This document shows, piece after piece, positions 1-64,000 of a DNA stretch of 64,000 nucleotides. A program made the position numbers and the translations under genes. The stretch lies in NCBI RefSeq assembly GCF_900215205.1, contig NZ_OBDY01000014.1:124001-188000 (forward strand), given 5' to 3'. The DNA is from Paractinoplanes atraurantiacus (lineage in GTDB: Bacteria > Actinomycetota > Actinomycetes > Mycobacteriales > Micromonosporaceae). Under the pieces are notes generated by a model. The model did no database searches. It saw only the letters and a list, made by a program, of their open reading frames with translations, and was not told where the DNA came from. Position 1 is the stretch's first letter. Each line of letters begins with the position of its first letter.

Positions 1-288
1 CTGCGGCATCCGCTCGGCGTCCGCCTCCGCGGCGAAGTGGACCTGGCCACGGTGCCCCGACTGGAACCGGTGCTGGAACTGCTTCTCGACGCACCGGGCG
101 ACGTCGTGGTCGACCTCGGCGGCGTGACCTTCCTCGACGTGGGCGGCGGCCGTGCACTGGCCCGGACCGCCTTGCTCCTGCGGCCCACCGGCCGCCAAGT
201 CCACCTGCGGGCGGCGAGCCCGTTCGTGTGCCGCGTCCTGTTCCTTCTCGGCTGGGCGGACTTGTTCGTACTGCCGGAGCCCGCATGA
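1..288 (+). CDS. STAS-domain protein (anti-sigma factor antagonist-like), 5' end outside window
   Basis: The frame is open from base 1 and ends at TGA 286-288, so the N-terminus is missing. The visible 95 residues have the pattern of a STAS anti-sigma antagonist: a first strand RGEVDLA, a central VVVDLGGVTFLD ending in the loop that normally carries the phosphorylated Ser/Thr, then helix, strand and a final LF helix. After FLD the loop reads VGGGRAL, with no Ser or Thr at the usual phospho-site, so switching may differ from SpoIIAA. The stop overlaps an ATG at 285 in the next frame (ATGA), suggesting coupling with the regulator gene that follows. Confidence 0.75.
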   Translation: MRHPLGVRLRGEVDLATVPRLEPVLELLLDAPGDVVVDLGGVTFLDVGGGRALARTALLLRPTGRQVHLRAASPFVCRVLFLLGWADLFVLPEPA

Positions 289-2000
289 CATCGCCGGTCC
301 GCCGGTCTTCAGTAATCCGACTGGTTCTTCGGCGGCCCGGCGAGGCGCACCGTACCGGTCATGAAGGACGACGTTCCGCACTTCGGCATCCTGGGCCCGG
401 TGGTGATCCGCCGGGGTCGCACCCGATACCCCTCCACGGGTTTCAGCAACGTCTGCTGATCGCGCTCCTGCTGGCCCGGGCCGGCGCGGCAGTTCCCCTC
501 GACGACCTGATCAGCCTGCTCTGGGCCGAGAAGGAAACTCCGCCGAGCGCGGCCAATGTGGTCCACCGCCACATCGGCCGGATCCGGCGGCTGCTGGAGC
601 CGGGTCTCGCGGTGCGCAAGCCGGGCCGGTTCCTGGTCGCGGCGGCGGGCGGTTATCGACTGATCGCCGCCTCGTCGGACCTGCGGCAGATGCGGACGCT
701 GCGGGATCGGGCGCTCGGTGCCTGGCGTACGGGCCGGGCGCCGGACGCGGCCGGTCTCTTCGCGCAGGCGCTGGGTCTGCGCCGGGGCCGTACGGCGGCC
801 GGCCTGGAACCGGCCTGCCTGACCCACCCGGACTTCACCGCGATCGAGGCGGAATGGCTCTCCGTGGTCCGGGAGGCGGCCGACTTCTTCCTCGGCCAGG
901 GACAGAGCCACCGTGTTCTGCCGGCCTTGCGGCAAGCCGCGGACCTGGCGCCGCTGGACGAGTCGCTGCACTCGCGGCTGCTCCAGGCGCTGAGGGCGGA
1001 CGGGCGTACGGCTCAGGCCGTCCAGGCGTACGAAGGAATTCGTCTCCGGCTCAGCGCCGAGATCGGGCAGGTCCTGCGATGGCTGGCCGGGCCCATCCCG
1101 GTCCTGACCGTCGACGGCGTTCCCGGCGTCGGCAAGACCACCCTGGCCCTCCACCTGCTGCACCGGCTCGCCGGCGAATTCCCGGACGGCAGGCTCCACG
1201 TCGATCTGCGAGGCTTCACACCGGGCGCCACGCCGCTGGAACCCGCCGAGGCCCTGCGCCTTCTGCTCGGACAGCTCGGCGTGGTCCGGATGCCGGTCGA
1301 ACTCCACGGCCTCGCCGGCCTCTATCGCAGCCTGCTGGCCGCTAAGCGGATCCTGGTCGTGCTGGACAACGCCCACGACCCCGAACAGATCCGCCACCTG
1401 CTGCCCGGCACCCCGCGGTGCCCGGTCATCCTCACCAGTCGCCGCCGGCTGGGACTGGCACACACCGCCTGTTCCCTGAGCCTCGACCTGCCCACCCACG
1501 CGCAGGCCCGCGAGCTTCTCATCGGGCGGCTGGGCGCCACCCGGCTGACCGACGACCACATCGACCGGCTGGTCACCGCGTGCGGGCGGCTCCCCCTCGC
1601 CCTGTCCCTCGTCGCCCGCAGCGCCAGGCCCCGCCCGACGCTGCGCCAGGTCGCCCGGCTCGACCGGCTGCGGGCGAGCTTCGATCGCTCGTACTCGGAT
1701 CTCAGCCCACCGGCCGCACGCACGCTACAGCTGTTGTCGCGCCACCCGAACGGCGACGTCACCGTGGCCGGCACGGCCGCGCTCACCGGCACACCCGGCC
1801 GGACGGCCCGCTCCGCTCTGGCCGAGCTGCACCGGTCCGGCCTGCTCACCGAGCTCGCGCCGGGACGGTTCGGGCTGCCCGACCTGCTCCACGCCTACGC
1901 CGCCGGCCTGACCGACACCGAAATGTTCACACACTCCCGGCAGCTACGTCGTCAAGTAGCCGATCAGCGGGGGCGGGAAGCCTGGGAGAGCGCGGCGTAA
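285..2000 (+). CDS. SARP/AfsR-type regulator (BTAD plus NB-ARC), apparently decaying
   Basis: The protein contains a winged-helix DNA-binding domain (about residues 50-125), a bacterial transcriptional activator domain (about 130-262) and an NB-ARC ATPase with P-loop GVPGVGKTT near 280 and a Walker B-like ILVVLDN. It looks damaged. The canonical first strand (FGILGPVVIRRG) lies in another frame, starting at ATG 361, and the match moves into this frame near 415-440, as if one base were lost. The usual linker between BTAD and the P-loop is nearly absent. The C-terminus stops just after the NB-ARC region with no TPR array and overlaps the convergent aldo-keto reductase gene by 37 bp. The ATG at 285 was chosen because it overlaps the STAS stop; ATG 361 with a frameshift is the alternative. 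Confidence 0.6.
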   Translation: MTSPVRRSSVIRLVLRRPGEAHRTGHEGRRSALRHPGPGGDPPGSHPIPLHGFQQRLLIALLLARAGAAVPLDDLISLLWAEKETPPSAANVVHRHIGRIRRLLEPGLAVRKPGRFLVAAAGGYRLIAASSDLRQMRTLRDRALGAWRTGRAPDAAGLFAQALGLRRGRTAAGLEPACLTHPDFTAIEAEWLSVVREAADFFLGQGQSHRVLPALRQAADLAPLDESLHSRLLQALRADGRTAQAVQAYEGIRLRLSAEIGQVLRWLAGPIPVLTVDGVPGVGKTTLALHLLHRLAGEFPDGRLHVDLRGFTPGATPLEPAEALRLLLGQLGVVRMPVELHGLAGLYRSLLAAKRILVVLDNAHDPEQIRHLLPGTPRCPVILTSRRRLGLAHTACSLSLDLPTHAQARELLIGRLGATRLTDDHIDRLVTACGRLPLALSLVARSARPRPTLRQVARLDRLRASFDRSYSDLSPPAARTLQLLSRHPNGDVTVAGTAALTGTPGRTARSALAELHRSGLLTELAPGRFGLPDLLHAYAAGLTDTEMFTHSRQLRRQVADQRGREAWESAA

Positions 2001-2833
2001 CCGGCGTCGGACAACTCGACAGCGGCAGCCGCCACGTTCTCCTCCAGGTGCCGCTGCGACGACGTTCCCGGAATCGGCAGCATCACCGGCGAGCGGCGCA
2101 GCAGCCAGGCCAGCGCGAGCTGCGCCGGCGCGGCCCCCGTCCGGTGGGCGATCCGGTCCAGCGGGCCCCCGCCGAGCGCCAGTCGCCCGGTCGCCAGCGG
2201 ATACCAGGGGATGAAGGCCATGCCCGCCGCCTCGGCGTACTGCAGGACGTCCTCGGAGTCACGGTCGCCCAGGTTGTAGAGGTTCTGCACGCTGACGATC
2301 GGTGCTGTCCGCTGAGCGGCCCGGATCTCGGCCACGCCGACCTGGGAGAGCCCGATGTGACGGATCTTGCCTTCCGTTCGCAGCTCTTCCAGGGCCCCGA
2401 TCTGTTCGGCCAGCGGGACACGCGGGTCGATGCGATGCAACTGGTACAACGGGATCTGCTCGAGGCCCAGGTTGCGCAAACTCGACTCGATCTGTTTGCG
2501 GATGTACGCCGGGCGGGCGTCGCCACCCCACCGGTTCGGCCCCGACCGGGTCAGCCCGACCTTGGTGGCGATGACCAGATCATTCGGGTACGGATGGAGG
2601 GCTTCCCGCAGCAATTGCTCGGCCGCGTCCGGCCCGTACGAGTCGGCGGTGTCGAAAAAGTTCACGCCCAGTTCGACCGCCCGCCGCAGCAGCCGGACCG
2701 CGCCGGCCCTGTCCGCGGGGAAACCCCACACCCCCGGCCCGGTCAGCTGCATCGTGCCGAAGCCGAGACGCCGTACCGGCAGATCCCCGCCGAGGGTGAA
2801 CGTTCCGGAGTCCAGCGCGCTCGCGTGCGTCAT
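1964..2833 (-). CDS. aldo/keto reductase
   Basis: A 289-residue NADPH-dependent oxidoreductase of the aldo/keto reductase TIM-barrel family. The family tetrad is visible: Asp and Tyr in FFDTADSYG, Lys in VIATKVG and His in LYQLHRIDP. The N-terminal GFGTMQLTGPGVWG strand-loop is typical of the bacterial YdhF/Tas-like group. The ATG at 2831-2833 has GGGAGG 6 nt upstream; an in-frame extension to 2941 lacks family similarity. It lies 34 bp behind the gene at 2868-3587 on the same strand, so the two probably share a promoter, with the operator-like site at 3649-3668 in front. Substrate unknown. Confidence 0.85.
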   Translation of the reverse strand: MTHASALDSGTFTLGGDLPVRRLGFGTMQLTGPGVWGFPADRAGAVRLLRRAVELGVNFFDTADSYGPDAAEQLLREALHPYPNDLVIATKVGLTRSGPNRWGGDARPAYIRKQIESSLRNLGLEQIPLYQLHRIDPRVPLAEQIGALEELRTEGKIRHIGLSQVGVAEIRAAQRTAPIVSVQNLYNLGDRDSEDVLQYAEAAGMAFIPWYPLATGRLALGGGPLDRIAHRTGAAPAQLALAWLLRRSPVMLPIPGTSSQRHLEENVAAAAVELSDAGYAALSQASRPR

Positions 2834-2867
2834 CTCCGGCCTCCCTCGAAGACGTCGACCGTCGGCA

Positions 2868-3587
2868 TCAGGACACCGCGATGTCGGCGAGGCGGATGGA
2901 GACGACCAGCGGCTCGGGCAGCCGGACGCCGTTCTCGTCATGGGGATAGATCATCCGAGTGGTTGGGATGATCAGGCCCGAGACCTCGACGAAGTCCGAC
3001 GTGTATTCGGCGGCGGGAGTATCACCGGCGATCTCCACGGTGTAGTCGCGGCGGCGAATGAGTCCGTCGTCATCGATGTACAGGGTCTGCTGCGTGCTGT
3101 GCGTGGCAATGCTCTCCGGATAGGTGATGAGCAGTCGCCGGAAGTCGCGCCCGTCCTCGGTCCAGCCGCTGATCTCCTCGGCCTGCACGCCGGGGAAGGT
3201 GAGCGAGATCGGCTCGGTGACGTACGTCCACATGGCGTACCCGGAGAAGTAAGCCAGCTGCAGACGGGTCCACGGCGTCGTGAACTCGTGACCGGCGAAC
3301 GATGACCGCGGATCGAGCAACTCCTCCACGACCGCACCGCTCTCGTCCTCGACCGCGATGCGGCCCGGCGTGAAGTCGGTGTGGTGCCCCTCGGCGAAGA
3401 AAGGCTCCTGGCGGGTGTGCTCCCGGTGCAGGTCGACGGTGACCCGCACGTCGTCGAGCGCGCCCGGGTGGCCCTTCATGGCCCACAACGCGCCGCCGAA
3501 GAACTGTCGGGCACTGATCTTGTCCGCGCGTTCCCAGGCGGTACGGCCGCCGTACGCGGCAAGGACGTCATCCAGCAGGTCGGACAT
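2868..3587 (-). CDS. conserved protein of unknown function, about 239 aa
   Basis: Not assigned to a named family. The 239-residue sequence is soluble, with no signal peptide or membrane segment, and rich in beta-strand patterns such as LYIDDDGLIRRRDYTVEIAG and EVSGLIIPTTRMIYP. This resembles lipid- or lipoprotein-binding beta-sheet proteins of the LolA type, but the similarity is only suggestive. The start at 3587 has AAGGAG at good distance. It is the first gene of a two-gene unit with the aldo/keto reductase. The divergent spacer to 3761 holds two copies of the shared operator element, one facing each way. Confidence 0.7.
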   Translation of the reverse strand: MSDLLDDVLAAYGGRTAWERADKISARQFFGGALWAMKGHPGALDDVRVTVDLHREHTRQEPFFAEGHHTDFTPGRIAVEDESGAVVEELLDPRSSFAGHEFTTPWTRLQLAYFSGYAMWTYVTEPISLTFPGVQAEEISGWTEDGRDFRRLLITYPESIATHSTQQTLYIDDDGLIRRRDYTVEIAGDTPAAEYTSDFVEVSGLIIPTTRMIYPHDENGVRLPEPLVVSIRLADIAVS

Positions 3588-3648
3588 GGTCGTGCTCCTT
3601 CGGTCAGGGGTGAATCTTCGCCCAGCCTCACGCGCGACCGTGGCACGC

Positions 3649-3668
3649 GCATACGTCGTTCCACTGGT
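3649..3668 (-). promoter_or_regulatory. shared operator element in front of the 3587 operon
   Basis: Read towards the gene the site is ACCAGTGGAACGACGTATGC, ending 61 bp before the start codon at 3587. It fits the consensus CCAGTCGNNCGACGYATGC found before other genes of this locus. With the next site it forms the inverted repeat GCATACGTCG / CGACGTATGC. Confidence 0.6.
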
Positions 3669-3678
3669 GCGCAGGTTG

Positions 3679-3698
3679 CTCAGTCGAGCGACGTATGC
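3679..3698 (+). promoter_or_regulatory. shared operator element in front of the PEBP-hydrolase operon
   Basis: CTCAGTCGAGCGACGTATGC, ending 62 bp before the ATG at 3761. It has the perfect inverted core GTCG-AG-CGAC. It lies back to back with the site at 3649-3668, so one spacer serves two divergent operons at almost the same distance. Confidence 0.6.
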
Positions 3699-3760
3699 CG
3701 GCGGTCCCGCCCCTACCTAGCGTCGAGAACGTTCGAGCCACGCAACGATGGGAACCCGCC

Positions 3761-4282
3761 ATGAGCACCCCCTACGACCTGATCGCGACGGTGCCGGCAT
3801 TCACGGTCACCAGCACCGACGTACGCGACGGGGCCGAGATGAAGCCGGCTCAGGCCAGCGGCGTCTTCGGCGCCGGCGGCGACGACGTCTCCCCGCAGCT
3901 GAGCTGGTCCGGCTTTCCGGCCGAGACCAAGAGCTTCGTGGTGACCGTGTACGACCCGACCGCGCCGACCGGCAGCGGCTTCTGGCACTGGGCGGTGGCC
4001 GACATCCCGGCCACCGTGACCAGCCTGCCGACCGGGGCCGGCGCCGAGAGCGCCACCCTGCCCGGTGCGGCCTGGCAGCTCGCCAACGACGCCCGGCTTC
4101 GCCGCTACATCGGGGCGGCCCCGCCCGCCGGCAGCGGGCGGCACGACTACTTCATCGCCGTACACGCGGTGGACGTCGAGACGCTCGGCCTCGACCACGA
4201 GTCGACGCCCGCGTTCCTCGGCTTCAACCTGGCCGGGCACACCCTCGCCCGCGCCGTGATCACCCCCTACTTCAACGGCTGA
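3761..4282 (+). CDS. YbhB/YbcL family PEBP-like protein
   Basis: A 173-residue phosphatidylethanolamine-binding-protein-like fold. Diagnostic parts are [13 protein letters not shown] near residue 42, [24 protein letters not shown] and the YxGxxPPxGxGxHxYxFxVxAL-type ligand-pocket motif, here [22 protein letters not shown]. Bacterial members are cytosolic and bind small anionic ligands; physiological roles are mostly unknown. ATG 3761 was chosen because the upstream extension is not PEBP-like. The next gene begins 13 bp after the stop, so the two are probably one operon. Confidence 0.85.
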
Positions 4283-4295
4283 CGGGACTTGTGCC

Positions 4296-5252
4296 ATGAC
4301 TACCGAACCACGCATCGTGCTCGAGCCGGCCGCACAGGAGATCGCCGACAGCACCTCCAAGCCGCCGTTCCTCTACGAGCTCGGCCCGGACGGCGCCCGC
4401 AAGGTCCTCGACGACATCCAGTCGGCGCCGATCGGCAAACTTCCGGTCGACGAGGAGTGGATCACCGTCCCGGCCGCGGTGGGTGACGTCCGGGTGCGCC
4501 TGGTCCGCCCGGCCGGCGCCACCGGAACCCTGCCGGTGCTGCTCTACATGCACGGCGGAGGCTGGATCCTGGGCAACGCGATGACCCACGACCGGCTCGT
4601 ACGGGAACTCGCCGCCGGCGCGAACGCCGCGGTCGCGTTCGTGGAGTACGACCGCTCGCCCGAGGCGCGTTATCCGGTCGCCATCGAGCAGGGCTACGCC
4701 ACGGCGCAGTGGATCACGGCCGAGGGCGCGGCCAAGGGCCTGGACGCCGCACGGATGGCGGTGGCCGGCGACTCGGTCGGCGGCAACATGACCGCGGCCC
4801 TCGCGCTGATGGCCAAGGACCGCGGCGACGTCACCTTCATCCACCACTCGATGTACTACCCGGTCACCAGCGCCGCCCAGGACACCCCGTCGTACACCCA
4901 GTTCGCCGACGGCCCGTTCCTGACCGCCAAGGGCATGGCCTGGTTCTGGGACGCCTACACCACCGACCCGGCCCAGCGGGCCCACCGGTACGCCTCCCCG
5001 CTCAACGCCACGCTCGACCAGCTGGCCGGCCTGCCGCCGGCGTTCCTGCTGGTCGACGAGGCGGACGTCCTGCGCGACGAGGGCGAGCTGTACGCGGCCA
5101 AGCTGCGCGAGGCGGGGGTCGCGGTGACCACCGTCCGCTACGACGGCATCCACCACGACTTCATGATGCTGAACCCGCTCAGCGACACCCACGCCACCCG
5201 GGGCGCCGTCGCCCAGGCCATCGCCATGCTGCGCCTGGCCTTCGCCAACTGA
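4296..5252 (+). CDS. alpha/beta hydrolase, hormone-sensitive-lipase type
   Basis: A 318-residue esterase-family protein. It shows the oxyanion-hole motif HGGGW near residue 87, the nucleophile elbow GDSVGG near 158, an acid in VDEADVLRDEG and the catalytic histidine in YDGIHHDF. This is the full triad of the HSL (bacterial GDXG) family, which hydrolyses carboxylic esters; the substrate is unknown. Second gene after the PEBP-like protein. A perfect 15-bp hairpin lies 14 bp after the stop. Confidence 0.9.
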   Translation: MTTEPRIVLEPAAQEIADSTSKPPFLYELGPDGARKVLDDIQSAPIGKLPVDEEWITVPAAVGDVRVRLVRPAGATGTLPVLLYMHGGGWILGNAMTHDRLVRELAAGANAAVAFVEYDRSPEARYPVAIEQGYATAQWITAEGAAKGLDAARMAVAGDSVGGNMTAALALMAKDRGDVTFIHHSMYYPVTSAAQDTPSYTQFADGPFLTAKGMAWFWDAYTTDPAQRAHRYASPLNATLDQLAGLPPAFLLVDEADVLRDEGELYAAKLREAGVAVTTVRYDGIHHDFMMLNPLSDTHATRGAVAQAIAMLRLAFAN

Positions 5253-5265
5253 ATCCGTACCAGCC

Positions 5266-5303
5266 GAACGGGCCACCGGGGGTATTCACCCGGTGGCCCG
5301 TTC
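5266..5303. terminator. bidirectional terminator hairpin
   Basis: Perfect inverted repeat GAACGGGCCACCGGG / CCCGGTGGCCCGTTC with an 8-nt loop, between the convergent hydrolase and MRJP-like genes. No long U-tract, as is usual in high-GC actinomycetes. Confidence 0.8.
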
Positions 5304-5316
5304 AGTTCGTTCGAAG

Positions 5317-6354
5317 TCAGGGGCGGCGCAAGCGGACCGGCTGAGCTCCGACGTGGACCCGGACCACCTGGTACGGCGGGATGCGGTCGTCGGCGCCGTT
5401 GAACAGGGGCGAGCGCGGCAGCTGGTTGAGGCTGACGTACAGGTAGCCGTCGGCGCCCAGCGACAGCGTGTCCGGCCACAGGGCGCCCGGCGTGTGCAGG
5501 ACGGTCGACCACGTGCCGTCGGCGGCCAGCTTGACCACGGCGCTGTGCTCGTACGCGGTGACGTAGACAGCGCCGTCGGTGTCGGACTCCAGCCCGTCCG
5601 AGGCGCCCTTGTCGCCGTGGTCGGTCACCTGGGCCGCCACCAGGTCGTCGACCAGGCCCCGGTCGAGCAGCGCCGCCGTGGGCACGCTGTACAGCTTGCG
5701 GCTGGACAGGGGGCAGTAGTAGAGGCGGCTGCCGTCGGCGCTGATCGCGATGCCGTCCGATCCGACCACGTACCCCTCCCGGACCACACCCTGCACGATC
5801 GCCCGGAAGCCCGGCTCGGCGTGGGTGCTGACGTGCCCGCGCAGCTTGGCCCAGCTGTCGCCGGTGGCCAGGTCGACCACGATCAGCGAGCCTTCGGGCT
5901 GCGAGTCGGTGATGTACGCGTACCCGGCCTCCCCGCGCGAGAGGTCGAAGCGCACGTCGTTCAGGTAGGACGTCGGGGTGACGGCCGACGGCCGGATGAT
6001 CCGTACGACCTCGTCGGTGGCCAGGTCGACCTCGACCAGTTTGGGCCCGGTGCCGCCCCACGGGGCGAACGCGAGGCTGCCGGTGTCGAGCAGCCACAGG
6101 TGTCCGGCGGGATCGACCACAACGCTCTGGACCGAGACCAGGTTCGCGTCGTTGAACTCCTGGCTGGGGTACGGAACCGGCTTTCCGTCGACGATCTCGG
6201 CCACGGTGTACGGGACCTGGTCGCCCCATCGCGGCACGGAGATGAACAGGCGGCCGGAGTCGGCCACGGTGACCCCGGTGAGCATGAGGTCGTCGAGTTC
6301 GGCGACGACCTCGGCGTCGGGCGCGACCCACGCGCCGAGGGGTGTTGCGGTCAT
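5317..6354 (-). CDS. MRJP/Yellow-family (SMP-30-like beta-propeller) protein
   Basis: A 345-residue protein with the signature blocks of the major royal jelly/Yellow family: LFISVPRWGDQVPYTVAE near residue 35, SVVVDPAGHLWLLDTGS, LNDVRFDL followed by GYAYITDSQ, and SDGIAISADGSRLYYCPLSSRKLY. Bacterial members are predicted six-bladed propellers related to lactonases; activity is rarely known. No export signal is evident. ATG at 6352-6354 has GGGAGG upstream; a much longer frame continues into R1 and is not supported. An operator-like element overlaps the R1 stop codon 61 bp upstream. Confidence 0.8.
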   Translation of the reverse strand: MTATPLGAWVAPDAEVVAELDDLMLTGVTVADSGRLFISVPRWGDQVPYTVAEIVDGKPVPYPSQEFNDANLVSVQSVVVDPAGHLWLLDTGSLAFAPWGGTGPKLVEVDLATDEVVRIIRPSAVTPTSYLNDVRFDLSRGEAGYAYITDSQPEGSLIVVDLATGDSWAKLRGHVSTHAEPGFRAIVQGVVREGYVVGSDGIAISADGSRLYYCPLSSRKLYSVPTAALLDRGLVDDLVAAQVTDHGDKGASDGLESDTDGAVYVTAYEHSAVVKLAADGTWSTVLHTPGALWPDTLSLGADGYLYVSLNQLPRSPLFNGADDRIPPYQVVRVHVGAQPVRLRRP

Positions 6355-6415
6355 GACGGTCTCCTCCCAAGAGCTGGCTTCTTTGCCTCCACCGTCCGCC
6401 CTCGCGGGGATTGCC

Positions 6416-6435
6416 GTATACGCCGAACCACTGGT
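6416..6435 (-). promoter_or_regulatory. shared operator element in front of the MRJP-like gene
   Basis: Read towards the gene: ACCAGTGGTTCGGCGTATAC, ending 61 bp before the start at 6354. It matches the 3649 site at 15 of 20 positions. It overlaps the last base of the R1 stop codon, so part of the promoter lies at the R1 gene end. Confidence 0.55.
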
Positions 6436-9011
6436 CAAGCCGCCAGCAGATCGCGCAGGGACGTACGGCTGCTGACGCCGAGCTTCAGATAGACGTTGCG
6501 CAGGTGGGACCCGACCGTGCGGTGCGAGAGCATCAGCCGGGCCGCGATCTCCTTGTTGCTCAGACCCTCGACGGCGAGCTCCGCGACCTGCCGCTGCTGA
6601 GGGCTCAGTGAGGCGGCGATCCCCCGGTACGCCCGCTGGTTCGGGCGGCGCTCGGCCGGCCCGGACCCGGCCGCGGTGAGCTCGAATCGCGCCCAGATGG
6701 CGAATCCGGCCGCGCCCAGGCTCTCGAAGGTCTCCACAGCCGCGCGCAACAGCACCCGCGCTTCCAGGTAGCGGCGACGGCGGCGCAGCCACGCCCCGTG
6801 GTGGTACCGGGCCATCGCACGGTCGAACGGCGCGGAGGTGGCGGCGGCCCGGACGAGCCGGGCCTCGACGAGTGGGTCCTCGACCAGCAGGGCGGTCGCG
6901 TGCTCGACGACCGTGCCGGCCCGGTCGGAGGCCGGTTCGCCGTACGTCCCGAGGACCTTCGCCGCGTCGACGGTCTCCCCGGCCCGCGTCGCGCTGATCG
7001 CCAGTCCCAGCAGCGCGCGGCCGGTCGGGTCGGGGAACAGCGGCCGCCCGGCGGCGTCGAAGAGCCGCCGGAAGTATCGGTAGGCCGACTCGAAATCGTC
7101 CTGAGCCAGGGCGGCCAGCCCTTGCGCGTGGCACAGCATGACGAGCAGCCGGCCGTTCTCGCACAGGTCTACGGCCGCCCACACGGAATCGGCGAGCCTG
7201 CGGGCGGTCGCGCCGTCGCCGTGCAGGGCGGCCAGGGCCGCGCGCAGGGCGACCAGCTCGATCTCCAGCAGTGGGTGGTCGGCCCGTACGCACGCCTGCT
7301 CGGCCTCGTCCAGGATCGCCGCGGCCTCCGTCCAGCGGCCCAGGTCGAGCAGGCCGGCGACCAGCGGCATCCACATCTCGGGCGCGGTGGCGAGGGTACC
7401 GGCCGATCGCATCTCGGCCAGTGTGGACAGCCGCATCTCGACGGCGCCGGCCACGTCCCCGGCGGCGTCGGCCTGATGAGCCGGCAGCACCAGCTCGGGG
7501 AAGGCCGCCGACAGCGTGGCGAACTCGCTCCGATGCTCGGGCAGCCCGGAGAGGGTGGCGATGACCCCGGCCGTCGCGGCCACCTGGAAGTCATTCATGT
7601 CCTCCGGCGCCGCGCGCAGCCCGCTCAGGAGCCGGTCCATGGCCTGCCGCTGCCGGCCGGCGCGGGCCAGGGCCAGTGCCACCTCGATGTCGACGGCCAT
7701 CCCGAGCGGCCCGCCGAGGGCGGCCAGCCGGGCCTCGGCGGCGAGCTGGGCGACCCAGGCGGTCTGCCCGACCCGCCCGGCGCCGCGGACGGCCCGGATC
7801 TGGCGGGCGCGGGCATCGGTCACGCTGGTGGAGAGCAGCGCCGACCATTCGTGGGCCACCGTGGACAGGAACGGCTGCGTCTGCTGGGCCTCGCCGGCGG
7901 CACGGGCCAGGGCGTCCGCCACGACGTCGTCGGGCCCGGTCGCCGTCGCGGCCCGGTGCACCGTCTGGATGAGGCAGCCGTCGGGCAGCAGCGCCGCGAA
8001 GGCGCGGTGGATCCGGGTCCGGTCGGCCCCGGAGTGGTGGTTGAAGACGGCGACCTTGACCAGCGGGTCGCAGAAGACCACCTCACCCACGTCCACGTCC
8101 TCGTACAGGATCCCGGCCCGGACGGCATCGGCCAGCGCCGCCTCGGCGCGCTCGGCGGGCAGGCCGGTCGCGGCCAGCAGCACCGCGCTTGTCTCGCCGC
8201 CGATCTGGGTGCCGGCGTAGTCGACCAGCCGGGCCGTGTCCGGCGGCAGCGCGTCGAGGACGGCGGCGTAGCGCTGCCGCAACGCGAGCGCCTGGGTGAA
8301 CGGGAGGCGGCGGATGTTGTTGGTCCCGGTTCCGCCCATGATCCGGGCCAACTCGACCAGGGCGCCCGGGTTGCCGCGGGCCGTCCGCAGCAGGTCCAGG
8401 CGGCCCCGCCCGACCGGGGACTGCGGTTGCTCGGCCAGCAGTGTGGCGGCGTCCCGTTCGGACAGCGGCGGCAACCGGAACGCGGCCGGGAGCGTGTGCG
8501 CGGGGTCGGGCCGGCTCGAGGTGAGCACGACGACCGGCCGGCGGCGCAGCGGCTCGGCGAGAGCCTCGACGACGTGGCGGGAGACCGGGTCGAACATGTG
8601 CACGTCGTCGACGACGGCCAGCACCGGCCCGCGCCGGGCGGCCTCGCCGAGCAGCGCGGTCGCGCCGTCGAGCAGCCGCGAGCGCAGGCCGGCCGCGTCC
8701 TCGCCGTACAGGTTCAGCGCCCTCGCCGACGGCGCCAGCGAAGCCGGGAGCGGGCCCAGCCGCCGGCGCACCTGCCGGAGGATCTGATGCAGTCCGGACC
8801 CGGCGAACGGGTGCTCGTCGGGATAGCCGGCGGCCCGGAACACCTGATAGCCGTGGCCTTCGCCGGTCTCGGCGGCGTGCCGTAGGACGGCCGACTTGCC
8901 CATTCCGGGCGGCCCGACCACGGTGAGGGTCGCCCCGTACCGGCGCCGCGGATCCAGCAGGCCGGCCAGTGTCTCGCGGACCGCGTCCCGCCCGCGCAGT
9001 CCGCCGGTCAT
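6435..9011 (-). CDS. R1: LAL-type LuxR-family regulator, intact P-loop
   Basis: An 858-residue STAND-type regulator: N-terminal AAA ATPase, long alpha-helical TPR-like middle and C-terminal LuxR helix-turn-helix (LSPQQRQVAELAVEGLSNKE and following, about residues 795-858). The P-loop GPPGMGKS at 33-40 is canonical; Walker B is VLAVVDD; the sensor is RGNPGAL. LAL proteins (MalT/PikD type) are activators that bind ATP and an inducer before DNA. The start ATG overlaps the R2 stop (ATGA), so R2 and R1 are translated together. Closest in layout to R8 (shared helix near the HFRxxFDxxG segment), which has lost its P-loop lysine. Inducer unknown. Confidence 0.88.
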   Translation of the reverse strand: MTGGLRGRDAVRETLAGLLDPRRRYGATLTVVGPPGMGKSAVLRHAAETGEGHGYQVFRAAGYPDEHPFAGSGLHQILRQVRRRLGPLPASLAPSARALNLYGEDAAGLRSRLLDGATALLGEAARRGPVLAVVDDVHMFDPVSRHVVEALAEPLRRRPVVVLTSSRPDPAHTLPAAFRLPPLSERDAATLLAEQPQSPVGRGRLDLLRTARGNPGALVELARIMGGTGTNNIRRLPFTQALALRQRYAAVLDALPPDTARLVDYAGTQIGGETSAVLLAATGLPAERAEAALADAVRAGILYEDVDVGEVVFCDPLVKVAVFNHHSGADRTRIHRAFAALLPDGCLIQTVHRAATATGPDDVVADALARAAGEAQQTQPFLSTVAHEWSALLSTSVTDARARQIRAVRGAGRVGQTAWVAQLAAEARLAALGGPLGMAVDIEVALALARAGRQRQAMDRLLSGLRAAPEDMNDFQVAATAGVIATLSGLPEHRSEFATLSAAFPELVLPAHQADAAGDVAGAVEMRLSTLAEMRSAGTLATAPEMWMPLVAGLLDLGRWTEAAAILDEAEQACVRADHPLLEIELVALRAALAALHGDGATARRLADSVWAAVDLCENGRLLVMLCHAQGLAALAQDDFESAYRYFRRLFDAAGRPLFPDPTGRALLGLAISATRAGETVDAAKVLGTYGEPASDRAGTVVEHATALLVEDPLVEARLVRAAATSAPFDRAMARYHHGAWLRRRRRYLEARVLLRAAVETFESLGAAGFAIWARFELTAAGSGPAERRPNQRAYRGIAASLSPQQRQVAELAVEGLSNKEIAARLMLSHRTVGSHLRNVYLKLGVSSRTSLRDLLAA

Positions 9012-11680
9012 CGCGCCGGCACCATGTCGCGGAGCTGCCCACGCCGCACGACGCCGAGCTTCGGGAAGATGTGGTACAGGTGCGACATGATCGTGCGTGG
9101 TGACAGCCCCATCCGGTTCCCGATCTCCTGGTTGCTCAGGCCCTGGGCGGCCAACTGAGTGATCTGCCGTTGCTGCGCCGACAGCTGCGTGAAGGCGGCG
9201 GCGTCACCACCGGCCGGGCGGACGCCGGTCGCCCGCAAAAGTTCCTGCGCGGCGGCGGACACCGGGCCCTCGCCGATCCGGGTGAGGGCCTCGACCGCTT
9301 CGGCCAGGACCGGGCGGGCCTCGACGTACCGCCGGCGGCCGCGCAGCGCCCGCGCGTAGTGGACCTGGGCCACCGCGTACTCGTACGGGCGGTCCCGGCC
9401 CGACGGATCCGCCACCAGCGCACCCAGCCGGTCGACCGCTTCGGTCTCGGGTCCGAGCAGGGCGTACGCGTGTTCCAGCGCCCTTCGGTTCCGCGCCGCC
9501 GCGGTGTCGGCGGTGCGCGCCCAGGCCCGGATCCGGCTGCGGGCCGCCTCGGCCTGGCCGCACTCGACGGCCGAGTACGCCAGCTCGGCCAGCGGCCGCG
9601 GCGCGATCAGCCAGTGCACCGGGCGGCCGTCCGGGTCGAACATGGCCAGGAAGTGCCCGGTGGCGGTGGTGTGGTCGCCTTCGGCGGCCGCAAGCTGCCC
9701 GGCCGCCCGGTGGCCGAGACAGCGCGACATCCGGTCGGCGTAGGTGGACGGATCGCCGAACTGGCCGAGCCGCTCGCGCGCCTCCTCCAGCCGGCCGCGG
9801 CGTACCAGCAGGGTTATCCGCTGGGCGGCGGCGGCGTCGGTCATCCGCTCGAAGTGGGTGCCGGCCAGCACTTTGGTCGTCTGGTCGGACGCTGTCCCGG
9901 CCTCATCCCACAGTCCGGCCTCGAGCAGGGCTTCAATGAACGGAAAGACCACGCTGGGCGCCCAGAGCAGGGTGTCGGTGGCGAGCAGAACGGCCACCGC
10001 TCGCCGCAGGTGACCGACCGCGGTCGGCAGCTCGTCGAGCAACCAGGCCAGGCAGCCGACCTGGATCAGCCGGATCAGCTCGGCCGGGCCGTCGACCGGG
10101 CGCATCAGTGGGGACTCGGCCAGGGAACCGTACCGGCCGGGCCAGCCGGCCGGGTCGGCCACCGCCCACGCCAGGGCCAGCAACGGGTCGGACTCCCAGC
10201 CCGCGACTTCGGGTTCGCGAGCCAGCTCGACCACCCGCCGCAGAGCGGGCAGCTCGCCGGCGTCGCCGTTCACGAGGACGGCCCCAGCCGACAGCGAGGC
10301 CAAGGTCGAAACGACGAAGCGGTCGCGCAGGCCGACCGAGAGCAGCCGTTCGACGAGGCCGAAGGTTTGGGCCGGCGGATCGGTGACCAGGTTGGCGCCG
10401 ATTCCGGCGGCCGCGGCGGCGATCGCGTGATGGTCGTCGGTCAGCGTCACGACCCGCTGGAACAGTTCCTCGCACCAGGACAGGTAACCGCCCCGGGCCG
10501 CTTCGGCCGCGGCGGCGGTGTACCGGACGATGGCGGCGCCGGACTCGGGGCTTGTCTCGGCGGCGATCTGCAGCATCTCGGCTGCGACGAAGTACCGCTG
10601 CTCGGCAGTCGCGCCCGCCGCGGCCCGCTCGAGGGCAACGGCCAGTTCCTCGTCGACCGCCCCGGCTGCGGCCTTGGCCAGGTGCCAGGTGCGGCGGCCG
10701 GACCCGGCCGGCAGCTGAGCGGCGATCCGGGCATGCGCCGACCGGCGGTCTGCCTCGTGGGCGCCGAGGTAGACGACCGTCGGCACCATCGGGCTGGGGA
10801 ACTTCACCTCGTCGCCGTTGATGGCGAGCAGTCGCGCCTGCTCGGCGGGGCGGCAGTCGGCCAGGTCGGCGCCGGCTGCGGCCAAGACGATCTCCAGGCC
10901 CTCCTCGGTGCCGGCGGCCGCGTACAGCAGGACGCGCCGGGTCGCGACGGGCAAGTCCTCGACGGCGCCGGCGAAGGTCGTCGCGGCCCGGCCGGTGATC
11001 TGCAACCAGGCTCGGCCGGTTGACGGGATCCCGGCGCCGCGGGTCAGTTCGATCAGCGCGAGCGGGTTGCCCCCGGCCCGCCGGACGATCTCCTCGCGGA
11101 GCCGGCCGGCCGGTGGCAGCGGCTGCCGGTCGAGCAGCAGACCGGCCTCCACATCGTTGAGCGGCTGGACCAGGCACCGGGGCGCCCCGTACAGGCCCGG
11201 TGGCAGCGGCACCCGATCGGCGGCCGCGACAAGCAGGACGAAAGCCCGGGGCGGCAACCGGCGGGCGGCGAACAGCAGAACTGCGATCGCCTCGGCGTCC
11301 GCCCCGGTGACGTCATCCATGACGGCCAGGATCGGCGTGTTCCGGGCGGCCCGGTCGATCAGGTTCAGCGCGGCCATGCGAAGCGGCGCGGCCGGCAACT
11401 CGTCGAGGCCCGCACCGCCGTCGAGCACGCTCAGCACCGCGCGCAACCGGTCGTGCCCGGAGGCCGCGATCACCCGGCGGCCCGCTCGTTCGCCCACCGC
11501 CGCGCCGTACCGCAGCAACGCCGACCGGCCACCGCCCGGTTCGGCCGTCACCACCAGAACCGATTCTTCCTCCCCGGCCAGCAGCCGGTCGATCCGGTGC
11601 CGTTCGGCCCGGCGGCCCACCAGCGACTCGGGCCGGTCCTCCGCTCGTTGATGCTCTCTGTTCCGCGTAGCTGTCGACAT
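9008..11680 (-). CDS. R2: LAL-type LuxR-family regulator, P-loop Lys replaced by Arg
   Basis: 890 residues with the same architecture as R1. The P-loop reads AEPGGGRS (46-53): both the first Gly and the key Lys are gone, Lys being replaced by Arg52 (codon CGG). Walker B VMDD remains but the following residues are VTGAD instead of LHWLD. The C-terminus holds a normal LuxR helix-turn-helix ending GQLRDMVPAR, almost the same as R4, its nearest relative here. First gene of the R2-R1 operon; GAGGGG precedes the ATG at 11680. It shares the divergent spacer with R3 and has an operator element 46 bp upstream. Likely an ATP-independent or partner-dependent regulator. Confidence 0.86.
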   Translation of the reverse strand: MSTATRNREHQRAEDRPESLVGRRAERHRIDRLLAGEEESVLVVTAEPGGGRSALLRYGAAVGERAGRRVIAASGHDRLRAVLSVLDGGAGLDELPAAPLRMAALNLIDRAARNTPILAVMDDVTGADAEAIAVLLFAARRLPPRAFVLLVAAADRVPLPPGLYGAPRCLVQPLNDVEAGLLLDRQPLPPAGRLREEIVRRAGGNPLALIELTRGAGIPSTGRAWLQITGRAATTFAGAVEDLPVATRRVLLYAAAGTEEGLEIVLAAAGADLADCRPAEQARLLAINGDEVKFPSPMVPTVVYLGAHEADRRSAHARIAAQLPAGSGRRTWHLAKAAAGAVDEELAVALERAAAGATAEQRYFVAAEMLQIAAETSPESGAAIVRYTAAAAEAARGGYLSWCEELFQRVVTLTDDHHAIAAAAAGIGANLVTDPPAQTFGLVERLLSVGLRDRFVVSTLASLSAGAVLVNGDAGELPALRRVVELAREPEVAGWESDPLLALAWAVADPAGWPGRYGSLAESPLMRPVDGPAELIRLIQVGCLAWLLDELPTAVGHLRRAVAVLLATDTLLWAPSVVFPFIEALLEAGLWDEAGTASDQTTKVLAGTHFERMTDAAAAQRITLLVRRGRLEEARERLGQFGDPSTYADRMSRCLGHRAAGQLAAAEGDHTTATGHFLAMFDPDGRPVHWLIAPRPLAELAYSAVECGQAEAARSRIRAWARTADTAAARNRRALEHAYALLGPETEAVDRLGALVADPSGRDRPYEYAVAQVHYARALRGRRRYVEARPVLAEAVEALTRIGEGPVSAAAQELLRATGVRPAGGDAAAFTQLSAQQRQITQLAAQGLSNQEIGNRMGLSPRTIMSHLYHIFPKLGVVRRGQLRDMVPAR

Positions 11681-11726
11681 GTGATCCCCCTCGGAGAATC
11701 ACCCTTCGACATCCCGATCCGCACAG

Positions 11727-11746
11727 TCATGCGTCGGATGACCGTG
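11727..11746 (-). promoter_or_regulatory. shared operator element in front of R2
   Basis: CACGGTCATCCGACGCATGA read towards R2, 46 bp before its ATG. The 13-mer CGACGCATGACTG within and just after it recurs exactly, in the same orientation relative to the gene, in front of R4 (14146-14158). A weaker relative facing R3 lies at 11749-11768 (GGTCGCCGACG core with 1-nt spacing). Confidence 0.6.
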
Positions 11747-11840
11747 AACCCAGGTCGCCGACGTGGCCCTCCTACGGGCCGGTACTGATAAATGACTGCC
11801 GTCTCCGTCCAACCGGCCGGGAGAGCGCTTCGCGCCGCTA

Positions 11841-14126
11841 ATGTCGGCCACTGTGACAAGGCAGCCCGACGAGAGCCTGGTCGGGCGCTCGGCCGAGCGG
11901 ACCCGGCTCGCCACCCTGCTGCGGCAGGCGGCAACCGGCGGGCGGGCCGTGCTCGTCGAGGGCGACGCCGGGATCGGGAAGACCGCGCTGGTACGCGAGG
12001 TCGCCGACCGAGCCCGGGCGCGCGGGTTCCGGGAGCTCGGTGCCCGGGGAGTGCACGGCGCGGACACCGCCGGATTCAGCGGGCTGCACCAGATGCTGCA
12101 CCCGGTCCTCGACCAGATCGGCTCGCTGCCCGCCAACCAGAGTTCGGCGCTGCTGGTGGCGTTCGGGCACGAGGACGGGCCCGCCTCCGACCGGCTTCTG
12201 ATCGGCCTGGCCACCTCGGGTTTGCTCGCCACGGCCGCCGGCGCGGGCCCGCTGCTGGTGGTGGTGGACGACCTGCACTGGCTGGACCGGTCGAGCGCCG
12301 ACGTCGTCTCGTTCGTCGTACGACGGCTCGGTGCGGCGCCCGTCCTGCTGGTGGCGACCACCCGGACCGGCGAGACGTACGCCGACCGCAGCGACTCCTT
12401 CCCGGACGTGCTGAGGCTGGGGCCGCTCACGCCGGAGGACTCGGCGCGGCTGCTCGACCGGGTCGCCCCCGGCATCGGGGCGCGGGTCCGGCGGCGGATC
12501 CTGCACGCGTCGGCCGGGAACCCGCTGGCGTTGCACGAGCTTCCGACCGCGTTCGGCGACCGGGAGACGCTGGTTGACCAGGTGCCGATGACGGCCCGGC
12601 TCGAACAGGCCTTCCTGGCCGAGGTCACCCGGCTGCCGGAGCCGAGCCGCCAGGTTCTGCGCGTGGCGGCGGCCGGCCAGGATGCCCGGTTCGAGGAGTT
12701 GGTGGCCGCGGTCCGCGCGCTCGGGCACACCGAGGACGAGCTGCACGAGGTGGTCAAGGCTGGGCTGCTGCGGATCGAGGAGGGCCGGGTCTCGTTCCGC
12801 CACCCGCTGGTCGGGTCGGCGATCTACGGCGGTTCGCCGGCGCTGGACCGGTCCGGCGCGCACCGGGCACTCGCCTCGGTCACGGCCGATCCGGTCCGTG
12901 CGGCCTGGCATCGGGCGTCGGCCACGTACGGCTGGGACGAGGAGGTCGCCGCCGATCTGGAAGCCGGCGCTGAGGCCGCCCAGCGGCTGGGCGCCAACCC
13001 GGAGGCGATGATCACTTACCGGCGGGCGGCGGCCCTGTCCCCCGCCCTGCGCGACCGGGTCCGCAGGCTGGGCCGGGCCGCCGAGGCCGCCCGGCGCGGT
13101 GGCCTGACCGCCGAGGCGGTCGAGATGCTGCGCGAGGCGTCGCCGCTGGCCGAGGACCTGGCCGACGTCCGCGGACTGGCCCGTACGGAATGGCTGCTCA
13201 GCATGACCTCGGACGTGCCCGGTCGCGGCGCCCTCGACCTGGTCGCCCTGGCCGCCCGGCACGCCGGCCCCTCCGGCCGCGGCCATCCCGCCGAGCGGGC
13301 CGAGATCCTGCTGTGGGCCGCCATCAAGGCGTGGATCCTGCAGGAGGCCGATGAGGTGCGGACGGCCATCCGGCACGCCCTCGACGCGATCGAACCGGAC
13401 GGCCGGGGTGCGCCGCACGAGATCGCCCTGACCCTGCTCGACCCGGGGCGGGGCATGGACGCCCTCCGCGCGGACCTGCCCGAGCTCGCCCCGCGAATCC
13501 TCGGCCTCTACCCGGAGATGATGAACGTGCTCGCCTTCGCGGCCGAGGGCGCGCTCGACCTGGAGACGGCCGAACGGTGCTGGACCGCCGTCGTGGAGTT
13601 CGACCAGGCCTCGGGCCGGATCGGCGACGAGGCGGTGACCCGCTGCGGCCGGGCCATGTCGCGCATCCTGTCGGGCGAGCTGGACACCGGGCTGGCCGAC
13701 GCCGAGGAGTCGTTGCGGCTGTCCCGGGAGTTCGATCTGGAGATCGTGGGGGCCATGGCCGCCGCCGCGGTGGCGCTCGTGCGGGCGATCCGGGGCGAGA
13801 CTGCCGGCGCGCGGGCCGCCCTGGCCGAGGTGCGGGCCTTCCCGGGTGGGGCGGACTTCGCCCGCGTACGGGCGGTCGCCTCGTGGGCCGAAGGACTGGT
13901 GGCCGGCTGGGAGGGCCGCCACGACGACGCTGTGGACGCGCTGGCGGGCACCGCGGTCAACGACCCGATCGAGATCTGGGCGGGCCCCGACCTGGCCGCG
14001 GCGGCCGCGCGGGCCGGGCGTCCCGGCGCCGCGCGGCAATGGTTCGACAAGGTCGCGGCCCATCCCGGCGCGGCCGAACGGCTCCGGCTGGTGTCCCGGC
14101 TCGAACAGGGCCCGGGAGCCCTTTGA
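11841..14126 (+). CDS. R3: LAL-like STAND ATPase without the LuxR helix-turn-helix
   Basis: 761 residues. The ATPase is fully canonical: P-loop GDAGIGKT at 41-48, Walker B VVVDDLHWLDRSS, sensor AGNPLALHEL. It is closely related to R7 across its length but stops where R7 (907 aa) continues for about 150 more residues into the helix-turn-helix. Only 60 bp separate the R3 stop from R4, and no helix-turn-helix remnant fits there, so this is a clean deletion, not a late frameshift. R3 should be unable to bind DNA through this domain; R4 directly downstream has the DNA-binding domain but a dead P-loop. ATG 11841 lacks a strong ribosome binding site. Confidence 0.83.
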   Translation: MSATVTRQPDESLVGRSAERTRLATLLRQAATGGRAVLVEGDAGIGKTALVREVADRARARGFRELGARGVHGADTAGFSGLHQMLHPVLDQIGSLPANQSSALLVAFGHEDGPASDRLLIGLATSGLLATAAGAGPLLVVVDDLHWLDRSSADVVSFVVRRLGAAPVLLVATTRTGETYADRSDSFPDVLRLGPLTPEDSARLLDRVAPGIGARVRRRILHASAGNPLALHELPTAFGDRETLVDQVPMTARLEQAFLAEVTRLPEPSRQVLRVAAAGQDARFEELVAAVRALGHTEDELHEVVKAGLLRIEEGRVSFRHPLVGSAIYGGSPALDRSGAHRALASVTADPVRAAWHRASATYGWDEEVAADLEAGAEAAQRLGANPEAMITYRRAAALSPALRDRVRRLGRAAEAARRGGLTAEAVEMLREASPLAEDLADVRGLARTEWLLSMTSDVPGRGALDLVALAARHAGPSGRGHPAERAEILLWAAIKAWILQEADEVRTAIRHALDAIEPDGRGAPHEIALTLLDPGRGMDALRADLPELAPRILGLYPEMMNVLAFAAEGALDLETAERCWTAVVEFDQASGRIGDEAVTRCGRAMSRILSGELDTGLADAEESLRLSREFDLEIVGAMAAAAVALVRAIRGETAGARAALAEVRAFPGGADFARVRAVASWAEGLVAGWEGRHDDAVDALAGTAVNDPIEIWAGPDLAAAAARAGRPGAARQWFDKVAAHPGAAERLRLVSRLEQGPGAL

Positions 14127-14135
14127 CGGCGTCCC

Positions 14136-14155
14136 GTCAGTGAAGCGACGCATGA
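14136..14155 (+). promoter_or_regulatory. shared operator element between R3 and R4
   Basis: GTCAGTGAAGCGACGCATGA, 31 bp before ATG 14187. Together with the following CTG it contains the 13-mer CGACGCATGACTG found upstream of R2. Its presence inside the R3-R4 pair suggests R4 has its own promoter besides read-through from R3. Confidence 0.55.
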
Positions 14156-14186
14156 CTGAACTCGTCCCGGGCCGCATGGTGTGCAG

Positions 14187-16655
14187 ATGGACACCCTGCG
14201 ACTCCGCGAGGCCGAACTCGCCCTCCTCGACCGGGCCGTCGCCGGGACACGGACCGGCCCGCACGCCGTCCTGCTCACCGGAGACGCCGGGATCGGCCTG
14301 AGCACCCTGCTGCGACACGGCGGCGAGATCGCGCGGGACCGCGGCTTCCGAACCCTGACGGTGAACCCCTGCCGGCCCACGTTGGCCCGGGCGGCCGTGC
14401 ACGCGCTCCTGGAAGCCGGCGCCGACTCGCTTCCGGGCGAGCTCACTGGGTCCCTACGATCCTGGTTGGACGACGAGCCGGGCGCTCCCGGCCCGACGGC
14501 GCTGCGGATGGCCGTGCTGGCGGTCGTGCGGCATCTGTGCCGCACCGGAGGGGTCGCGATCGTGATCGACGACGTCGGCGAGCGGGACGCCGAGGTGGTC
14601 TCCCTGCTGCTGTTCGCCGCGCGCCGGCTGCGCCGCGAGAAGCTGCTGCTGCTGTTCGCCGCGCACAGCCTGGCCGCCTTCGGGGCGGCGACCGCCGACC
14701 TCACTCACCATCACGTCCGGCCGCTGCCGGACGCCGCCTCGGCCATGCTCCTCGACGAGCAGCCGGAGGCCCCGGCCGGGTTCGTGCGCGCGAGTATCCT
14801 GCGGCACGGCGGCGGCAATCCCCTGGCGCTGATCGAGCTCGCCCGGCGGGCCACCGACGCCGGTACCCTGCCGGCCTTCCGGCTCCGGCCGGACGGTCCG
14901 CTCGCCCGCCGTTTCACACCGGGCCTGGCCGCCCTGCCCGGCTCGGTCAAAGCCCTTCTGCTGTACGCGGCGGCCGCCGACGAGGGCAGCGTGGCCGACG
15001 TGCTCGCCGGGTCCGGCGCCGGGCCGGCCGACGTGCAACGGGCCGAACGCGAGGGACTGGTCACGGTGGTCGCCGGGCGGATCCTGTTCCGTCACCCGAT
15101 GGCCCGTACCGTCTGCTACTTCACCGCCTCGGCGGCACAGCGGCAGACCGCTCACGCCCGCCTCGCGGCCCGCCTCTCCCCCGGATCCGCCGGCCGCGAC
15201 CGGCACCTGGCCTGGACCGTCCCGGCCGACGGCGACCGCATGGCCCAGGCTTGCGAACGGGCCGCCGCCGAAGCCTCGAACGCGGGCCACGGCCTGGAAG
15301 CGGCCGGCCTGCTGCAACGGGCGGCCGCGGGCAGCACCGACCGGCGGCAGGCGGCACACCGCTACGCGCTGGCGACCCGGGCCGCCCGCAGCGGTGGCGA
15401 CCCCGTCTGGGCTCGGGAACTGTGGCGGCTGGCGACCGAACACGCCACCGGCCCGGCCGCCCGCGCCGACGCCTGGATCACGCTCGGCGACGTCTTCCCA
15501 CTCGAGTCCGGCCGGAGCGCCGTCGAACAGGCGACCCGCACGCTCGCCACCGATCCCGGCCACGCTCGAACGCTGGCCGGCATCGCTGTCCGCGCGGTCC
15601 TGGCCGACGGCGACCCGGCCGTCCTCCCTCAGCTGCGCGCGCTGCTGCGCGAGATGCCCGGCCCGGCCGAACCGAGCCTCGACGAGGGAGAGTTGACGGT
15701 CGACCGTCTGCGCCGGGAGTTGCGGCGGGCCGGCCACGACCCGCTGCTGACGCCGGTCGCCTTGGCCGAGGTGCTGGCCGATCTGGGCCGGTTCGGCGAG
15801 GCGGCCGTCGTGCTGGCCGGGGCGCCCGGCAACCGGGCCGTCCTCGCGCAGCGGGCCGCCCTCGCCGTACGCCTCGGCGACCTGGCCTCGGCGCGGCTTC
15901 TGCTCGATCGGCTCGGTGGCGCCCGGCCCGGGGACGGCCGCCTGGTCCGGCACCTGGTGCACCGGGCCGCGGGCCGGGCCGCCATGGCCGCCGGCGACCA
16001 GGTCATCGCGTACGCCCACCTGCGCCGGCTGTTCGCTCCGGACGGCGCGCCCACGCATGTCGTGTTCGCGCCGTTGTCGGTTCTCGAGGTCGCGTCGGCG
16101 GCCCGGGCGGCGGGCCAGGAGGACGATGCCCGTACGCTGCTGACCGCCGCCCGCCGATACGCCGGAGTCCCGGCCCGGCACCGTGCCTGGGCCTGGGATG
16201 CGGCCATCGCGATCGTGTCACCCGGCGACGGCCCGGACCGGATCAAGGAGCTGCTGGACGAACCGGCCGGCCGCCCGTACGACCGGGTCGTCCTCACCGT
16301 TCACCACGCCGACCGGCTACGTATGCGACGGCGGACCGCGGTGGCCCGGACCCACCTGCTCGCCGCCCTCGACCGGTTCATCGCCCTCGGCGCCACCGCC
16401 GACGCCGACCTGGTGAGGGCCAAGCTGCGCGCCACCGGGGTGCGGATGACCGAGCCCGGCGACGACGCCTTCCACCGGTTGACCGCCCAGCAGCAACGGA
16501 TCGCCCGCCTGGCCGCCGAAGGGCTCTCCAACCGCGCCATCGCCGAGCAGTTCCACGTGTCGCCGCGGACGGTCGGCTTCCACCTCTACCAGATCTATCC
16601 CAAACTCGGCGTGGGCGGCCGGGGCCAGCTGCGCGACGTGGTGCCGGCGCCGTGA
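14187..16655 (+). CDS. R4: LAL-type LuxR-family regulator, P-loop Lys replaced by Leu
   Basis: 822 residues from ATG 14187 (GTG 14181 is also possible; neither has a clear ribosome binding site). The P-loop is GDAGIGLS with Leu38 in place of Lys, while the Gly and Ser residues are kept. The Walker B region is VIDDVGERD, also unlike the family DDLHWLD. The TPR-like middle and the C-terminal LuxR helix-turn-helix (LTAQQQRIARLAAEGLSNRA and following) are complete and end GQLRDVVPAP like R2. Located 60 bp after R3, convergent with R5 (6-bp gap). Likely binds DNA but cannot hydrolyse ATP by the usual mechanism, so may rely on R3. Confidence 0.85.
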   Translation: MDTLRLREAELALLDRAVAGTRTGPHAVLLTGDAGIGLSTLLRHGGEIARDRGFRTLTVNPCRPTLARAAVHALLEAGADSLPGELTGSLRSWLDDEPGAPGPTALRMAVLAVVRHLCRTGGVAIVIDDVGERDAEVVSLLLFAARRLRREKLLLLFAAHSLAAFGAATADLTHHHVRPLPDAASAMLLDEQPEAPAGFVRASILRHGGGNPLALIELARRATDAGTLPAFRLRPDGPLARRFTPGLAALPGSVKALLLYAAAADEGSVADVLAGSGAGPADVQRAEREGLVTVVAGRILFRHPMARTVCYFTASAAQRQTAHARLAARLSPGSAGRDRHLAWTVPADGDRMAQACERAAAEASNAGHGLEAAGLLQRAAAGSTDRRQAAHRYALATRAARSGGDPVWARELWRLATEHATGPAARADAWITLGDVFPLESGRSAVEQATRTLATDPGHARTLAGIAVRAVLADGDPAVLPQLRALLREMPGPAEPSLDEGELTVDRLRRELRRAGHDPLLTPVALAEVLADLGRFGEAAVVLAGAPGNRAVLAQRAALAVRLGDLASARLLLDRLGGARPGDGRLVRHLVHRAAGRAAMAAGDQVIAYAHLRRLFAPDGAPTHVVFAPLSVLEVASAARAAGQEDDARTLLTAARRYAGVPARHRAWAWDAAIAIVSPGDGPDRIKELLDEPAGRPYDRVVLTVHHADRLRMRRRTAVARTHLLAALDRFIALGATADADLVRAKLRATGVRMTEPGDDAFHRLTAQQQRIARLAAEGLSNRAIAEQFHVSPRTVGFHLYQIYPKLGVGGRGQLRDVVPAP

Positions 16656-16661
16656 GCAGGA

Positions 16662-19376
16662 TCAGACCTGCTCCCCACCGTCCTCCCCGAGGGCCGCGAC
16701 CAGCTGCGCCCGGCTGGTCACACCGAGCTTCGGGAACGCCTTGTAGAGGTGCGATCCGACGGTTCGCGGGGACAGGAACAGCCGGTCGGCGATCTCCTTG
16801 TTGCTCAGCCCGGTCGCGGCCAGCCGCACGATCTGGGCCTCCTGCGGGGTCAGGTCGGCCACCGCGCCGGCCGCCGGGCGCTCGTCCACGGCGGTCACGC
16901 CGGCCGCCCTCAGCTCGGCCGACGCCCGTTCGGTCAGGTCGGCCGCCCGGATGCGCCGAAACTCGTGGAACGCCGCTCGCAGCGGCTCGCGGGCCTCGAT
17001 GATCCGGCGCCGGCGGCGCAGCCATTCGCCGTACGCGAGGCGGCCGCGAGCCAGCTCGAAGCCGTTGCCGGCGGCCTCGGCGGCCTTCAGCGACTGCCGG
17101 TACGCCTGCTCGGCCTCGTCGCCGTCGGTGAGCACGGCCCGGGCCCGGTGGACGATCGCCCACAGGTGATCCGAGCCCAGCGCCGCGGCCTGCGCCTCGG
17201 CCGCCGCGCAGCGCTCCCGGGCCGGTCCGGTCCGCTCGGCCCGAAATCCGGCCTCGGCCATGTCGGCGGTCGCCCACAGACCGGTGGTGGGGTGGGCGGC
17301 GGTCTCCGTCAGCTCACGCCAGGCGTCGGCGTACCGGCCGCCGGCCAGGGCCAGCACGCCGGCCGCCCACGCCTCACGGGCGGTGATGAGGGCGTACGGT
17401 TCGTGGTCACGCGCGCGGGCGCTGACCGCAAGACGGTCCTGAGCCGCCGACCGGTCGCCGCGCCAGGCCAGCGCCAGCGCCGCGACCGACGCCGCCACAC
17501 CCGCGACCCTGGTCAGCCCGCTCTGCTGAGCGATCCGCAACGCCTGCTCAGCGTCGGCCAGCCCGGTCGTCAGCTCGCCGCGGAGCAGCCGCAGCATGCC
17601 ACGGCCGCCGAGCGCGGTCGCCTCGTCGTCGAGCGCGTTGCCGGCCGGGTGGTAGCGCCAATGCAGCTCCCAGCTCTCCTGGGCAACGGCCAGGGCCTGT
17701 ACGGACTCGGCACAGCGCGCGAGCAGCGGCAATCCGGGTCCGGTCGGGTGGTCGCCGGCCAGGATCTCCCGCCGGGCCGAGGCGAGCAGCTCGGGCAGTC
17801 GCTCCCGGACCGCACCGGCGTGGGCCGCCGGGTCGAGCATGGCCGGCAGGATCTCGTCGGCCGGGTCGAGCGCACCGGCCAGGAGACGGGCCGTGGCCGG
17901 CGACCCGTCGACCGTCCACCAGTAGTCGACGGCCGCCGTCAGCAGCTTCCCGCCGCCGGCGCCGGCCAGCCGGACGACCTCCTCCGTCCTGCGGACCGGA
18001 GTGCCGTACGTGATCCCGAGCGTTCGTTCGATCGCGGCCAGCGCGGCCCGGCCGGCGGGCTCCCCGGTAAGGGAAAAGGCCTCGGCGAGCAGCGCGTACG
18101 CCTCGTCCGGCAACCCCGCCTGGCGGGCCACCTCGGCGCCGGCGGCACAGCGGCGCGCCCGGTCCTCCGGCCCCGGTGACAGGTCGGCCGCCCGGCGCAG
18201 GGCCGCCACCGCCTCCCGCAGAGTGCCGCGCTGCTGCGCCAGACCCGAGGCGGCTTCCATCGCCCCGGCCACCGTCTCGTCCAGCCGCAGCGTGGCGGCC
18301 GCCCGGTGCCAGGCCGCCCGCACCGGGTCGGTCACCACATCGGCCAGGTGCCCGTGCGCGGCGGCCCGCTCGGCCAGCGACGCCGAGCTGTACACGGCCG
18401 ACCGGACCAGTGGGTGATCGAAGGTCAGGCGCCCGAACCGTACGGCGAGGAGCCGTCCGCGTTCGAGCGGGCTCAGGTCGGCCGGTCCCGCCCCGGCCCG
18501 GGCCGCGGCCGCGACGACCTCCGGCAGCGTGCAGTGCTCATCTCCGGCGGCCGCGATGAGCAGCAACATCCGGCTGGCCGCCGGCAACGACGCCAGGTCG
18601 CCGATGAAGGCCCGTTGCAGGCGGCGGCTCACCGGCAATCGGGCCGGCAACCGGCCCGGGGTGGCGGCACGGCCCACGAAGCGCCGGGCCTCGGCCGCGA
18701 ACTCCCGCACTGCCAGCGGGTTGCCGCCGGCCTCGGCCAGCACTTGGCGGCGCAGGTCCTCGCCGATCTCGGGGGCGGTGGCGCTGAGCAGCAACCCGGC
18801 CGCGTCGTCGTCGAGCGGCCCGAGCGTCAGCAGCGTCACCTCACGCCCCGCGAACAGCGGTGTACGCAGCATCCCGGGACGGGTGGTGGCCAGGATCGCG
18901 ATCGGGGCGTTGCTCAACCGCCCGGCCACGAAGTCGATGGCGGCCAGGCTCTCCGGGTCGAGCCGGTACACGTCCTCGGCGACCACGAGCAGTCCCCCGG
19001 TGCCGGCCGCCTTCTCCAGCAAGCCGAGGGTGGCCAGGCCGACCAGCAGGGGGTCGGGAGGTGGACCGGCGGCGAGGCCGAGTGCGGTCAGCAGCGCCTC
19101 GTGCTGGCGCCGGGGCAGGCCGAGGGCGTCCTCGAGCAACGGGTGGAGCAGCTCGTGCAGACCGGCGTGCTCCCCGGGCCCCGAGTCGTCGCCGGTGCCG
19201 CCGGTGAGCAGCACCGGCAGGCCACGCCCACCCGCCTCGTCGGCGAGCGTCTCGGTCAGTGCCGTCTTGCCGACGCCGGTCTGGCCCTCGATCAGCACGG
19301 CCCGGCCACCGGGGCCCAGCCGGTCGAGGACGCCGGTCAGCACGCTCAGCTCGGCATCTCGCCCCATGATCGGCAC
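16662..19376 (-). CDS. R5: LAL-type LuxR-family regulator, intact P-loop
   Basis: 904 residues. The P-loop GQTGVGKT (31-38) is canonical; Walker B is VVAEDVYRLD, with Glu before the Asp; sensor GGNPLAVREF. The helical middle and the C-terminal helix-turn-helix (LTPQEAQIVRLAATGLSNKE and following) are complete. Sequence is closest to R6, its divergent neighbour, which has Arg for the P-loop Lys; the pair looks like a local duplication. Start is GTG 19376 or ATG 19367; no ribosome binding site distinguishes them and a leaderless transcript is possible. The 107-bp spacer to R6 holds a near-palindromic operator element readable in both directions. Confidence 0.86.
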   Translation of the reverse strand: MPIMGRDAELSVLTGVLDRLGPGGRAVLIEGQTGVGKTALTETLADEAGGRGLPVLLTGGTGDDSGPGEHAGLHELLHPLLEDALGLPRRQHEALLTALGLAAGPPPDPLLVGLATLGLLEKAAGTGGLLVVAEDVYRLDPESLAAIDFVAGRLSNAPIAILATTRPGMLRTPLFAGREVTLLTLGPLDDDAAGLLLSATAPEIGEDLRRQVLAEAGGNPLAVREFAAEARRFVGRAATPGRLPARLPVSRRLQRAFIGDLASLPAASRMLLLIAAAGDEHCTLPEVVAAAARAGAGPADLSPLERGRLLAVRFGRLTFDHPLVRSAVYSSASLAERAAAHGHLADVVTDPVRAAWHRAAATLRLDETVAGAMEAASGLAQQRGTLREAVAALRRAADLSPGPEDRARRCAAGAEVARQAGLPDEAYALLAEAFSLTGEPAGRAALAAIERTLGITYGTPVRRTEEVVRLAGAGGGKLLTAAVDYWWTVDGSPATARLLAGALDPADEILPAMLDPAAHAGAVRERLPELLASARREILAGDHPTGPGLPLLARCAESVQALAVAQESWELHWRYHPAGNALDDEATALGGRGMLRLLRGELTTGLADAEQALRIAQQSGLTRVAGVAASVAALALAWRGDRSAAQDRLAVSARARDHEPYALITAREAWAAGVLALAGGRYADAWRELTETAAHPTTGLWATADMAEAGFRAERTGPARERCAAAEAQAAALGSDHLWAIVHRARAVLTDGDEAEQAYRQSLKAAEAAGNGFELARGRLAYGEWLRRRRRIIEAREPLRAAFHEFRRIRAADLTERASAELRAAGVTAVDERPAAGAVADLTPQEAQIVRLAATGLSNKEIADRLFLSPRTVGSHLYKAFPKLGVTSRAQLVAALGEDGGEQV

Positions 19377-19411
19377 GGCAGCAAGCGTAATCCGGGCGGC
19401 CCCGCACCTTG

Positions 19412-19431
19412 TTCAGTCATTCAACGGGTGC
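19412..19431 (+). promoter_or_regulatory. shared operator element in the R5/R6 divergent spacer
   Basis: TTCAGTCATTCAACGGGTGC towards R6, 52 bp before GTG 19484. The core GTCA-TT-CAAC reads GTTG-AA-TGAC towards R5, about 40 bp before its start, so one site could serve both genes. It is one of the weaker matches to the consensus. Confidence 0.45.
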
Positions 19432-19483
19432 CCCCGCACGATCTTCTCCGGCAGATTGGTCGATGACGAAAAGGGGGTGCATC

Positions 19484-22400
19484 GTGTCTCGGACGCTCAT
19501 CGGCCGCGAGCGGCAGATCGCGACGCTCTCCCATGCCCTGGACCGGCTCGACACCCCGGTGGCGATCCTCGGCGAGCCCGGCTCCGGACGTACGTCTCTG
19601 CTCGATCTCGTCGCCGACCGCGCCCGGCAGGCCGGTCACCTGGTCCTGCGCGGCCGCGACCTGGACGAGCTGCTACGGCCGGTCGCCGACCCGGCCCCAG
19701 CGACCGGCCTCGCGGTTCTCGCCCTCCTGCGGGCCGAGGCCCGGCGGCGGCCGGTGGTCCTGCTCGTCGACGACCTGCACCGGGCCGGGCCGGCGACCGC
19801 CCGGGTGCTGACCTTCCTGGCCCGCCGCCTCCGTGACGTCCCGATCCTGCTGGTGACCGCCGGTTCGGTGGCCGACGACGAACCGGACTGGCCGGCCGTT
19901 CCGGTAGCACTGGGCCCGCTGCCGGCCGAGGCGGCCGGAGAGCTGGTGGCCACGCTGCCGGAGACGTCGCGGGCCCGGGTCATCGACGCCGCACAGGGCA
20001 ACCCGCTGGCGCTGCGGGAGTTCGCGCGGACCGGCGACGTCCCGCCGTACGAGCCGCTGCCGGTGACCCGGCGACTGGCCGCCAGCGTGCTTGCCGACAC
20101 CGCGGGACTCCCGGCCGCCGCCCGGCGGTTCCTGCTGCTGGTGGCCGCGGCCGAGCAGCACCGGGTGCCCGAGCTGACCGCGGCCGCCCATCGCCTCGGG
20201 CTCGTCCCGGAAGACCTTGCACCGGCCGAGCGGGCCGGGCTGGTGTCCGTGTTCGGCGACCTCGTACGGATCCGCGGCCCGCTGCTGCGAACCGTCCTGT
20301 ACGGCGCGGCCGACCCGGCCGAACGGCACCAGGCCCACGACGCCCTGGCCGCCACCACCCTCGACGCCACCGTGGCCACCTGGCACCGATCGGCCCGGCG
20401 TACCGCCGAGGACGAGACCGCCGCGGCCGGCCTCGAGTCGGCGGCCCGTCACGCGGCCGGCCAGGGTGCGCTGCCGGGCGCGGTCGGGCTGCTCCAGCGG
20501 GCGGCGGCCCTGTCACCGAGCCCGGCCGACCGCACCCGCCGGCTCGCCGGCGCAGCCGAATTGGCCCGGCAGGCGGGCCGCAACGCCGAGGCGCACACCC
20601 TGGTCGGCACCGCCGCTGCGGCGGGGCCGGCCCCGGCCGTACGTGCGCGGTTGACTCTGACCACGACCAAGCTGCTGTTCGCCGAGGGGGCCGGGCTCGA
20701 GCCGGCCAACGCCGCCCCGGAGCCGGCCCGCGACCCGCTGTCCGGCACCGGCCCGTCCACTTCCGCCGACGGGCTGCCCGCTCTCGCCGATCGCGTGGCT
20801 GCGGCGTGCGAACGCCTGCGGGCCGAGACGCCCGGCGACGACGTCGCCGATGAGCTGGCCGACTGCGCGCGGGCGGCCGAGGCCCAGCACGCTCCCGAGT
20901 TGGCCGGGCAGTGCTGGGACCTGGTCGGAGAAGCCCTGAACGCACGCCCGGGCGCGGTGGCCGATCGCGTCGCCCTGCTGGCCGAGGAGTCGGTGAGCCG
21001 TGTGATTCGCGGCCGGCTCGCCGACGCCGAGGCGCGCACTATCCGCGCCGCCCGGCTCGCAACCGAGCTCGGTCTGCCGGGCCTGAGGGCGCTGGCCGGC
21101 GCCGGCCTCGCGCTGACCGCGGCCTGGACCGCCGGCCCCGCGTCCTCTCCCGGCCCCGCCTCCTCCCCCGTCCCGGCCGCGACGGCCGCGCCGGCGCTGG
21201 TCACGGCCGTCAACGGCTGGGCCGGCGGCCTGGTGGCGCTGCGTGAGGGACGGTTCGGCGACGCCTGGAACGCGCTGCGGGCCCTCGACGGCCACCGCAC
21301 CATCGCCTGGAACGCGGTCGGTGACCTGGCCTGGGCCGCCGCCGGAACCGGTGACCCGGCTCACCGGGCCGAAGCGGCCCGGCGGGTCGACCAGGCGGCC
21401 CGAGCGGCTGCCGCCCTGGACTCCGGCCACCTGTGGACGGTGGTGCTGCGCGGCCGGGCACTGCTCGACGACCGCGACCCCGAGCCGTGGTTCCAGCAGT
21501 CGGCGGCCGCGGGCCGCGCGGCCGGCGTCCCGCTCGAGCTGGCCCGCACCCTGCTCGCCTACGGAACCTGGCTACGCCTGCGGGGGCGCATGGTGGCCGC
21601 CCGCGAGCAGCTCACCGAGGCCCGCTTCCTGTTCGGCCGGGCCGGCGCCCGCCCGTGGGCCGCGCTGGCCGCTGCCGGGCTGCGCGGGGCCGGAGTCACC
21701 GCGAGCACACCGGCCGGCGCCCGTACCGCCCTCACCGCCCTCACCGCCCAGGAGCTGCGGGTAGCCCGGTTGGCGGCCGACGGCCTGACCAACAAGCAGA
21801 TCGCCGTCCGGATCCACTGCGCCTCCCGGACGGTCGGCGCGTACCTCTACGACGCCTTCCCGAAGCTGGGCGTCACCCGCCGGTCCGGGCTGCGCGCCGC
21901 CCTGGCCGCGTACGAGACGTCAGCGGCCGGCCGCCCACAGCACGGCGAGCTGCGACCGCTGGGAGATGCCGAGCTTGCCGAAGATCTTCTGCAGGTGGTC
22001 GGCGACGGTGCGCGGCGAAAGGTGCAGCTGACCGGCGATCTCGTTGTTGGTCAGCCCGCGGGCGGCCAGCCCGGCGACCTGCGCCTCGCGCGTGGTCAAC
22101 AGCCCGGTCGGGTCCTGCCGGGCACGCTGACCGGCCACGCCCGAACCCGCCAGGGCCAGCTCGTTCCCGGCGCGCGCCGCCCAGCTCTCGGCGCCGGCCT
22201 CGCGGAGCAGCTCCACGGCGGCGGTGAGCTGTTCACGGGCCTCGGCGACATGCCGGGCGCGGCGCAACCACTCACCGAACAGCAACCGCGTACGTCCGAG
22301 GTCGAACGCCGAACCGGCCCGGAGGCCGTGCTCGACAGCAGCCTCGAAGAGCTCTCGCGCCTGTCCATCGACGGCCAGCAGGGCCTGCGCCCGAGCCCGG

Positions 22401-24472
22401 GCGTGCTGAAGGCTCGTGGCACCCGGCAGCCCGGCGGCAGCGGTGGCGAGCATGGCGAGCCGCCGTTGCGCCGCCTCGGTACGCCCGGCCCGGACGGCCG
22501 CCTCGACGCTGTCGGCGGCCGCCCACAACTCGATCGGCTCGTTGACCGAGGTGCCCTCGAGAGCGGTGAGCGCGTCGGCGTACCGGCCCTCGTCCAGCGC
22601 GATCAGACCCTCCGCCCAGGCGGTGACAGCCTGAATGCGGGGCACCTCGGCGCCGGGGAACTCGCCCAGTTGCTCGATCGCCGACCGGGCGCGCGCCAGG
22701 TCACCGATCCGGGCGCTGCCCAGCGCGACGTCGGCGGCGGCCATCGCCCCGGTGATCCCGAGGTCGAAGTCGGCCGAAAGGCGCAGCGCCTGTTCGCCGT
22801 CGGCGAGCCCGCCGATCAGGTCGCCGGCGACGATCCGAGGAGAGGACCGGCCACAGATCGCGGTCGCCTCGTCGCCGAGCCGGCCCGCCGCGTGGTGGTG
22901 GTCGGCCGCGATCGTCCAGCATTCCACCGCGGTCGCGAGGTCCTGCTCGCCCTCGGCCGCGAACGCCAGGAAATTCATGATCACCGGGTCGATGGCGAGG
23001 ATCCGCGGGGCCAGCGCGGACAGATCGCGGAAGGTGGCGCCCCCACCGGGAGCGATCAGCGCCATGCCGACCTGATGCAACTCGTCCCGGTCGCCGGGCG
23101 GGATCTCCTCCAGCGCCGCCCGGACCACCCGGCGGACCTCCTCCGGTTCCTGGAAGGTCCGCGAGTTGCTGGCCGCCCAGAGCAGGATCTCGATCTGGTC
23201 GGCGGGCCGCGCGCCCTCGGCCCGACCGAGCCGGGCGGCCAGGGCGACCAGGTCGAGCACGCTCGGACCGGCCAGGCTCCCGGTGACACTGAGCAGCCAT
23301 TCGGCCCGGGCCAGGACGCGGATGTCGGTGGGGTCCTGGGCCAGCGGCAACGCCTCGCGGACCAGGTCGGCCGCCTCGGCCGACAGACCGCCGGCGCGGG
23401 CCGACTCGGTGGCCGCGGCCAGGCGGCGGACCCGGTTCGCGACGGCCGGCGACAGCGCGGCCGCCCGGCGGAAGGCGATCATGGCCTCGGGATGGGCGCC
23501 GTGCCGGCGGGCCTGATTCGCGGCCGCCTCGAGATCGGCCGCCACGTCTTCGTCGAATCCGAACGCCGCCGCGGCCCGGTGCAGCGCCGCCCGGCCGGGG
23601 TCGTGAGCCACGCTCGCGAGCGCGGTGTGCACGCCGGCCCGATCGGTCAGCGAGGCGCCTCCGTAGACGGCCGAGCTGACCAGCGGGTGGGAGAAGACGG
23701 CCCGGCCGCCGTCCATCCGCAGCAGGCCGCTGCGTTCGACCGGCTCGAGGTCGGCCGGCGACAGCCCGGCCGCGCCGAGGGCCGCCTCGAACTCGCCGGC
23801 GGCCAGATCCTCGCCCGCCGCGGCCAGCAGCAACACGCTCCGGCCGGCGACCGGCAACTGGTTGACCTCGGCCATGAAGGCCTGCTCGAGACGTTCGGTC
23901 ATCGGCAACCGGTCGCTGTCGTCGAGGCTTCCACCGGCCGTCGCCGCGGCCAGTTCGCGCAATGCCAGCGGGTTGCCCGACGCCGCGGCCAGAAGCTTGC
24001 GCCGCGGGCGGGCGCCGAGCTCGGGCGCGACCCGGTCGAGCAGCGCCGAGGCGTCCTCCGGAGCGAGCGTGGACAGCCGGATGACCTCCGGGAACGCCCC
24101 GCCGCGATCAGGGTACGCGGCATCGGTCCGGGTCGTGGCCACCAGCAGCACAGGTGCCGCGGCGAGCCGGCGGGCCACGAAGGCGATGACGTCCGCGCTC
24201 GACCGGTCCAGCCAGTGCAGATCGTCCACCGTGATCAGGAGCGGGCCCGCCGCGGCGGCCTCCTCCAGCAGGCTCTGCACGGCCAGGCTGATCAGCAGCC
24301 GGTCGGGGGCCGGGCCCTCCTGCTCGCCGAACGCCACCAGCAGCGCCGCCCGCTGACTCTCGGGCAGGGCGGCCACCCGGTCCAGAACCGGGTGCAGCAC
24401 CTGGTGGAGGCCGCCGAAGCCGGTGGCGCCCACGCCCTGGACCCCGCGCGCCGCCAGCTCCCGAAACCCTGA
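19484..24472 (+). CDS. R6: LAL-type LuxR-family regulator, P-loop Lys replaced by Arg; natural stop codon missing
   Basis: The family-like part is about 815 residues (19484 to about 21930): P-loop GEPGSGRT with Arg36 for Lys, Walker B LLVDDLHRAG, sensor QGNPLALREF, TPR-like middle and a full LuxR helix-turn-helix (LTAQELRVARLAADGLTNKQ and following). There is then no stop. The frame runs on antisense to R7, codon-aligned with it, until TGA at 24470-24472, adding about 850 residues with no family similarity. R7 ends at 21920, so the two genes meet tail to tail and the R6 stop seems to have been lost. GTG 19484 was chosen for AAGGGGG 6-7 nt upstream; ATG 19463 is in frame. The mature protein may be processed or tagged; whether the extension is translated is unknown. 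Confidence 0.7.
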   Translation: MSRTLIGRERQIATLSHALDRLDTPVAILGEPGSGRTSLLDLVADRARQAGHLVLRGRDLDELLRPVADPAPATGLAVLALLRAEARRRPVVLLVDDLHRAGPATARVLTFLARRLRDVPILLVTAGSVADDEPDWPAVPVALGPLPAEAAGELVATLPETSRARVIDAAQGNPLALREFARTGDVPPYEPLPVTRRLAASVLADTAGLPAAARRFLLLVAAAEQHRVPELTAAAHRLGLVPEDLAPAERAGLVSVFGDLVRIRGPLLRTVLYGAADPAERHQAHDALAATTLDATVATWHRSARRTAEDETAAAGLESAARHAAGQGALPGAVGLLQRAAALSPSPADRTRRLAGAAELARQAGRNAEAHTLVGTAAAAGPAPAVRARLTLTTTKLLFAEGAGLEPANAAPEPARDPLSGTGPSTSADGLPALADRVAAACERLRAETPGDDVADELADCARAAEAQHAPELAGQCWDLVGEALNARPGAVADRVALLAEESVSRVIRGRLADAEARTIRAARLATELGLPGLRALAGAGLALTAAWTAGPASSPGPASSPVPAATAAPALVTAVNGWAGGLVALREGRFGDAWNALRALDGHRTIAWNAVGDLAWAAAGTGDPAHRAEAARRVDQAARAAAALDSGHLWTVVLRGRALLDDRDPEPWFQQSAAAGRAAGVPLELARTLLAYGTWLRLRGRMVAAREQLTEARFLFGRAGARPWAALAAAGLRGAGVTASTPAGARTALTALTAQELRVARLAADGLTNKQIAVRIHCASRTVGAYLYDAFPKLGVTRRSGLRAALAAYETSAAGRPQHGELRPLGDAELAEDLLQVVGDGARRKVQLTGDLVVGQPAGGQPGDLRLARGQQPGRVLPGTLTGHARTRQGQLVPGARRPALGAGLAEQLHGGGELFTGLGDMPGAAQPLTEQQPRTSEVERRTGPEAVLDSSLEELSRLSIDGQQGLRPSPGVLKARGTRQPGGSGGEHGEPPLRRLGTPGPDGRLDAVGGRPQLDRLVDRGALESGERVGVPALVQRDQTLRPGGDSLNAGHLGAGELAQLLDRRPGARQVTDPGAAQRDVGGGHRPGDPEVEVGRKAQRLFAVGEPADQVAGDDPRRGPATDRGRLVAEPARRVVVVGRDRPAFHRGREVLLALGRERQEIHDHRVDGEDPRGQRGQIAEGGAPTGSDQRHADLMQLVPVAGRDLLQRRPDHPADLLRFLEGPRVAGRPEQDLDLVGGPRALGPTEPGGQGDQVEHARTGQAPGDTEQPFGPGQDADVGGVLGQRQRLADQVGRLGRQTAGAGRLGGRGQAADPVRDGRRQRGRPAEGDHGLGMGAVPAGLIRGRLEIGRHVFVESERRRGPVQRRPAGVVSHARERGVHAGPIGQRGASVDGRADQRVGEDGPAAVHPQQAAAFDRLEVGRRQPGRAEGRLELAGGQILARRGQQQHAPAGDRQLVDLGHEGLLETFGHRQPVAVVEASTGRRRGQFAQCQRVARRRGQKLAPRAGAELGRDPVEQRRGVLRSERGQPDDLRERPAAIRVRGIGPGRGHQQHRCRGEPAGHEGDDVRARPVQPVQIVHRDQERARRGGLLQQALHGQADQQPVGGRALLLAERHQQRRPLTLGQGGHPVQNRVQHLVEAAEAGGAHALDPARRQLPKP

Positions 24473-24643
24473 TACCAGCGCGCGTGCCGACAAATCCTGT
24501 AAAAGGGACGTCTTGCCGATGCCGGGTGTGCCTTCGATCAGAACCGCCGTGCCCCGGTCGTGCACGCCCTCCAACAGAGTGCCGAGCTTTTCGCTCTCGA
24601 TAGCTCGGCCGACCAGGGCTCCGGACTGCTGCGGCAAGATCAC
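21920..24643 (-). CDS. R7: LAL-type LuxR-family regulator, intact P-loop
   Basis: 907 residues, the most canonical of the set: P-loop GTPGIGKT (38-45), Walker B TVDDLHWLDRSS, sensor SGNPLALREL, a long TPR-like region and a C-terminal LuxR helix-turn-helix (LTTREAQVAGLAARGLTNNE and following). It is the full-length relative of R3. Start is GTG 24641-24643; an earlier start would enter the spacer. Its 3' end overlaps the R6 reading frame and, read backwards, nearly its whole length forms the R6 extension. This requires that R7 uses almost no TTA, CTA or TCA codons in that frame, as is normal at this GC. An operator element sits 67 bp upstream. Confidence 0.87.
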   Translation of the reverse strand: MILPQQSGALVGRAIESEKLGTLLEGVHDRGTAVLIEGTPGIGKTSLLQDLSARALVSGFRELAARGVQGVGATGFGGLHQVLHPVLDRVAALPESQRAALLVAFGEQEGPAPDRLLISLAVQSLLEEAAAAGPLLITVDDLHWLDRSSADVIAFVARRLAAAPVLLVATTRTDAAYPDRGGAFPEVIRLSTLAPEDASALLDRVAPELGARPRRKLLAAASGNPLALRELAAATAGGSLDDSDRLPMTERLEQAFMAEVNQLPVAGRSVLLLAAAGEDLAAGEFEAALGAAGLSPADLEPVERSGLLRMDGGRAVFSHPLVSSAVYGGASLTDRAGVHTALASVAHDPGRAALHRAAAAFGFDEDVAADLEAAANQARRHGAHPEAMIAFRRAAALSPAVANRVRRLAAATESARAGGLSAEAADLVREALPLAQDPTDIRVLARAEWLLSVTGSLAGPSVLDLVALAARLGRAEGARPADQIEILLWAASNSRTFQEPEEVRRVVRAALEEIPPGDRDELHQVGMALIAPGGGATFRDLSALAPRILAIDPVIMNFLAFAAEGEQDLATAVECWTIAADHHHAAGRLGDEATAICGRSSPRIVAGDLIGGLADGEQALRLSADFDLGITGAMAAADVALGSARIGDLARARSAIEQLGEFPGAEVPRIQAVTAWAEGLIALDEGRYADALTALEGTSVNEPIELWAAADSVEAAVRAGRTEAAQRRLAMLATAAAGLPGATSLQHARARAQALLAVDGQARELFEAAVEHGLRAGSAFDLGRTRLLFGEWLRRARHVAEAREQLTAAVELLREAGAESWAARAGNELALAGSGVAGQRARQDPTGLLTTREAQVAGLAARGLTNNEIAGQLHLSPRTVADHLQKIFGKLGISQRSQLAVLWAAGR

Positions 24644-24696
24644 GGACGGAGTCTATTTCAGCGCTGAGCTGGCGTTAAGGTCCGAACGGACCACTG

Positions 24697-24714
24697 CTGT
24701 TGCCCGCGCAACAG
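24697..24714. promoter_or_regulatory. palindrome in the R7/R8 divergent spacer
   Basis: CTGTTGC-CCGC-GCAACAG, 7-bp perfect arms, adjoining the operator-like element at 24711-24730 and central in the 160-bp spacer. Could be an operator for either gene; no counterpart was seen in the other spacers. Confidence 0.4.
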
Positions 24715-24730
24715 TTGTCATTCGACTGAT
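24711..24730 (-). promoter_or_regulatory. shared operator element in front of R7
   Basis: ATCAGTCGAATGACAACTGT read towards R7, 67 bp before GTG 24643; core GTCG-AA-TGAC. A weaker R8-facing relative lies at 24753-24772 (CAGTCGATCGTG). Confidence 0.45.
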
Positions 24731-24803
24731 AACCGCCGCGAGTCTCCTCCCGCACAGTCGATCGTGTGGCCGGTCGGCGCCACGCGAGACGGAGGGGATG
24801 ACC

Positions 24804-27152
24804 GTGGGGACGACCTTGCTGGGCCGGGACGACGAATGGGCGCGCCTGCGCACCGCCCTCGACGCCGGCTTCGAGATCGGTGTCGTGGCCGGCGCGGGCC
24901 AGGGCTTGTCGGCGTTCCTGACAGCGGCGGCCGAGGACGCCCTCGCCCGAGGCCACCACGTGGTGCACATGGCCGGTCACCGCGACGAGCATGACCACGA
25001 GGGCGCGGCGCTGCAACAGCTCATCTGGCCACTGCGCGCGGCCGTGGCCGGCATCCTGACCGACGACGACCGGTCGGCGGTGACGGCGGCGGCAACACTG
25101 CGCCCGCGGGCCGGCCAGGATTTGGCCGCGGCTCTCGCCGACGGCGCGCACCGCCTGCTGGCCGCGCCCGGGCGGACCGGGCCGCTGCTGATCGTGGTCG
25201 ACGACCTGCACCTGTGCGACCCGCTGTCGGCCCGCGTCCTGCGCGACCTCGGCCGCCGCACGTACCGCAACCCGGTCGTGTTCCTTCTGGGCGTGCGCCG
25301 GCACCGGGCCGCCGACCTGCTGTGGCCGGGCATGTGCACGATCGAGCTCGGGCCACTCCCCGACGTCGACGCCGCGCGCCTGCTGGACCGCCAGGCGGTG
25401 GCTCTCTCCGGCCGTGCGCGCCTGCGCCTGCTGGACCGGGCCCGCGGCAAGCCGCGCGCCATCGTGGAGCTGGCCGCGGCATTCGACGGGGCACCGGCCT
25501 GGGCGGTCCTGCAACCGCCGCCGTCGCGGTCGGACCCGCTGCGCCAGCGCCACGCGGCCGACCTGGCCGGTCTCGACCCCGCCACGCTGGCCCTCGCCCG
25601 CCAGGTGAGCGCCCAACTGACCGACGAGGACGTCACAGCGGTACTCGCGGCGAGCGGGGTGCCCGAAGAGGTCCTGACTTCGGCTGTCGCGTCGGGACTG
25701 CTCGAGACCGACGGCCGTACGGTCCGATTCGCCGACCCGGCGGCCGGGGTCGCGGCCTACCTGTCCTGTTCGGCGCTGGAGCGAGCGGCCCTGCACGACA
25801 GGTTCGCCGCGGTACTGCCGGGCGCCCCGCACCGGACGGCCACGGCGCCCGAAACGACCACCGCCGGGCCGATCGCCGCCGCGCATCAGGCGGCCGCGGC
25901 GGCCGGGCCGAGCGAACCGATCGCCACCGCGCTGGAACGGGCCGCCGACCGGGTCACCGGCCCCGATCGCCGGGCCGACACGCTGGCCTGGGCGGCCGAG
26001 CTCTCACCGGATCCGGCCGACGCCGCCCGGCGGTACTCGGCCGCGGCTCTCACCGCCGGCCGTCCCGACTGGGTGCTGGAGCTGCACGCCGCCGCGGAAG
26101 CTCACGGTGGCGCCACCCGCGACGCCACGGTGCAAGCCGTGCTGGCCCTGTGCCGAAGCGGACGCACCGACGAGGCCGCCGACCTCGCAAACGACCCGGA
26201 CGCGGCGTACATCCTGGACGTCTATCGCGGACGAGAGCCGGACGAGGCCGACTCGCGGCTCGGGTTCCCGGAACTGTTCCTTCCCCGCGCCGGTGCGCTG
26301 ATCAACGCCGGGCGCTGGGCCGCCGCCGACGCCGTCCTCACCGAGGCCGAGAACCTGAGCCACGTATCCGGCCTGGCCGTACTGGCGGCGGAGGTCGCCA
26401 CTCTGCGTGCGGTCCTGGCCGGGCTCCGCGGCGACCGCGCCGCTGCCCGCCTCCGCCCGGTCATGCGGCCCACCGGCCGGCTCGTCGCCTGGGTCCACGA
26501 GGCGCAGGGCCTGGCCGAGTTCGCGGACGGAAATCACGAGCGGGCCTACCAGCACTTCCGTGACTTCTTCGACCCCGGCGGACACGGCCGGCACCTCGAC
26601 CCGTACGGCCGAATGTTGTCCTTCCTGGCTCTCACAGCCGTCTGGGCCGACCGCGTCGGCGACGCCGGCCGGGTGATGGACGCGGCCGGTGCGAGCGAGC
26701 AGGTCCGGGCCCTGCTCAACGGCGACCTCCGCCCAGCCGCACTCGACGCGGCCGGCCCGCTTGAAGGCGCGCTGGCGCACCTTCAGCACGGCATCCGGCT
26801 GCGGCGCGACCGGCGGATCCGGCCCGCCCGGGTCGAACTGTCGACAGCGCTGGCTGCCTTCGAGGACCTGGGCGCGGCCGGTTTCGCCGACACCGCCCGC
26901 AACGAATTGCGGGCGGCCGGGGCCGACCCCGCCAAGCCGGTCGCCGCGCCTGGGGCCACCGACCCGCTCGACCGCCTCAGCCCGCAACAGCGCAACGTCG
27001 TCCTGCTAGCCGCCCGCGGCCTGCGCAATCAGGAGATCGCGAGCCGCCTCAACCTCTCGATGCGGACGATCGGCACGCATCTCCACCACGCCTACCCGAA
27101 GCTCGGCGTCGGCGGCCGCCACGAGCTGGCCGCCATGCTCGACGCCGGCTGA
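24804..27152 (+). CDS. R8: LAL-type LuxR-family regulator, P-loop Lys replaced by Leu
   Basis: 782 residues from GTG 24804, which lies 6-8 nt after GGAGGGG; ATG 24798 is in frame but only 2 nt from the same ribosome binding site. The P-loop region AGAGQGLS has lost both the first Gly and the Lys (Leu35). Walker B VVDDLHLCD is kept; the sensor is altered to RGKPRAI instead of GNPLAL. Complete C-terminal helix-turn-helix (LSPQQRNVVLLAARGLRNQE and following). Related to R1 through the helical segment HFRDFFDPGG. The in-frame extension back to 24423 overlaps R7 and is not supported. Predicted DNA-binding but ATPase-defective member. Confidence 0.84.
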   Translation: MGTTLLGRDDEWARLRTALDAGFEIGVVAGAGQGLSAFLTAAAEDALARGHHVVHMAGHRDEHDHEGAALQQLIWPLRAAVAGILTDDDRSAVTAAATLRPRAGQDLAAALADGAHRLLAAPGRTGPLLIVVDDLHLCDPLSARVLRDLGRRTYRNPVVFLLGVRRHRAADLLWPGMCTIELGPLPDVDAARLLDRQAVALSGRARLRLLDRARGKPRAIVELAAAFDGAPAWAVLQPPPSRSDPLRQRHAADLAGLDPATLALARQVSAQLTDEDVTAVLAASGVPEEVLTSAVASGLLETDGRTVRFADPAAGVAAYLSCSALERAALHDRFAAVLPGAPHRTATAPETTTAGPIAAAHQAAAAAGPSEPIATALERAADRVTGPDRRADTLAWAAELSPDPADAARRYSAAALTAGRPDWVLELHAAAEAHGGATRDATVQAVLALCRSGRTDEAADLANDPDAAYILDVYRGREPDEADSRLGFPELFLPRAGALINAGRWAAADAVLTEAENLSHVSGLAVLAAEVATLRAVLAGLRGDRAAARLRPVMRPTGRLVAWVHEAQGLAEFADGNHERAYQHFRDFFDPGGHGRHLDPYGRMLSFLALTAVWADRVGDAGRVMDAAGASEQVRALLNGDLRPAALDAAGPLEGALAHLQHGIRLRRDRRIRPARVELSTALAAFEDLGAAGFADTARNELRAAGADPAKPVAAPGATDPLDRLSPQQRNVVLLAARGLRNQEIASRLNLSMRTIGTHLHHAYPKLGVGGRHELAAMLDAG

Positions 27153-27189
27153 CCGTTGCCGGGCGCTCCGGGGACGCCCGCTGGGCCCT

Positions 27190-28173
27190 TCACCGGGGTC
27201 CAGCCGGTTCTTTCTGCACCACGACCTTGCCGACGCCCGAACCGGTGCCGACCAGGCGGTGCGCCTCGGTCAGGGTCGCCGCGTCCAGCGGCCCCAGCCG
27301 GGTGGTCAGGGTGCTGCGGATGTCCCCCGCATCGACCATGCGGGCGACCTCGTCGAGCAGACGGCCTTGACTGTCGTCGTCCGGGGCATAGGTCGGCCGG
27401 GTGAACATCAGTTCCCAATGCCAGGCGATGCTCTTCGCCTTCAACGGCTGAATGTCGTCGACCTCGTCGATCGCCACGACGTGGCCGAACGGTTTGAGGA
27501 CCCGCGCGTACTCGCCGACGTTGCTGGCGGAGTGCGGCGAGAACACGTATTCGACGCCGTCCGGATGCGACTTGAGCACCTGTCGAGCCAGCCCCTGATG
27601 GTGGTCGACAACCTCATCGGCCCCCATCTCGCGGGCCCAGCGTTGCGAGTCGGCGCGGGACGCCGTGCCGATGATCGTGAGTTCGGTACGGGACCGGGCG
27701 AGTTGGGTGACCATCGATCCGACACCACCGGCCGCGCCGACCACCAGGAGAGTGCCGGTGCTTTCCGCGGTGAGGCCGAGGTGCTCGAAAAGCGACTCCC
27801 AGGCGGTGATAGTGGTCAACGGAAGCGCCGCAGCCTGAGCCATGTCGAGGCCGGCCGGTTTGTGACCGACGATCCGTTCGTCAACCACCTGCAGTTCGGC
27901 GTTGCTGCCCTGGCGGCGCACGTTGCCGGCGTAGTAGACCTCGTCGCCGGGGCGGAATCGGGTGACCTTCGGCCCGACCGCTTCGACCACCCCGGCGGCG
28001 TCGTAGCCGAGGATCCGAGGTTCGCCGTCGTGCGATCCGCCGCGGCTCTTGACGTCGACCGGGTTGACGGAGACGGCCTCGATCCGCACCAGCAGGTCGT
28101 GGGCACCCGGCTCCGGATCGGGCACTTCGACGTCGACAAGCTTGTGGGAGGTGGACAGTATTACGGCTCGCAT
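27190..28173 (-). CDS. medium-chain dehydrogenase/reductase, zinc-less quinone oxidoreductase type
   Basis: 327 residues. GroES-like N-domain (NPVDVKSRGG, GYDAAGVVEAVG near residue 60, FRPGDEVYYAG) and a Rossmann domain with VVGAAGGVGSM near residue 150. The catalytic and structural zinc cysteines of true alcohol dehydrogenases are absent, as in the quinone oxidoreductase/ZADH group that reduces enones or quinones with NAD(P)H. It lies 37 bp after R8 on the opposite strand, and an operator element lies 59 bp upstream of its ATG, linking it to the regulator cluster. Confidence 0.87.
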   Translation of the reverse strand: MRAVILSTSHKLVDVEVPDPEPGAHDLLVRIEAVSVNPVDVKSRGGSHDGEPRILGYDAAGVVEAVGPKVTRFRPGDEVYYAGNVRRQGSNAELQVVDERIVGHKPAGLDMAQAAALPLTTITAWESLFEHLGLTAESTGTLLVVGAAGGVGSMVTQLARSRTELTIIGTASRADSQRWAREMGADEVVDHHQGLARQVLKSHPDGVEYVFSPHSASNVGEYARVLKPFGHVVAIDEVDDIQPLKAKSIAWHWELMFTRPTYAPDDDSQGRLLDEVARMVDAGDIRSTLTTRLGPLDAATLTEAHRLVGTGSGVGKVVVQKEPAGPR

Positions 28174-28232
28174 CGAGGTTCCCTTCGTTGATCCTCAGAT
28201 GCAGGCCACGATTCCCTTGCTCACTGACGGCG

Positions 28233-28252
28233 GTATCCGTTGTTCGACTGGC
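28233..28252 (-). promoter_or_regulatory. shared operator element in front of the dehydrogenase gene
   Basis: GCCAGTCGAACAACGGATAC read towards the gene, 59 bp before the ATG at 28173; 15 of 20 positions match the site at 3649. The 59-62 bp distance is repeated in four transcription units of the locus. Confidence 0.6.
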
Positions 28253-28281
28253 CTACGGTCACGACGGACCCGTCGTACGGA

Positions 28282-28785
28282 TCATCCGGCCGCAGCACGC
28301 AGCAGCGTCAGCACCTCGTCGTCCAGCTCTTTCGCGACCGCGAGAGCTCGTTCATCGCCGTACGGCCTCAGATAGCTGACCATGGTGTCGTACGCCAGAT
28401 TGACCTGGTCGCCGGCCTGCCAGATCAGGATCGTGACGGGGGCGTACGAGCCGGCGTGCGGCACGTACCGGGTCATCCCGCTCATCGTGACCGGATTGCC
28501 GGCGATGATCCTTTCCAGCCGGTACGGCGTGATGTCGGGGTTCTTGCGCAGCGCCGTATCAAGGCCGATGTGCATGAAGCGAGTCAGCCCGGACGGGCCC
28601 GCCATCGCCCGCACCGCTTCCTCGAAATCCGGGTACGTCCGCGCCTGCGCCCAGGTCTTGGCCTGGACAGCGATATCGGCCTGCCCGATACCGGCGTTCA
28701 CGTCGGCCAGCACCTCGTCGATCGGCCGGTCCGAGGTCAGCACAACACGTTCTACGCCGACCTGGATCCGATTCTCCTGAGCCAT
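28282..28785 (-). CDS. DUF302-domain protein
   Basis: A 167-residue protein with the DUF302 pattern: RVVLTSDRPIDEVLADV at the start, then FMHIGLDTALRKNPDITPYRLERIIAGNPVTMSGM, matching the conserved region where family members carry a GNP turn. DUF302 proteins are small alpha/beta proteins of unknown function. GAAGGGA precedes the ATG at 28785. Second gene of a likely operon after the DUF2255 protein (49-bp gap). Confidence 0.75.
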   Translation of the reverse strand: MAQENRIQVGVERVVLTSDRPIDEVLADVNAGIGQADIAVQAKTWAQARTYPDFEEAVRAMAGPSGLTRFMHIGLDTALRKNPDITPYRLERIIAGNPVTMSGMTRYVPHAGSYAPVTILIWQAGDQVNLAYDTMVSYLRPYGDERALAVAKELDDEVLTLLRAAAG

Positions 28786-28834
28786 TTCTTGCTCCCTTCG
28801 CTGGTCTGTTTCGCAAGGACGTCCGGGCGGCCGG

Positions 28835-29197
28835 TCAGGCCGGGTCGACGCGGAGGGTCGCCGGTCGTGCCGTGCGGCTGACCAGATTGCGTACGAACCG
28901 GGGCTGGTCGGCGTACTTGGTCCGGTAGGCGCTGTCGACGTCGTCGAGGACCTGCTCGTTCTTGACCGGAGTCAGGGTGACCCGCACCGGCCGCCCGTCG
29001 ACGATTACGGCCAGCCCTTCCGGACCGACCGCCCGCCGATACCAGGCTGCTGACGGGCCGTGCGAGGAGCGGATGTACGAGATCCCGACGACATCGACGG
29101 CCCAGATCGGAGTTCGGTGGACCGAACCGTCGGCGGCGACGGTCTGCACGGTCACGGTGTCGGTGTCACGCAGGTGGGCGTGCAACGCGGTAGACAT
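28835..29197 (-). CDS. DUF2255 family protein
   Basis: 120 residues of the small DUF2255 family, a split-barrel flavin-reductase-like fold: TVQTVAADGSVHRTPIWAVDV, YIRSSHGPSAAWYRRA, then PVRVTLTPV and a DAYRxKY-like helix (DSAYRTKYADQP). Function unknown; related proteins bind flavin or F420. First gene of the operon with the DUF302 gene; an operator element lies 33 bp before the start. Confidence 0.75.
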   Translation of the reverse strand: MSTALHAHLRDTDTVTVQTVAADGSVHRTPIWAVDVVGISYIRSSHGPSAAWYRRAVGPEGLAVIVDGRPVRVTLTPVKNEQVLDDVDSAYRTKYADQPRFVRNLVSRTARPATLRVDPA

Positions 29198-29230
29198 GCC
29201 AATGACGATGCCCGGCCTTCCAGCCTGAAG

Positions 29231-29250
29231 GCATGCGTCGTTCGACTAGG
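29231..29250 (-). promoter_or_regulatory. shared operator element in front of the DUF2255-DUF302 operon
   Basis: CCTAGTCGAACGACGCATGC, the copy with the best core (AGTCG-AA-CGAC followed by GCATGC), 33 bp before the start codon at 29197. 16 of 20 positions match the site at 3649, 26 kb away. Confidence 0.6.
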
Positions 29251-29528
29251 TATCAGCATGTTTCGCAGCACCCCGCGTTTGCTCACGCACGAACGGGCAA
29301 CCGCGCTCTGCCCGTAGCGGCGCGGCATCAGGTCGCCTTCGTTGCCACCGATGGGCATGGACATGGTCCACTCCAGCCGATTCCTTCAGCCGCGCAGAAG
29401 CACCTTGATTGCCGCCGGCTGCAGCCGCAGCTGAGGAATGTCTGAGGCACGCGCTGGCCAGGCCGTCGCGTGGGCTGGCATCGCACCGGTCGACCTACCC
29501 ACTTCCGAGTCGGCGCACCGGGAGCTCC
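29251..29528. other. intergenic stretch
   Basis: Between the operator in front of the DUF2255 gene and the stop of the gene at 29529. Short frames here overlap on both strands and look like chance. Nothing else seen. Confidence 0.5.
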
Positions 29529-30458
29529 TCAGCTACCCGGCTGACGGACTGCGGCGCCCGGATCGGTGCTCTGCTCAAGGGCCGTCCACCACTCCTCCAG
29601 CTCATCGACCCGGCTCTGGAGTGCGGCGTTAGCCGCCCGGGCCGTCGCCAGCTCCTCGGTCAGCGCACCGATCGGCCCGGAGGCGGTCAGGGCGTCGAGC
29701 CAGCCCGCAACCAGCCGATCCTCAGCGGCGACCCGTCGGAGCGCGGAGGCGACCACCTCCGGTGACAGCTCAGCCACGAACTCTCTCGGGAGCGTGAGCA
29801 GGCGAGCGACCTCGCCGAGGCTCCGCGCGGCGTTCATCTGGCGCCGAAGGCGCTCGGCGGACGGCACCGCCGGTTCGGCCGGTGTCGCAGCCGCCGCGAT
29901 CGGCTTGGTGGGAGAAGGAGTGGGCTTCGACGCAGGCGCGGGCGTAGGTGCCGGCTCCGGTTCCGGCTCGGCCTCTGACGGGAGTTCGGGAAGGTCGTCC
30001 CCCACCCAGGTGTAGGCCAGAGTGTCGCCCTTCTGACGTCGGACGACATTTGGCCACTTGGGCAGAACCGCCAGCGCGCGGGGCCCGTGCCGGGCCCAGG
30101 TCTCGTTCCGGAGACCGAGCTCGGCCAGACGCTCCCGGATCTCTCGCACCTTCAGCGGGACCGACGACTCGGCCAACAGGCGGAGAATCACCGCGAGGGG
30201 CTCTTGGGCAAAGATGGCGTGGAACAGCCGGGAGTCGGACAGGGCCAGGAAACGCAGCGAGCCCCTCGCCGCGACGTGAACGCCGGCGCCCCGCGGGACA
30301 AGCTCTTCCTCGCCGGTGTCATCCCATTTGACCTGATAGTTTGCCCCGTCATCCGCGACGATCGATCCGGCTCGGGCACGGCGTACACCGAACGAATCGG
30401 ACACCTGGACAAGACCCTGATCTGCGCTCACGAATGCGACTGTAATGGCTATCGCCAT
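29529..30458 (-). CDS. protein with N-terminal DUF1918-like module and proline/alanine linker
   Basis: 309 residues from ATG 30458; no ribosome binding site fixes the start, and an in-frame GTG (VSADQGLVQVSDSFG) is possible. The first 60 residues (GSIVADDGANYQVKWDDTGEEELVPRG) resemble the small beta-barrel DUF1918 type. Next comes a winged-helix-like stretch (VKVREIRERLAELGLRNETW), a linker rich in Pro, Glu and Ala (EPEPEPAPTPAP), and a helical C-terminus ending in a coiled coil. No function is assigned. It is the last chromosomal gene before the integrated element. Confidence 0.6.
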   Translation of the reverse strand: MAIAITVAFVSADQGLVQVSDSFGVRRARAGSIVADDGANYQVKWDDTGEEELVPRGAGVHVAARGSLRFLALSDSRLFHAIFAQEPLAVILRLLAESSVPLKVREIRERLAELGLRNETWARHGPRALAVLPKWPNVVRRQKGDTLAYTWVGDDLPELPSEAEPEPEPAPTPAPASKPTPSPTKPIAAAATPAEPAVPSAERLRRQMNAARSLGEVARLLTLPREFVAELSPEVVASALRRVAAEDRLVAGWLDALTASGPIGALTEELATARAANAALQSRVDELEEWWTALEQSTDPGAAVRQPGS

Positions 30459-30696
30459 GGCCGGGGCGCCGGCCGGAGCCAGCCGATCCTGGCCGGGCTC
30501 ATCGCCCGTGTGCGCCCAGCACCGGCTTCGCGGAACGACTCTGAGAGGAGATGAACGCACACCGATCCGACTCAACTGACCAATCCAGCACCCTCACGAC
30601 GATGCCTGGCACTCGGCTCGCCCGGACGCCCGGCACTCAGCGCCACCAACGGCCCCAACTCCGAGCCGCCTAGTAGGAATCCAGACTACTGGACAG

Positions 30697-30746
30697 CAGA
30701 AAGGGCCCAGGGTCAGGGTATATAGCCTGACCCTGGGCCCTTTCTG
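30697..30746 (-). terminator. native tRNA-Pro terminator left of attL
   Basis: Perfect 21-bp inverted repeat (30697-30717 and 30726-30746; inner part CCCAGGGTCAGG / CCTGACCCTGGG) with an 8-nt loop, directly after the tRNA-Pro 3' half in attL. Before integration it would have ended the tRNA-Pro transcript. Confidence 0.8.
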
Positions 30747-30793
30747 GATTGTCGGGCTGACAGGATTTGAACCTGCGACCCCTTGACCCCCAG
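30747..30793. repeat. attL, 47-bp direct repeat (tRNA-Pro 3' half)
   Basis: Identical to 52048-52094. It spans the tRNA from the first base of the anticodon loop to its 3' end plus 5 bp. Sequences diverge right after CCCCCAG, placing the crossover within the anticodon arm. Confidence 0.93.
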
Positions 30794-30907
30794 GCCGTTG
30801 ATGTTGGCGCTTCTGCACGTCAAACGTGATGCGCGCCGTTCAGATCTACGTCAAACGTGTGGGCCCACGCACAGGCGCGCATACCGTGTGGTCCCCAGGT
30901 GGTCCCC
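30785..30907. repeat. left copy of the 123-bp end repeat
   Basis: Colinear without gaps to 33826-33948. Both begin with GACCCCCAGGCCGTTG and end in ACCGTGTGGTCCCCAGGT-N-GTCCCC. The first 9 bp belong to the att core. See the second copy and the findings. Confidence 0.85.
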
Positions 30908-30966
30908 TGCGACCCATCCTCGCGGAGCCCTGTGACTGCTGAACCGCCGTCTCGATCTGATAGACA

Positions 30967-31842
30967 ATGACGGTGTCGCACCACGAATCACTCATCCAGC
31001 AGATGAGGTCTGAGTTCCACGCTGGCCTTGTAGCGGAAGGCACCCTCACGGTTGACGCTCGAGGCGTCGCCTCGATCGCCGACCGCGCCAATCGGCTGTC
31101 GGTCGCGGTCGGCGCCGAGATCGCCACGTCCCTCCTCGTAGATACCGAGGCCGAGCGCGCTGCCGGCCAGACACTCGGGGGTTCATTCGAGGAGGCCACG
31201 GCGAACTACCTTGGGGCGACATTTCCCGCCTTCTGGATGTTGCGCCCCGGGAAGTGGGAAGTACGGAAGATCGGCAACACCCGACGCTCGGCCATAGCGG
31301 CCTACGAGCCCTACCAGCACCTGGCCGACCTAGCGGAGGCAATCGAGCGGGATCCGACGCTCATCTCCGTGCTCGGTAACGCGTACGCGATCTCGCCTGA
31401 CATCGTCGTTACTCGGCAGCCTGAGCCCGACGACCACATTAATGAAGGATCTCTACTAGTCGATGACCAGTTCGCACGTTTGACAGCGATCCGCGCAGAC
31501 ATGCAGGGACTGCCAATCCTTCATGCTGTAGTGTCATGCAAGTGGACCCTCCGGTCGGATAGAGCGCAGAACGCTCGATCGGAGGCGCTCAACCTCATCC
31601 GTAACCGAAAGGGCCGCTTGCCCCACATCGTAGTTGTCACGGCGGAGCCAACGCCCTCTCGGCTGTCGTCCCTAGCTCTTGGAACGGGTGACGTGGACTG
31701 TGTCTACCACATTGCTCTGCCTGAGCTCCTAGATGCGATGGAAAAGCACGGCAATGATGACAACCTCGAATTACTTGAGACGATGATTAAGGGACGCCGG
31801 CTCAAGGACATCTCAGATCTCCCGCTTGATCTGACGATCTAG
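30967..31842 (+). CDS. NgoMIV-family type II restriction endonuclease
   Basis: 291 residues (NgoMIV is about 286). Active-site spacing matches the family: Asp145 in SPDIVV, then Ser190-x-Lys192 in SCKWTLRSDRAQN, then Glu206, so Asp-Lys is 47 and Lys-Glu 14 residues, the spacing known for NgoMIV D140, K187 and E201. An acidic SFEEATANY near 75 fits the fourth acidic residue. NgoMIV cuts G^CCGGC as a tetramer; the target here is inferred. No methyltransferase is adjacent. Leu269 is a TTA codon. GC is visibly lower than the element core. The start ATG has only a weak ribosome binding site. Confidence 0.85.
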   Translation: MTVSHHESLIQQMRSEFHAGLVAEGTLTVDARGVASIADRANRLSVAVGAEIATSLLVDTEAERAAGQTLGGSFEEATANYLGATFPAFWMLRPGKWEVRKIGNTRRSAIAAYEPYQHLADLAEAIERDPTLISVLGNAYAISPDIVVTRQPEPDDHINEGSLLVDDQFARLTAIRADMQGLPILHAVVSCKWTLRSDRAQNARSEALNLIRNRKGRLPHIVVVTAEPTPSRLSSLALGTGDVDCVYHIALPELLDAMEKHGNDDNLELLETMIKGRRLKDISDLPLDLTI

Positions 31843-31937
31843 GGCGGCGCCCGCGCTCAACTCCAAGAAGGAACGTCCACCGCCCGCGTTCGGACATGAG
31901 ATCCACGATCTAGCGCCTCTCCACTAGGATTCGCGGT

Positions 31938-33140
31938 ATGACAGACGACCAGCAGGCCAACTCTACCGATCCTGAGGACCTCGAAGACAGCCAACCTGAG
32001 GACAGCTCGCAGGTTGTCGATCTTGATACCGAAGTTGACGAAGTGGACAGCGACCCCGTTCACGCCGAAGACGCTCTTCGGTACTTCGGAGCAGATTTCG
32101 ATGTCGACGGCCTTGTGAAGAGGTTGAACAACGAAACTTTCATCATTCCAACCTTCGAGCCGATCAACTCGGAGGAAATGGCTGGTTTTGAAGGCTTCCA
32201 GAGAGGGCTCGTCTGGAAGAAGCCCCAGATGGATCGCTTTATCGAGTCCATTCTTCTGGGATATCCTGTACCTGGAGTATTCTTAGTCGAACTCAGCGAT
32301 CGCCGGTATCTAGTACTGGACGGTCAGCAGAGAATGACAACCCTCCAAGCCTTTAAGACGGGCTACTGGCGAACGCCGCGGGGCCGCAGCAAATTTTCGC
32401 TGAGATACGTGGGTGACGAGTTCAAAGGAAGCACCTACGAGAATCTTGACCCTAAGGCGCAACGACTTTTCGATAACACCTTCATCCAAGCCACGATCGT
32501 TGTGCCGAAGGGGCCGGACGGCAAGAGAGGGGTGTATTCCCTTTTTGAGCGCATCAATAGTGGGGGCACAAACCTCAAACCTCAGCAGATCAGGGTCGCA
32601 CTATACGCCGGAACAACGGTCAACTTCATCCGGGACCTTAACCAAGATGAGAACTGGCGTGAAGTGTTCGGCCCACACAATAAGGACCTCAAAGATCATG
32701 AGTTGATCCTAAGGGCACTTTCGCTAATGCCAGTGGCGCGCGGAACCAAGTCCTTCCGGCCGCCGATGGCGAGGTATCTTAATGACTACCTCGAAATCTA
32801 TCAAGATCAGCTTCCCCCAGATGCTGAAGGGGTGCGCTCCCGTTTTGAGCGTGCCGCTCAATTACTAAATGAGGCACGAGGACGCGCTGCGCTGCGCCTT
32901 AGGGGGACTCAAATCAACGCGGCCCACACGGATGCTGTGCTTGTAGGACTGATGACCGCATTGACTCAGGCGGATCTTGACGCTGACAACGTACGCGAAG
33001 CCCTAGAAACGCTAACTTCAAACGACGACTACCTTAACGCCGTATCGGAAAGTACGTCCCACAGCGACCAGGTGAGTCTTCGGATAAAGCTCGCAACCCG
33101 TGCCTTCATGGGAGAATCCCTTGCCGACGAGCAAGGATAA
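31938..33140 (+). CDS. DUF262-domain protein (GmrS/ParB-like nuclease fold)
   Basis: 400 residues. After an acidic N-terminal tail (1-45) comes the DUF262 core: FQRGLVWKKPQMDRFIESIL near 98, the invariant LDGQQRMTTL near 130 and FERINSGGTNLKPQQIR near 205. DUF262 proteins, such as the GmrS part of GmrSD, couple a ParB/sulfiredoxin-like NTP-binding and nuclease fold to restriction or abortive defence. There is no DUF1524 HNH domain here, so it may act with the HEPN-like neighbour whose start lies inside its 3' end. Several TTA codons; lower GC than the core. Confidence 0.85.
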   Translation: MTDDQQANSTDPEDLEDSQPEDSSQVVDLDTEVDEVDSDPVHAEDALRYFGADFDVDGLVKRLNNETFIIPTFEPINSEEMAGFEGFQRGLVWKKPQMDRFIESILLGYPVPGVFLVELSDRRYLVLDGQQRMTTLQAFKTGYWRTPRGRSKFSLRYVGDEFKGSTYENLDPKAQRLFDNTFIQATIVVPKGPDGKRGVYSLFERINSGGTNLKPQQIRVALYAGTTVNFIRDLNQDENWREVFGPHNKDLKDHELILRALSLMPVARGTKSFRPPMARYLNDYLEIYQDQLPPDAEGVRSRFERAAQLLNEARGRAALRLRGTQINAAHTDAVLVGLMTALTQADLDADNVREALETLTSNDDYLNAVSESTSHSDQVSLRIKLATRAFMGESLADEQG

Positions 33141-33612
33141 GGCACGAGTAGCGGTCCTGCGAATAAAGTCCGAGCTGGACGCCGCCTATCTGCGCTACAG
33201 GCAGGCGTTGGTCGACTTGGACTTCAGCTTGCAAGAGGACCTGCACAAGTATATGTGTATCCGCCTTTCGGGGTATCTTGAGCAGCTGCTTTTCGAGGCG
33301 GTCAGCGGCTTCTTAGCCGATTCGCACAACGAGGCAGTGCGCAATTTCGGCATATCCTTCTTTAAGAAGGCGCCTAACCTTTCTCCGGGCGCTTTGGAAA
33401 CCCTGATTAGCCGCTTCGGCGAGACGTGGTCACAGGAACTAGCGGAGTTCTTGAATGCGCACGAGAGGCGCAACTCCTTAGGCGCACTCGTCGAAATACG
33501 TAATAAAACAGCACATGGGCAAAGTTATCGGGGGGGTCAGCTCAGTGTCTCCACGTACAAGGCGGTCGTGGACGATATTCATGCTTGGGTTCTAGAGCGA
33601 ATGCTTACTTGA
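33100..33612 (+). CDS. HEPN-like protein paired with DUF262
   Basis: 170 residues from GTG 33100, which overlaps the DUF262 gene by 41 bp; TTG 33121 behind GGGAG is an alternative. All-helical; the segment RRNSLGALVEIRNKTAHGQ near 125-145 contains the R-N-x3-H motif of HEPN domains, and the N-terminus fits the RiboL-PSP-HEPN group often beside DUF262 genes. HEPN proteins are frequently RNases in toxin or abortive-infection systems. Two TTA codons are seen. A perfect 10-bp GC hairpin lies about 70 bp after the stop. Confidence 0.72.
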   Translation: MPSWENPLPTSKDKARVAVLRIKSELDAAYLRYRQALVDLDFSLQEDLHKYMCIRLSGYLEQLLFEAVSGFLADSHNEAVRNFGISFFKKAPNLSPGALETLISRFGETWSQELAEFLNAHERRNSLGALVEIRNKTAHGQSYRGGQLSVSTYKAVVDDIHAWVLERMLT

Positions 33613-33682
33613 CATTCCAGTCGTCTTGACAATCGCTCAGGCTCGTCCAGGGCGCCGGGCCGGACGCGGCCAGCTAATCCGC

Positions 33683-33712
33683 GCCCGGCCCCTGCCCTCG
33701 CTGGGGCCGGGC
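33683..33712 (+). terminator. terminator hairpin after the restriction/DUF262/HEPN cassette
   Basis: GCCCGGCCCC / GGGGCCGGGC, perfect 10-bp stem with a 10-nt loop. Confidence 0.6.
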
Positions 33713-33825
33713 CTCCGGAGGCGCAGACTGGACGCCGGCCTGGAACGGCCAGGCCCGCTGCCGCAGTGAGAGGGGGCCGCGAGACCCTTTTCCGCTGCCG
33801 TCGAGCACTCATTCCCGAACCGCAC

Positions 33826-33948
33826 GACCCCCAGGCCGTTGGAGTAGACGTTTGCGCACGTCATGCGCGACGCACGTCGTTCAAGCGACTGTCAAGTGTG
33901 GAGGCCCGCGCACTCACGTGCACACCGTGTGGTCCCCAGGTTGTCCCC
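33826..33948. repeat. right copy of the 123-bp end repeat
   Basis: Same length as 30785-30907, alignable without gaps. It starts with the att-core nonamer GACCCCCAG, followed by the same element-end sequence. The bases before it (GAACCGCAC) retain a shortened trace of the tRNA T-arm region. It marks a former or second left end of the element and brackets the 3-kb restriction cassette. The rest of 33613-34055 holds the hairpin above and no gene I can support. Confidence 0.82.
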
Positions 33949-34055
33949 AGCTGTAGCTTCCGAATCTCGGGCGCTCGTTCGGTGCACCTAGTATCAGACA
34001 GCTAGCAGTCGCTGTACTTTCGTGCAGACGAGAGGTATGCCCAACAGGGTCTAAC

Positions 34056-34991
34056 ATGCTCCTCGTGACTCTGATTCTCAGCGTGCACAGTCGCGAGAGC
34101 ATCTGGCTGCTGGCTGACCGCCGGCTGTCCTTTGGTCGCGCACGACCACCGATCGACGACGCAATGAAGATTGTAGAGCTTCGAACAGAAGACGGCGTTG
34201 GACTGATCGCGTACGCGGGCCTAGGCGCCACCTCCAGGGGTACGCAGCCATCAGAGTGGATTAGTGCCGTCCTTCGAGGACGAGGCGGGCTCGGGTTTGA
34301 GCGGACACTCGGCTTGCTTTCCGATGCCTCCAATGCGCAACTTCCGAGACATCTATATTCCACTCCCGGAGGTCAGCACTTCATCGTCATCCCCGCATTC
34401 GTTCGCGGCATAGGACGAAGGTTCTATAGCATTGACAATGTTGTGGAACGATCAACGCGACGGCACTGGTACCGATTTACGAGTTGGCAAACGGACAGCA
34501 ATCCTGGATCGCCTGCGCCGCGTGTCGGCCTAGCTGGATCGGGAGGCATGTATCTACTAAGCAAGAGGAACGACTGGATGAGACCGCTATTTAGGCTAGT
34601 AAAAGCGCACGATAAAGGCAGGGCTTCAGATTTGGCGGTCGCCAATTATCTGGCTGGCCTCAACCATGACGCGCATCATGCGGTCACGGACGGCACTGTT
34701 GGCCCTCGCGCTGTAGTCGCATGGAGGCGCCGACTGGACGGCCGTCAAGATCGTTCAGCCGGCGGCCACCAGTTTTATCTCGGCAATGAATACGACAGAG
34801 CCCCGCAGACAATACCAGCGATTGTCAACGGACTAGATCTTCAGGCAATAGTCAACATCATGACGCAAGGACTCCAACCCCACTTTGAGGCTTTCAGGGC
34901 GACTGGCTATACGGAATTCAACCCGGACCTTACCGAAATTGACCGTCGGATCTCCTCGCTACCGTCTGATCCAGACGAAAAACTTCGATAA
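34056..34991 (+). CDS. unrecognised protein with proteasome-beta-like N-terminus
   Basis: 311 residues. The first 75 residues (VTLILSVHSRESIWLLADRR, then KIVELRTEDGVGLIAYAGLG) have the strand order of Ntn-hydrolase/20S proteasome beta-type domains, where a Thr near the start and an Asp in the ADRR strand matter. Here Thr5 would need processing after a short leader. The remaining two thirds match nothing I recognise. No membrane segments. GC is lower than the element core and it stands alone between the end repeat and a convergent operon. Function not assigned. Confidence 0.55.
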   Translation: MLLVTLILSVHSRESIWLLADRRLSFGRARPPIDDAMKIVELRTEDGVGLIAYAGLGATSRGTQPSEWISAVLRGRGGLGFERTLGLLSDASNAQLPRHLYSTPGGQHFIVIPAFVRGIGRRFYSIDNVVERSTRRHWYRFTSWQTDSNPGSPAPRVGLAGSGGMYLLSKRNDWMRPLFRLVKAHDKGRASDLAVANYLAGLNHDAHHAVTDGTVGPRAVVAWRRRLDGRQDRSAGGHQFYLGNEYDRAPQTIPAIVNGLDLQAIVNIMTQGLQPHFEAFRATGYTEFNPDLTEIDRRISSLPSDPDEKLR

Positions 34992-35008
34992 ATAACGCAA
35001 TCGCTACA

Positions 35009-35557
35009 TTACACCGCGGCGTTGACGGAAAGAGGTACATCGGAAACTCGGATGATCTGCCCCGCTCCAATGAACCGACGTATCACTAACATTCCGGCGT
35101 CATGCGCCTCTTGACCGGCATGACTGGCGGAAGCATCCGCAATAACCCACGGGGTGAGATTCAACTCGAATGCGTCCACAGCGGTTTTGAGTACACAACT
35201 TTCCGTAGCGATTCCGCAAATATAGAGATCTGTCCATCCTCGCTCTTTGACGAGTTGCGCTCCCTCCGGAGAGAACAGACTGTAGATTCTTTTATCGAGC
35301 GTGATGGAATGTTCTGCCAAGGCTGCGAGATCGGGAACAATATCGGTTTCCGGCGACTCTTGAAGTTTTTCCCAATGAATCATGCGCTCGAATGGACTGC
35401 CGGGATAGTTGAGATAGCGGGTAAATACCACCGCGCCACTCTCTTGTTGCCAATGCTCAACCAATCCGGCGATTACGGGAACCACCGGAGCAGAGGGTGG
35501 CCGGATGAATCCGTTCTGAACGTCAACTACCACTAGAACTGATGAACTGGGAATCAC
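35009..35557 (-). CDS. isochorismatase-like cysteine hydrolase
   Basis: 182 residues. The catalytic triad of the family is visible: Asp in LVVVDVQNGF near 12, Lys in ITLDKRIYS near 89 and Cys in GIATESCVLKTAVDAF near 118, with the cis-peptide region before it. Members hydrolyse amides or vinyl ethers (nicotinamidase, isochorismatase and similar); substrate unknown. The ATG at 35557 overlaps the stop of the upstream regulator-like gene (ATGA), so the two are translationally coupled. Unusual cargo for an AICE. Confidence 0.85.
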   Translation of the reverse strand: MIPSSSVLVVVDVQNGFIRPPSAPVVPVIAGLVEHWQQESGAVVFTRYLNYPGSPFERMIHWEKLQESPETDIVPDLAALAEHSITLDKRIYSLFSPEGAQLVKERGWTDLYICGIATESCVLKTAVDAFELNLTPWVIADASASHAGQEAHDAGMLVIRRFIGAGQIIRVSDVPLSVNAAV

Positions 35558-36729
35558 GGCCTACCTCCGGCACTGTGGCGAAGTGTTTCGATGGCTTGCG
35601 CGAGGTTGCTTTCAAGATCACAGGTGGCGAGGATTGCGTTTCTCATAGAGCGATGCTGTTCGGTCTCTTGTGGTCGCGCGTTGGTAATTCTCGACCGTGC
35701 TCCCCTAACAAAGCGCCAACCATACTCGTCCGGCACGAACGGATCGGATCCACGTTCGATCAGCCTATTGAGGTGGTCGGAGTATGCCCACAATGACTGA
35801 ACCGCTAGCTCACAGTGCACCAGATCATCCTCGGCTAATGAGCGCTGATTCGCAACGGGGTAGTACACCACGCCCGACCATGAAGCGTAGCCCATGGAGA
35901 TCCCCTTGATACCAAAAGGGATCATGTCAGCATGCTCGAAACCCTCGGCGAGTAAAGCGCGCTCGACCAATTCAGCCCTGTGAAGAGACTGCCCAGGGTC
36001 GATATCGCGTTCTAGAAGAATCTTCGGAATAGCCAGTATGCGCAAGGCCGTATCAAGCGCATCCCCATCCCACGGTGCCTCATTGACCCAATACGCACTC
36101 AAAACGTACGCCGCCTCAGCGCGTTCACCGCCACCAAGGTCGCGTATCCGCCGAGTTGCCCAAGCCATGTTGTCCTTGTACGACTGCACACGCCAGACAC
36201 TAAGCGCTGCAATGTTGGGTAATACTAGTTCTTCAACCAGGTGAAATATTGCTACGCCGAACGGCCATACATGTAGATCGCATCTCCCACTTATGACGTC
36301 TACAGGCGCCACTCGGCAATCCAGCCAATGCTCGATACCGGGCACGGCATCCGGCCGGGCCCTGAGCTGGGCAGCCTGCTCGACGCCGACAAATGCCGGG
36401 ATGAATTTATGCGACGTGACAACAAGGCGGCTAGCGTTTCGCCCGTCAGTCTCGACCGAGCCGAACAGTTCTTGCGGCGTTGCCTCGTAAGCTAGGCAAT
36501 ACAACCGACGGTAAGCATCATCGCGGACCTGTACGCGCCCAGTCTCGTGCCTATAGATGGCCTTTTCAAGCGACTCGATGTCGGGGCAGCCCGGCAGGTG
36601 CGCCTGCCAGATTCGGTGCAACTCGCGCGCCGCCCTGCGTCGCGAGGTCCATCCACGAGCCTCGCGCTTGGCGGTCAGTACAAGGTTGGGCTGAAGGCGC
36701 CGGCCGGACGCTGCTCTGTCCGTGGACAT
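35554..36729 (-). CDS. XRE-type helix-turn-helix protein coupled to the isochorismatase-like gene
   Basis: 391 residues from ATG 36729. The N-terminal 80 residues (LVLTAKREARGWTSRRRAAREL, then IYRHETGRVQVRDDAYRRLYC) form a helix-turn-helix of the Streptomyces XRE type. The rest contains a conserved-looking block (FGVAIFHLVEELVLPNIAAL, SYKDNMAWATRRIRDL, YYPVANQRSL) of unknown role, probably ligand sensing. It overlaps the next gene by 4 bp. An upstream in-frame extension to 36777 is not needed. Lower GC than the element core. Confidence 0.7.
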   Translation of the reverse strand: MSTDRAASGRRLQPNLVLTAKREARGWTSRRRAARELHRIWQAHLPGCPDIESLEKAIYRHETGRVQVRDDAYRRLYCLAYEATPQELFGSVETDGRNASRLVVTSHKFIPAFVGVEQAAQLRARPDAVPGIEHWLDCRVAPVDVISGRCDLHVWPFGVAIFHLVEELVLPNIAALSVWRVQSYKDNMAWATRRIRDLGGGERAEAAYVLSAYWVNEAPWDGDALDTALRILAIPKILLERDIDPGQSLHRAELVERALLAEGFEHADMIPFGIKGISMGYASWSGVVYYPVANQRSLAEDDLVHCELAVQSLWAYSDHLNRLIERGSDPFVPDEYGWRFVRGARSRITNARPQETEQHRSMRNAILATCDLESNLAQAIETLRHSAGGRP

Positions 36730-36820
36730 GTTCCCTGTCCCCCTGTGTCCGCCTCTGTCGTCTGCCGCCGCGGGCACTCCGTCGCCATGGTTGAGGCATG
36801 ACCACGACGACGTACCGACC

Positions 36821-37060
36821 TCAGGTGGTGACTACTCGCTTCGGCCCCGGCGCCGCTGGCGGGATGCCGTTTTCGCGTGCCAGTTTGCGAACGTAAGCGG
36901 CCGTGAACGGCGAAAGCCGTTCGACCTCAGACGGCCCGATTCCCGCCCGCAGGGCCGCCAAGACGGCCTCGATCGCTTCGCGTCGAGCCTCCTCGTGGGC
37001 ACTTTCCGTTCGTTCGTAGCGCCGCGTTGCAGCAGCTAGAGCGCTTCGTTCATCGGCCAT
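36821..37060 (-). CDS. small helix-turn-helix-like protein, divergent from the transfer genes
   Basis: 79 residues from ATG 37060. A helical N-terminus (SAHEEARREAIEAVLAALRAG) is followed by a probable recognition unit, IGPSEVERLSPFTAAYVRKL, a common form in AICE-encoded repressors. It is divergent from the spdB-type operon, and three 13-bp repeats lie 55 bp upstream in the shared spacer. A role as regulator of transfer is inferred from position; the family was not identified. Confidence 0.6.
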   Translation of the reverse strand: MADERSALAAATRRYERTESAHEEARREAIEAVLAALRAGIGPSEVERLSPFTAAYVRKLARENGIPPAAPGPKRVVTT

Positions 37061-37114
37061 AACCAACACAATACCGCCACCCTCTTGCGCAACCGGTCCG
37101 CGTACCGCTACCTT

Positions 37115-37153
37115 GAAGCGCAATACGGAAGCGCTTGAAGCAAGCGCATTCGT
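37115..37153. repeat. three 13-bp iterons upstream of the transfer operon
   Basis: GAAGCGCAATACG, GAAGCGCTTGAAG and CAAGCGCATTCGT follow each other exactly (starts 37115, 37128, 37141) and share the AAGCGC core. They lie between the small helix-turn-helix gene and the spdB-like gene. Likely operator array for that repressor; an origin is an alternative. Confidence 0.6.
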
Positions 37154-37492
37154 TCGTTGAGAATTCCACAGAGGCAGCGTTGACCGGATCTGCAAAGCAA
37201 ACGGTCAGGTGCTTTAGCCGGCCCGTCGGGAGACGGCGTTGTGAGCGGTGCCAGCAGTACAGCGGCAGGGCTTGCCGTGAGCAGTAGTTACTTCGCATTG
37301 AGCCGCATGGCGGTCGACCCCGGTAGGTCCCGGGCGAGCGAGGCGAGCGAGATCGGAAGCCCACGTTTGATCTTCTGAGTTTGGCTGGGTGGCTGGCAGC
37401 CACCGGGGTTCGAGGCCCCGGCACCCGCGTAGCGCGAAGCGTTCAAGAGCACCCCGTTAGGCGTTGTGCTCCGCTTCGCGAAGGAGCCATCA
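37154..37492. other. untranslated leader of the transfer operon
   Basis: 339 bp with no supported gene. It contains a hairpin at 37403-37421 (CCGGGG-TTCGAGG-CCCCGG) that resembles a tRNA T-arm but lacks the rest of a tRNA. It ends with the ribosome binding site AAGGAG at 37481. Confidence 0.5.
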
Positions 37493-38005
37493 GTGACCAA
37501 GTTTTCCCTGATCAAGGCCATCGTGAAGCTGTACTTCCTCGGCGCCCTCGCGGTGTCATTCACGCACATCATCGAGGCCAGTCACAAGCTCGACCTGCAC
37601 GGCTGGCAGTCCTGGACGACCCCATTCGCGGTCGACGGCATCGCCGTCATCGGCATGGTCATGCGCAGCGAAGCGTTCTCCAGCTCGACCCGCCGGCTCG
37701 GCTTCCGAGTCCAACTCACCGCCGGCGCGCTGAGCCTGGCGTGCAACGTCTTCGCTGGTAACACGCTCGGCGAGCGGATCTACGGCGTGCTGATCGTCGC
37801 GCTGTTCGTGCTCTCCGAGTGGCTGTCCGACCGGATCGAGAGCCGCGAGGTCGAAGAGGCCCGGGAGCAGGCCGCGAAGCGGTCCGCCGCGGCAGCGAAG
37901 GCCAGCGCAACGCGCAAGGCCAACCGGCAGGCCACCGAACGGATCGTCAAGAGCGGCAAGCGCCGGATGCGCAAGGAACTCGACGACATCCTCACCAGCG
38001 CCTGA
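37493..38005 (+). CDS. DUF2637 (SpdB-like) transfer membrane protein
   Basis: 170 residues from GTG 37493 (AAGGAG 6 nt upstream; a longer frame from 37466 lacks a site). Four predicted membrane helices in the first 115 residues (LYFLGALAVSFTHII, FAVDGIAVIGMVM, LTAGALSLACNVFA, YGVLIVALFVLSEWL), then a basic alanine- and lysine-rich tail. This is the DUF2637/Spd type encoded by conjugative actinomycete elements, thought to act in spread of the element between mycelial compartments after transfer. First gene of a long, tightly spaced operon. Confidence 0.82.
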   Translation: MTKFSLIKAIVKLYFLGALAVSFTHIIEASHKLDLHGWQSWTTPFAVDGIAVIGMVMRSEAFSSSTRRLGFRVQLTAGALSLACNVFAGNTLGERIYGVLIVALFVLSEWLSDRIESREVEEAREQAAKRSAAAAKASATRKANRQATERIVKSGKRRMRKELDDILTSA

Positions 38006-38086
38006 ACCACCCATCAACACCAATTGCCGGTGCGGCCCCAGTGCTTCTGCTGGGGCCGCACCGGCCCTGTCTCAGGAGGAACCCCG

Positions 38087-38338
38087 TTGGAGCACATCAA
38101 CTACGACGACGAGCCGAGCCCTGCGGAGCTGGCCGCGATCGAGGCCGAACAGCCGCGGATCGACGCCGAGGTGGCGTGGCTCGACGCCGAGATCAGCATC
38201 CTGACCGCCGACGAGCGCGGCGGCCCGACGGCTCTGGACTGGCGCCGGCTGCGCCGCGCCGAGGCCCGGGTGATCCGCGAAACGTTCGCCTACCTCGCCG
38301 GTCGCTCGTACCGCCCGACCCCGCGCCGCGCGGCCTGA
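38087..38338 (+). CDS. small AICE protein of unknown function
   Basis: 83 residues starting at TTG 38087, which is 6 nt after a strong AGGAGGA; no ATG or GTG fits as well. Acidic N-terminal half (INYDDEPSPAELAAIEAEQP) and basic helical C-terminus (WRRLRRAEARVIRETFAYLA). The stop overlaps the next start (TGATG). Small coupled genes like this fill AICE transfer operons; no function known. Confidence 0.65.
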   Translation: MEHINYDDEPSPAELAAIEAEQPRIDAEVAWLDAEISILTADERGGPTALDWRRLRRAEARVIRETFAYLAGRSYRPTPRRAA

Positions 38339-38709
38339 TGGCCCGCGTCCGGGCCGCGTTCCATGACCCGGACGGCGACCGGTACGGCATCCCCACCTTT
38401 TGGTGGCGGGGTGCTCCGGCCGGGTACGCCACGCGCCGGCAGCTTCGTGAACGCGGCTTGTGCCCCGGCGGTCAGCCGGTCGCCGCGCAAGTCCTGTGGG
38501 CCGGTGTCGGCGGCACCCGGGCCGCCTACCTCTACCGGCTCGACCTGGCCCGGCCCAAGCGCACCGCCACCCCGGCCGTGTGGGCCGCGCTCGGCAAGGC
38601 GATGCAGGCGCGCCGGACCTGTCCCACCTGCCGCTTGGTGCGGCCCTACGTGATCCCGCGCTCGCTCGGCGAGTGCCTTTCCTGCGCATCCTCGGAGGTC
38701 GCTGCATGA
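38338..38709 (+). CDS. RRQ-type AICE protein with C-terminal zinc ribbon
   Basis: 123 residues, start ATG overlapping the upstream stop by one base. It contains the motif YATRRQLRERGLCPGGQPVAAQ typical of AICE 'RRQRL' proteins and a likely zinc site near the end (CPTCRLVRP, then CLSC). Probably a nucleic-acid-binding accessory; unproven. The stop overlaps the next start (ATGA). Confidence 0.7.
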   Translation: MARVRAAFHDPDGDRYGIPTFWWRGAPAGYATRRQLRERGLCPGGQPVAAQVLWAGVGGTRAAYLYRLDLARPKRTATPAVWAALGKAMQARRTCPTCRLVRPYVIPRSLGECLSCASSEVAA

Positions 38710-39620
38710 CCGCATCCACGCTGGCGCCGAGCGCCTACCCGCCCGACGTCGCCGACCTGATCCCACAGGCCCGCGACCTCGCCGCCGAGCTGGGCGAGAT
38801 CCCGTCCCAGAACCACCTCAAGAAAGCTTTGCGGGTGGGCACGCCCAAGGCCCGCGCGGTCCTCGCCGCGCTCACCGCCCCGCCCGCGCCGGCCCCGGAC
38901 AAGGCTCCGGCAGACCCGCTGGATGAGCCCGCCGAGCCCGCCCCGGACCCGGTTCCGGTGATCGATCTCGCCGAGGTCATAGCCGCGCACGGCATCGTCG
39001 ACGAGCCGCCCGCGGACACGACGGAACCGCAGGCCAAACCGGTCGTGGACCCGGTTCCAACCGCGGTCACCGAGCAGCAGCCACTCACGCCGTACGCCCG
39101 ACCCGGCACCTTGCCCAAGCCGGACGTGCTGACTGAGGCCGAGATCAAGCGCGGCCCTTGGCCCGACCCGAACGAACCGGTCACGCCGACCGTGGCACGG
39201 CGCAAGCCGGTTGTCTGGCCGGTGTTGCTGCTGTGCCTGCCCGCGTTCGCCGCGATCTGGGGCGGCTGGGTCGAGATGGGCCGGCTGACCGGTTTCGGCA
39301 TGGTCACGCTGCTGCCCGGCATCTCGGACTTCCAGCTCAACACCGCGATCACGCTACCGATCGGCGTCGAGACCTACGCCGCGTACGCCCTCTACGCGTG
39401 GCTGTCCGGCCGCGCGGTCGGCGAGGCCCGCACGTTCGCCAAGCGGTCCGCGATCGCCTCGCTGATCGTCGGCGGGCTCGGGCAGATCGTCTACCACCTG
39501 ATGGCCGCCGCCGGCTGGACCACGGCCCCGTGGCCGGTCACCGCGGCGGTCGCGTGCATCCCGGTCGCCGTGCTCGGCATGGGCGCGGCCCTGGCTCACC
39601 TGATGCACGCCGATCACTGA
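38706..39620 (+). CDS. DUF2637 membrane protein with N-terminal DNA-binding-like domain
   Basis: 304 residues. Residues 10-55 (DLAAELGEIPSQNHLKKALR, then GTPKARAVLAAL) look like a helix-turn-helix of the kind seen in plasmid transfer proteins. A proline- and acid-rich linker follows (60-165). The C-terminal 130 residues carry four membrane helices with the DUF2637 pattern (GISDFQLNTAITLPIGVETY). A bridge between element DNA and the membrane transfer apparatus is inferred from this layout. Coupled to the gene before it. Confidence 0.75.
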   Translation: MTASTLAPSAYPPDVADLIPQARDLAAELGEIPSQNHLKKALRVGTPKARAVLAALTAPPAPAPDKAPADPLDEPAEPAPDPVPVIDLAEVIAAHGIVDEPPADTTEPQAKPVVDPVPTAVTEQQPLTPYARPGTLPKPDVLTEAEIKRGPWPDPNEPVTPTVARRKPVVWPVLLLCLPAFAAIWGGWVEMGRLTGFGMVTLLPGISDFQLNTAITLPIGVETYAAYALYAWLSGRAVGEARTFAKRSAIASLIVGGLGQIVYHLMAAAGWTTAPWPVTAAVACIPVAVLGMGAALAHLMHADH

Positions 39621-39714
39621 TTTCGCCCGGCGGCACGGCTCCCAACCGCCAAGTGAAGTGCCGTGCCGCCGGTCACCCCTTCGATCCCGCTGGAACCGTC
39701 AGGAGGCGCCCAGT

Positions 39715-39885
39715 ATGGCAGCCGACACCACCTCCGATCGCCCGCTCGTGGAGACCACGTTCGCCGCGTGCGGGCACACCGCCCGCCTGCCGCAGACCAC
39801 CCGCCCGGCGTCGTGTCCGACCGGGTGCGACTCGATGCGGCCCGACAGCCAGCGGCCGGCGCCCCGGCCGCGGCCCCGGTCATGA
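39715..39885 (+). CDS. small AICE protein with possible zinc site
   Basis: 56 residues from ATG 39715, AGGAGG 8 nt upstream. One C-x-C-like pattern (FAACGHTAR, then CPTGCDS) suggests a metal site. The stop overlaps the next start (ATGA). Function unknown. Confidence 0.55.
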   Translation: MAADTTSDRPLVETTFAACGHTARLPQTTRPASCPTGCDSMRPDSQRPAPRPRPRS

Positions 39886-40046
39886 TCCGCCGCCGGCCGA
39901 TCGACCCGGGCACGGCCCGGCTGCTCGCCGCGGTCGCCTCCGAGTCGCGGCCCTACACCGACCCGGGCGCCCGATACCCCACCGCCGCGGACTACCAGCA
40001 CTCGATCGCTGAGGGTGTCGCCCGCCGACGGCAGGCCGCGGCCTGA
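39882..40046 (+). CDS. small AICE protein
   Basis: 54 residues, coupled to the previous gene by ATGA. Basic and aromatic ([20 protein letters not shown]), no motif recognised. Kept because of the coupling and host-like codon use. Confidence 0.5.
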
Positions 40047-40060
40047 CAGCGCTCCGCCGG

Positions 40061-40081
40061 AACCGTTGCGGCACAACGGTT
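40061..40081. promoter_or_regulatory. inverted repeat upstream of ssb
   Basis: AACCGTT-gcggcac-AACGGTT, in the 92-bp spacer before the SSB gene. Could be an operator or a small hairpin ahead of ssb. Confidence 0.35.
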
Positions 40082-40138
40082 TCGTGCGGTGGCTGCCAGG
40101 AGGCAGTCAGCCCACCTCTGCGAAGGAGGCCACCCGTC

Positions 40139-40642
40139 GTGGCCGGCGAAACCACCATCACGGTCGTCGGGAACCTGACCGACGATCCCGAGCTGCGGTT
40201 CACCCCGTCGGGGGCCGCGGTCGCGAAGTTCCGGATCGCCTCGACCCCGCGCTACCTCGACCGGGAGTCCGGCGAGTGGCGTGACGGCGAGCCGCTGTTC
40301 CTGTCCTGCAACATCTGGCGCGATCCGGCGGAGAACGTCGCCGAGTCGCTTCAGCGCGGCGCCCGCGTCATCGTGCAGGGCCGCCTCCGGCAGCGCTCGT
40401 ACGAGACCACCGAGGGCGAGAAACGCACGGTCTATGAGCTGGAGGTCGACGAGGTCGGCCCGAGCCTGCGCTACGCCCGCGCCAAGGTCATGCGGATGAC
40501 CCGCACGGCCGAGCCGGGCAAGGCCGGCGCGGCGAGTGCGCCGCGCGGCGGCTCGGCGGACGACCCGTGGTCCGTGCCCGCCTCGGCGGCGCGCAAGACG
40601 GCTGCGGTCGGTGCCGCGGCTGACGACGAACCCCCGTTCTAG
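40139..40642 (+). CDS. ssb: single-stranded DNA-binding protein
   Basis: 167 residues from GTG 40139 with GAAGGAGG upstream. OB-fold pattern: [31 protein letters not shown], then [21 protein letters not shown] and [19 protein letters not shown]. The C-terminal tip is DDEPPF, the acidic hook that recruits replication partners. It is element-encoded, so probably coats the single-stranded intermediate of AICE replication rather than serving the chromosome. Confidence 0.92.
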
Positions 40643-40660
40643 CCTCACGATCGGAGAGCG

Positions 40661-41197
40661 ATGAAGACCCCTCTTCAACCCGAGCAATGGCGTGTGCTGG
40701 GAGCCCTGATCACCCGGTGCGGTGAGCGGGCGCGGCTCGGCGACGTGCTCAAGCAGCAGGACGCAAGCCCGGAGGCCGTGTGCGACCTGGCCGAGCGTGG
40801 CCTGATCGTCGCCAAGCTGCACGGTGACGAGGTCGAGCGCCTCACGCCGGGCCTGATTAAGACCTACCGGCAGCGCATCTATCTGACCATGTCCCGGCAG
40901 GGCGAGAGCTACGCCAACGACGACCCGCATCGGGTGCTGCGCTCGCCCGGCCGATCCCGTATGGGTCTGAGCCTGTCCTACATGCTCGGCATGATCGCCA
41001 TGGACGAGTTGACCGATCTGGTCCGCTGGGGCCTGTTGGAGGCCGTGACTGTGGACGACACGATCGACCTCGCCGACGCGCGTCAGCGCTGGCCCGGCAG
41101 CTCGTACGTGATCCTGCCCGGCGGCGCCGAGGTGCACACCCACGACGTGATCATCCGGACCACCCGGGCCGGGCAGCTCTACGTCGAGCGCTACTGA
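40661..41197 (+). CDS. AICE protein of unknown function, possible winged helix
   Basis: 178 residues, ATG 40661, 18 bp after ssb. The N-terminal 70 residues (LGALITRCGERARLGDVLKQ, then LAERGLIVAKLHGDEVERLT) look like a winged helix. The rest is mixed. No family recognised. Position between ssb and traB suggests a role in transfer or replication. A long GC-rich inverted repeat (core GCGGCGCC) follows the stop near 41203-41238. Confidence 0.6.
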   Translation: MKTPLQPEQWRVLGALITRCGERARLGDVLKQQDASPEAVCDLAERGLIVAKLHGDEVERLTPGLIKTYRQRIYLTMSRQGESYANDDPHRVLRSPGRSRMGLSLSYMLGMIAMDELTDLVRWGLLEAVTVDDTIDLADARQRWPGSSYVILPGGAEVHTHDVIIRTTRAGQLYVERY

Positions 41198-41376
41198 CCC
41201 ACCCGCGGCGCCGTACGGGCTGACGCCCGCGGCGCCGCGCATCCCTTGTCCGCTCTTCCCTGGCGCATGTCGCGCCCTCCTGCTTCGCCTCGCCCCGGCG
41301 ACGTGCCGAGGGCGGGGGCCGCGGTGCGCCGGGCGACCCCGTCCGGCGTGCCCTTTACTCTCGTGAAAGGACAGTG

Positions 41377-41745
41377 ATGGCTCGCCGCCTCATGCCCGAC
41401 GTCGACATCAAGGACGACGAGGATCTGCTTCAGCTACTCGAAGGCATCCGCACGCTCGGTATCGCCGCCCACGACGAGGTGGACGAGCTGGCCGGGATGA
41501 TCCGGATGAAGATCGAGCGCTACGGCCGGCGTAACGGCCTGTCCCGGATGCGCGCGAAGTTCTGGGGCCGGCAGGTCGCCCGGCCGCTCGTGCGCGCCGC
41601 GGACGAGTTCCTGACCGTGGCCGCCTACGCTCGGGTGTGCCGCAACCGCTTCGAGGCGTTCCTGGTCGCGCTCGACGACGAACAGCCCGGCGCCACCGAC
41701 TTCACCGTCCGCGGGCGCACCAACAACGGCCGGAGGGCCGCCTGA
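41377..41745 (+). CDS. small helical protein coupled to traB
   Basis: 122 residues from ATG 41377 (AAAGGA 5 nt upstream; GTG 41374 is also in frame). Charged and helical (DDEDLLQLLEGIRTLGIAAH, MIRMKIERYGRRNGLSRMRA). The stop overlaps the traB start by one base, so the two products are made together. Proteins of this kind precede traB in related elements; the role is unknown. Confidence 0.65.
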   Translation: MARRLMPDVDIKDDEDLLQLLEGIRTLGIAAHDEVDELAGMIRMKIERYGRRNGLSRMRAKFWGRQVARPLVRAADEFLTVAAYARVCRNRFEAFLVALDDEQPGATDFTVRGRTNNGRRAA

Positions 41746-43751
41746 TGGCCGGCCAGAGCAGCCGCCGCACGGGCGGCATGGACGCGGCCCGCGGCGGCTA
41801 CTACGAGGTCAAGGGCAACCCGGCCCCGTACGTGATCCCGCCGGTCGCCGCGGTCGTCAACCTCATCATGGCCGGGGTGCTGTCGCGGCTGTGGGGTGCC
41901 TACGCTCAGCCCACCGCGTGGGAGGTCGCCTGGCGTTCCGCGCTGATCATGGCCTGTTCGGCCGCGATCATCTGGTGCACCTGGGCGGTGGGCCGCGCCC
42001 GGCAGCTCCCGCTACGGATGGCGTCGATGCTGATGTCGATCGCGGCCTGCGGGGGCCTGTTCGTGCTGACTTTCAGCCGCTGGTCCTTCGACAAGATCAT
42101 GAGCTACCTGCTGATCATGTTCACCGCCTCGATCATGCTCGCGGTCACCAAGCTGCTGCACGGCAAGGGCGACGACGCCCGCGCCCACGCGTTCGGTGAG
42201 CTGGGCGAGCGGGTGCGCGAGTTGCAGGACATCGGCAAGACCGGCAAGCCGAAGGTGGTCGACGGGCGGGTCATCACGCACACCGAGATGCTGCCCGGCG
42301 CCGACTTCGGCAGCCTGGCCAAGCCCGACGTGCGCACGGCCATCGCCTCGCATCACGACGTGCCGGTCGGCGGGGTGCGGATGATCCGTGACCGCAACAC
42401 CCCGCGTACCGGCCGGATCGAGATCTCCCCGGTCGACATGCTCGAACACCCGCCGGCGTGGCCCGGCCTGTCGGCGCCGGGCGGCTCGATCGCCGATCCG
42501 CTGCGGATCGCGGTATACCAGACCGGATCGGTGATTCCGCTGATCCTGCCCGGCGACCCGAGGCAGGACCGCAACGCGATCGGCGTGTTGGTGGCGCTCG
42601 GTCAGTCCGGCTCGGGCAAGACGGCCCTGCAGGTCGCTCTGGCCTGTGAGGCCCGGTCGCGGCGTGATGCCGAGGTCGTCTACATCGATGGCCGCAAGGG
42701 CCTGCAATTGCCGAAGGCGTTCCGGGACGCGATGCACGTGTTCATCCACGACGCGGCCGAGGGTGAGCGCTACCTGGACGGGCTGATTCCGTTGGTGGCC
42801 AAGCGGGCCGCGCAGATTGGCGGCCACGGTCATGATCAGTGGGTGAGCGGGTGCGGCAAGTGCCCGAAGTTCATGGTCGTGATCGTGGACGAGGCGTCGA
42901 AGTTCATCGAGTCCGAGGACACCATGGTCGAGCTGGCCGAGTCGGTGCGCTCGGTCGGCATGTATGTGCAACTCGGCCAGCAGCGGGCGACCGGTGACCG
43001 GCTGCCGACCTCGGTGCGCTCGACCATCGGCGGCGCGATCTGCATGGGTGTCAAGAACGTCGGGGAGGCGGCCCGGCTGCTCTCGGAGGAGACCATCGAG
43101 GCCGGCGCCGATCCGAGCTGGGCGAACCGCAAGCCCGGCGCGCTTTACGCCGAGCTGCCAGGCACCGACTCCGACGATTGGTCCCTGCCGGGCCGCACCT
43201 ACAAGATCGACAGGGACGAGGTCGTGGCCGAACTGCTCACCTACCTGGCCTCGATCGGCGAGGCGCCCACTGCGGCCGGCACGCCGGCCCCGGCCCCGGT
43301 GCCCGCTTCGGCGGCGCCGGCTGGCCGCGGGGACGACGATGATGATCCGGACGCCGATGCGGACACCGAGTGCGCGCCGCCGCCGGTCGATCCGGAGTGC
43401 CCGCCGGATGAGGACCCGCACGAGCCGATCACGGTGCCGAACCGGCGCCGGGTGCCGCTCGACCTCGAACCCGAGGACGGCCGGCAGTACACCCCGGCTG
43501 AGATCCGCGGCATGGCCCGTCACATGATCCTGACCGCCCAGCGCAACGGGCAGACGACCGTACGGCCGTCCAACTTCGCCGCGCTGGTGGACAGGGTCGG
43601 CGACGAAGGGCTCAAGCCCCCAACCCTGTCGAAGATCCTCGGTGAGTTCTGCCAGGGACCGGCGCCACTACTGCGCCGCACCGAGCGGGGTGTCTACGAG
43701 ATCGTGGCCGAGCCCGAGGGCTCCCCTGCCCTGGTTGGGGTCGCCGCATGA
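41745..43751 (+). CDS. traB: FtsK/SpoIIIE-type conjugative DNA translocase (TraB/TraSA-like)
   Basis: 668 residues from ATG 41745 (CGGAGGG upstream). Two membrane segments in the first 130 residues (IPPVAAVVNLIMAGVL, IMSYLLIMFTASIML). Motor domain with Walker A LGQSGSGKTALQ near 285 and Walker B VVIVDEAS near 388. An acid- and Pro-rich linker (510-560) is followed by a C-terminal winged-helix-like end (NFAALVDRVGDEGLKPPTLS, then GVYEIV). TraB pumps double-stranded DNA between mycelia and binds short repeats (TRS) in clt through its C-terminal winged helix. A matching repeat array lies 290 bp downstream. Confidence 0.9.
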   Translation: MAGQSSRRTGGMDAARGGYYEVKGNPAPYVIPPVAAVVNLIMAGVLSRLWGAYAQPTAWEVAWRSALIMACSAAIIWCTWAVGRARQLPLRMASMLMSIAACGGLFVLTFSRWSFDKIMSYLLIMFTASIMLAVTKLLHGKGDDARAHAFGELGERVRELQDIGKTGKPKVVDGRVITHTEMLPGADFGSLAKPDVRTAIASHHDVPVGGVRMIRDRNTPRTGRIEISPVDMLEHPPAWPGLSAPGGSIADPLRIAVYQTGSVIPLILPGDPRQDRNAIGVLVALGQSGSGKTALQVALACEARSRRDAEVVYIDGRKGLQLPKAFRDAMHVFIHDAAEGERYLDGLIPLVAKRAAQIGGHGHDQWVSGCGKCPKFMVVIVDEASKFIESEDTMVELAESVRSVGMYVQLGQQRATGDRLPTSVRSTIGGAICMGVKNVGEAARLLSEETIEAGADPSWANRKPGALYAELPGTDSDDWSLPGRTYKIDRDEVVAELLTYLASIGEAPTAAGTPAPAPVPASAAPAGRGDDDDDPDADADTECAPPPVDPECPPDEDPHEPITVPNRRRVPLDLEPEDGRQYTPAEIRGMARHMILTAQRNGQTTVRPSNFAALVDRVGDEGLKPPTLSKILGEFCQGPAPLLRRTERGVYEIVAEPEGSPALVGVAA

Positions 43752-43918
43752 CCGGCTCGGCGCTTGCCGCCCGGTTGCGCCGGGCCGCCGCGTGGCGGCC
43801 CGGCCAGTCGGCCACACGGGTGGTCACGATGCGGTGCCGGTACTGCCGCAAGATGCGCCCGGCGCGTCAGTTCCGCCGCGGCGCGCTCGGCTGTCGCGGC
43901 TGCGTCGGCAACGGCTGA
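43748..43918 (+). CDS. small zinc-ribbon-like protein coupled to traB
   Basis: 56 residues; the start overlaps the traB stop (ATGA). Two CxxC pairs, MRCRYCRKMRP and LGCRGCVG, 17 residues apart, fit a zinc ribbon; the N-terminus is Arg-rich. Likely nucleic-acid-binding; no named family. Confidence 0.6.
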   Translation: MTGSALAARLRRAAAWRPGQSATRVVTMRCRYCRKMRPARQFRRGALGCRGCVGNG

Positions 43919-44041
43919 CACCCCCGGATCGGAGCCCGCTGACGCGGGCACTGCCTGATGATCCGCGCTGACGCGCGGGGCGCCCCGCGCGCGCCTCGCG
44001 CGGCCCGCGCGCTATACACAGCGTCACACCCGCGGGTGCGT

Positions 44042-44149
44042 CTTCACACACTTCACGCACTTCACGCACCCGCCTGAAAGCGCATCTACGCGTGCGCGTA
44101 CGCGCGCCCGCGCGCGCGATCCCCGTGAAATCCGTGAACTCCGTGAAGT
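44042..44149. repeat. inverted 3 x 9-bp iteron arrays, candidate clt/TRS
   Basis: Left array CTTCACACA, CTTCACGCA, CTTCACGCA (44042-44068). Right array CCGTGAAAT, CCGTGAACT, CCGTGAAGT (44123-44149) has the same TTCAC/GTGAA core in the opposite orientation. The 54 bp between are mostly alternating CG/CA steps. The position, just behind traB, is where cis-acting transfer loci with short TraB-recognition repeats are found in Streptomyces plasmids. The stretch 43919-44173 has no gene. Confidence 0.7.
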
Positions 44150-44173
44150 TGCACGCACAGTAAGGAATCCCTT

Positions 44174-44524
44174 ATGCCCTGGATGTCTGATGCCCGGCGC
44201 GGCGCCGCCTACGAATTCGGCCGCCGCTTCATGGGCTGGTTCCTCGCCGCAGAGATCATCCGATGGTTCACCCGGCGCGCCCTGCCAGTCCTGCTGATCA
44301 TCGTTTCGCTGGCTGTAGCGGTCTGGTTCGCGGTCCGCACCGCGGCCTGGTGGATGCCGCGCATCCTCGCCCTGGCCGCCATCGCGGGCGGCCTGGCCGT
44401 CCTGATCCGGCTCGCCTACCGCTACCGCTGGGAACTACGGGCCAGCCTCCCCTGGACCGCGGTCGCGGCCGCGGTGGTCGCGATGGCCGGGCTGCTCAGC
44501 GCCGCGGTGTGGTGGCTGCGATGA
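44174..44524 (+). CDS. small membrane protein with three helices
   Basis: 116 residues, AAGGAA before the ATG. Three hydrophobic segments (ALPVLLIIVSLAVAVWFAV, ILALAAIAGGLAVLIRL, TAVAAAVVAMAGLLSAAV). The N-terminus is positively charged, so it is probably cytoplasmic. The stop overlaps the MTase start (ATGA). Likely a transfer accessory; no family recognised. Confidence 0.65.
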   Translation: MPWMSDARRGAAYEFGRRFMGWFLAAEIIRWFTRRALPVLLIIVSLAVAVWFAVRTAAWWMPRILALAAIAGGLAVLIRLAYRYRWELRASLPWTAVAAAVVAMAGLLSAAVWWLR

Positions 44525-45201
44525 CCGCCCGGCCGTGGCTGCTGGACGTGTGCTGCTGCCAGGGCGGCGCTTCCGCCGGCTACGCCGCGGCCGGGTTCGA
44601 GGTGACCGGCGTCGACAACACCCCGCAACCGCGCTACCCGTTCCGCTTCGTCCTGGCCGATGCCCTGGACTACCTGCGGGAACTGATCCGCACGGGCGAG
44701 ATCCGGCAGTACGCGGCCGTGGCCGGTTCGCCGCCCTGCCAGGCCCACACCCGCGCCTGGAAGATCCGTAGCCGTGAGCATCCCGACCTGATCGACAGCA
44801 TGCGGTCGCTGATGATCGCCTCCGGGCTGCCGTGGGTCATCGAGAACGTGCCCGGCGCCCCGCTCCGAAGCCCGATCGTGTTGTGCGGGGCCATGTTCGG
44901 GCTGCACACCTACCGCCACCGCCTGTTCGAATCGAACATCCGGCTGACCGCCCCGGACCACCCGCCGCACACCGCGGCCACCGTCAAGATGGGCCGGCCG
45001 ATCGCCGAGGGCGACTGGTACCACGCCGTCGGGAACTTCTCCAACGTGCCCTACGTACGCCGCGACATGGGCGCCCCGTGGATGAACCGCGACGGCCTGC
45101 GCGAATCCATCCCGCCCGTCTACGCGCAGCACATCGGCCAGCAGCTACGCCGTCACCTGGCCGCCCAGCGGTGGCCCCTCCTGCAACGGACTGCCTCATG
45201 A
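44521..45201 (+). CDS. short DNA (cytosine-5) methyltransferase
   Basis: 226 residues. The motifs of C5-MTases are in order: motif I LDVCCCQGGASAGYAAAGFE near 8, motif IV GSPPCQ near 75 with the catalytic Cys, motif VI ENVPG near 113, motif VIII-like YRHRLFES near 140 and a C-terminal motif X-like IPPVYAQHIGQQL. It is much shorter than typical 300-450-residue enzymes, with a minimal target-recognition region, as in phage-type MTases. Probably an orphan that protects the element; specificity unknown. Coupled at both ends (ATGA). Confidence 0.85.
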   Translation: MTARPWLLDVCCCQGGASAGYAAAGFEVTGVDNTPQPRYPFRFVLADALDYLRELIRTGEIRQYAAVAGSPPCQAHTRAWKIRSREHPDLIDSMRSLMIASGLPWVIENVPGAPLRSPIVLCGAMFGLHTYRHRLFESNIRLTAPDHPPHTAATVKMGRPIAEGDWYHAVGNFSNVPYVRRDMGAPWMNRDGLRESIPPVYAQHIGQQLRRHLAAQRWPLLQRTAS

Positions 45202-45719
45202 CCTCTGGCGACAGTGGACACGTCGATGTCCTGCGCGACGAATTCAAGACGCTCAAAGACGAGCAGCGCGACCGCATCCGCGCCCGGGACAACTTGATCT
45301 ATTCCGTCATCGTCGCGGTGGCCGCGGTAGCCGGCGGTGCGCGCATCGCCGGACCAGCGGTGCCGCTGCTGCTGCCGCCGATCACCCTGGCGCTGGGCTG
45401 GACATACCTGGTCAATGACCAGAAAGTCACCGCGATCGGCCGCTACCTGCATAACGACCTCGGGCCGCGGCTAGCCTCGCTAGTCGGCGGTGATGTCCTT
45501 CGCTGGGAGACAGCCCACCGCGGCGACCGGCGGCGCCAGCAGCGCAAACGCATCCAACTCGGCGTCGACCTGCTGGTCTTCGTGCTACCGGGCATCGTGG
45601 CGCTTAGCTGGTACTGGACGACCGGACCGGACCACCCGATTCTGCTGGTCGCCTCGATCGCTGAGGCCATCGCGGTGACGCTCGCCGCGTGGCAGATCAT
45701 CGGCTACGCCGAACGATGA
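45198..45719 (+). CDS. membrane protein of unknown function
   Basis: 173 residues, coupled to the MTase by ATGA. A charged N-terminal helix (VLRDEFKTLKDEQRDRIRAR) is followed by four membrane segments in two hairpins (YSVIVAVAAVAGG, VPLLLPPITLALGWTYLV, LGVDLLVFVLPGIVALSW, LLVASIAEAIAVTLAAWQII). Similar small membrane proteins occur widely in actinomycetes without known role. Coupling to a MTase raises the possibility of a defence function, but nothing proves it. Confidence 0.6.
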   Translation: MTSGDSGHVDVLRDEFKTLKDEQRDRIRARDNLIYSVIVAVAAVAGGARIAGPAVPLLLPPITLALGWTYLVNDQKVTAIGRYLHNDLGPRLASLVGGDVLRWETAHRGDRRRQQRKRIQLGVDLLVFVLPGIVALSWYWTTGPDHPILLVASIAEAIAVTLAAWQIIGYAER

Positions 45720-45775
45720 GCGGCTACGCCGCGCCGATCACCATTCCCCGGCGCTACGCGCCGCCGCGGCAAGGG

Positions 45776-46831
45776 CTAGAGCAGTTCCGGTCCGGCGGGC
45801 AGGGTGTACCGGAACCGGGTCGGCCGTAGGTGTTCGTCGGCCGCCTGCCAGTCGCGCCACAGGTGGCGGATTCCGTCAGAGGTGATGTAGCCGCCGAGGC
45901 CGTCGGGGATGTAGTTGATCTCGCTGACGACGAACAGGTCGCACGGTGCGGGCTCTCGCGAGTGGTCGACCTCGCCGGAGGTGAGCTCGACCTCGGTGGC
46001 GGTCTGTGTGGTGCCTTTGACCTCGACATGCCGTTCCTCCGGATCGCCGTCTCGGGTCAACAGCAGGTCGTACGGCCGGGTCTTGCCGACATCCGTGACG
46101 GTCCACCCTTCCGCCTGGTAGAGCGCGGTCGCCTGAGCCACGGCATGTTCTTCTAAGGCACGGCGCAGTTTGGCGTCGGAGATGTAGCCCGCGCCGCGGG
46201 CTGAGCGTCGGGTGCGGGTGCTGCCCGCCTTGGTGGGTTTCTCGCCGTCGCCGGGCGCCCGTAGCCCCGGTCGCGGGCCGGCCGGGACCTCGTCGAGACC
46301 GGGGATGACCTTCAACAGTTCGGCGGGGAACTTGACCAGGTAGCCCTGCGCGGCGCGGATCGGCCGCTTGTCCGAAAACGCAAACGGCAGGTACAAGGTC
46401 CCCGGGTAAGTCTCGGACAGCTTTTCGAAGACATCGCGGAGCTCGTCCTCCACCTGGCGTAGGACGGACTGATCGACCGGCTGGTGTAGGGCGGTGTAGC
46501 CCCGCAGCGGGGTGAGCCAGCTGGGCTGACGTGGTGGTGTCTGCTTGGCCCGCCCGGACGTGCCTCGCGCCCGCCACACGATGGTGGATGCGGTCACCGC
46601 CCCGGCGGCCTGGCTGAAGCCGACCAATGCAGGGCGGCCGATCAGGGTCTTGTGCCAGTGCAGGACCACGTCGCCGGGTTCGACGTAGCGGACTAGGTCA
46701 TAGGTCCATTTCGCGGTGCCGGCGCCGTCGCGCTGCGGCGCGTGCAGGTTCTCGCCCAAGTCGGGACGGTCGGTGATCTCCAGCCAGTACCGCTGTGCGG
46801 GATCGCCCGCCCACCACTCATTGAGCGCCAT
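45776..46831 (-). CDS. EVE-like plus DUF3883 (PD-(D/E)XK) protein, likely modification-dependent nuclease
   Basis: 351 residues from ATG 46831. The N-terminal 95 residues (NEWWAGDPAQRYWLEITDR, GDVVLHWHKTLIGRPALVGF) have the layout of EVE/PUA-like readers of modified bases. The C-terminal 130 residues are DUF3883: ALEEHAVAQATALYQAEGW, then YDLLL-x9-EERHVEVKGTT, giving the Asp...Glu-x-Lys nuclease core. EVE fused to DUF3883-type nucleases is a known pattern of restriction that targets modified DNA. It is encoded opposite to the transfer operon, just downstream of a C5-MTase. It could also be a housekeeping exclusion factor. Confidence 0.75.
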   Translation of the reverse strand: MALNEWWAGDPAQRYWLEITDRPDLGENLHAPQRDGAGTAKWTYDLVRYVEPGDVVLHWHKTLIGRPALVGFSQAAGAVTASTIVWRARGTSGRAKQTPPRQPSWLTPLRGYTALHQPVDQSVLRQVEDELRDVFEKLSETYPGTLYLPFAFSDKRPIRAAQGYLVKFPAELLKVIPGLDEVPAGPRPGLRAPGDGEKPTKAGSTRTRRSARGAGYISDAKLRRALEEHAVAQATALYQAEGWTVTDVGKTRPYDLLLTRDGDPEERHVEVKGTTQTATEVELTSGEVDHSREPAPCDLFVVSEINYIPDGLGGYITSDGIRHLWRDWQAADEHLRPTRFRYTLPAGPELL

Positions 46832-46913
46832 GACCAACGTTTCTACACGGTCGCTCTCGCCGGCTTTCTCAGTGCCCGTCGCCCACCCACGGCGCCGACG
46901 GAAGCGTGTGCCG

Positions 46914-47153
46914 TCAGCGCCCTGGCGGCTGCGGCATCAACGCCCAATTGCCTAGGTGGGCGGGGACGGCGTCCTTCATCGCCTGCACCATCCGGCGAGC
47001 CTCCGCCTCGTCATCGAAGTAGTACGTGACCTCGCGGCCACCCGAGCCGCCTTCCCGCCCAACCACCTGCCACCCGGTCGGCGTACGCAGCAGGTACACG
47101 TCGCGCCGACCGGCTCGATATGACCGGTTGAACCAGTGTTCGACGCGCCCCAT
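46914..47153 (-). CDS. small protein of unknown function
   Basis: 79 residues from ATG 47153. Compact alpha/beta pattern (DVYLLRTPTGWQVVGREG, then YYFDDEAEARRMVQAMKDAV) common among small AICE proteins. 82 bp upstream of the EVE-like gene on the same strand. No function assigned. Confidence 0.6.
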   Translation of the reverse strand: MGRVEHWFNRSYRAGRRDVYLLRTPTGWQVVGREGGSGGREVTYYFDDEAEARRMVQAMKDAVPAHLGNWALMPQPPGR

Positions 47154-47212
47154 CACAGAAGGAACTTAGAACAAGTGTTCGATTGCCTCAAGGTTGGTCC
47201 GGTCTAACCACG

Positions 47213-48268
47213 ATGTGGGCCGGCACACCGTGCGGCCATTGGATCGGCGCCGAGGGCCGCTACTGCTACACCGCCGAGAACGTGCGGCCCTACCTGGTGG
47301 GGCCACGTTGCCCCGTCCATACCCCGGCCGCCGTCGCCGGTCAGCCCGAGGCGCCATCGGATTACCTAGTCAAGGAGCGTGCTCCGATGCCCGACCCTTC
47401 CCTACTCTCCGCGGCGCTCGCGCTCGCCGGCGAGGGCATTCCGGTGTTCTGGCTCGGCCGCAGCAAACGGCCCGTGGCCAACTGCCCGGCCTGCCCGAAA
47501 GCCGAGACCGACCCCACCCACGACCCACAAGCCTGCGACTGCCTGACTTGCCACGGCTTCTACGCCGCGACCTGCGACCCGGACCGCATCCGCGCTATGC
47601 ACACCGCCATCCCCGGCGGGCTGCTCGCCCTGCGCACCGGGACGATCAGCGGCCGGGTCGTGCTCGACATCGACCCGCGCAACGGCGGCGCCGTTCTGCC
47701 CGACCTGATGCCGCCGACCCGGTGCGCCCGCTCCGGCTCCGGCGGCTGGCACCTGCACTACCGCCACCCCGGCGGCCGACTCGCCGGCAAGCTGCACGGG
47801 CACCCGGGCATCGACATCAAGTCCGATGGCGGCTACGTCGTCGGCCCGCCCTCGACCCACCCCAGCACCGGTCAGCCCTACAGGTGGGTGGGCGACCGGG
47901 CCGAGGTTGAGATGCCTCCGCCGCTGATCGCCGCGTGCCGGCCGGCCGAGGCGCCGTCGGCCGGCAGCCCGGTTACGACCTTGACCCCGACGACCAACGG
48001 GCGGGGCATCTCATCCCCGGCCGCCCTGCTCGCCGCGCACCTCGACGCCATCGCCCGCGCCCCTGAGGGTCGGCGCCGGAACACCCTGTACGGCGTTGCC
48101 CGCGGCGTGGCTCGCATGGTCGCCGCCGGAGCACTGACCGCCACCGACGCCCACATGACGCTCTACCAAGCTGGCCGCGCCGCCGGCCAAACCGACCGGG
48201 ACACCCGCGCCGCGATCGCGGACGGCTTCCGGCACGAATCCGTTGCCACCGAAGGGATTGCCGCATGA
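47213..48268 (+). CDS. bifunctional DNA primase/polymerase (prim-pol)
   Basis: 351 residues from ATG 47213. The prim-pol core starts at an internal ATG 47387 that has AAGGAG 9 nt upstream (293 residues), so translation may begin there. The first 58 codons encode a separate Cys/His-rich piece (TPCGHWIGAEGRYC, RCPVHTP). Catalytic features: VVLDIDPRNGG (hhhDhD metal site), SGGWHLHYRHPGG and GIDIKSDGGYVVGPPS. An extra CPACP...CDCLTCHG zinc site sits near the start of the core. Replication initiator or primase of the AICE with the DUF3631 protein; the stop overlaps that gene (ATGA). Confidence 0.87.
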   Translation: MWAGTPCGHWIGAEGRYCYTAENVRPYLVGPRCPVHTPAAVAGQPEAPSDYLVKERAPMPDPSLLSAALALAGEGIPVFWLGRSKRPVANCPACPKAETDPTHDPQACDCLTCHGFYAATCDPDRIRAMHTAIPGGLLALRTGTISGRVVLDIDPRNGGAVLPDLMPPTRCARSGSGGWHLHYRHPGGRLAGKLHGHPGIDIKSDGGYVVGPPSTHPSTGQPYRWVGDRAEVEMPPPLIAACRPAEAPSAGSPVTTLTPTTNGRGISSPAALLAAHLDAIARAPEGRRRNTLYGVARGVARMVAAGALTATDAHMTLYQAGRAAGQTDRDTRAAIADGFRHESVATEGIAA

Positions 48269-49479
48269 CCGACCTGCCACCGCCGCCGGAGGGTGCGGCC
48301 ATCCTCGACCGGCTCCACGCCACCCTCACCCGCTACGTCATCCTGCCCTCGGCCGAGGCGATCGACGCCGCCGTCCTGTGGATCGCCGCCACCCATGCCC
48401 AACCCGCATGGACCTACGCCGCTCGGCTGGTCATCAAGGCGCCGGAGAAGCGGTGCGGCAAGTCGCGGTTCCTCGACGTGATCGACGGCACCTGCTACCG
48501 GCCGCTGATGACCGTCAACGCCTCCACCCCGGCCATCTACCGCTCGATCGGCACCGACGACCCGCCCACCATCCTGCTCGACGAAGCCGACACCATCTTC
48601 GGCGGCAAGCAGGCCGAGGCCAACGAGGATCTTCGCGGCCTGCTCAACGCCGGCCACCAGCGCGGACGGCCCACGATCCGCTGGAACCAGCAGAAACAGC
48701 AGGTCGAACAGATCCAAACCTTCGCCATGGCCGCCCTGGCCGGCATCGGCTCGATGCCCGACACGATCGAGGACCGCGCCGTCGTGATCAAGATGCGGCG
48801 GCGGACCGCGTCGGAGAAGGTCGCCCCGTTCCGGCAGCGCCGCGACGGCCCGGCCCTGCGGCAGGTCGCCGCCGACCTCAACGCCTGGCTGCGCGGCAAC
48901 ATGGTCGAGCTGGAAGCCGCGGTGCCAGCCATGCCGCTCGAAGACCGGGCCGCCGACACCTGGGAGCCGCTGATCGCGGTCGCCGACCTCGCCGGCGCTA
49001 ACTGGCCCGACCGCGCCCGCACCGCCGCCCTGGCCCTGAACGCGGCCCGCGAGGGCGACGGCGAATACTCCGACCGGCTCCGACTGCTGATCGACTGCCG
49101 CACCGTGTTCGGCGACCTGGAAGCCATCCCGTCCACCGTGCTGCTCGACCGGCTCAAGACCCTGCCCGAGGCGCCATGGGCGGAGTTCAACGGCACCGGC
49201 CTGACCGCGATGAAACTCGGCGTGCTGCTGCGCGAATACGAGATCGCCTCGGAGAACATTCGCTTCGCCGCCCCGGTCGGCCGGGTCAAAGGCTTCCACC
49301 GCGCCGCCTTCACCGACGCGTGGGAACGCTACTGCCCCGCCCCCGACCCGGTAGAGGTCACCAGCGGCGACAAGCCGTACCAGCCGTACCAAGCCGACGT
49401 TCCCGCAGCTCACCCCCGGTACGGCTTGCTGCACGCGGTACGGCTTGAGCCGTACCAGGACGAGGCCGGTACGGCTTAG
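48265..49479 (+). CDS. DUF3631 ATPase, replication partner of prim-pol
   Basis: 404 residues. ATPase motifs: KAPEKRCGKSRFLD near 60 (Walker A-like) and TILLDEADTIFGGK near 105 (Walker B). C-terminal DUF3631 half: LLDRLKTLPEAPWAEFNGTG, LREYEIASENIRF, GFHRAAFTDAWERYC. Such proteins follow prim-pol in AICEs and phage-like islands and probably act as helicase or origin-loading ATPase. The last 35 codons are built from the 10-bp iteron AAGCCGTACC, giving the repeated peptide KPYQPYQ, so part of the putative origin is inside the gene. Confidence 0.82.
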   Translation: MTDLPPPPEGAAILDRLHATLTRYVILPSAEAIDAAVLWIAATHAQPAWTYAARLVIKAPEKRCGKSRFLDVIDGTCYRPLMTVNASTPAIYRSIGTDDPPTILLDEADTIFGGKQAEANEDLRGLLNAGHQRGRPTIRWNQQKQQVEQIQTFAMAALAGIGSMPDTIEDRAVVIKMRRRTASEKVAPFRQRRDGPALRQVAADLNAWLRGNMVELEAAVPAMPLEDRAADTWEPLIAVADLAGANWPDRARTAALALNAAREGDGEYSDRLRLLIDCRTVFGDLEAIPSTVLLDRLKTLPEAPWAEFNGTGLTAMKLGVLLREYEIASENIRFAAPVGRVKGFHRAAFTDAWERYCPAPDPVEVTSGDKPYQPYQADVPAAHPRYGLLHAVRLEPYQDEAGTA

Positions 49480-49584
49480 CCGTACCGGGCCGAAAAAGCC
49501 GTACCGGGGTTGACCTGCGAAAACAGGCCCCCGGTACGGCTTGTACGGCTTGACCCCCTCCACCGCACCCCAAGAAGCCGTACC
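49372..49584. repeat. 11 copies of the 10-mer AAGCCGTACC in both orientations, candidate replication origin
   Basis: Direct copies start at 49372, 49381, 49447, 49477, 49496 and 49575. Inverse copies (GGTACGGCTT or one-base variants) start at 49418, 49437, 49468, 49533 and 49542. Some meet as palindromes, such as GGTACGGCTTGAGCCGTACC (49437-49456). Placement at the end of the replication genes fits an iteron origin of the AICE. Confidence 0.75.
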
Positions 49585-49679
49585 GGAGGAAGTAGATCAG
49601 CAACGACGCTCGCTGAAAGCCACGCTGCCGCATCGACATACCCAACCACCCGCGGGATGCCTAGATCTTGGCTCTACGA

Positions 49680-49780
49680 CGCTCTCAGCGGGCCAACGAG
49701 AGGCCCGCCACAGGGCAACCCACGGCACCCTCGACGAACCACCCTCATGCGCAGAACGGGCGCGCAGGGCCGTTCTGCGC
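49680..49780. other. hairpins between the iteron array and xis
   Basis: Two inverted repeats: GCGGGCC-aacgaga-GGCCCGC near 49689 and GCGCAGAACGG / CCGTTCTGCGC (49749-49759, 49770-49780). They may end the replication operon or form part of the origin. Overlapping short frames in 49480-49823 are not supported as genes. Confidence 0.45.
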
Positions 49781-49823
49781 GGCTCCCCGCCCAGCTCAAC
49801 GCAAAGTATTGGGAGGCAACAAG

Positions 49824-50063
49824 ATGGGACTCCGGCTGTTGACCACTGCCGAGACGTCAAACGAGGCCGATGATGGCCTGATTACCACGGAGGAACTGGC
49901 CAAGATGCTCCGAGTCGATCCCTCCACGATTCGCCGGTGGCGCACTGTGGAGCCTGTCCAAGGGCCGCCGTTTATCCCGCTCTCTGAGCGCGTGATCATG
50001 TACTCGATCGAGGACGTGCGGACATGGCTGGCCAGCCGTCGAGTCACACCGGAGGCAGCGTGA
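49824..50063 (+). CDS. xis: excisionase, MerR-like helix-turn-helix
   Basis: 79 residues from ATG 49824 with GGGAGG 7 nt upstream. LITTEELAKMLRVDPSTIRR, then FIPLSERVIMYSIEDVRTWL, is the winged helix-turn-helix of recombination directionality factors. It overlaps the integrase start by GTGA, the standard xis-int pair at one end of an AICE. Expected to bend attachment-site DNA and drive excision. Confidence 0.85.
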   Translation: MGLRLLTTAETSNEADDGLITTEELAKMLRVDPSTIRRWRTVEPVQGPPFIPLSERVIMYSIEDVRTWLASRRVTPEAA

Positions 50064-51253
50064 CCAGCGCAGCGCAGCATCCGCCACTCAGTGTTTCAGT
50101 CAAGTCTGACGTGGAGTACCGCGCCGGGCGGCCCAAGCCCTACAAGGCTCGCGTGCGCTGGACGGACCCGGCGACCGGCGACCGGCGGTCCAAGTCGCAC
50201 TCGACGGCGACGCCCGAGGACGCTCAGGAGTGGATCGACGGCATGATCCGCGCGGCCAACGGCGGGCTCAACCCGGCCGCGGCCACGCAGCGACTCGCCG
50301 AGTACGGCACCGACGTAATGCCGCTGGCCACCCGTGGGTTGGAGCGCAAGACACTCGATCCGTACCTGGCCGGCTGGCGGCTGCGCGTCGTGCCGACCCT
50401 CGGCCACATCCCTATGCGGATGATCACCAACGGAGTCGTGGACCGGGCGGTCTACTCGTGGATCGAGGACGAGTGCAGCCGCTCGACGGTCAAGAACACG
50501 CTTGCCATCCTGGTCAGGGTGCTGGAACAGGCCGTGCGTGACGGCGTGGTGGACCGCAACGTCGCAAGAGTCACGGGCTGGCAGCGCGAGTACCAGCGCG
50601 CCGAGGACGAACTGGACGACCCTCGCTCGCTCGCCCTGCCGAGCTGGGAAGCGCTGACCACGCTCGCAGACAAGCTCGTCACCCGGTCACACGGCCAGTT
50701 CACCGGATGGGGGCACATCGTCACGTTCGCCGCATGCACCGCGGCCCGCATCGGCGAGGTGTCCGGTGCCCGAGTCGGGGACATCGACCGGGCAACGTGG
50801 ACGTGGACTGTGCGGAGGCAAACCACGCCGGGACCGGGCGGGCTGATCGACAAGGGAACCAAGGGTAAGCGCGCCCGCAAGGTGCCGATCATCGAAGAGG
50901 TCCGCCCGATGGTGATCGAGCGACTCGACTCCGCGGCCGGGCCGGACGCCCGGCTGTTCACCGGGCCGCGGGGCGGCCGGATCAGTACCGCGGTGCTGCG
51001 GGACGCCACGCACTGGGACGAGGTGGTCACGGCGCTGGGCTACGAGCACTTGCGACGGCACGACCTGCGGCACACCGGCCTCACCTGGCTAGCCGATGCC
51101 GGCGTCAAGGTGCACGTACTGCGGAAGATCGCCGGGCACGGTTCGCTGAGCACCACACAGCGGTACCTCCACCCTGACCAGCGCTCGATCGAGGAGGCGG
51201 GGACAGCCCTCAGCGCACATCTCTCAGCCCCTCGCTCACTTCATGTCGCATAG
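50060..51253 (+). CDS. int: tyrosine recombinase, AICE integrase
   Basis: 397 residues from GTG 50060 (GGAGGC upstream). Arm-binding and SAM-like core-binding domains (residues 30-190) precede the catalytic domain: Arg in TAARIGEVSGARVGDID, the His-x-x-Arg box HDLRHTGLTWLADAG, GHGSLSTTQRYLHPD with the nucleophile Tyr. Recombines attP with the 3' half of tRNA-Pro(GGG). It lies about 800 bp from attR, with only one gene between. Confidence 0.93.
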   Translation: MTSAAQHPPLSVSVKSDVEYRAGRPKPYKARVRWTDPATGDRRSKSHSTATPEDAQEWIDGMIRAANGGLNPAAATQRLAEYGTDVMPLATRGLERKTLDPYLAGWRLRVVPTLGHIPMRMITNGVVDRAVYSWIEDECSRSTVKNTLAILVRVLEQAVRDGVVDRNVARVTGWQREYQRAEDELDDPRSLALPSWEALTTLADKLVTRSHGQFTGWGHIVTFAACTAARIGEVSGARVGDIDRATWTWTVRRQTTPGPGGLIDKGTKGKRARKVPIIEEVRPMVIERLDSAAGPDARLFTGPRGGRISTAVLRDATHWDEVVTALGYEHLRRHDLRHTGLTWLADAGVKVHVLRKIAGHGSLSTTQRYLHPDQRSIEEAGTALSAHLSAPRSLHVA

Positions 51254-51263
51254 GCGGTGATCC

Positions 51264-51929
51264 GTGCCAAGTGCGTTCATGAGGAATACTGACGCCGTGG
51301 ATTGGGACGATGCGAGTGACGTGCTTGAGGTACTGGCAAAGACCGAGGATCACGAAACTGAGTTCAAGTCGAACGTTCCTCCACCTGATGTCATCGCCAG
51401 GCAGCTAGCTGCGTTCGCGAACTCTCCCGACGGCGGACACCTTTACCTTGGCGTAAAAGAAGAAGCCGACGGCCGCAACGTCATATCGAATGTAAGTATC
51501 AGCCGTGCGCAAGCGGCAGTTCGTAGGGCTGTAGACCTCCTAGACCCCAAGCCCCAAATTGACGTGCGTCTGCTGGAAGGGCCGGGCGGCTCGATCGTTG
51601 ACGTGTCAGTAAAGCCGACTAGGGATGCTCCGGTGTTCGCGCCGGGAGGCGCGTATGTGCGCCGGGGGGCTACTACGTCACCAGCAACTGCTGCGGAGAT
51701 CGTGAGCAGGGTCGAGTCGAGCGACTCTGCCGTAGAACCCCATGCCGGGACGGAGCGACTTGCTAAAGCCCTGGAGAGGCAGGCCGAGGAGTTCGAGCGT
51801 CAAACGAAGGCGATGAAGAAGCTTGAAGCCGCCAACAGTTGGTGGCGCAAGGGGCTGGTGGCAGGAGCCGGCGCCGTTGTCGGATATGTGGTCAAGGAGG
51901 TCCTTCCCCTGATCACGAATCTCTTCTGA
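51264..51929 (+). CDS. Schlafen AlbA_2-like protein with coiled coil and C-terminal membrane helix
   Basis: 221 residues from GTG 51264; ATG 51279 is in frame. The AlbA_2 domain covers about residues 25-140 (HETEFKSNVPPPDVIARQLA, AFANSPDGGHLYLGVKE, GGAYVRRGATTSPATAAEI). A coiled coil follows (LAKALERQAEEFERQTKAMK) and a hydrophobic end (GLVAGAGAVVGYVVKEVLPL) that should anchor it. AlbA_2 proteins are often regulators or defence components. The lower GC and place between int and attR mark it as cargo added at the element end. Confidence 0.7.
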   Translation: MPSAFMRNTDAVDWDDASDVLEVLAKTEDHETEFKSNVPPPDVIARQLAAFANSPDGGHLYLGVKEEADGRNVISNVSISRAQAAVRRAVDLLDPKPQIDVRLLEGPGGSIVDVSVKPTRDAPVFAPGGAYVRRGATTSPATAAEIVSRVESSDSAVEPHAGTERLAKALERQAEEFERQTKAMKKLEAANSWWRKGLVAGAGAVVGYVVKEVLPLITNLF

Positions 51930-52000
51930 ACGATGCCGGTCCCCGGATGGTCCCCAACCTAGAGCGCTCTAGTAGGAATTAGACGATCAAGACGGAGAAG

Positions 52001-52046
52001 CAAGGGGCCGCGGAGCAGGGCAAATACCCTAGTCCGCGGCCCTTGG
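52001..52046 (-). terminator. element-supplied terminator for tRNA-Pro
   Basis: Imperfect 20-bp hairpin (16 of 20 paired; CCGCGGA core, loop CAAATA) directly after the tRNA 3' end inside the element. It replaces the native terminator that was displaced to the attL side. Confidence 0.65.
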
Positions 52047-52047
52047 T

Positions 52048-52126
<79 letters not shown>

Positions 52127-52176
52127 CCGCCACCCGGCACGAACACCGCGCGGCAACTCTGAAAGCTTACCAAGCC

Positions 52177-53562
52177 CTACCCATGAGCCTTACCCCGCCC
52201 CCCAGGCCCCGTCTTCTTCCGGGGTTTCACCGAGATCTCGATCGGCGAGCCCTCGAACCCGAACTCCTCGCGCAGCTTGCGCTCCACGAACCGGATGTAC
52301 CCCGCGTCCAGCGGCCCCGTCGTGAACAGCACGAACCGCGGCGGCGCCACCCCAGCCTGGGTGGCGAACAAAATCCTGGGCGCACGCCCACCCCGTACAG
52401 GATGGGGTGTGGCCTGGGTCAGCGCCGTCAGCCACTGGTTCAAAGCCCCAGTAGGCACCCGCCTCTCCCACGAGTCGAGTGCCCGCCGCAGCGCCGGCGC
52501 CAGCTTGTCCACGGCCCGCCCGGTCTTGGCCGAGATGTTCACCCGAACAGCCCACGGGATCCGCTTGAGCTCCCGGTCGATCTCCTTGTCCAGGAAGATC
52601 CGGCGGTCGGCGTCGACGAGGTCCCACTTGTTGAAGGCGATCACCAAAGCTCGCCCCGCCTCGACAACCTGGGTCAGAACCCGCTGGTCCTGCTCACTGA
52701 TGACCTCAGAAGAGTCCAGCAGCACCACCGCCACCTCGGCTGCTTCCACGGCGCCGGCCGTGCGCAGGGAGGCGTAGTACTCCGTACCCGAAGCCTGATT
52801 CACCCGCTTGCGCAGCCCAGCCGTGTCAACGAACTGCCAGACCTCGCCGTCCATCTCCACAAGGCTGTCGACCGGGTCGACGGTGGTGCCGGCGACCGAG
52901 TCGACGACCGCCCGCTCCTCCTTGGACACCTTGTTCAGCAGCGACGATTTGCCCACGTTCGGACGGCCGACCAAGGCCACCCGGCGCGGCCCCCGCGGCC
53001 CGTCCTCCACGATCGGCGGCGGGTCCGGCAGCGCCGACAGGATGTCGTCCAGCAGGTCGCCCGACCCGCGGCCGTGCAGGGCCGAGATCGGGTGCGGCTC
53101 CCCCAGGCCCAGCGACCAGAGCGACACCGCCTCCAGCTCCAGGTTCTGGTTGTCCGCCTTGTTGGCGACCAGGATGACCGGCTTGTGCGACCGGCGCAGC
53201 ATCTTCACCGCGGCCTCGTCCACGTCCGTGGCGCCGACCGACACGTCGACGACGAACACGACGACGTCGGCGGTCTGCACCGCCATCTCGGCCTGCCGGG
53301 CGATGGCCGCAGCGCGGTCACGCGCGTCCGGCTCCCAGCCGCCCGTGTCGACGACTGTGAAGCGGCGGCCGTTCCACTGCGCGTCGTACGGAACGCGGTC
53401 GCGGGTCACCCCGGGAACGTCCTCGACGACGGCCTGGCGCCGGCCGATGATGCGGTTGACCAGCGTGGACTTGCCCACGTTGGGGCGGCCGACTACGGCG
53501 ACCACCGGGACGGGACCTTCAACGACATCCACGGAGAGAAGCTCCGCGGGAGAGTCACTCAC
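52177..53562 (-). CDS. der: ribosome biogenesis GTPase Der (EngA)
   Basis: 461 residues with the two tandem GTPase domains unique to Der: first G1 [15 protein letters not shown]3 DTGGWE, G4 NKAD; second G1 [15 protein letters not shown]3 DTAGLRKR, G4 NKWD; then a KH-like end ([20 protein letters not shown]). It binds the 50S subunit and is needed for its maturation. The GTG start overlaps the cmk stop (GTGA), the usual actinobacterial cmk-der pair. Confidence 0.95.
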
Positions 53563-54242
53563 GACTTCACCTTGCTGTTCAAAAGATTCAAGAGGTACGC
53601 GACGACCTCGTCGATGCCGATGTCGGACGTGTCGACCTCGATGGCGTCGGACGCCTGCTTCAGCGGGTCCGCGGCGCGGGAGGAGTCAAGCTTGTCACGG
53701 CGCAGCAGCGAGGCTTCGGTGGCCGCGACGTCAGAACCCGCGTCCTCCGCGCTGCGCCGCTGAGCGCGGGCCGCCGACGAAGCCGTCAAATAGACCTTGA
53801 GGTCGGCGGACGGGGCAACGACGGACGCGATGTCGCGGCCCTCGACGATGATCCGGGGCTGGCCGGCGATGATCGCCTGCTGCAGGGCGACCAAGTGCTT
53901 CCGGACGGCCGGGACAGCGGCCACCGCGGACACGGCCTGGGTGACCTCGGTGCCGCGAATGGCGGCGTCGACATTAGTGCCATTTGCGGCGAAATGCGGT
54001 GCCGAGGGATCGGTGCCGATCGACAGCTCGGTCTCCAGCGCGATCTTCGCGATCGCGTCGGGGTCGCCGAGGTCGGCCCCGCCCTGCAGAACGGCCCAGG
54101 TCACCGCCCGGTACATGGCTCCGGTGTCCAGGTAGACCCCGTCGATCGCGGCCGCCAGCCGCCGGGAAACGGTGGACTTGCCGGATCCGGACGGGCCGTC
54201 GACAGCGACAACACACTTTTCCGGCCGTACTTCTTCCGACAC
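53559..54242 (-). CDS. cmk: (d)CMP kinase
   Basis: 227 residues from GTG 54242 (GGAGG upstream). P-loop [19 protein letters not shown] near 12, [27 protein letters not shown] and a lid region [11 protein letters not shown]. Phosphorylates CMP and dCMP. An in-frame extension to 54344 has no ribosome binding site and is unlike the family. Confidence 0.93.
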
Positions 54243-54491
54243 CGTTCCTCCAGGGTTTGCCCGCCCGACCAACCCTCCCATTGTGCCCGCACCGGCCTGC
54301 CACCGACGAACCAGGGGTTTGCCAACCTCCAAAGCCAAGATCAATACCGCAGATGTACGGCGTCACGGCGAAGTCCCGGGGTCCACCAGCCCGGCTAGGT
54401 GCAACTCGAGCCCTCTGCCGCTGCTGCCGGGCTGTCCTGCAACGAGAGCCGGCGGTAAGTTACTCGACAGTAGCAACGAGGGGAGCCCACA

Positions 54492-55163
54492 ATGCCCACG
54501 CTGGAGAAGCTCGACGACGTCTTCGTCCTCGACCTGGGGGACGGCGAGAATCGTTTCCACCCCGACTGGCTGACCGAGATCAACGCCCTGCTCGACGAGG
54601 TCGTCAAGGGCGACGAGCCGCGCGCCCTGGTCACCGCGGCCACCGGGAAGATCTGGTCGAACGGCCTCGACCTCGAGTGGCTGTTCGAACATCCGGAGGA
54701 GTACGCGGCGTACGGCACCCGGGTCCATGCCCTGCTCGCCCGCGTCCTGACCCTGCCGTTCGTCACGGTCGCCGCCTTGCAAGGTCACACCTTCGCCGCC
54801 GGCGCCATGCTGTCGCTGGCACACGACTCCCGGATCATGCGGGCCGACCGCGGTTTCTGGTGCCTGCCCGAGGCCGACATCAACATCCCGTTCACGCCCG
54901 GCATGTCCGCCCTGATCCAGGCCCGGCTCACCCCGCAGACCGCGCACGAGGCCATGGTCGGCGCCCGTCGCTTCGGCGGCGAGGAGGCGTACAACCGGCA
55001 AATCGTCGACAGCGCAGTGGCCGAAGCCGACGTCCGGAGCTCGGCGATCGCGCTCGCCCAGAGCCATATCGGCAAGGCCGGCCCGACCCTCGAGACCATC
55101 AAAACCCGGATGTACGCCGGCGTGCTGGAGGCCTTGCGCGACTTCGCCGATCCCCGCGACTAG
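54492..55163 (+). CDS. enoyl-CoA hydratase/isomerase (crotonase) family protein
   Basis: 223 residues, GAGGGGAG before the ATG. Crotonase fold: ALVTAATGKIWSNGLDLEWL for the first oxyanion strand and VTVAALQGHTFAAGAMLSLAHDSRIM for the second, with FWCLPEADINIPFTPGM after it. Shorter than typical members (about 260), as in plant-type delta3,delta2-enoyl-CoA isomerases (ECI1-like). Acts on acyl-CoA; substrate unknown. The stop overlaps that of the convergent gene by 4 bp. Confidence 0.85.
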   Translation: MPTLEKLDDVFVLDLGDGENRFHPDWLTEINALLDEVVKGDEPRALVTAATGKIWSNGLDLEWLFEHPEEYAAYGTRVHALLARVLTLPFVTVAALQGHTFAAGAMLSLAHDSRIMRADRGFWCLPEADINIPFTPGMSALIQARLTPQTAHEAMVGARRFGGEEAYNRQIVDSAVAEADVRSSAIALAQSHIGKAGPTLETIKTRMYAGVLEALRDFADPRD

Positions 55164-55666
55164 ATATCGACCGATCCCAGCATCTCCAGCAGGTCGTCGG
55201 TGTTGTCCACCGCCGCCTGCAGCACCTTGCGCGCCTCCCGCAGCCGCCCGGCCTGCGCCGTCAGCCGGGCCACATCCCCCGCCGCGACCGCACCGTACGT
55301 GGCCGCACTGACCGACAGCAGCAGCTCCAGCCCTTCGGCCGCCTGCCCCGCGGCCAGCGGAATCGGATCGGTGCGGCTCTCGTGCGCCATGGCCGGCAGG
55401 GGCAGACAGGCCCGCTGCACCTGCCACCGGATCCGGTCGGCCCGCTGCGAAGGCTCGTCCGCCCCGTCGAGTTGCCGCTGCCAGAGCGCGTACCGCGCGT
55501 CCCGGCTCATCATCAGCCGGTCGGCCGCCATCGCCTCGGCCTGCGCCGCCGCCAGCAGGGCACCCGCCAGCCAGGCCCGCCGCGCGTTCGTATCGCCGAG
55601 ATCGTCGCCCTCCGGCGCGGCCCCCAGCGCCTCCAGAGCCGCGACCAGTCGCTCTTCCACCCCCAT
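55160..55666 (-). CDS. conserved hypothetical helical protein
   Basis: 168 residues, almost wholly alpha-helical (RAWLAGALLAAAQAEAMAAD, then RLTAQAGRLREARKVLQAAV), no signal or membrane span. No family recognised. Start at ATG 55666, convergent with the crotonase gene. Confidence 0.65.
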   Translation of the reverse strand: MGVEERLVAALEALGAAPEGDDLGDTNARRAWLAGALLAAAQAEAMAADRLMMSRDARYALWQRQLDGADEPSQRADRIRWQVQRACLPLPAMAHESRTDPIPLAAGQAAEGLELLLSVSAATYGAVAAGDVARLTAQAGRLREARKVLQAAVDNTDDLLEMLGSVDI

Positions 55667-55711
55667 CGTCCCAACGTATCGATGGAAGCCCGCAAATACC
55701 GCGAGGCGCGC

Positions 55712-56647
55712 CTACGTGGTGACGACCAGCTTTCCGACCGTGTGGTTACGAGCGAAGTCGATCAGCGCCTGTACACCGTCATCGATCGAGTAGCGCCCGG
55801 TGATCAGCGGACTCAGCCCGGCCACGTCACGCATCCCACCGAGGTCGCCGTCCACGTCCAGGACCAGCTCGAAGCGGACGTCATCCCGCCCGATCATCTC
55901 GGGACGCGGCGGCGGAAACGTGATCGTGAAGAGCCGCCCGCCCGGCTTCAGGCTCTGCGCCGCTTCCCGCAGCTGATCGGTGGGACGCACCAGATTGAGC
56001 ACGAGATCAACGCCCTCAGCGGGGTAGCCGTCGTATCCGATCACCTCGGTCGCTCCCCGCCCGAGGAGCGTGTCCCGATCCTCCGGCCGGCCGGTGGCGA
56101 TGACCCGGCACCCCGCCAGCAGCGGCAGCACGGTAGTCCCCACGCCACCCGTCGCCCCGATCACCAGCACCGTCTCCCCCGGCTTGGGCTCGGCCCGGAT
56201 CATCAGCGCCCGAGCCGTCAGCCCGACGGTCGGCAGCGCGGCCGCGGTGGCCACATCGAGCGAGTCCGGCCGATGCGCGATGAACGGCGTCCCCGCCTCG
56301 AAGACCGCGTACTCGGCCAAAGTCCCGGTGGTCACCGACGGCCGGTTCGCCCCGGCCAGCGCTCCGAGAGCCCGCGGCACCGAGTGCCCGAAGACTTCAT
56401 CCCCGATTGAGTACGCCGTGACGCCCTCCCCAACCGCACTGACAGTCCCCGCGAAGTCGTTCCCCAGCACATGCGGAAATTCCAGCCGTACGGGATAAGC
56501 CCCGCTCGGAATGACGATGTCCCCCGGATTGAGCGAGGCGGCGGCAATCCGCACTTGAATCTGCCCGGCCCCCGCAGCGGGAATCGGAACGTCAGCGAGC
56601 TCAAAGCTCTCCGGCGGCCCATAGTCGCGGGCAACGATCGCTTTCAT
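55712..56647 (-). CDS. zinc-less medium-chain oxidoreductase, TetR-controlled
   Basis: 311 residues. N-domain MKAIVARDYGPPESFELADV, NPGDIVIPSG, GNDFAGTVSAVGEGV; Rossmann motif VLVIGATGGVGTTV near 150. No zinc cysteines, as in quinone oxidoreductases. Divergent from a TetR gene with two matching operators in the 79-bp spacer, so expression is probably repressed until an unknown ligand is bound. Confidence 0.87.
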   Translation of the reverse strand: MKAIVARDYGPPESFELADVPIPAAGAGQIQVRIAAASLNPGDIVIPSGAYPVRLEFPHVLGNDFAGTVSAVGEGVTAYSIGDEVFGHSVPRALGALAGANRPSVTTGTLAEYAVFEAGTPFIAHRPDSLDVATAAALPTVGLTARALMIRAEPKPGETVLVIGATGGVGTTVLPLLAGCRVIATGRPEDRDTLLGRGATEVIGYDGYPAEGVDLVLNLVRPTDQLREAAQSLKPGGRLFTITFPPPRPEMIGRDDVRFELVLDVDGDLGGMRDVAGLSPLITGRYSIDDGVQALIDFARNHTVGKLVVTT

Positions 56648-56670
56648 GGCTTCCTCCGTGACGCACTAAG

Positions 56671-56713
56671 CGGACCGAGCGGTCACGTTAAGCCTAAACG
56701 GACCGCCCGGTCA
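56671..56713. promoter_or_regulatory. two TetR operators
   Basis: CGGACCGAGCGGTCA (56671-56685) and CGGACCGCCCGGTCA (56699-56713), each with the perfect core GACCG-NN-CGGTC, 28 bp centre to centre, between the oxidoreductase and the TetR gene. They should control both promoters. Confidence 0.8.
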
Positions 56714-56726
56714 ACTTGTTAAGCTG

Positions 56727-57323
56727 ATGATCGTGACGATCGACCGCCCGTTGCGCGCCGACGCCGCCCGCAACCGCTCGTCGCTGCTGGCCGCCGCCGC
56801 CGAGGAGTTCGCCGCCCACGGCCTCGACGCCTCGGTGGCCGACATCGCCCGCCGGGCCGGCATCGGCAAGGGCACGGTCTTCCGCCACTTCCCGACCAAG
56901 GACGACCTGCTGGCCGCCGTGGTCCTCGACCGCATCGACAACCTGGCCGCCCTGGCCCAGCGCCTGACCACGGCCACCGACCCCGGCGCGGCCCTGCTCG
57001 AGTTCATGGACGCCGCCGCCGGCCGCCAACAGCAGCTCGACTTGTCCTTCCTGCGCGAGTCCGGCGAGATCAACGCCCGCCTGAGAAACGCCCGCGAGCG
57101 CCTGTTCACCGCCATCATCACGCTGGTGACGCGAGCACAGGAGGCCGGCGCCATACGCGCCGACATCAACGGCATGGACGTGATCCTGCTGATGTGCGCC
57201 CCGAACCACGTGGTCAGCTTCGTCCCCGATCCACCACCGGACCTGTGGCGCCGCTACCTGCACATCATCTTCGACGGCCTACGCCCCGACGGCGCCCAGC
57301 CTCTCCCCGACCCGGCCCCATAA
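56727..57323 (+). CDS. TetR-family repressor
   Basis: 198 residues. N-terminal helix-turn-helix: AARNRSSLLAAAAEEFAAHG, ADIARRAGIGKGTVFRHFPT, KDDLLAAV. The C-terminal ligand domain is typical of the group with LLEFMDAAAGRQQQLDLSFL. ATG 56727, or GTG 56733. Likely autorepressor and repressor of the divergent oxidoreductase through the two palindromes. Confidence 0.9.
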   Translation: MIVTIDRPLRADAARNRSSLLAAAAEEFAAHGLDASVADIARRAGIGKGTVFRHFPTKDDLLAAVVLDRIDNLAALAQRLTTATDPGAALLEFMDAAAGRQQQLDLSFLRESGEINARLRNARERLFTAIITLVTRAQEAGAIRADINGMDVILLMCAPNHVVSFVPDPPPDLWRRYLHIIFDGLRPDGAQPLPDPAP

Positions 57324-57352
57324 GCACCCAGCCGCTCCGGCATTCGGCGCCC

Positions 57353-57640
57353 TCAACCCGGCGCGCGATCTTCACGGACGCGGCGACACCCGTACCCAAT
57401 TCCGTTCGCCCCGCCGTGAGGTAGCCGCCAACGCACTTCATCCGCATCCGTAACCACGTCGGTGGCGCGAAATCGAACGGCACGTGCGGGAAGCGGCGCA
57501 GCCGGGTGCGGCTCAGCGCCAGCCCGCACACCGTCTGGTTCATGCCGGGCTGCCAGGCGTGCACTTCGCCGCCCGGCTGCCGGATGCCGGATGCCGTCGG
57601 AGCCGATCCACTCGCTGGAGGCCGCCACCGCGCGTTTCAT
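57353..57640 (-). pseudogene. small gene with two compensating frame changes
   Basis: Three successive pieces read as one small Cys-containing actinomycete protein if the frame changes twice: MKRAVAASSEWIGSDGIRH (frame starting at 57640), then GEVHAWQPGMNQTVCGLALS and RTRLRRFPHVPFDF (frame of 57564), then RATDVVTDADEVRW back in the first frame. No single frame carries all. It could be a decayed gene, a sequencing error pair or coincidence. The remainder of 57324-57711 shows nothing else. Confidence 0.35.
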
Positions 57641-57711
57641 GGCGGCCGCGTGCCCACGAACCCGCCAGATATGCCCGTTAATTGACCGGCCGGCGGGGAA
57701 TCTTGTGGTTC

Positions 57712-57951
57712 ATGACCGACCAACCGCACCGCATCGACATCCGGCAGGGCGACGAGCCGGACGGCACCACCGCGTACGGGGCCTCGCTGCGCCCGCCGGG
57801 CCACTCTGTCGACCCGGGGGTTCCCGGCGACGAGCGCGCGGACCGCGCCCCGGAGGACCGCACCGGCGAGAAGGGCGGCGGCATCGCCGACCGTTCCGGC
57901 TACGACTCGCGCAGCCTGGCCGGCGATTCCCCCAACTACCGGCCGGAATGA
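57712..57951 (+). CDS. small hydrophilic protein
   Basis: 79 residues from ATG 57712. Highly charged and Gly/Pro-rich (PEDRTGEKGGGIADRSGYDS), probably disordered. No family recognised. Followed at once by a perfect terminator hairpin, which supports a real transcript. Confidence 0.55.
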   Translation: MTDQPHRIDIRQGDEPDGTTAYGASLRPPGHSVDPGVPGDERADRAPEDRTGEKGGGIADRSGYDSRSLAGDSPNYRPE

Positions 57952-57985
57952 CGAGAAGCCCGGGCTCACCAGCCCGGGCTTCTCG
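57952..57985. terminator. bidirectional terminator hairpin
   Basis: CGAGAAGCCCGGGCT / AGCCCGGGCTTCTCG, perfect 15-bp stem with a 4-nt loop, between convergent 57712-57951 and rluB. Confidence 0.85.
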
Positions 57986-58002
57986 TACAAGAAGAGAAGA
58001 GA

Positions 58003-58740
58003 TCAGTCGCCGGCGGCCTTGAACAGCGCGCTCACTTCGGCCATGGACAGGTGACGGAAGCCTCCGGGCCGGAGGTCGCCGAGCCGGACGGGCCCGACCG
58101 ACGTGCGGATGAGCCGGGTCACGGGGTGGCCGACGGCGTCCATCATCCGGCGGACGATGTGCTTGCGACCCTCGTGCAGCGTGATCTCGACCTGGGCCGT
58201 CTTGCCGAGCGCCCCGACGAGCTTGAACGCGTCGGCTTTGGCCGGCCCGTCTTCGAGCTCGATGCCGGCGAGCAGCTGGCGCCCGACGTTGCGGGAGAGC
58301 GGCCCGTCGGTGACCTCGGCCAGGTACGTCTTCTGGATCTCGTACCGCGGGTGGGTCAGCTTGTTGGTCAGCTCACCGTCGTTGGTGATGAGCAGCAGGC
58401 CTTCGCTGTCGGCGTCGAGGCGCCCGACGTGGTAGAGCCGCTGCTGGAACTGGCCGAGGAAGTCGGCCAGTTCGGTGCGGCCTTTTTCGTCGTCGAGCGA
58501 CGACACGACACCGCGCGGCTTGTTCATCGCGATGTAGACCAGTTTGGTGTCGGTGACGATCCGCTGGCCGTCCACGTGGATCTCGGCAGTGTTGGGGTCG
58601 ACCTTGTCGCCGAGCTTGGCGACCTTGCCGTTGACCGTCACGCGCCGGCGGAAGATCAGGTCTTCGCAGGCACGGCGGGATCCAACACCGGCGGCCGCCA
58701 GCACTTTCTGGAGGCGTTCGGCGGTGTCAGCCTGAGGCAT
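58003..58740 (-). CDS. rluB: ribosomal large-subunit pseudouridine synthase RluB-type
   Basis: 245 residues. N-terminal S4 domain (RLQKVLAAAGVGSRRACEDL), then the catalytic loop YHVGRLDADSEGLLLITNDG with the Asp nucleophile, and LHEGRKHIVRRMM. Modifies 23S rRNA. The start overlaps the scpB stop by 14 bp, the conserved scpA-scpB-rluB order. Confidence 0.92.
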   Translation of the reverse strand: MPQADTAERLQKVLAAAGVGSRRACEDLIFRRRVTVNGKVAKLGDKVDPNTAEIHVDGQRIVTDTKLVYIAMNKPRGVVSSLDDEKGRTELADFLGQFQQRLYHVGRLDADSEGLLLITNDGELTNKLTHPRYEIQKTYLAEVTDGPLSRNVGRQLLAGIELEDGPAKADAFKLVGALGKTAQVEITLHEGRKHIVRRMMDAVGHPVTRLIRTSVGPVRLGDLRPGGFRHLSMAEVSALFKAAGD

Positions 58741-60394
58741 CGAGTACTTCTTCCACGTCGTCGGGCAGGAACGGAGCGAGCGGCGGCAGCTGGTCGACCG
58801 AGTTGAGACCCAGTTTTTCCAGGAAGAGCGCCGTCGTGCGATACAGGTGTGCCCCGGTTTCGCTCTCCGTGCCGCATTCCTCGATCAGGCCGCGCGTGAC
58901 AAGCGTACGCATGACCCCGTCGCAGTTCACACCGCGGATGGCGGAGATACGCGACCTGGTCACAGGCTGCTTGTAGGCGACCACAGCCAGTGTCTCCAAG
59001 GCTGCCTGGGTCAGCCGCACAGACTGCCCGTCGAGAACGAACCGCTCCACATACGGCGCATATTCCGGCCGTGTGTAGAGACGCCAGCCACCCGCCACCC
59101 GCCGCAGGTCGAACCCGTGCCCCGCCGCCGTGTACCGAGCCGACAAATCCTCCAACATCACCCCGACGCGCTCGGTCGGCTGCTCCAGGATCTGCGCCAG
59201 CTGCATCTCCGCCACAGGCTCATCGACAACCAACATGATCGCCTCAAGCGCCGCCGCCAGCTCGGAGTCTTCAGTCAACCCCGGCAGTTCAACTTCTTCG
59301 GCCGTACGTGTCCCCGCGCCCCCAACCGCACTTTCCCCGCCCCGTCCCCGACGAGCAGCCTGCTCCGGCACCGCCACAGCCGCACCGCCCGCAGCCGCAC
59401 CGGGGTCGGCCTCCTCGCGCTTGGCCTCCTCGCGCTCGGCCGCGTCCTCAGCCGGCTGATCGCCCCGGTCCTCGTCGAGCTCTTCATCGGCGGCCCGCCC
59501 ATCGTCCGCCAGCACCTCGTCCGCGAACGGAAGGTCGATCTCCCCGTCGTCACTGACGTCATCGTCAGCGGCCGCGTCGAAGACGTCCCCCGCGTCATCC
59601 CCGTCCTCCGGCAGCGGAGCGTCAACCGGCGCCCCACCCTCGTCCTCGAGCTCAGCCGCCGCGGCATCCTCGATCGCCTCCGGCAACGGCAGCTCAGGCC
59701 CCGGCGCTACCTCGACGGGCTCCGCTCCGGCCTCGTCCGCGGGCGCATCCACCCCACCGGCCGGCGGCTCGTCCCCTTCGGCCGCCCCATCGCCACCCGC
59801 CGACGCGCCGAGCGAGCCCTCCCCAGAGACCGCACCCACACCCACGGGCGCGTCGAGCGAGCCCTCCCCGGAGACCGCACCCACACCCACCGGCGCATCG
59901 AGCGAGCCCTCCCCGGAGACCGCACCCACACCCACCGGCGCATCGAGCGAGCCCTCGCCAGACGCCACATCCTCGTCGACGGGCGAGTCAACCGCGACCT
60001 CGTCCTCCGCAGCGTCCCCGAGCGCGGGTTCCTCTTCCACCGCCGGGTTGGGCCGCTCGAACGCCGGATCGAAGTCGTCGTCCGAGTCGAGACCCGCCTC
60101 TTCGAGGTCGTCCCCGTCCCCGGGCCGCTCTTCGCCGTCCGAGGCCCGGGCAGCCGCCGCGCGGCCCTCAGAGCTTTTGAACTCCCCGTATTCCTCGTCC
60201 TCGTCCCCGCTGGACGCCGCCGGAACCGCGGCCCACTCCTGACGAGCCTCCCGACCGTCAGCAAGCTCAGCGCGAGCCTCGTCCTCGGCCTCCGCCTGGA
60301 ACTTGCGATCCACCGCCCGCTGCGGCCGCTCCCACGGCGGCACCCAGGCCGCGGCCTGCGCCGCGAGTGAGTCGGACTGCTCGTCGCTGCTCAC
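58727..60394 (-). CDS. scpB: ScpB, chromosome segregation and condensation protein, with long acidic N-terminal extension
   Basis: 555 residues; ScpB is usually about 200-250. The winged-helix ScpB core is the last 190 residues (LAAALEAIMLVVDEPVAEMQ, TQAALETLAVVAYKQPVTRS, VNCDGVMRTLVTRGLIEECG). The first about 365 residues are acidic, Asp/Glu/Ala-rich and include four near-perfect copies of a 16-residue unit (SGEGSLDAPVGVGAV plus one residue). The GTG start overlaps the scpA stop (GTGA). Core binds ScpA and SMC in the condensin complex; the extension is unusual and has no known role. Confidence 0.88.
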   Translation of the reverse strand: MSSDEQSDSLAAQAAAWVPPWERPQRAVDRKFQAEAEDEARAELADGREARQEWAAVPAASSGDEDEEYGEFKSSEGRAAAARASDGEERPGDGDDLEEAGLDSDDDFDPAFERPNPAVEEEPALGDAAEDEVAVDSPVDEDVASGEGSLDAPVGVGAVSGEGSLDAPVGVGAVSGEGSLDAPVGVGAVSGEGSLGASAGGDGAAEGDEPPAGGVDAPADEAGAEPVEVAPGPELPLPEAIEDAAAAELEDEGGAPVDAPLPEDGDDAGDVFDAAADDDVSDDGEIDLPFADEVLADDGRAADEELDEDRGDQPAEDAAEREEAKREEADPGAAAGGAAVAVPEQAARRGRGGESAVGGAGTRTAEEVELPGLTEDSELAAALEAIMLVVDEPVAEMQLAQILEQPTERVGVMLEDLSARYTAAGHGFDLRRVAGGWRLYTRPEYAPYVERFVLDGQSVRLTQAALETLAVVAYKQPVTRSRISAIRGVNCDGVMRTLVTRGLIEECGTESETGAHLYRTTALFLEKLGLNSVDQLPPLAPFLPDDVEEVLDASG

Positions 60395-62070
60395 GATCGT
60401 TCCTCCGCGTCGTCGTCTTCCCCGCCAAGATCATCGCCCTCGGAGCCCACGTCAAGTCGGCCCGCATGGGACTTCCCCGATTCGCCTCGCCCCAAATCCG
60501 GCGACTCCGCCACACGACCGCCCTCATCGGGCACGTCTCGCGATCCCCCATCCGGCCGCCCTCGCGGATCATCCCCGCCCGTCCGACCTCGTGGATCGTC
60601 GCCTCCCACCCCGAGGGAGGGGACTAAATCTGACAAATCCGGAACCAGCGACATATCCGAATTCATCTGATCGGAAGCGCCGGTGAGCGAATCCAAGGCG
60701 GTGTCGGCGTGAGCCGGGGCGGCGTCGGCGGCGTCGGTGGCCGAGGCGGCGTCGGTGGCCGAGGCGGCGTCGGCCGAGGCGGCGTCGGCCGAGGCGGCGT
60801 CGGCCGAGGCGGCGTCGGCCGAGGCGGCGTCGGGATGCGCATCCGAGCTGGCGTCGGTAAGAGCCTGAGAGGCGGCGCCGGACGGAAGATCCTCGTTGCC
60901 CTCTGTACGCACATGGCCCTCGGCGCCGGAAGGCGAGTCCGCGCTGGCCTCGACAGGCGAATCTGTGGCGTTCTCAGCGTCGGGTTCGAAACCCCAGACG
61001 GCGCCGGCGCCGAAGCCCGAGACGGATTCGAGGTCGAAATCGGCGTTCGCGTCGGAGACGGTGTCGAGGTCGAAATCGGAGTCGAGATCGGCGCTGGCGG
61101 AGGGCGAGGCGACGTCAGCGCCGGTGCCGGAATCCGAGCCGCCGGCGTCCGCGTCGGTGCCGGCGGGTGGCTCTGGCTTCTCGTCGTCGGTGGGCTTGGT
61201 GCCCTCGTAGTCGTCGATGTCGAGCTCTACGTCAGCCGCGTCGCCGCCGATCCAGCGGACTGTCAGCTCGTCCAAGGAGACCGGCTGTTCGAAATCGATC
61301 AGGCCCTCTCGGTAGAGCTCCAACAAAGCCAGGAACCGCGCCACCACCTCGAGGGTGTTGTCGCAGTCGGCCACCAGCAGGGAGAACGTGGCCGAGCCGG
61401 CTCGGCGGAGGCGGTCGCGCAGCAGGGCCGCGTGCTCGCGGACGCTGACCCGCACCTGGTGGATGTGGGCGATCGACACCTGCGGCGGGCCCGGCTTCGG
61501 CACGAACTGTTTCAGCGCCAGCTTGAACAGCCGCTCCGGGCCGATGCCCAGCACCAGCTCGGGCAGCGCCTCGGTGTACCGCTGCTCCATCGACACCGCC
61601 CGCGGCCAGCGCTTGCCGCCGGTGAACTCGAGCTCGGCGATGTGGGCCGCCGCCTCCTTGTACGCCTTGTACTGCAGCAGCCGGGCGAACAGCAGGTCGC
61701 GCGCCTCGAGCAGCGCCAGGTCTTCCTCGTCCTCGACGTCGGCCGCCGGCAGCAGCCGGGCCGCCTTGAGGTCGAGCAGGGTGGCCGCCACCAGCAGGAA
61801 CTCGCTCGTCTCGCCCAGGTCCCAGTCGTCGCCCATCGCGCGGATGTAGGCGATGAAGTCGTCGGTGACCTGGTGCAGCGCGATCTCGGTGACGTCGAGC
61901 TTGTGTTTGCCGATCAGCTGGAGGAGCAGATCGAACGGGCCCGTGAAGTTGTCGAGCCGCACAAGGAATTTGCCCGAGTCATCCTCGGCGGAGATGTCGG
62001 CGACTTCAGCGGGCTCGTCAGGCACCTGCTGACCGTAGTCCACCGGTACGACAACTTGCTCAGTGCTCAC
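60391..62070 (-). CDS. scpA: ScpA, kleisin subunit, with long acidic C-terminal extension
   Basis: 559 residues; ScpA is usually about 250-290. The kleisin core is the first 290 residues (FLVRLDNFTGPFDLLLQLIG, EIALHQVTDDFIAYIRAM, LLVAATLLDLKAARLLP, then the winged helix VARFLALLELYREGLIDFEQ). After about residue 300 the chain is acidic and low in complexity, with a run of repeats of the pentamer SADAA (4-5 copies) followed by SATDAA. ScpA bridges the SMC heads; the disordered tail is unusual and lies next to the ScpB extension in the genome. Confidence 0.9.
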   Translation of the reverse strand: MSTEQVVVPVDYGQQVPDEPAEVADISAEDDSGKFLVRLDNFTGPFDLLLQLIGKHKLDVTEIALHQVTDDFIAYIRAMGDDWDLGETSEFLLVAATLLDLKAARLLPAADVEDEEDLALLEARDLLFARLLQYKAYKEAAAHIAELEFTGGKRWPRAVSMEQRYTEALPELVLGIGPERLFKLALKQFVPKPGPPQVSIAHIHQVRVSVREHAALLRDRLRRAGSATFSLLVADCDNTLEVVARFLALLELYREGLIDFEQPVSLDELTVRWIGGDAADVELDIDDYEGTKPTDDEKPEPPAGTDADAGGSDSGTGADVASPSASADLDSDFDLDTVSDANADFDLESVSGFGAGAVWGFEPDAENATDSPVEASADSPSGAEGHVRTEGNEDLPSGAASQALTDASSDAHPDAASADAASADAASADAASADAASATDAASATDAADAAPAHADTALDSLTGASDQMNSDMSLVPDLSDLVPSLGVGGDDPRGRTGGDDPRGRPDGGSRDVPDEGGRVAESPDLGRGESGKSHAGRLDVGSEGDDLGGEDDDAEERS

Positions 62071-62138
62071 CGCGCCCCTTCCCGTCCGTACCGTTTAAAC
62101 GGGACAAATCCGGAAGGGGTACGGCGGCGTGGCGAAGA

Positions 62139-62807
62139 TCAACCCCAGAGGCGAACGAAGACCAGCCCGAGCGCGTTCAGGATCTGGAGCAGGAACGGCA
62201 CGCCGAACGGGAAGATGCACAGGATCAGCAGGACCAGGACGCCGATGTTCTTGTCCTCGAACCACAGCCGCATCCACTGCATGCCCCGCCCGGGGGTGCG
62301 CAGCGCCGAGTGCAGCGCCCCGAAGCCGTCCAGCGGCGGAATCGGGATGAGGGCCAGGATGCCGAAGCAGAGCAGCCCGACCGCCAGCGACAGCAGCACC
62401 TGCTCGCCCACCGGCAGGTCGATGCCGAGCAGCACGTCGGCCGGGCCGATGAAGGCCAGGATGTTGTCGGGGAAGGCCAGCGCGTACGTCAGCATCAGCA
62501 GTTGCGAGACCACGATGCACAGCAGCGGACCGGCCAGGAACACCGCCGCCGCCCGGCCCCGGCCGCGCCAGCGGGGCACCTCGTCCACCGTGAGCATCTT
62601 GCCCCAGCCCATGCCGCCGAGGGCGGCCGCGACCGCGCCGAACGGGTCGACGTCCTCACGCAGGCGCGGGGTGATCGACTCGCGGCGGTCGGAGAGCTTC
62701 AGCATCCGCGACGTCGACCGGATGGCGATCGCGCGCAGCACGAGGCCGAGCAGGAAGGAGACGACCAGGGCGACGAACGCCACCGGCTCACCGAGCGCGT
62801 AGAGCAC
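62139..62807 (-). CDS. M50 (site-2-protease-like) membrane protein lacking HExxH
   Basis: 222 residues with about five hydrophobic segments. The second M50 motif is recognisable (LIPIPPLDGFGALHSAL), but the first helix, where HExxH should be, reads LLGLVLRAIAIRSTSRMLKL, with no zinc ligands. Probably a non-catalytic relative. Sits between parA and scpA, as in related actinomycetes. 3 bp after parA, so co-transcribed. Confidence 0.7.
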   Translation of the reverse strand: MLYALGEPVAFVALVVSFLLGLVLRAIAIRSTSRMLKLSDRRESITPRLREDVDPFGAVAAALGGMGWGKMLTVDEVPRWRGRGRAAAVFLAGPLLCIVVSQLLMLTYALAFPDNILAFIGPADVLLGIDLPVGEQVLLSLAVGLLCFGILALIPIPPLDGFGALHSALRTPGRGMQWMRLWFEDKNIGVLVLLILCIFPFGVPFLLQILNALGLVFVRLWG

Positions 62808-62810
62808 TTC

Positions 62811-63743
62811 TCAGCCGCGCTCCACCTTGGCGGCGATGACCTCGCGGGCGAGCTGGCGATAGTTGCGCGCGCCGGAGGATGCCGGGTCGAGCGTGGTGAT
62901 CGGCGCGCCGGCCACCGTGGACTCGGGGAATTTCACCGTCTTGGTGATGACCGTCTGGTAGACCTTGTCGCCGAACGCCTCCACGACCCGCTGCAGCACC
63001 TGGCGGCAGTGGGTGGTGCGGCTGTCGTACATGGTCGCGAGGATGCCCTCGAGCTCGAGGTCGAAGTTGAGCCGCTCGCGGACCTTGTCGATCGTGTCGA
63101 GCAGCAGGGCCACGCCGCGCAGGGAGAAGAACTCGCACTCGAGCGGGATGAGCACGCCGTGCGCGATGGTCAGCGCGTTGATCGCCAGCAGGCCCAGCGA
63201 GGGCTGGCAGTCGATCAGGATGAAGTCGTACTCCTTGCGGACCGAGCGCAGGGCCCGGGCCAGCGCCATCTCGCGGGCGACCTCGTTGACCAGCTGGATC
63301 TCGGCCGCGGACAGGTCGATGTTGGCCGGCAGCAGGTGCAGACCGGCCACATCGGTCTTGATGATGACGTCCTCGGTGGCCACGTCGTCCTGCATGAGCA
63401 GGTTGTAGACGCTCAGGTCGAGGTTGTGCGGGTTGACGCCGAGACCCACCGAGCAGGCGCCCTGGGGGTCGAAGTCGACGAGCAGGACCTTGCGCCCGTA
63501 CTCGGCCAGCGCCGCACCCAGGTTGATCGTGGTGGTCGTCTTGCCGACGCCGCCCTTCTGGTTGGCCAGGGCGATGATCCGCGCGGGGCCGTGCCGGTCG
63601 GTCGGCATCGGCTCGGGGATCGGGCGGCGCATCGTGTACGCCGTCGGGTCGGCCGGACCCAGGTCGGCGCCGAGGTCGAGGGAGCTCTGCTGCTCCCGGA
63701 GTGTGGAGGTCCAGGCCTCCGCCCGGTTGCCAATCCCCGTCAT
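62811..63743 (-). CDS. parA: ParA-family ATPase
   Basis: 310 residues. An N-terminal tail of about 50 residues precedes the deviant Walker A NQKGGVGKTTTTINLGAAL; A' box LLVDFDPQGACSVGLG; Walker B FILIDCQPSLG. C-terminal TKTVKFPESTVAGAPITTLD is typical of Soj. In this gene order (xerD-parA-scpAB) it is a second ParA-like protein linked to condensin and not the oriC parAB pair, since no parB follows. Confidence 0.9.
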   Translation of the reverse strand: MTGIGNRAEAWTSTLREQQSSLDLGADLGPADPTAYTMRRPIPEPMPTDRHGPARIIALANQKGGVGKTTTTINLGAALAEYGRKVLLVDFDPQGACSVGLGVNPHNLDLSVYNLLMQDDVATEDVIIKTDVAGLHLLPANIDLSAAEIQLVNEVAREMALARALRSVRKEYDFILIDCQPSLGLLAINALTIAHGVLIPLECEFFSLRGVALLLDTIDKVRERLNFDLELEGILATMYDSRTTHCRQVLQRVVEAFGDKVYQTVITKTVKFPESTVAGAPITTLDPASSGARNYRQLAREVIAAKVERG

Positions 63744-63865
63744 GACCTCGCCCCCTCCCGACTCGCCAGCCGGAGCCGATGCCCGACTCTACGCCACGCG
63801 CGCCGCACGATCGGGGTCAGCCATCGGCGTGTCGCCTCGAGAAAGCCGAGATGGATGCGCAGCGT

Positions 63866-64000
63866 CTAACGAGCACGGGGGTGAGCGGTCGCGTACACCT
63901 CGCGGAGTCTGTCCACGGTGACCAAGGTGTACACCTGCGTAGTCGTGACCGAAGCGTGTCCCAACAGCTCCTGGACGACCCGGACGTCGGCGCCACCGTC
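63866..64000 (-). CDS. xerD: XerD-like tyrosine recombinase, C-terminal end only
   Basis: The last 44 residues are in the window: [20 protein letters not shown] followed by [20 protein letters not shown]. This is the H/W box and nucleophile Tyr of a XerC/D recombinase, with the TAHPRAR end frequent in actinobacterial XerD. Upstream part is outside the window. Synteny with parA and scpAB supports XerD, the dif-site resolvase. Confidence 0.85.

Follow-up and report, generated by a model that had tools for sequence, protein, structure and literature searches.

Recurrent two-gene LAL regulator operons, often with one lysine-less P-loop partner, and a reversed case in an eight-gene array of Paractinoplanes atraurantiacus

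Introduction

In actinomycetes, LAL (large ATP-binding LuxR-type) regulators govern antibiotic production among other pathways, and they are usually discussed as single proteins that switch themselves. The LAL/MalT-type STAND factors MilR, PikD and MalT are built in the same way as the proteins described here, with an N-terminal AAA_16/STAND ATPase, helical repeats and a C-terminal LuxR helix-turn-helix (HTH). According to one study, MilR and PikD need the Lys of the Walker A motif (P-loop), and in MilR the K37A and K37R mutations both destroyed activity, so that a change from Lys to Arg is not mild there (PMC5015266). Lys-less or paired LALs did not appear in a literature search of titles and the beginnings of abstracts, whose coverage excluded most subscription journals.

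Here we analyze a stretch of 64,000 nucleotides (the window; contig NZ_OBDY01000014.1, positions 124,001 to 188,000) from the 10.9 Mb genome of Paractinoplanes atraurantiacus, in which positions 6435-27152 encode eight LAL STAND regulators of several subfamilies, named R1 to R8 in map order. In contrast to MilR and PikD, half of this array is without the Walker A Lys, and one operon joins a Lys-bearing to a Lys-less LAL.

Results

The array opens with a two-gene unit on the reverse strand. Its first gene is R2 (9008..11680, -), a clade Ia LAL with the P-loop AEPGGGRS (Lys to Arg) and the Walker B motif VMDDVT, and its second gene is R1 (6435..9011, -), a clade IIa LAL with the P-loop GPPGMGKS, in which the Lys is kept, and the Walker B motif VVDDVH; the two genes overlap by 4 bases and both proteins keep the HTH. 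R3 (11841..14126, +) encodes an R7-type LAL of 761 aa with the P-loop GDAGIGKT. This Lys-bearing protein is 146 aa shorter than R7, its C-terminus is missing and with it the HTH, and tblastn with the C-terminus of R7 as the query gave no match between R3 and R4. R4 (14181..16655, +) is a clade Ia LAL with no adjacent clade II partner, and it has the P-loop GDAGIGLS (Lys to Leu) and an HTH. R5 (16662..19376, -; P-loop GQTGVGKT) is divergent to R6 (19484..21919, +; P-loop GEPGSGRT, Lys to Arg), for which the GTG at 19484 was chosen as the start and which keeps the HTH. R7 (21920..24643, -) has the P-loop GTPGIGKT. The last gene, R8 (24798..27152, +; start chosen, ATG at 24798), encodes a clade IIa LAL with no adjacent clade I partner, with the P-loop AGAGQGLS (Lys to Leu), the Walker B motif VVDDLH and an HTH. 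The sequences, order and coordinates of the eight P-loops are exactly those of a preliminary description of this DNA, and our readout agrees with its observation that every second gene has lost the Lys.

The GerE/LuxR HTH scored above the Pfam cut-off in R1, R2, R4, R5, R6, R7 and R8, and AAA_16 did so in seven of the eight proteins. The exception is R2, in which Pfam gave no AAA_16 match at E 0.001, yet R2 is homologous by alignment and predicted fold. R2, R4, R6 and R8 are LAL homologues without the Lys, and since MilR was inactive with K37R, the change to Arg in R2 and R6 should have consequences. The preliminary description had stated that the Lys-less genes retain both their reading frames and their HTHs; the HTH part holds for all four. 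R6 does not have a stop codon of its own: its frame meets no stop before R7 and stays open antisense through R7 to 24472, and the same arrangement is present in genome G034. In the predicted models of R8 and R2, a helical repeat region lies between the ATPase and the HTH. Avs3, 6mfv and CED-4 are within the first four Foldseek hits of the R8 model (pLDDT 82; E 6.8e-8 to 9.3e-5), and 6mfv is the top hit of the R2 model (pLDDT 83; E 9.6e-9), most of whose further hits are repeat proteins. A STAND-like fold is predicted for R8 and R2 from these models, with low to moderate TM-scores of the STAND hits (0.12-0.44).

Three flanking genes recur at related loci: a PEBP-like gene (Pfam PBP; 3695..4282, +), a major-royal-jelly/SMP-30-like (MRJP) gene (5317..6366, -) and a zinc-type alcohol dehydrogenase gene (27190..28173, -). 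They also lie beside the LAL genes on contig C38 of G014 (91%, 81% and 75% identity, respectively) and at 4118-4138k of G034 (76%, 74% and 55%), that is, at two of the nine other IIa loci, and they were not found in the stretches around the other seven. As the nearest genes, they are candidate targets only.

The Walker A Lys is present in R1, R3, R5 and R7 and absent from R2, R4, R6 and R8. A ninth LAL, R0, lies just left of the window at 6.6 kb from R1 and is also Lys-less (GLAGTGRS), and with R0 included the pattern becomes x-K-x-K-x-K-x-K-x (K, Lys present; x, Lys absent). Given four Lys-less genes among eight, strict alternation has a probability of 2/70 = 0.029, before correction for its having been noticed after the fact. 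Homologous arrays do not alternate, which makes the alternation a local property. The syntenic array of G034 (C1:4119897-4133459) reads K-x-K-x-x (R5 K, R6 I, R7 K, Ia T, IIa I), all three Lys are present (K-K-K) in an R7/R6/R5-type array that the same genome carries on contig C22, and the arrays of G002 and G042 both read x-K-K; these four rule out strict alternation as a conserved property. The array of G055 reads unreadable, K, K, T, K, K. An origin of the alternation by duplication of one K/x couple is ruled out as well, by the sister relationships in a tree of the nine genes (R1-R8, R2-R4, R3-R7 and R5-R6) and by a tree with relatives, in which R2 and R4 are separate Lys losses and three changes are forced in Ia. 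In a tree of 81 LALs, R8 belongs to a mostly Lys-less subfamily and R6 and R0 are placed elsewhere. The alternation over R1-R8 is thus, as read from these trees, a local and composite outcome of interleaved subfamilies with separate Lys losses.

The same tree of 81 LALs placed the first genes of two-gene units in a clade I (27 rows) apart from a clade II of second genes (27 rows), with R2 and R4 in Ia and R1 and R8 in IIa. Genes collected later were assigned by their best BLAST hit to these 81, and for the two G100 genes the labels first and second were assigned manually (best hits, an Ib gene and L103). The regions were picked because they resembled R1, R4 or a IIa protein, and in the window's own genome also from the AAA_16 list; they were chosen irrespective of the P-loop and are not a random sample. 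Outside the window, all clade I/II-type genes found have a partner of the other kind adjoining on the same strand and none on the opposite strand (the pair-distance list is based on same-strand neighbours, and the opposite strand was checked separately for the clade I/II genes), and R4 and R8 are the sole unpaired genes of these types among those found. In 26 of 31 pairs, 0-94 bases separate the HMM-matched parts of the two genes, and in the other five (G013, G025, G034 3331, G039 and G053) the distance is 1.1-2.4 kb, with the gene order reversed in G013 and G053. Inside the window, R2-R1 is the only conserved co-directional clade I/II pair, and the four functional pairs of the preliminary description are not borne out.

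A mirror-tree test on 26 of the 34 pairs found gave r = 0.961 for the 10 Ia/IIa pairs, 0.906 for the 16 Ib/IIb pairs and 0.968 for all 26 pairs. The within-group permutation maximum for the 26 pairs was 0.818, and the observed r was reached in 0 of 2000 permutations in each of the three sets. These mirrored distances mean that the paired genes travelled together and say nothing of protein contact, since linked genes are co-inherited and this raises r even without physical contact. R2 is the deepest Ia branch (the other ten group together at 100/99) and R1 is the deepest IIa branch, its placement outside the Lys-less IIa rows being weakly supported (54/89). The best explanation of the trees is that R2-R1 would be one case of a clade I-then-II operon that goes back to an ancient duplication and whose two genes were passed on together.

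Of the 34 two-gene LAL pairs, 32 were readable in both P-loops, which leaves out G034 3331/3327 and G058 C289 (N-terminus missing); the Lys is present in both genes of 13 pairs, in one gene of 16 and in neither gene of three (G034b, one Ib/IIb pair of G042 and the G053 pair). The pairing of a Lys-bearing with a Lys-less LAL, as in the preliminary description, is thus real and recurrent (16 of 32), while its rule of four pairs is not supported. When exactly one gene of a pair carries the Lys, it is the clade I gene in 15 of 16 cases, and R2-R1 is the single reversed case. All nine of the other Ia/IIa pairs have a Lys-less second gene (T in five, M in two, I and A in one each), and in eight of them the first gene has the Lys, including the frameshifted Ia gene of G051, whose P-loop was inspected by eye and is entered as unreadable in the per-gene tally. 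In that tally outside the window, which like the pair list excludes genes below 250 bits or 500 matched residues, the Lys is absent from 19 of 32 clade II-type (second) genes, 3 of 31 clade I-type (first) genes and 4 of 59 unpaired LALs, with two first, one second and four unpaired P-loops unreadable.

The corresponding Fisher p-values (4.6e-5 for second versus first genes and 7.9e-8 for second genes versus unpaired LALs) overstate independence, because the excess among second genes is due to deep losses that persist in IIa (R1 apart) and in a third subfamily, in which the Lys is lost at all five loci and replaced by Arg in each. Counted by eye on the trees, Lys losses number about 5-6 in second genes and 5 in first genes, R2 and R4 included. 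Second and first genes therefore appear to differ in how long the Lys-less state persists and not clearly in the rate of loss, as far as the trees can tell. In a second locus set, 91 of 100 readable LALs (of 101) have the Lys and six of the nine others are IIa, the set having been picked with R1/R8-like patterns and overlapping some of the same genomes. With both Lys kept in 13 of the 32 pairs, a dead partner is optional.

Discussion

About half of the operons have exactly one Lys-less partner, usually the second, which is nevertheless a full-length STAND/repeat/HTH protein. By analogy with paired STAND proteins, R2-R1 and the related operons may be best explained as heteromeric LAL switches that combine an ATP-driven with a pseudo-ATPase subunit, a reading that we regard as somewhat probable. 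The products of R1- and R2-type genes would assemble into a mixed oligomer whose Lys-bearing subunit acts as the ATP/ADP switch and whose Lys-less subunit, as a non-switching co-subunit, sets a threshold or holds the complex off, while adding its own HTH at the target promoters. In R2-R1 the roles would be exchanged, R1 having the P-loop Lys and R2 being the pseudo-ATPase, which would make this operon a natural role-exchanged case within the pair family. We infer the physical heteromer, the identity of the switching subunit and the targets. The pair family also explains the alternation without selection on gene order. Arrays with losses off the rule, which the preliminary description had named as counting against its proposal, exist for the alternation (G034, C22, G002 and G042) and leave the pair itself standing.

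Two other readings concern the state of the Lys-less proteins themselves. They could be redundant copies in slow decay within an expanding family, with alternation and pairing as accidents of tandem duplication and with frames that stay open as stops are rare at 70% GC; we consider this rather unlikely, although several observations fit it. The preliminary description had taken the open frames as an argument against simple decay, but they say little, because antisense frames are open too in DNA of 70% GC: the strands opposite R1, R2 and R3 have ORFs of 695, 617 and 854 aa, respectively, and in 24 of 79 LAL coding sequences at least 90% of the register-aligned antisense frame is free of stops. 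R3 without its HTH, R6 without its stop, the frameshifted Ia gene of G051 and the variety of residues that replace the Lys (R, L, T, M, A and I) all speak for decay, and in the ATPase domain alone the dN/dS in G002/G042/G055 is 0.59-0.64 for IIa versus 0.47-0.59 for Ia, which makes IIa slightly looser, if at all. Over whole genes, by contrast, the NG86 dN/dS of the Lys-less IIa relatives (0.41-0.43, 0.34 and 0.33 in three gene sets) equals that of their Ia partners (0.40-0.46 and 0.32 in two sets), with 0.26-0.33 for a Lys-bearing neighbour, the absolute values being rough under the strong third-position GC bias. For the G002/G042/G055 sets, omega = 1 was rejected (IQ-TREE) both in IIa (lnL -6827.4 versus -6535.5; 2 delta lnL = 584) and in Ia (lnL -6899.8 versus -6613.2). 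The Lys-less IIa relatives are under purifying selection, much like their partners, and this statement concerns the relatives as distinct from R2, R4, R6 and R8 themselves; at the DNA level, R4 was matched in 67 genomes of the genus at 70% at best, over about one third of the gene, and the best protein match to R1 was 44%. Further points against decay are the retention of the Walker B Asp pair, the later P-loop Gly residues and the HTH in all 10 Lys-less IIa proteins, and a Lys-less IIa at nine loci in eight other genomes at 44-76% pairwise identity. If, on the other hand, the Lys-less LALs still bound nucleotide, no partner would be dead and the pairs would be two similar regulators. The Walker B Asp pair kept in 11 of 11 IIa proteins would agree with such binding, but the first P-loop Gly is missing as well in 8 of the 11, and the loss of MilR function in K37A and K37R (PMC5015266) points the other way; we find this reading unlikely.

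Counted in the classes of the 81-row tree with unreadable rows left out, IIa proteins are without the P-loop Lys in 10 of 11 (R1 is the exception) and keep the two later P-loop Gly in 11 of 11, the Walker B DDxH (both Asp and the following H) in 11 of 11 and the sensor Arg in 10 of 11, and Ia proteins have the P-loop Lys in 7 of 10, the H/Q of the Walker B DDx[HQ] in 0 of 10, the second Asp in 8 of 10 and the sensor Arg in 6 of 10. The DDxH kept throughout IIa and its last residue gone throughout Ia suggest complementary loss, from which the Ia/IIa couple might be a split ATP switch whose half-sites are completed only in a mixed oligomer and which would fire only as a heteromer. R2-R1 would then have collapsed onto R1, which has both the Lys and the DDxH, with R2 being without both. 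Among the Ib and IIb proteins, whose pairs mostly have both Lys, 8 of 16 and 5 of 15, respectively, are likewise without the H/Q, and these controls weaken the idea, which we judge to be improbable. Even less probable, to the point of being very doubtful, is the proposal of the preliminary description that all four neighbouring couples function as sensor/helper pairs and that the alternation was selected. The exactness of the alternation and its extension to R0 speak for it, as does the fact that R5 and R6 are divergent neighbours at three loci (the window, G034 and contig C22). The Lys status at these three is K/x, K/x and K/K, the C22 counterpart keeping both Lys, and neither the syntenic G034 array nor the other arrays read alternate. 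The R7/R8 adjacency was seen in this array only among the loci examined, G034 having an Ia gene in between, and the nearest parallels of R3/R4 are partial ones (in G002, G042 and G055, an R7-like gene upstream of a co-directional Ia gene) in which both genes have the Lys. Although R5/R6 and R7/R8 are both divergent couples, neither is conserved as a combination of a Lys-bearing and a Lys-less gene, and as a general rule the four-pair alternation is contradicted.

The proposed heteromeric LAL switches of R2-R1 and the related operons have their closest likenesses among paired STAND proteins outside the LAL family. The plant paired NLRs RGA4/RGA5 and RRS1/RPS4 are likewise clustered, co-evolved STAND pairs, and the trait of two linked, co-evolving partners fits the clade I/II pairs, which in the window means R2-R1 only. 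According to a report on these systems, a P-loop mutation inactivates the RGA4/RGA5 and RRS1/RPS4 pairs when placed in the helper and not when placed in the sensor, whereas in Pik-1/Pik-2 a mutation in either partner abolishes activity (PMC9528088). Because Pik-1/Pik-2 needs both P-loops there, pairs need not work with one. The plant pairs are mostly head-to-head and their sensors have an extra integrated domain; the LAL pairs are co-directional, with no head-to-head order among the neighbouring clade I/II genes found, and Pfam gave no added domain in R1 or R2. The output expected of the LAL pairs is transcription, which also sets them apart from the plant NLRs. A bacterial example is the CARD-NLR-like LypA/LypB of Caulobacter, in which, according to its description, one ATPase domain is degenerate, the other is intact and both proteins are needed (PMC13236601). 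There, LypA has a peptidase domain and the outcome is lysis, whereas both partners here are predicted to be homologous DNA-binding regulators. If the favoured reading is true, a recurring operon that ties an ATP-competent to a pseudo-ATPase LAL would give bacteria an equivalent of the sensor/helper STAND pairs.

Organization of the LAL regulator genes

In a third subfamily of gene pairs encoding LAL (large ATP-binding LuxR-type) STAND regulators, the P-loop lysine of the second gene was replaced by arginine at all five loci, which lie in five of the compared genomes: L180 (G025, contig C18), L185 (G039, C164), L045 (G042, C1), L240 (G029, C34) and L239 (G058, C289). Within subfamily IIa, the matched part spanned 1166 residues in the G029 protein (L032, C12) and 1064 residues in that of G058 (L035, C369), as compared with 784–894 residues in the nine remaining proteins. 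The Ia gene of G051 (L041 about 13145–15900, C1), a single-contig genome, has an intact P-loop (GEPGAGKT), yet it is broken by a frameshift.

In the window, the regulator gene R3 (11841–14126) has an intact P-loop and is missing the C-terminal GerE/LuxR helix-turn-helix (HTH); R4, which starts 55 bases past R3, carries the HTH without the P-loop lysine. Jointly, R3 and R4 make up one full set of parts. R6 (window 19484–24472) lacks a stop codon of its own, its frame continuing antisense through R7. The same open-frame arrangement is present in G034 (C1:4122645–4127936). On contig C22 of the same genome, the R6-type gene has a normal end.

Neighboring genes

To the left of R0, the lysine-less LAL gene just outside the window, a 2071-aa protein is encoded (1544–7759 of stretch L001); read by eye, its sequence appears to contain YD/RHS-like repeats and, close to the C-terminal end, a HINT-like region. 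Pfam matches in the window identified a gene for an NgoMIV-type restriction enzyme with a GmrSD_N-domain gene after it (30967–33140), and a Prim-Pol gene that precedes a DUF3631 gene (47183–49479), the latter order resembling that of integrated plasmid-like elements.
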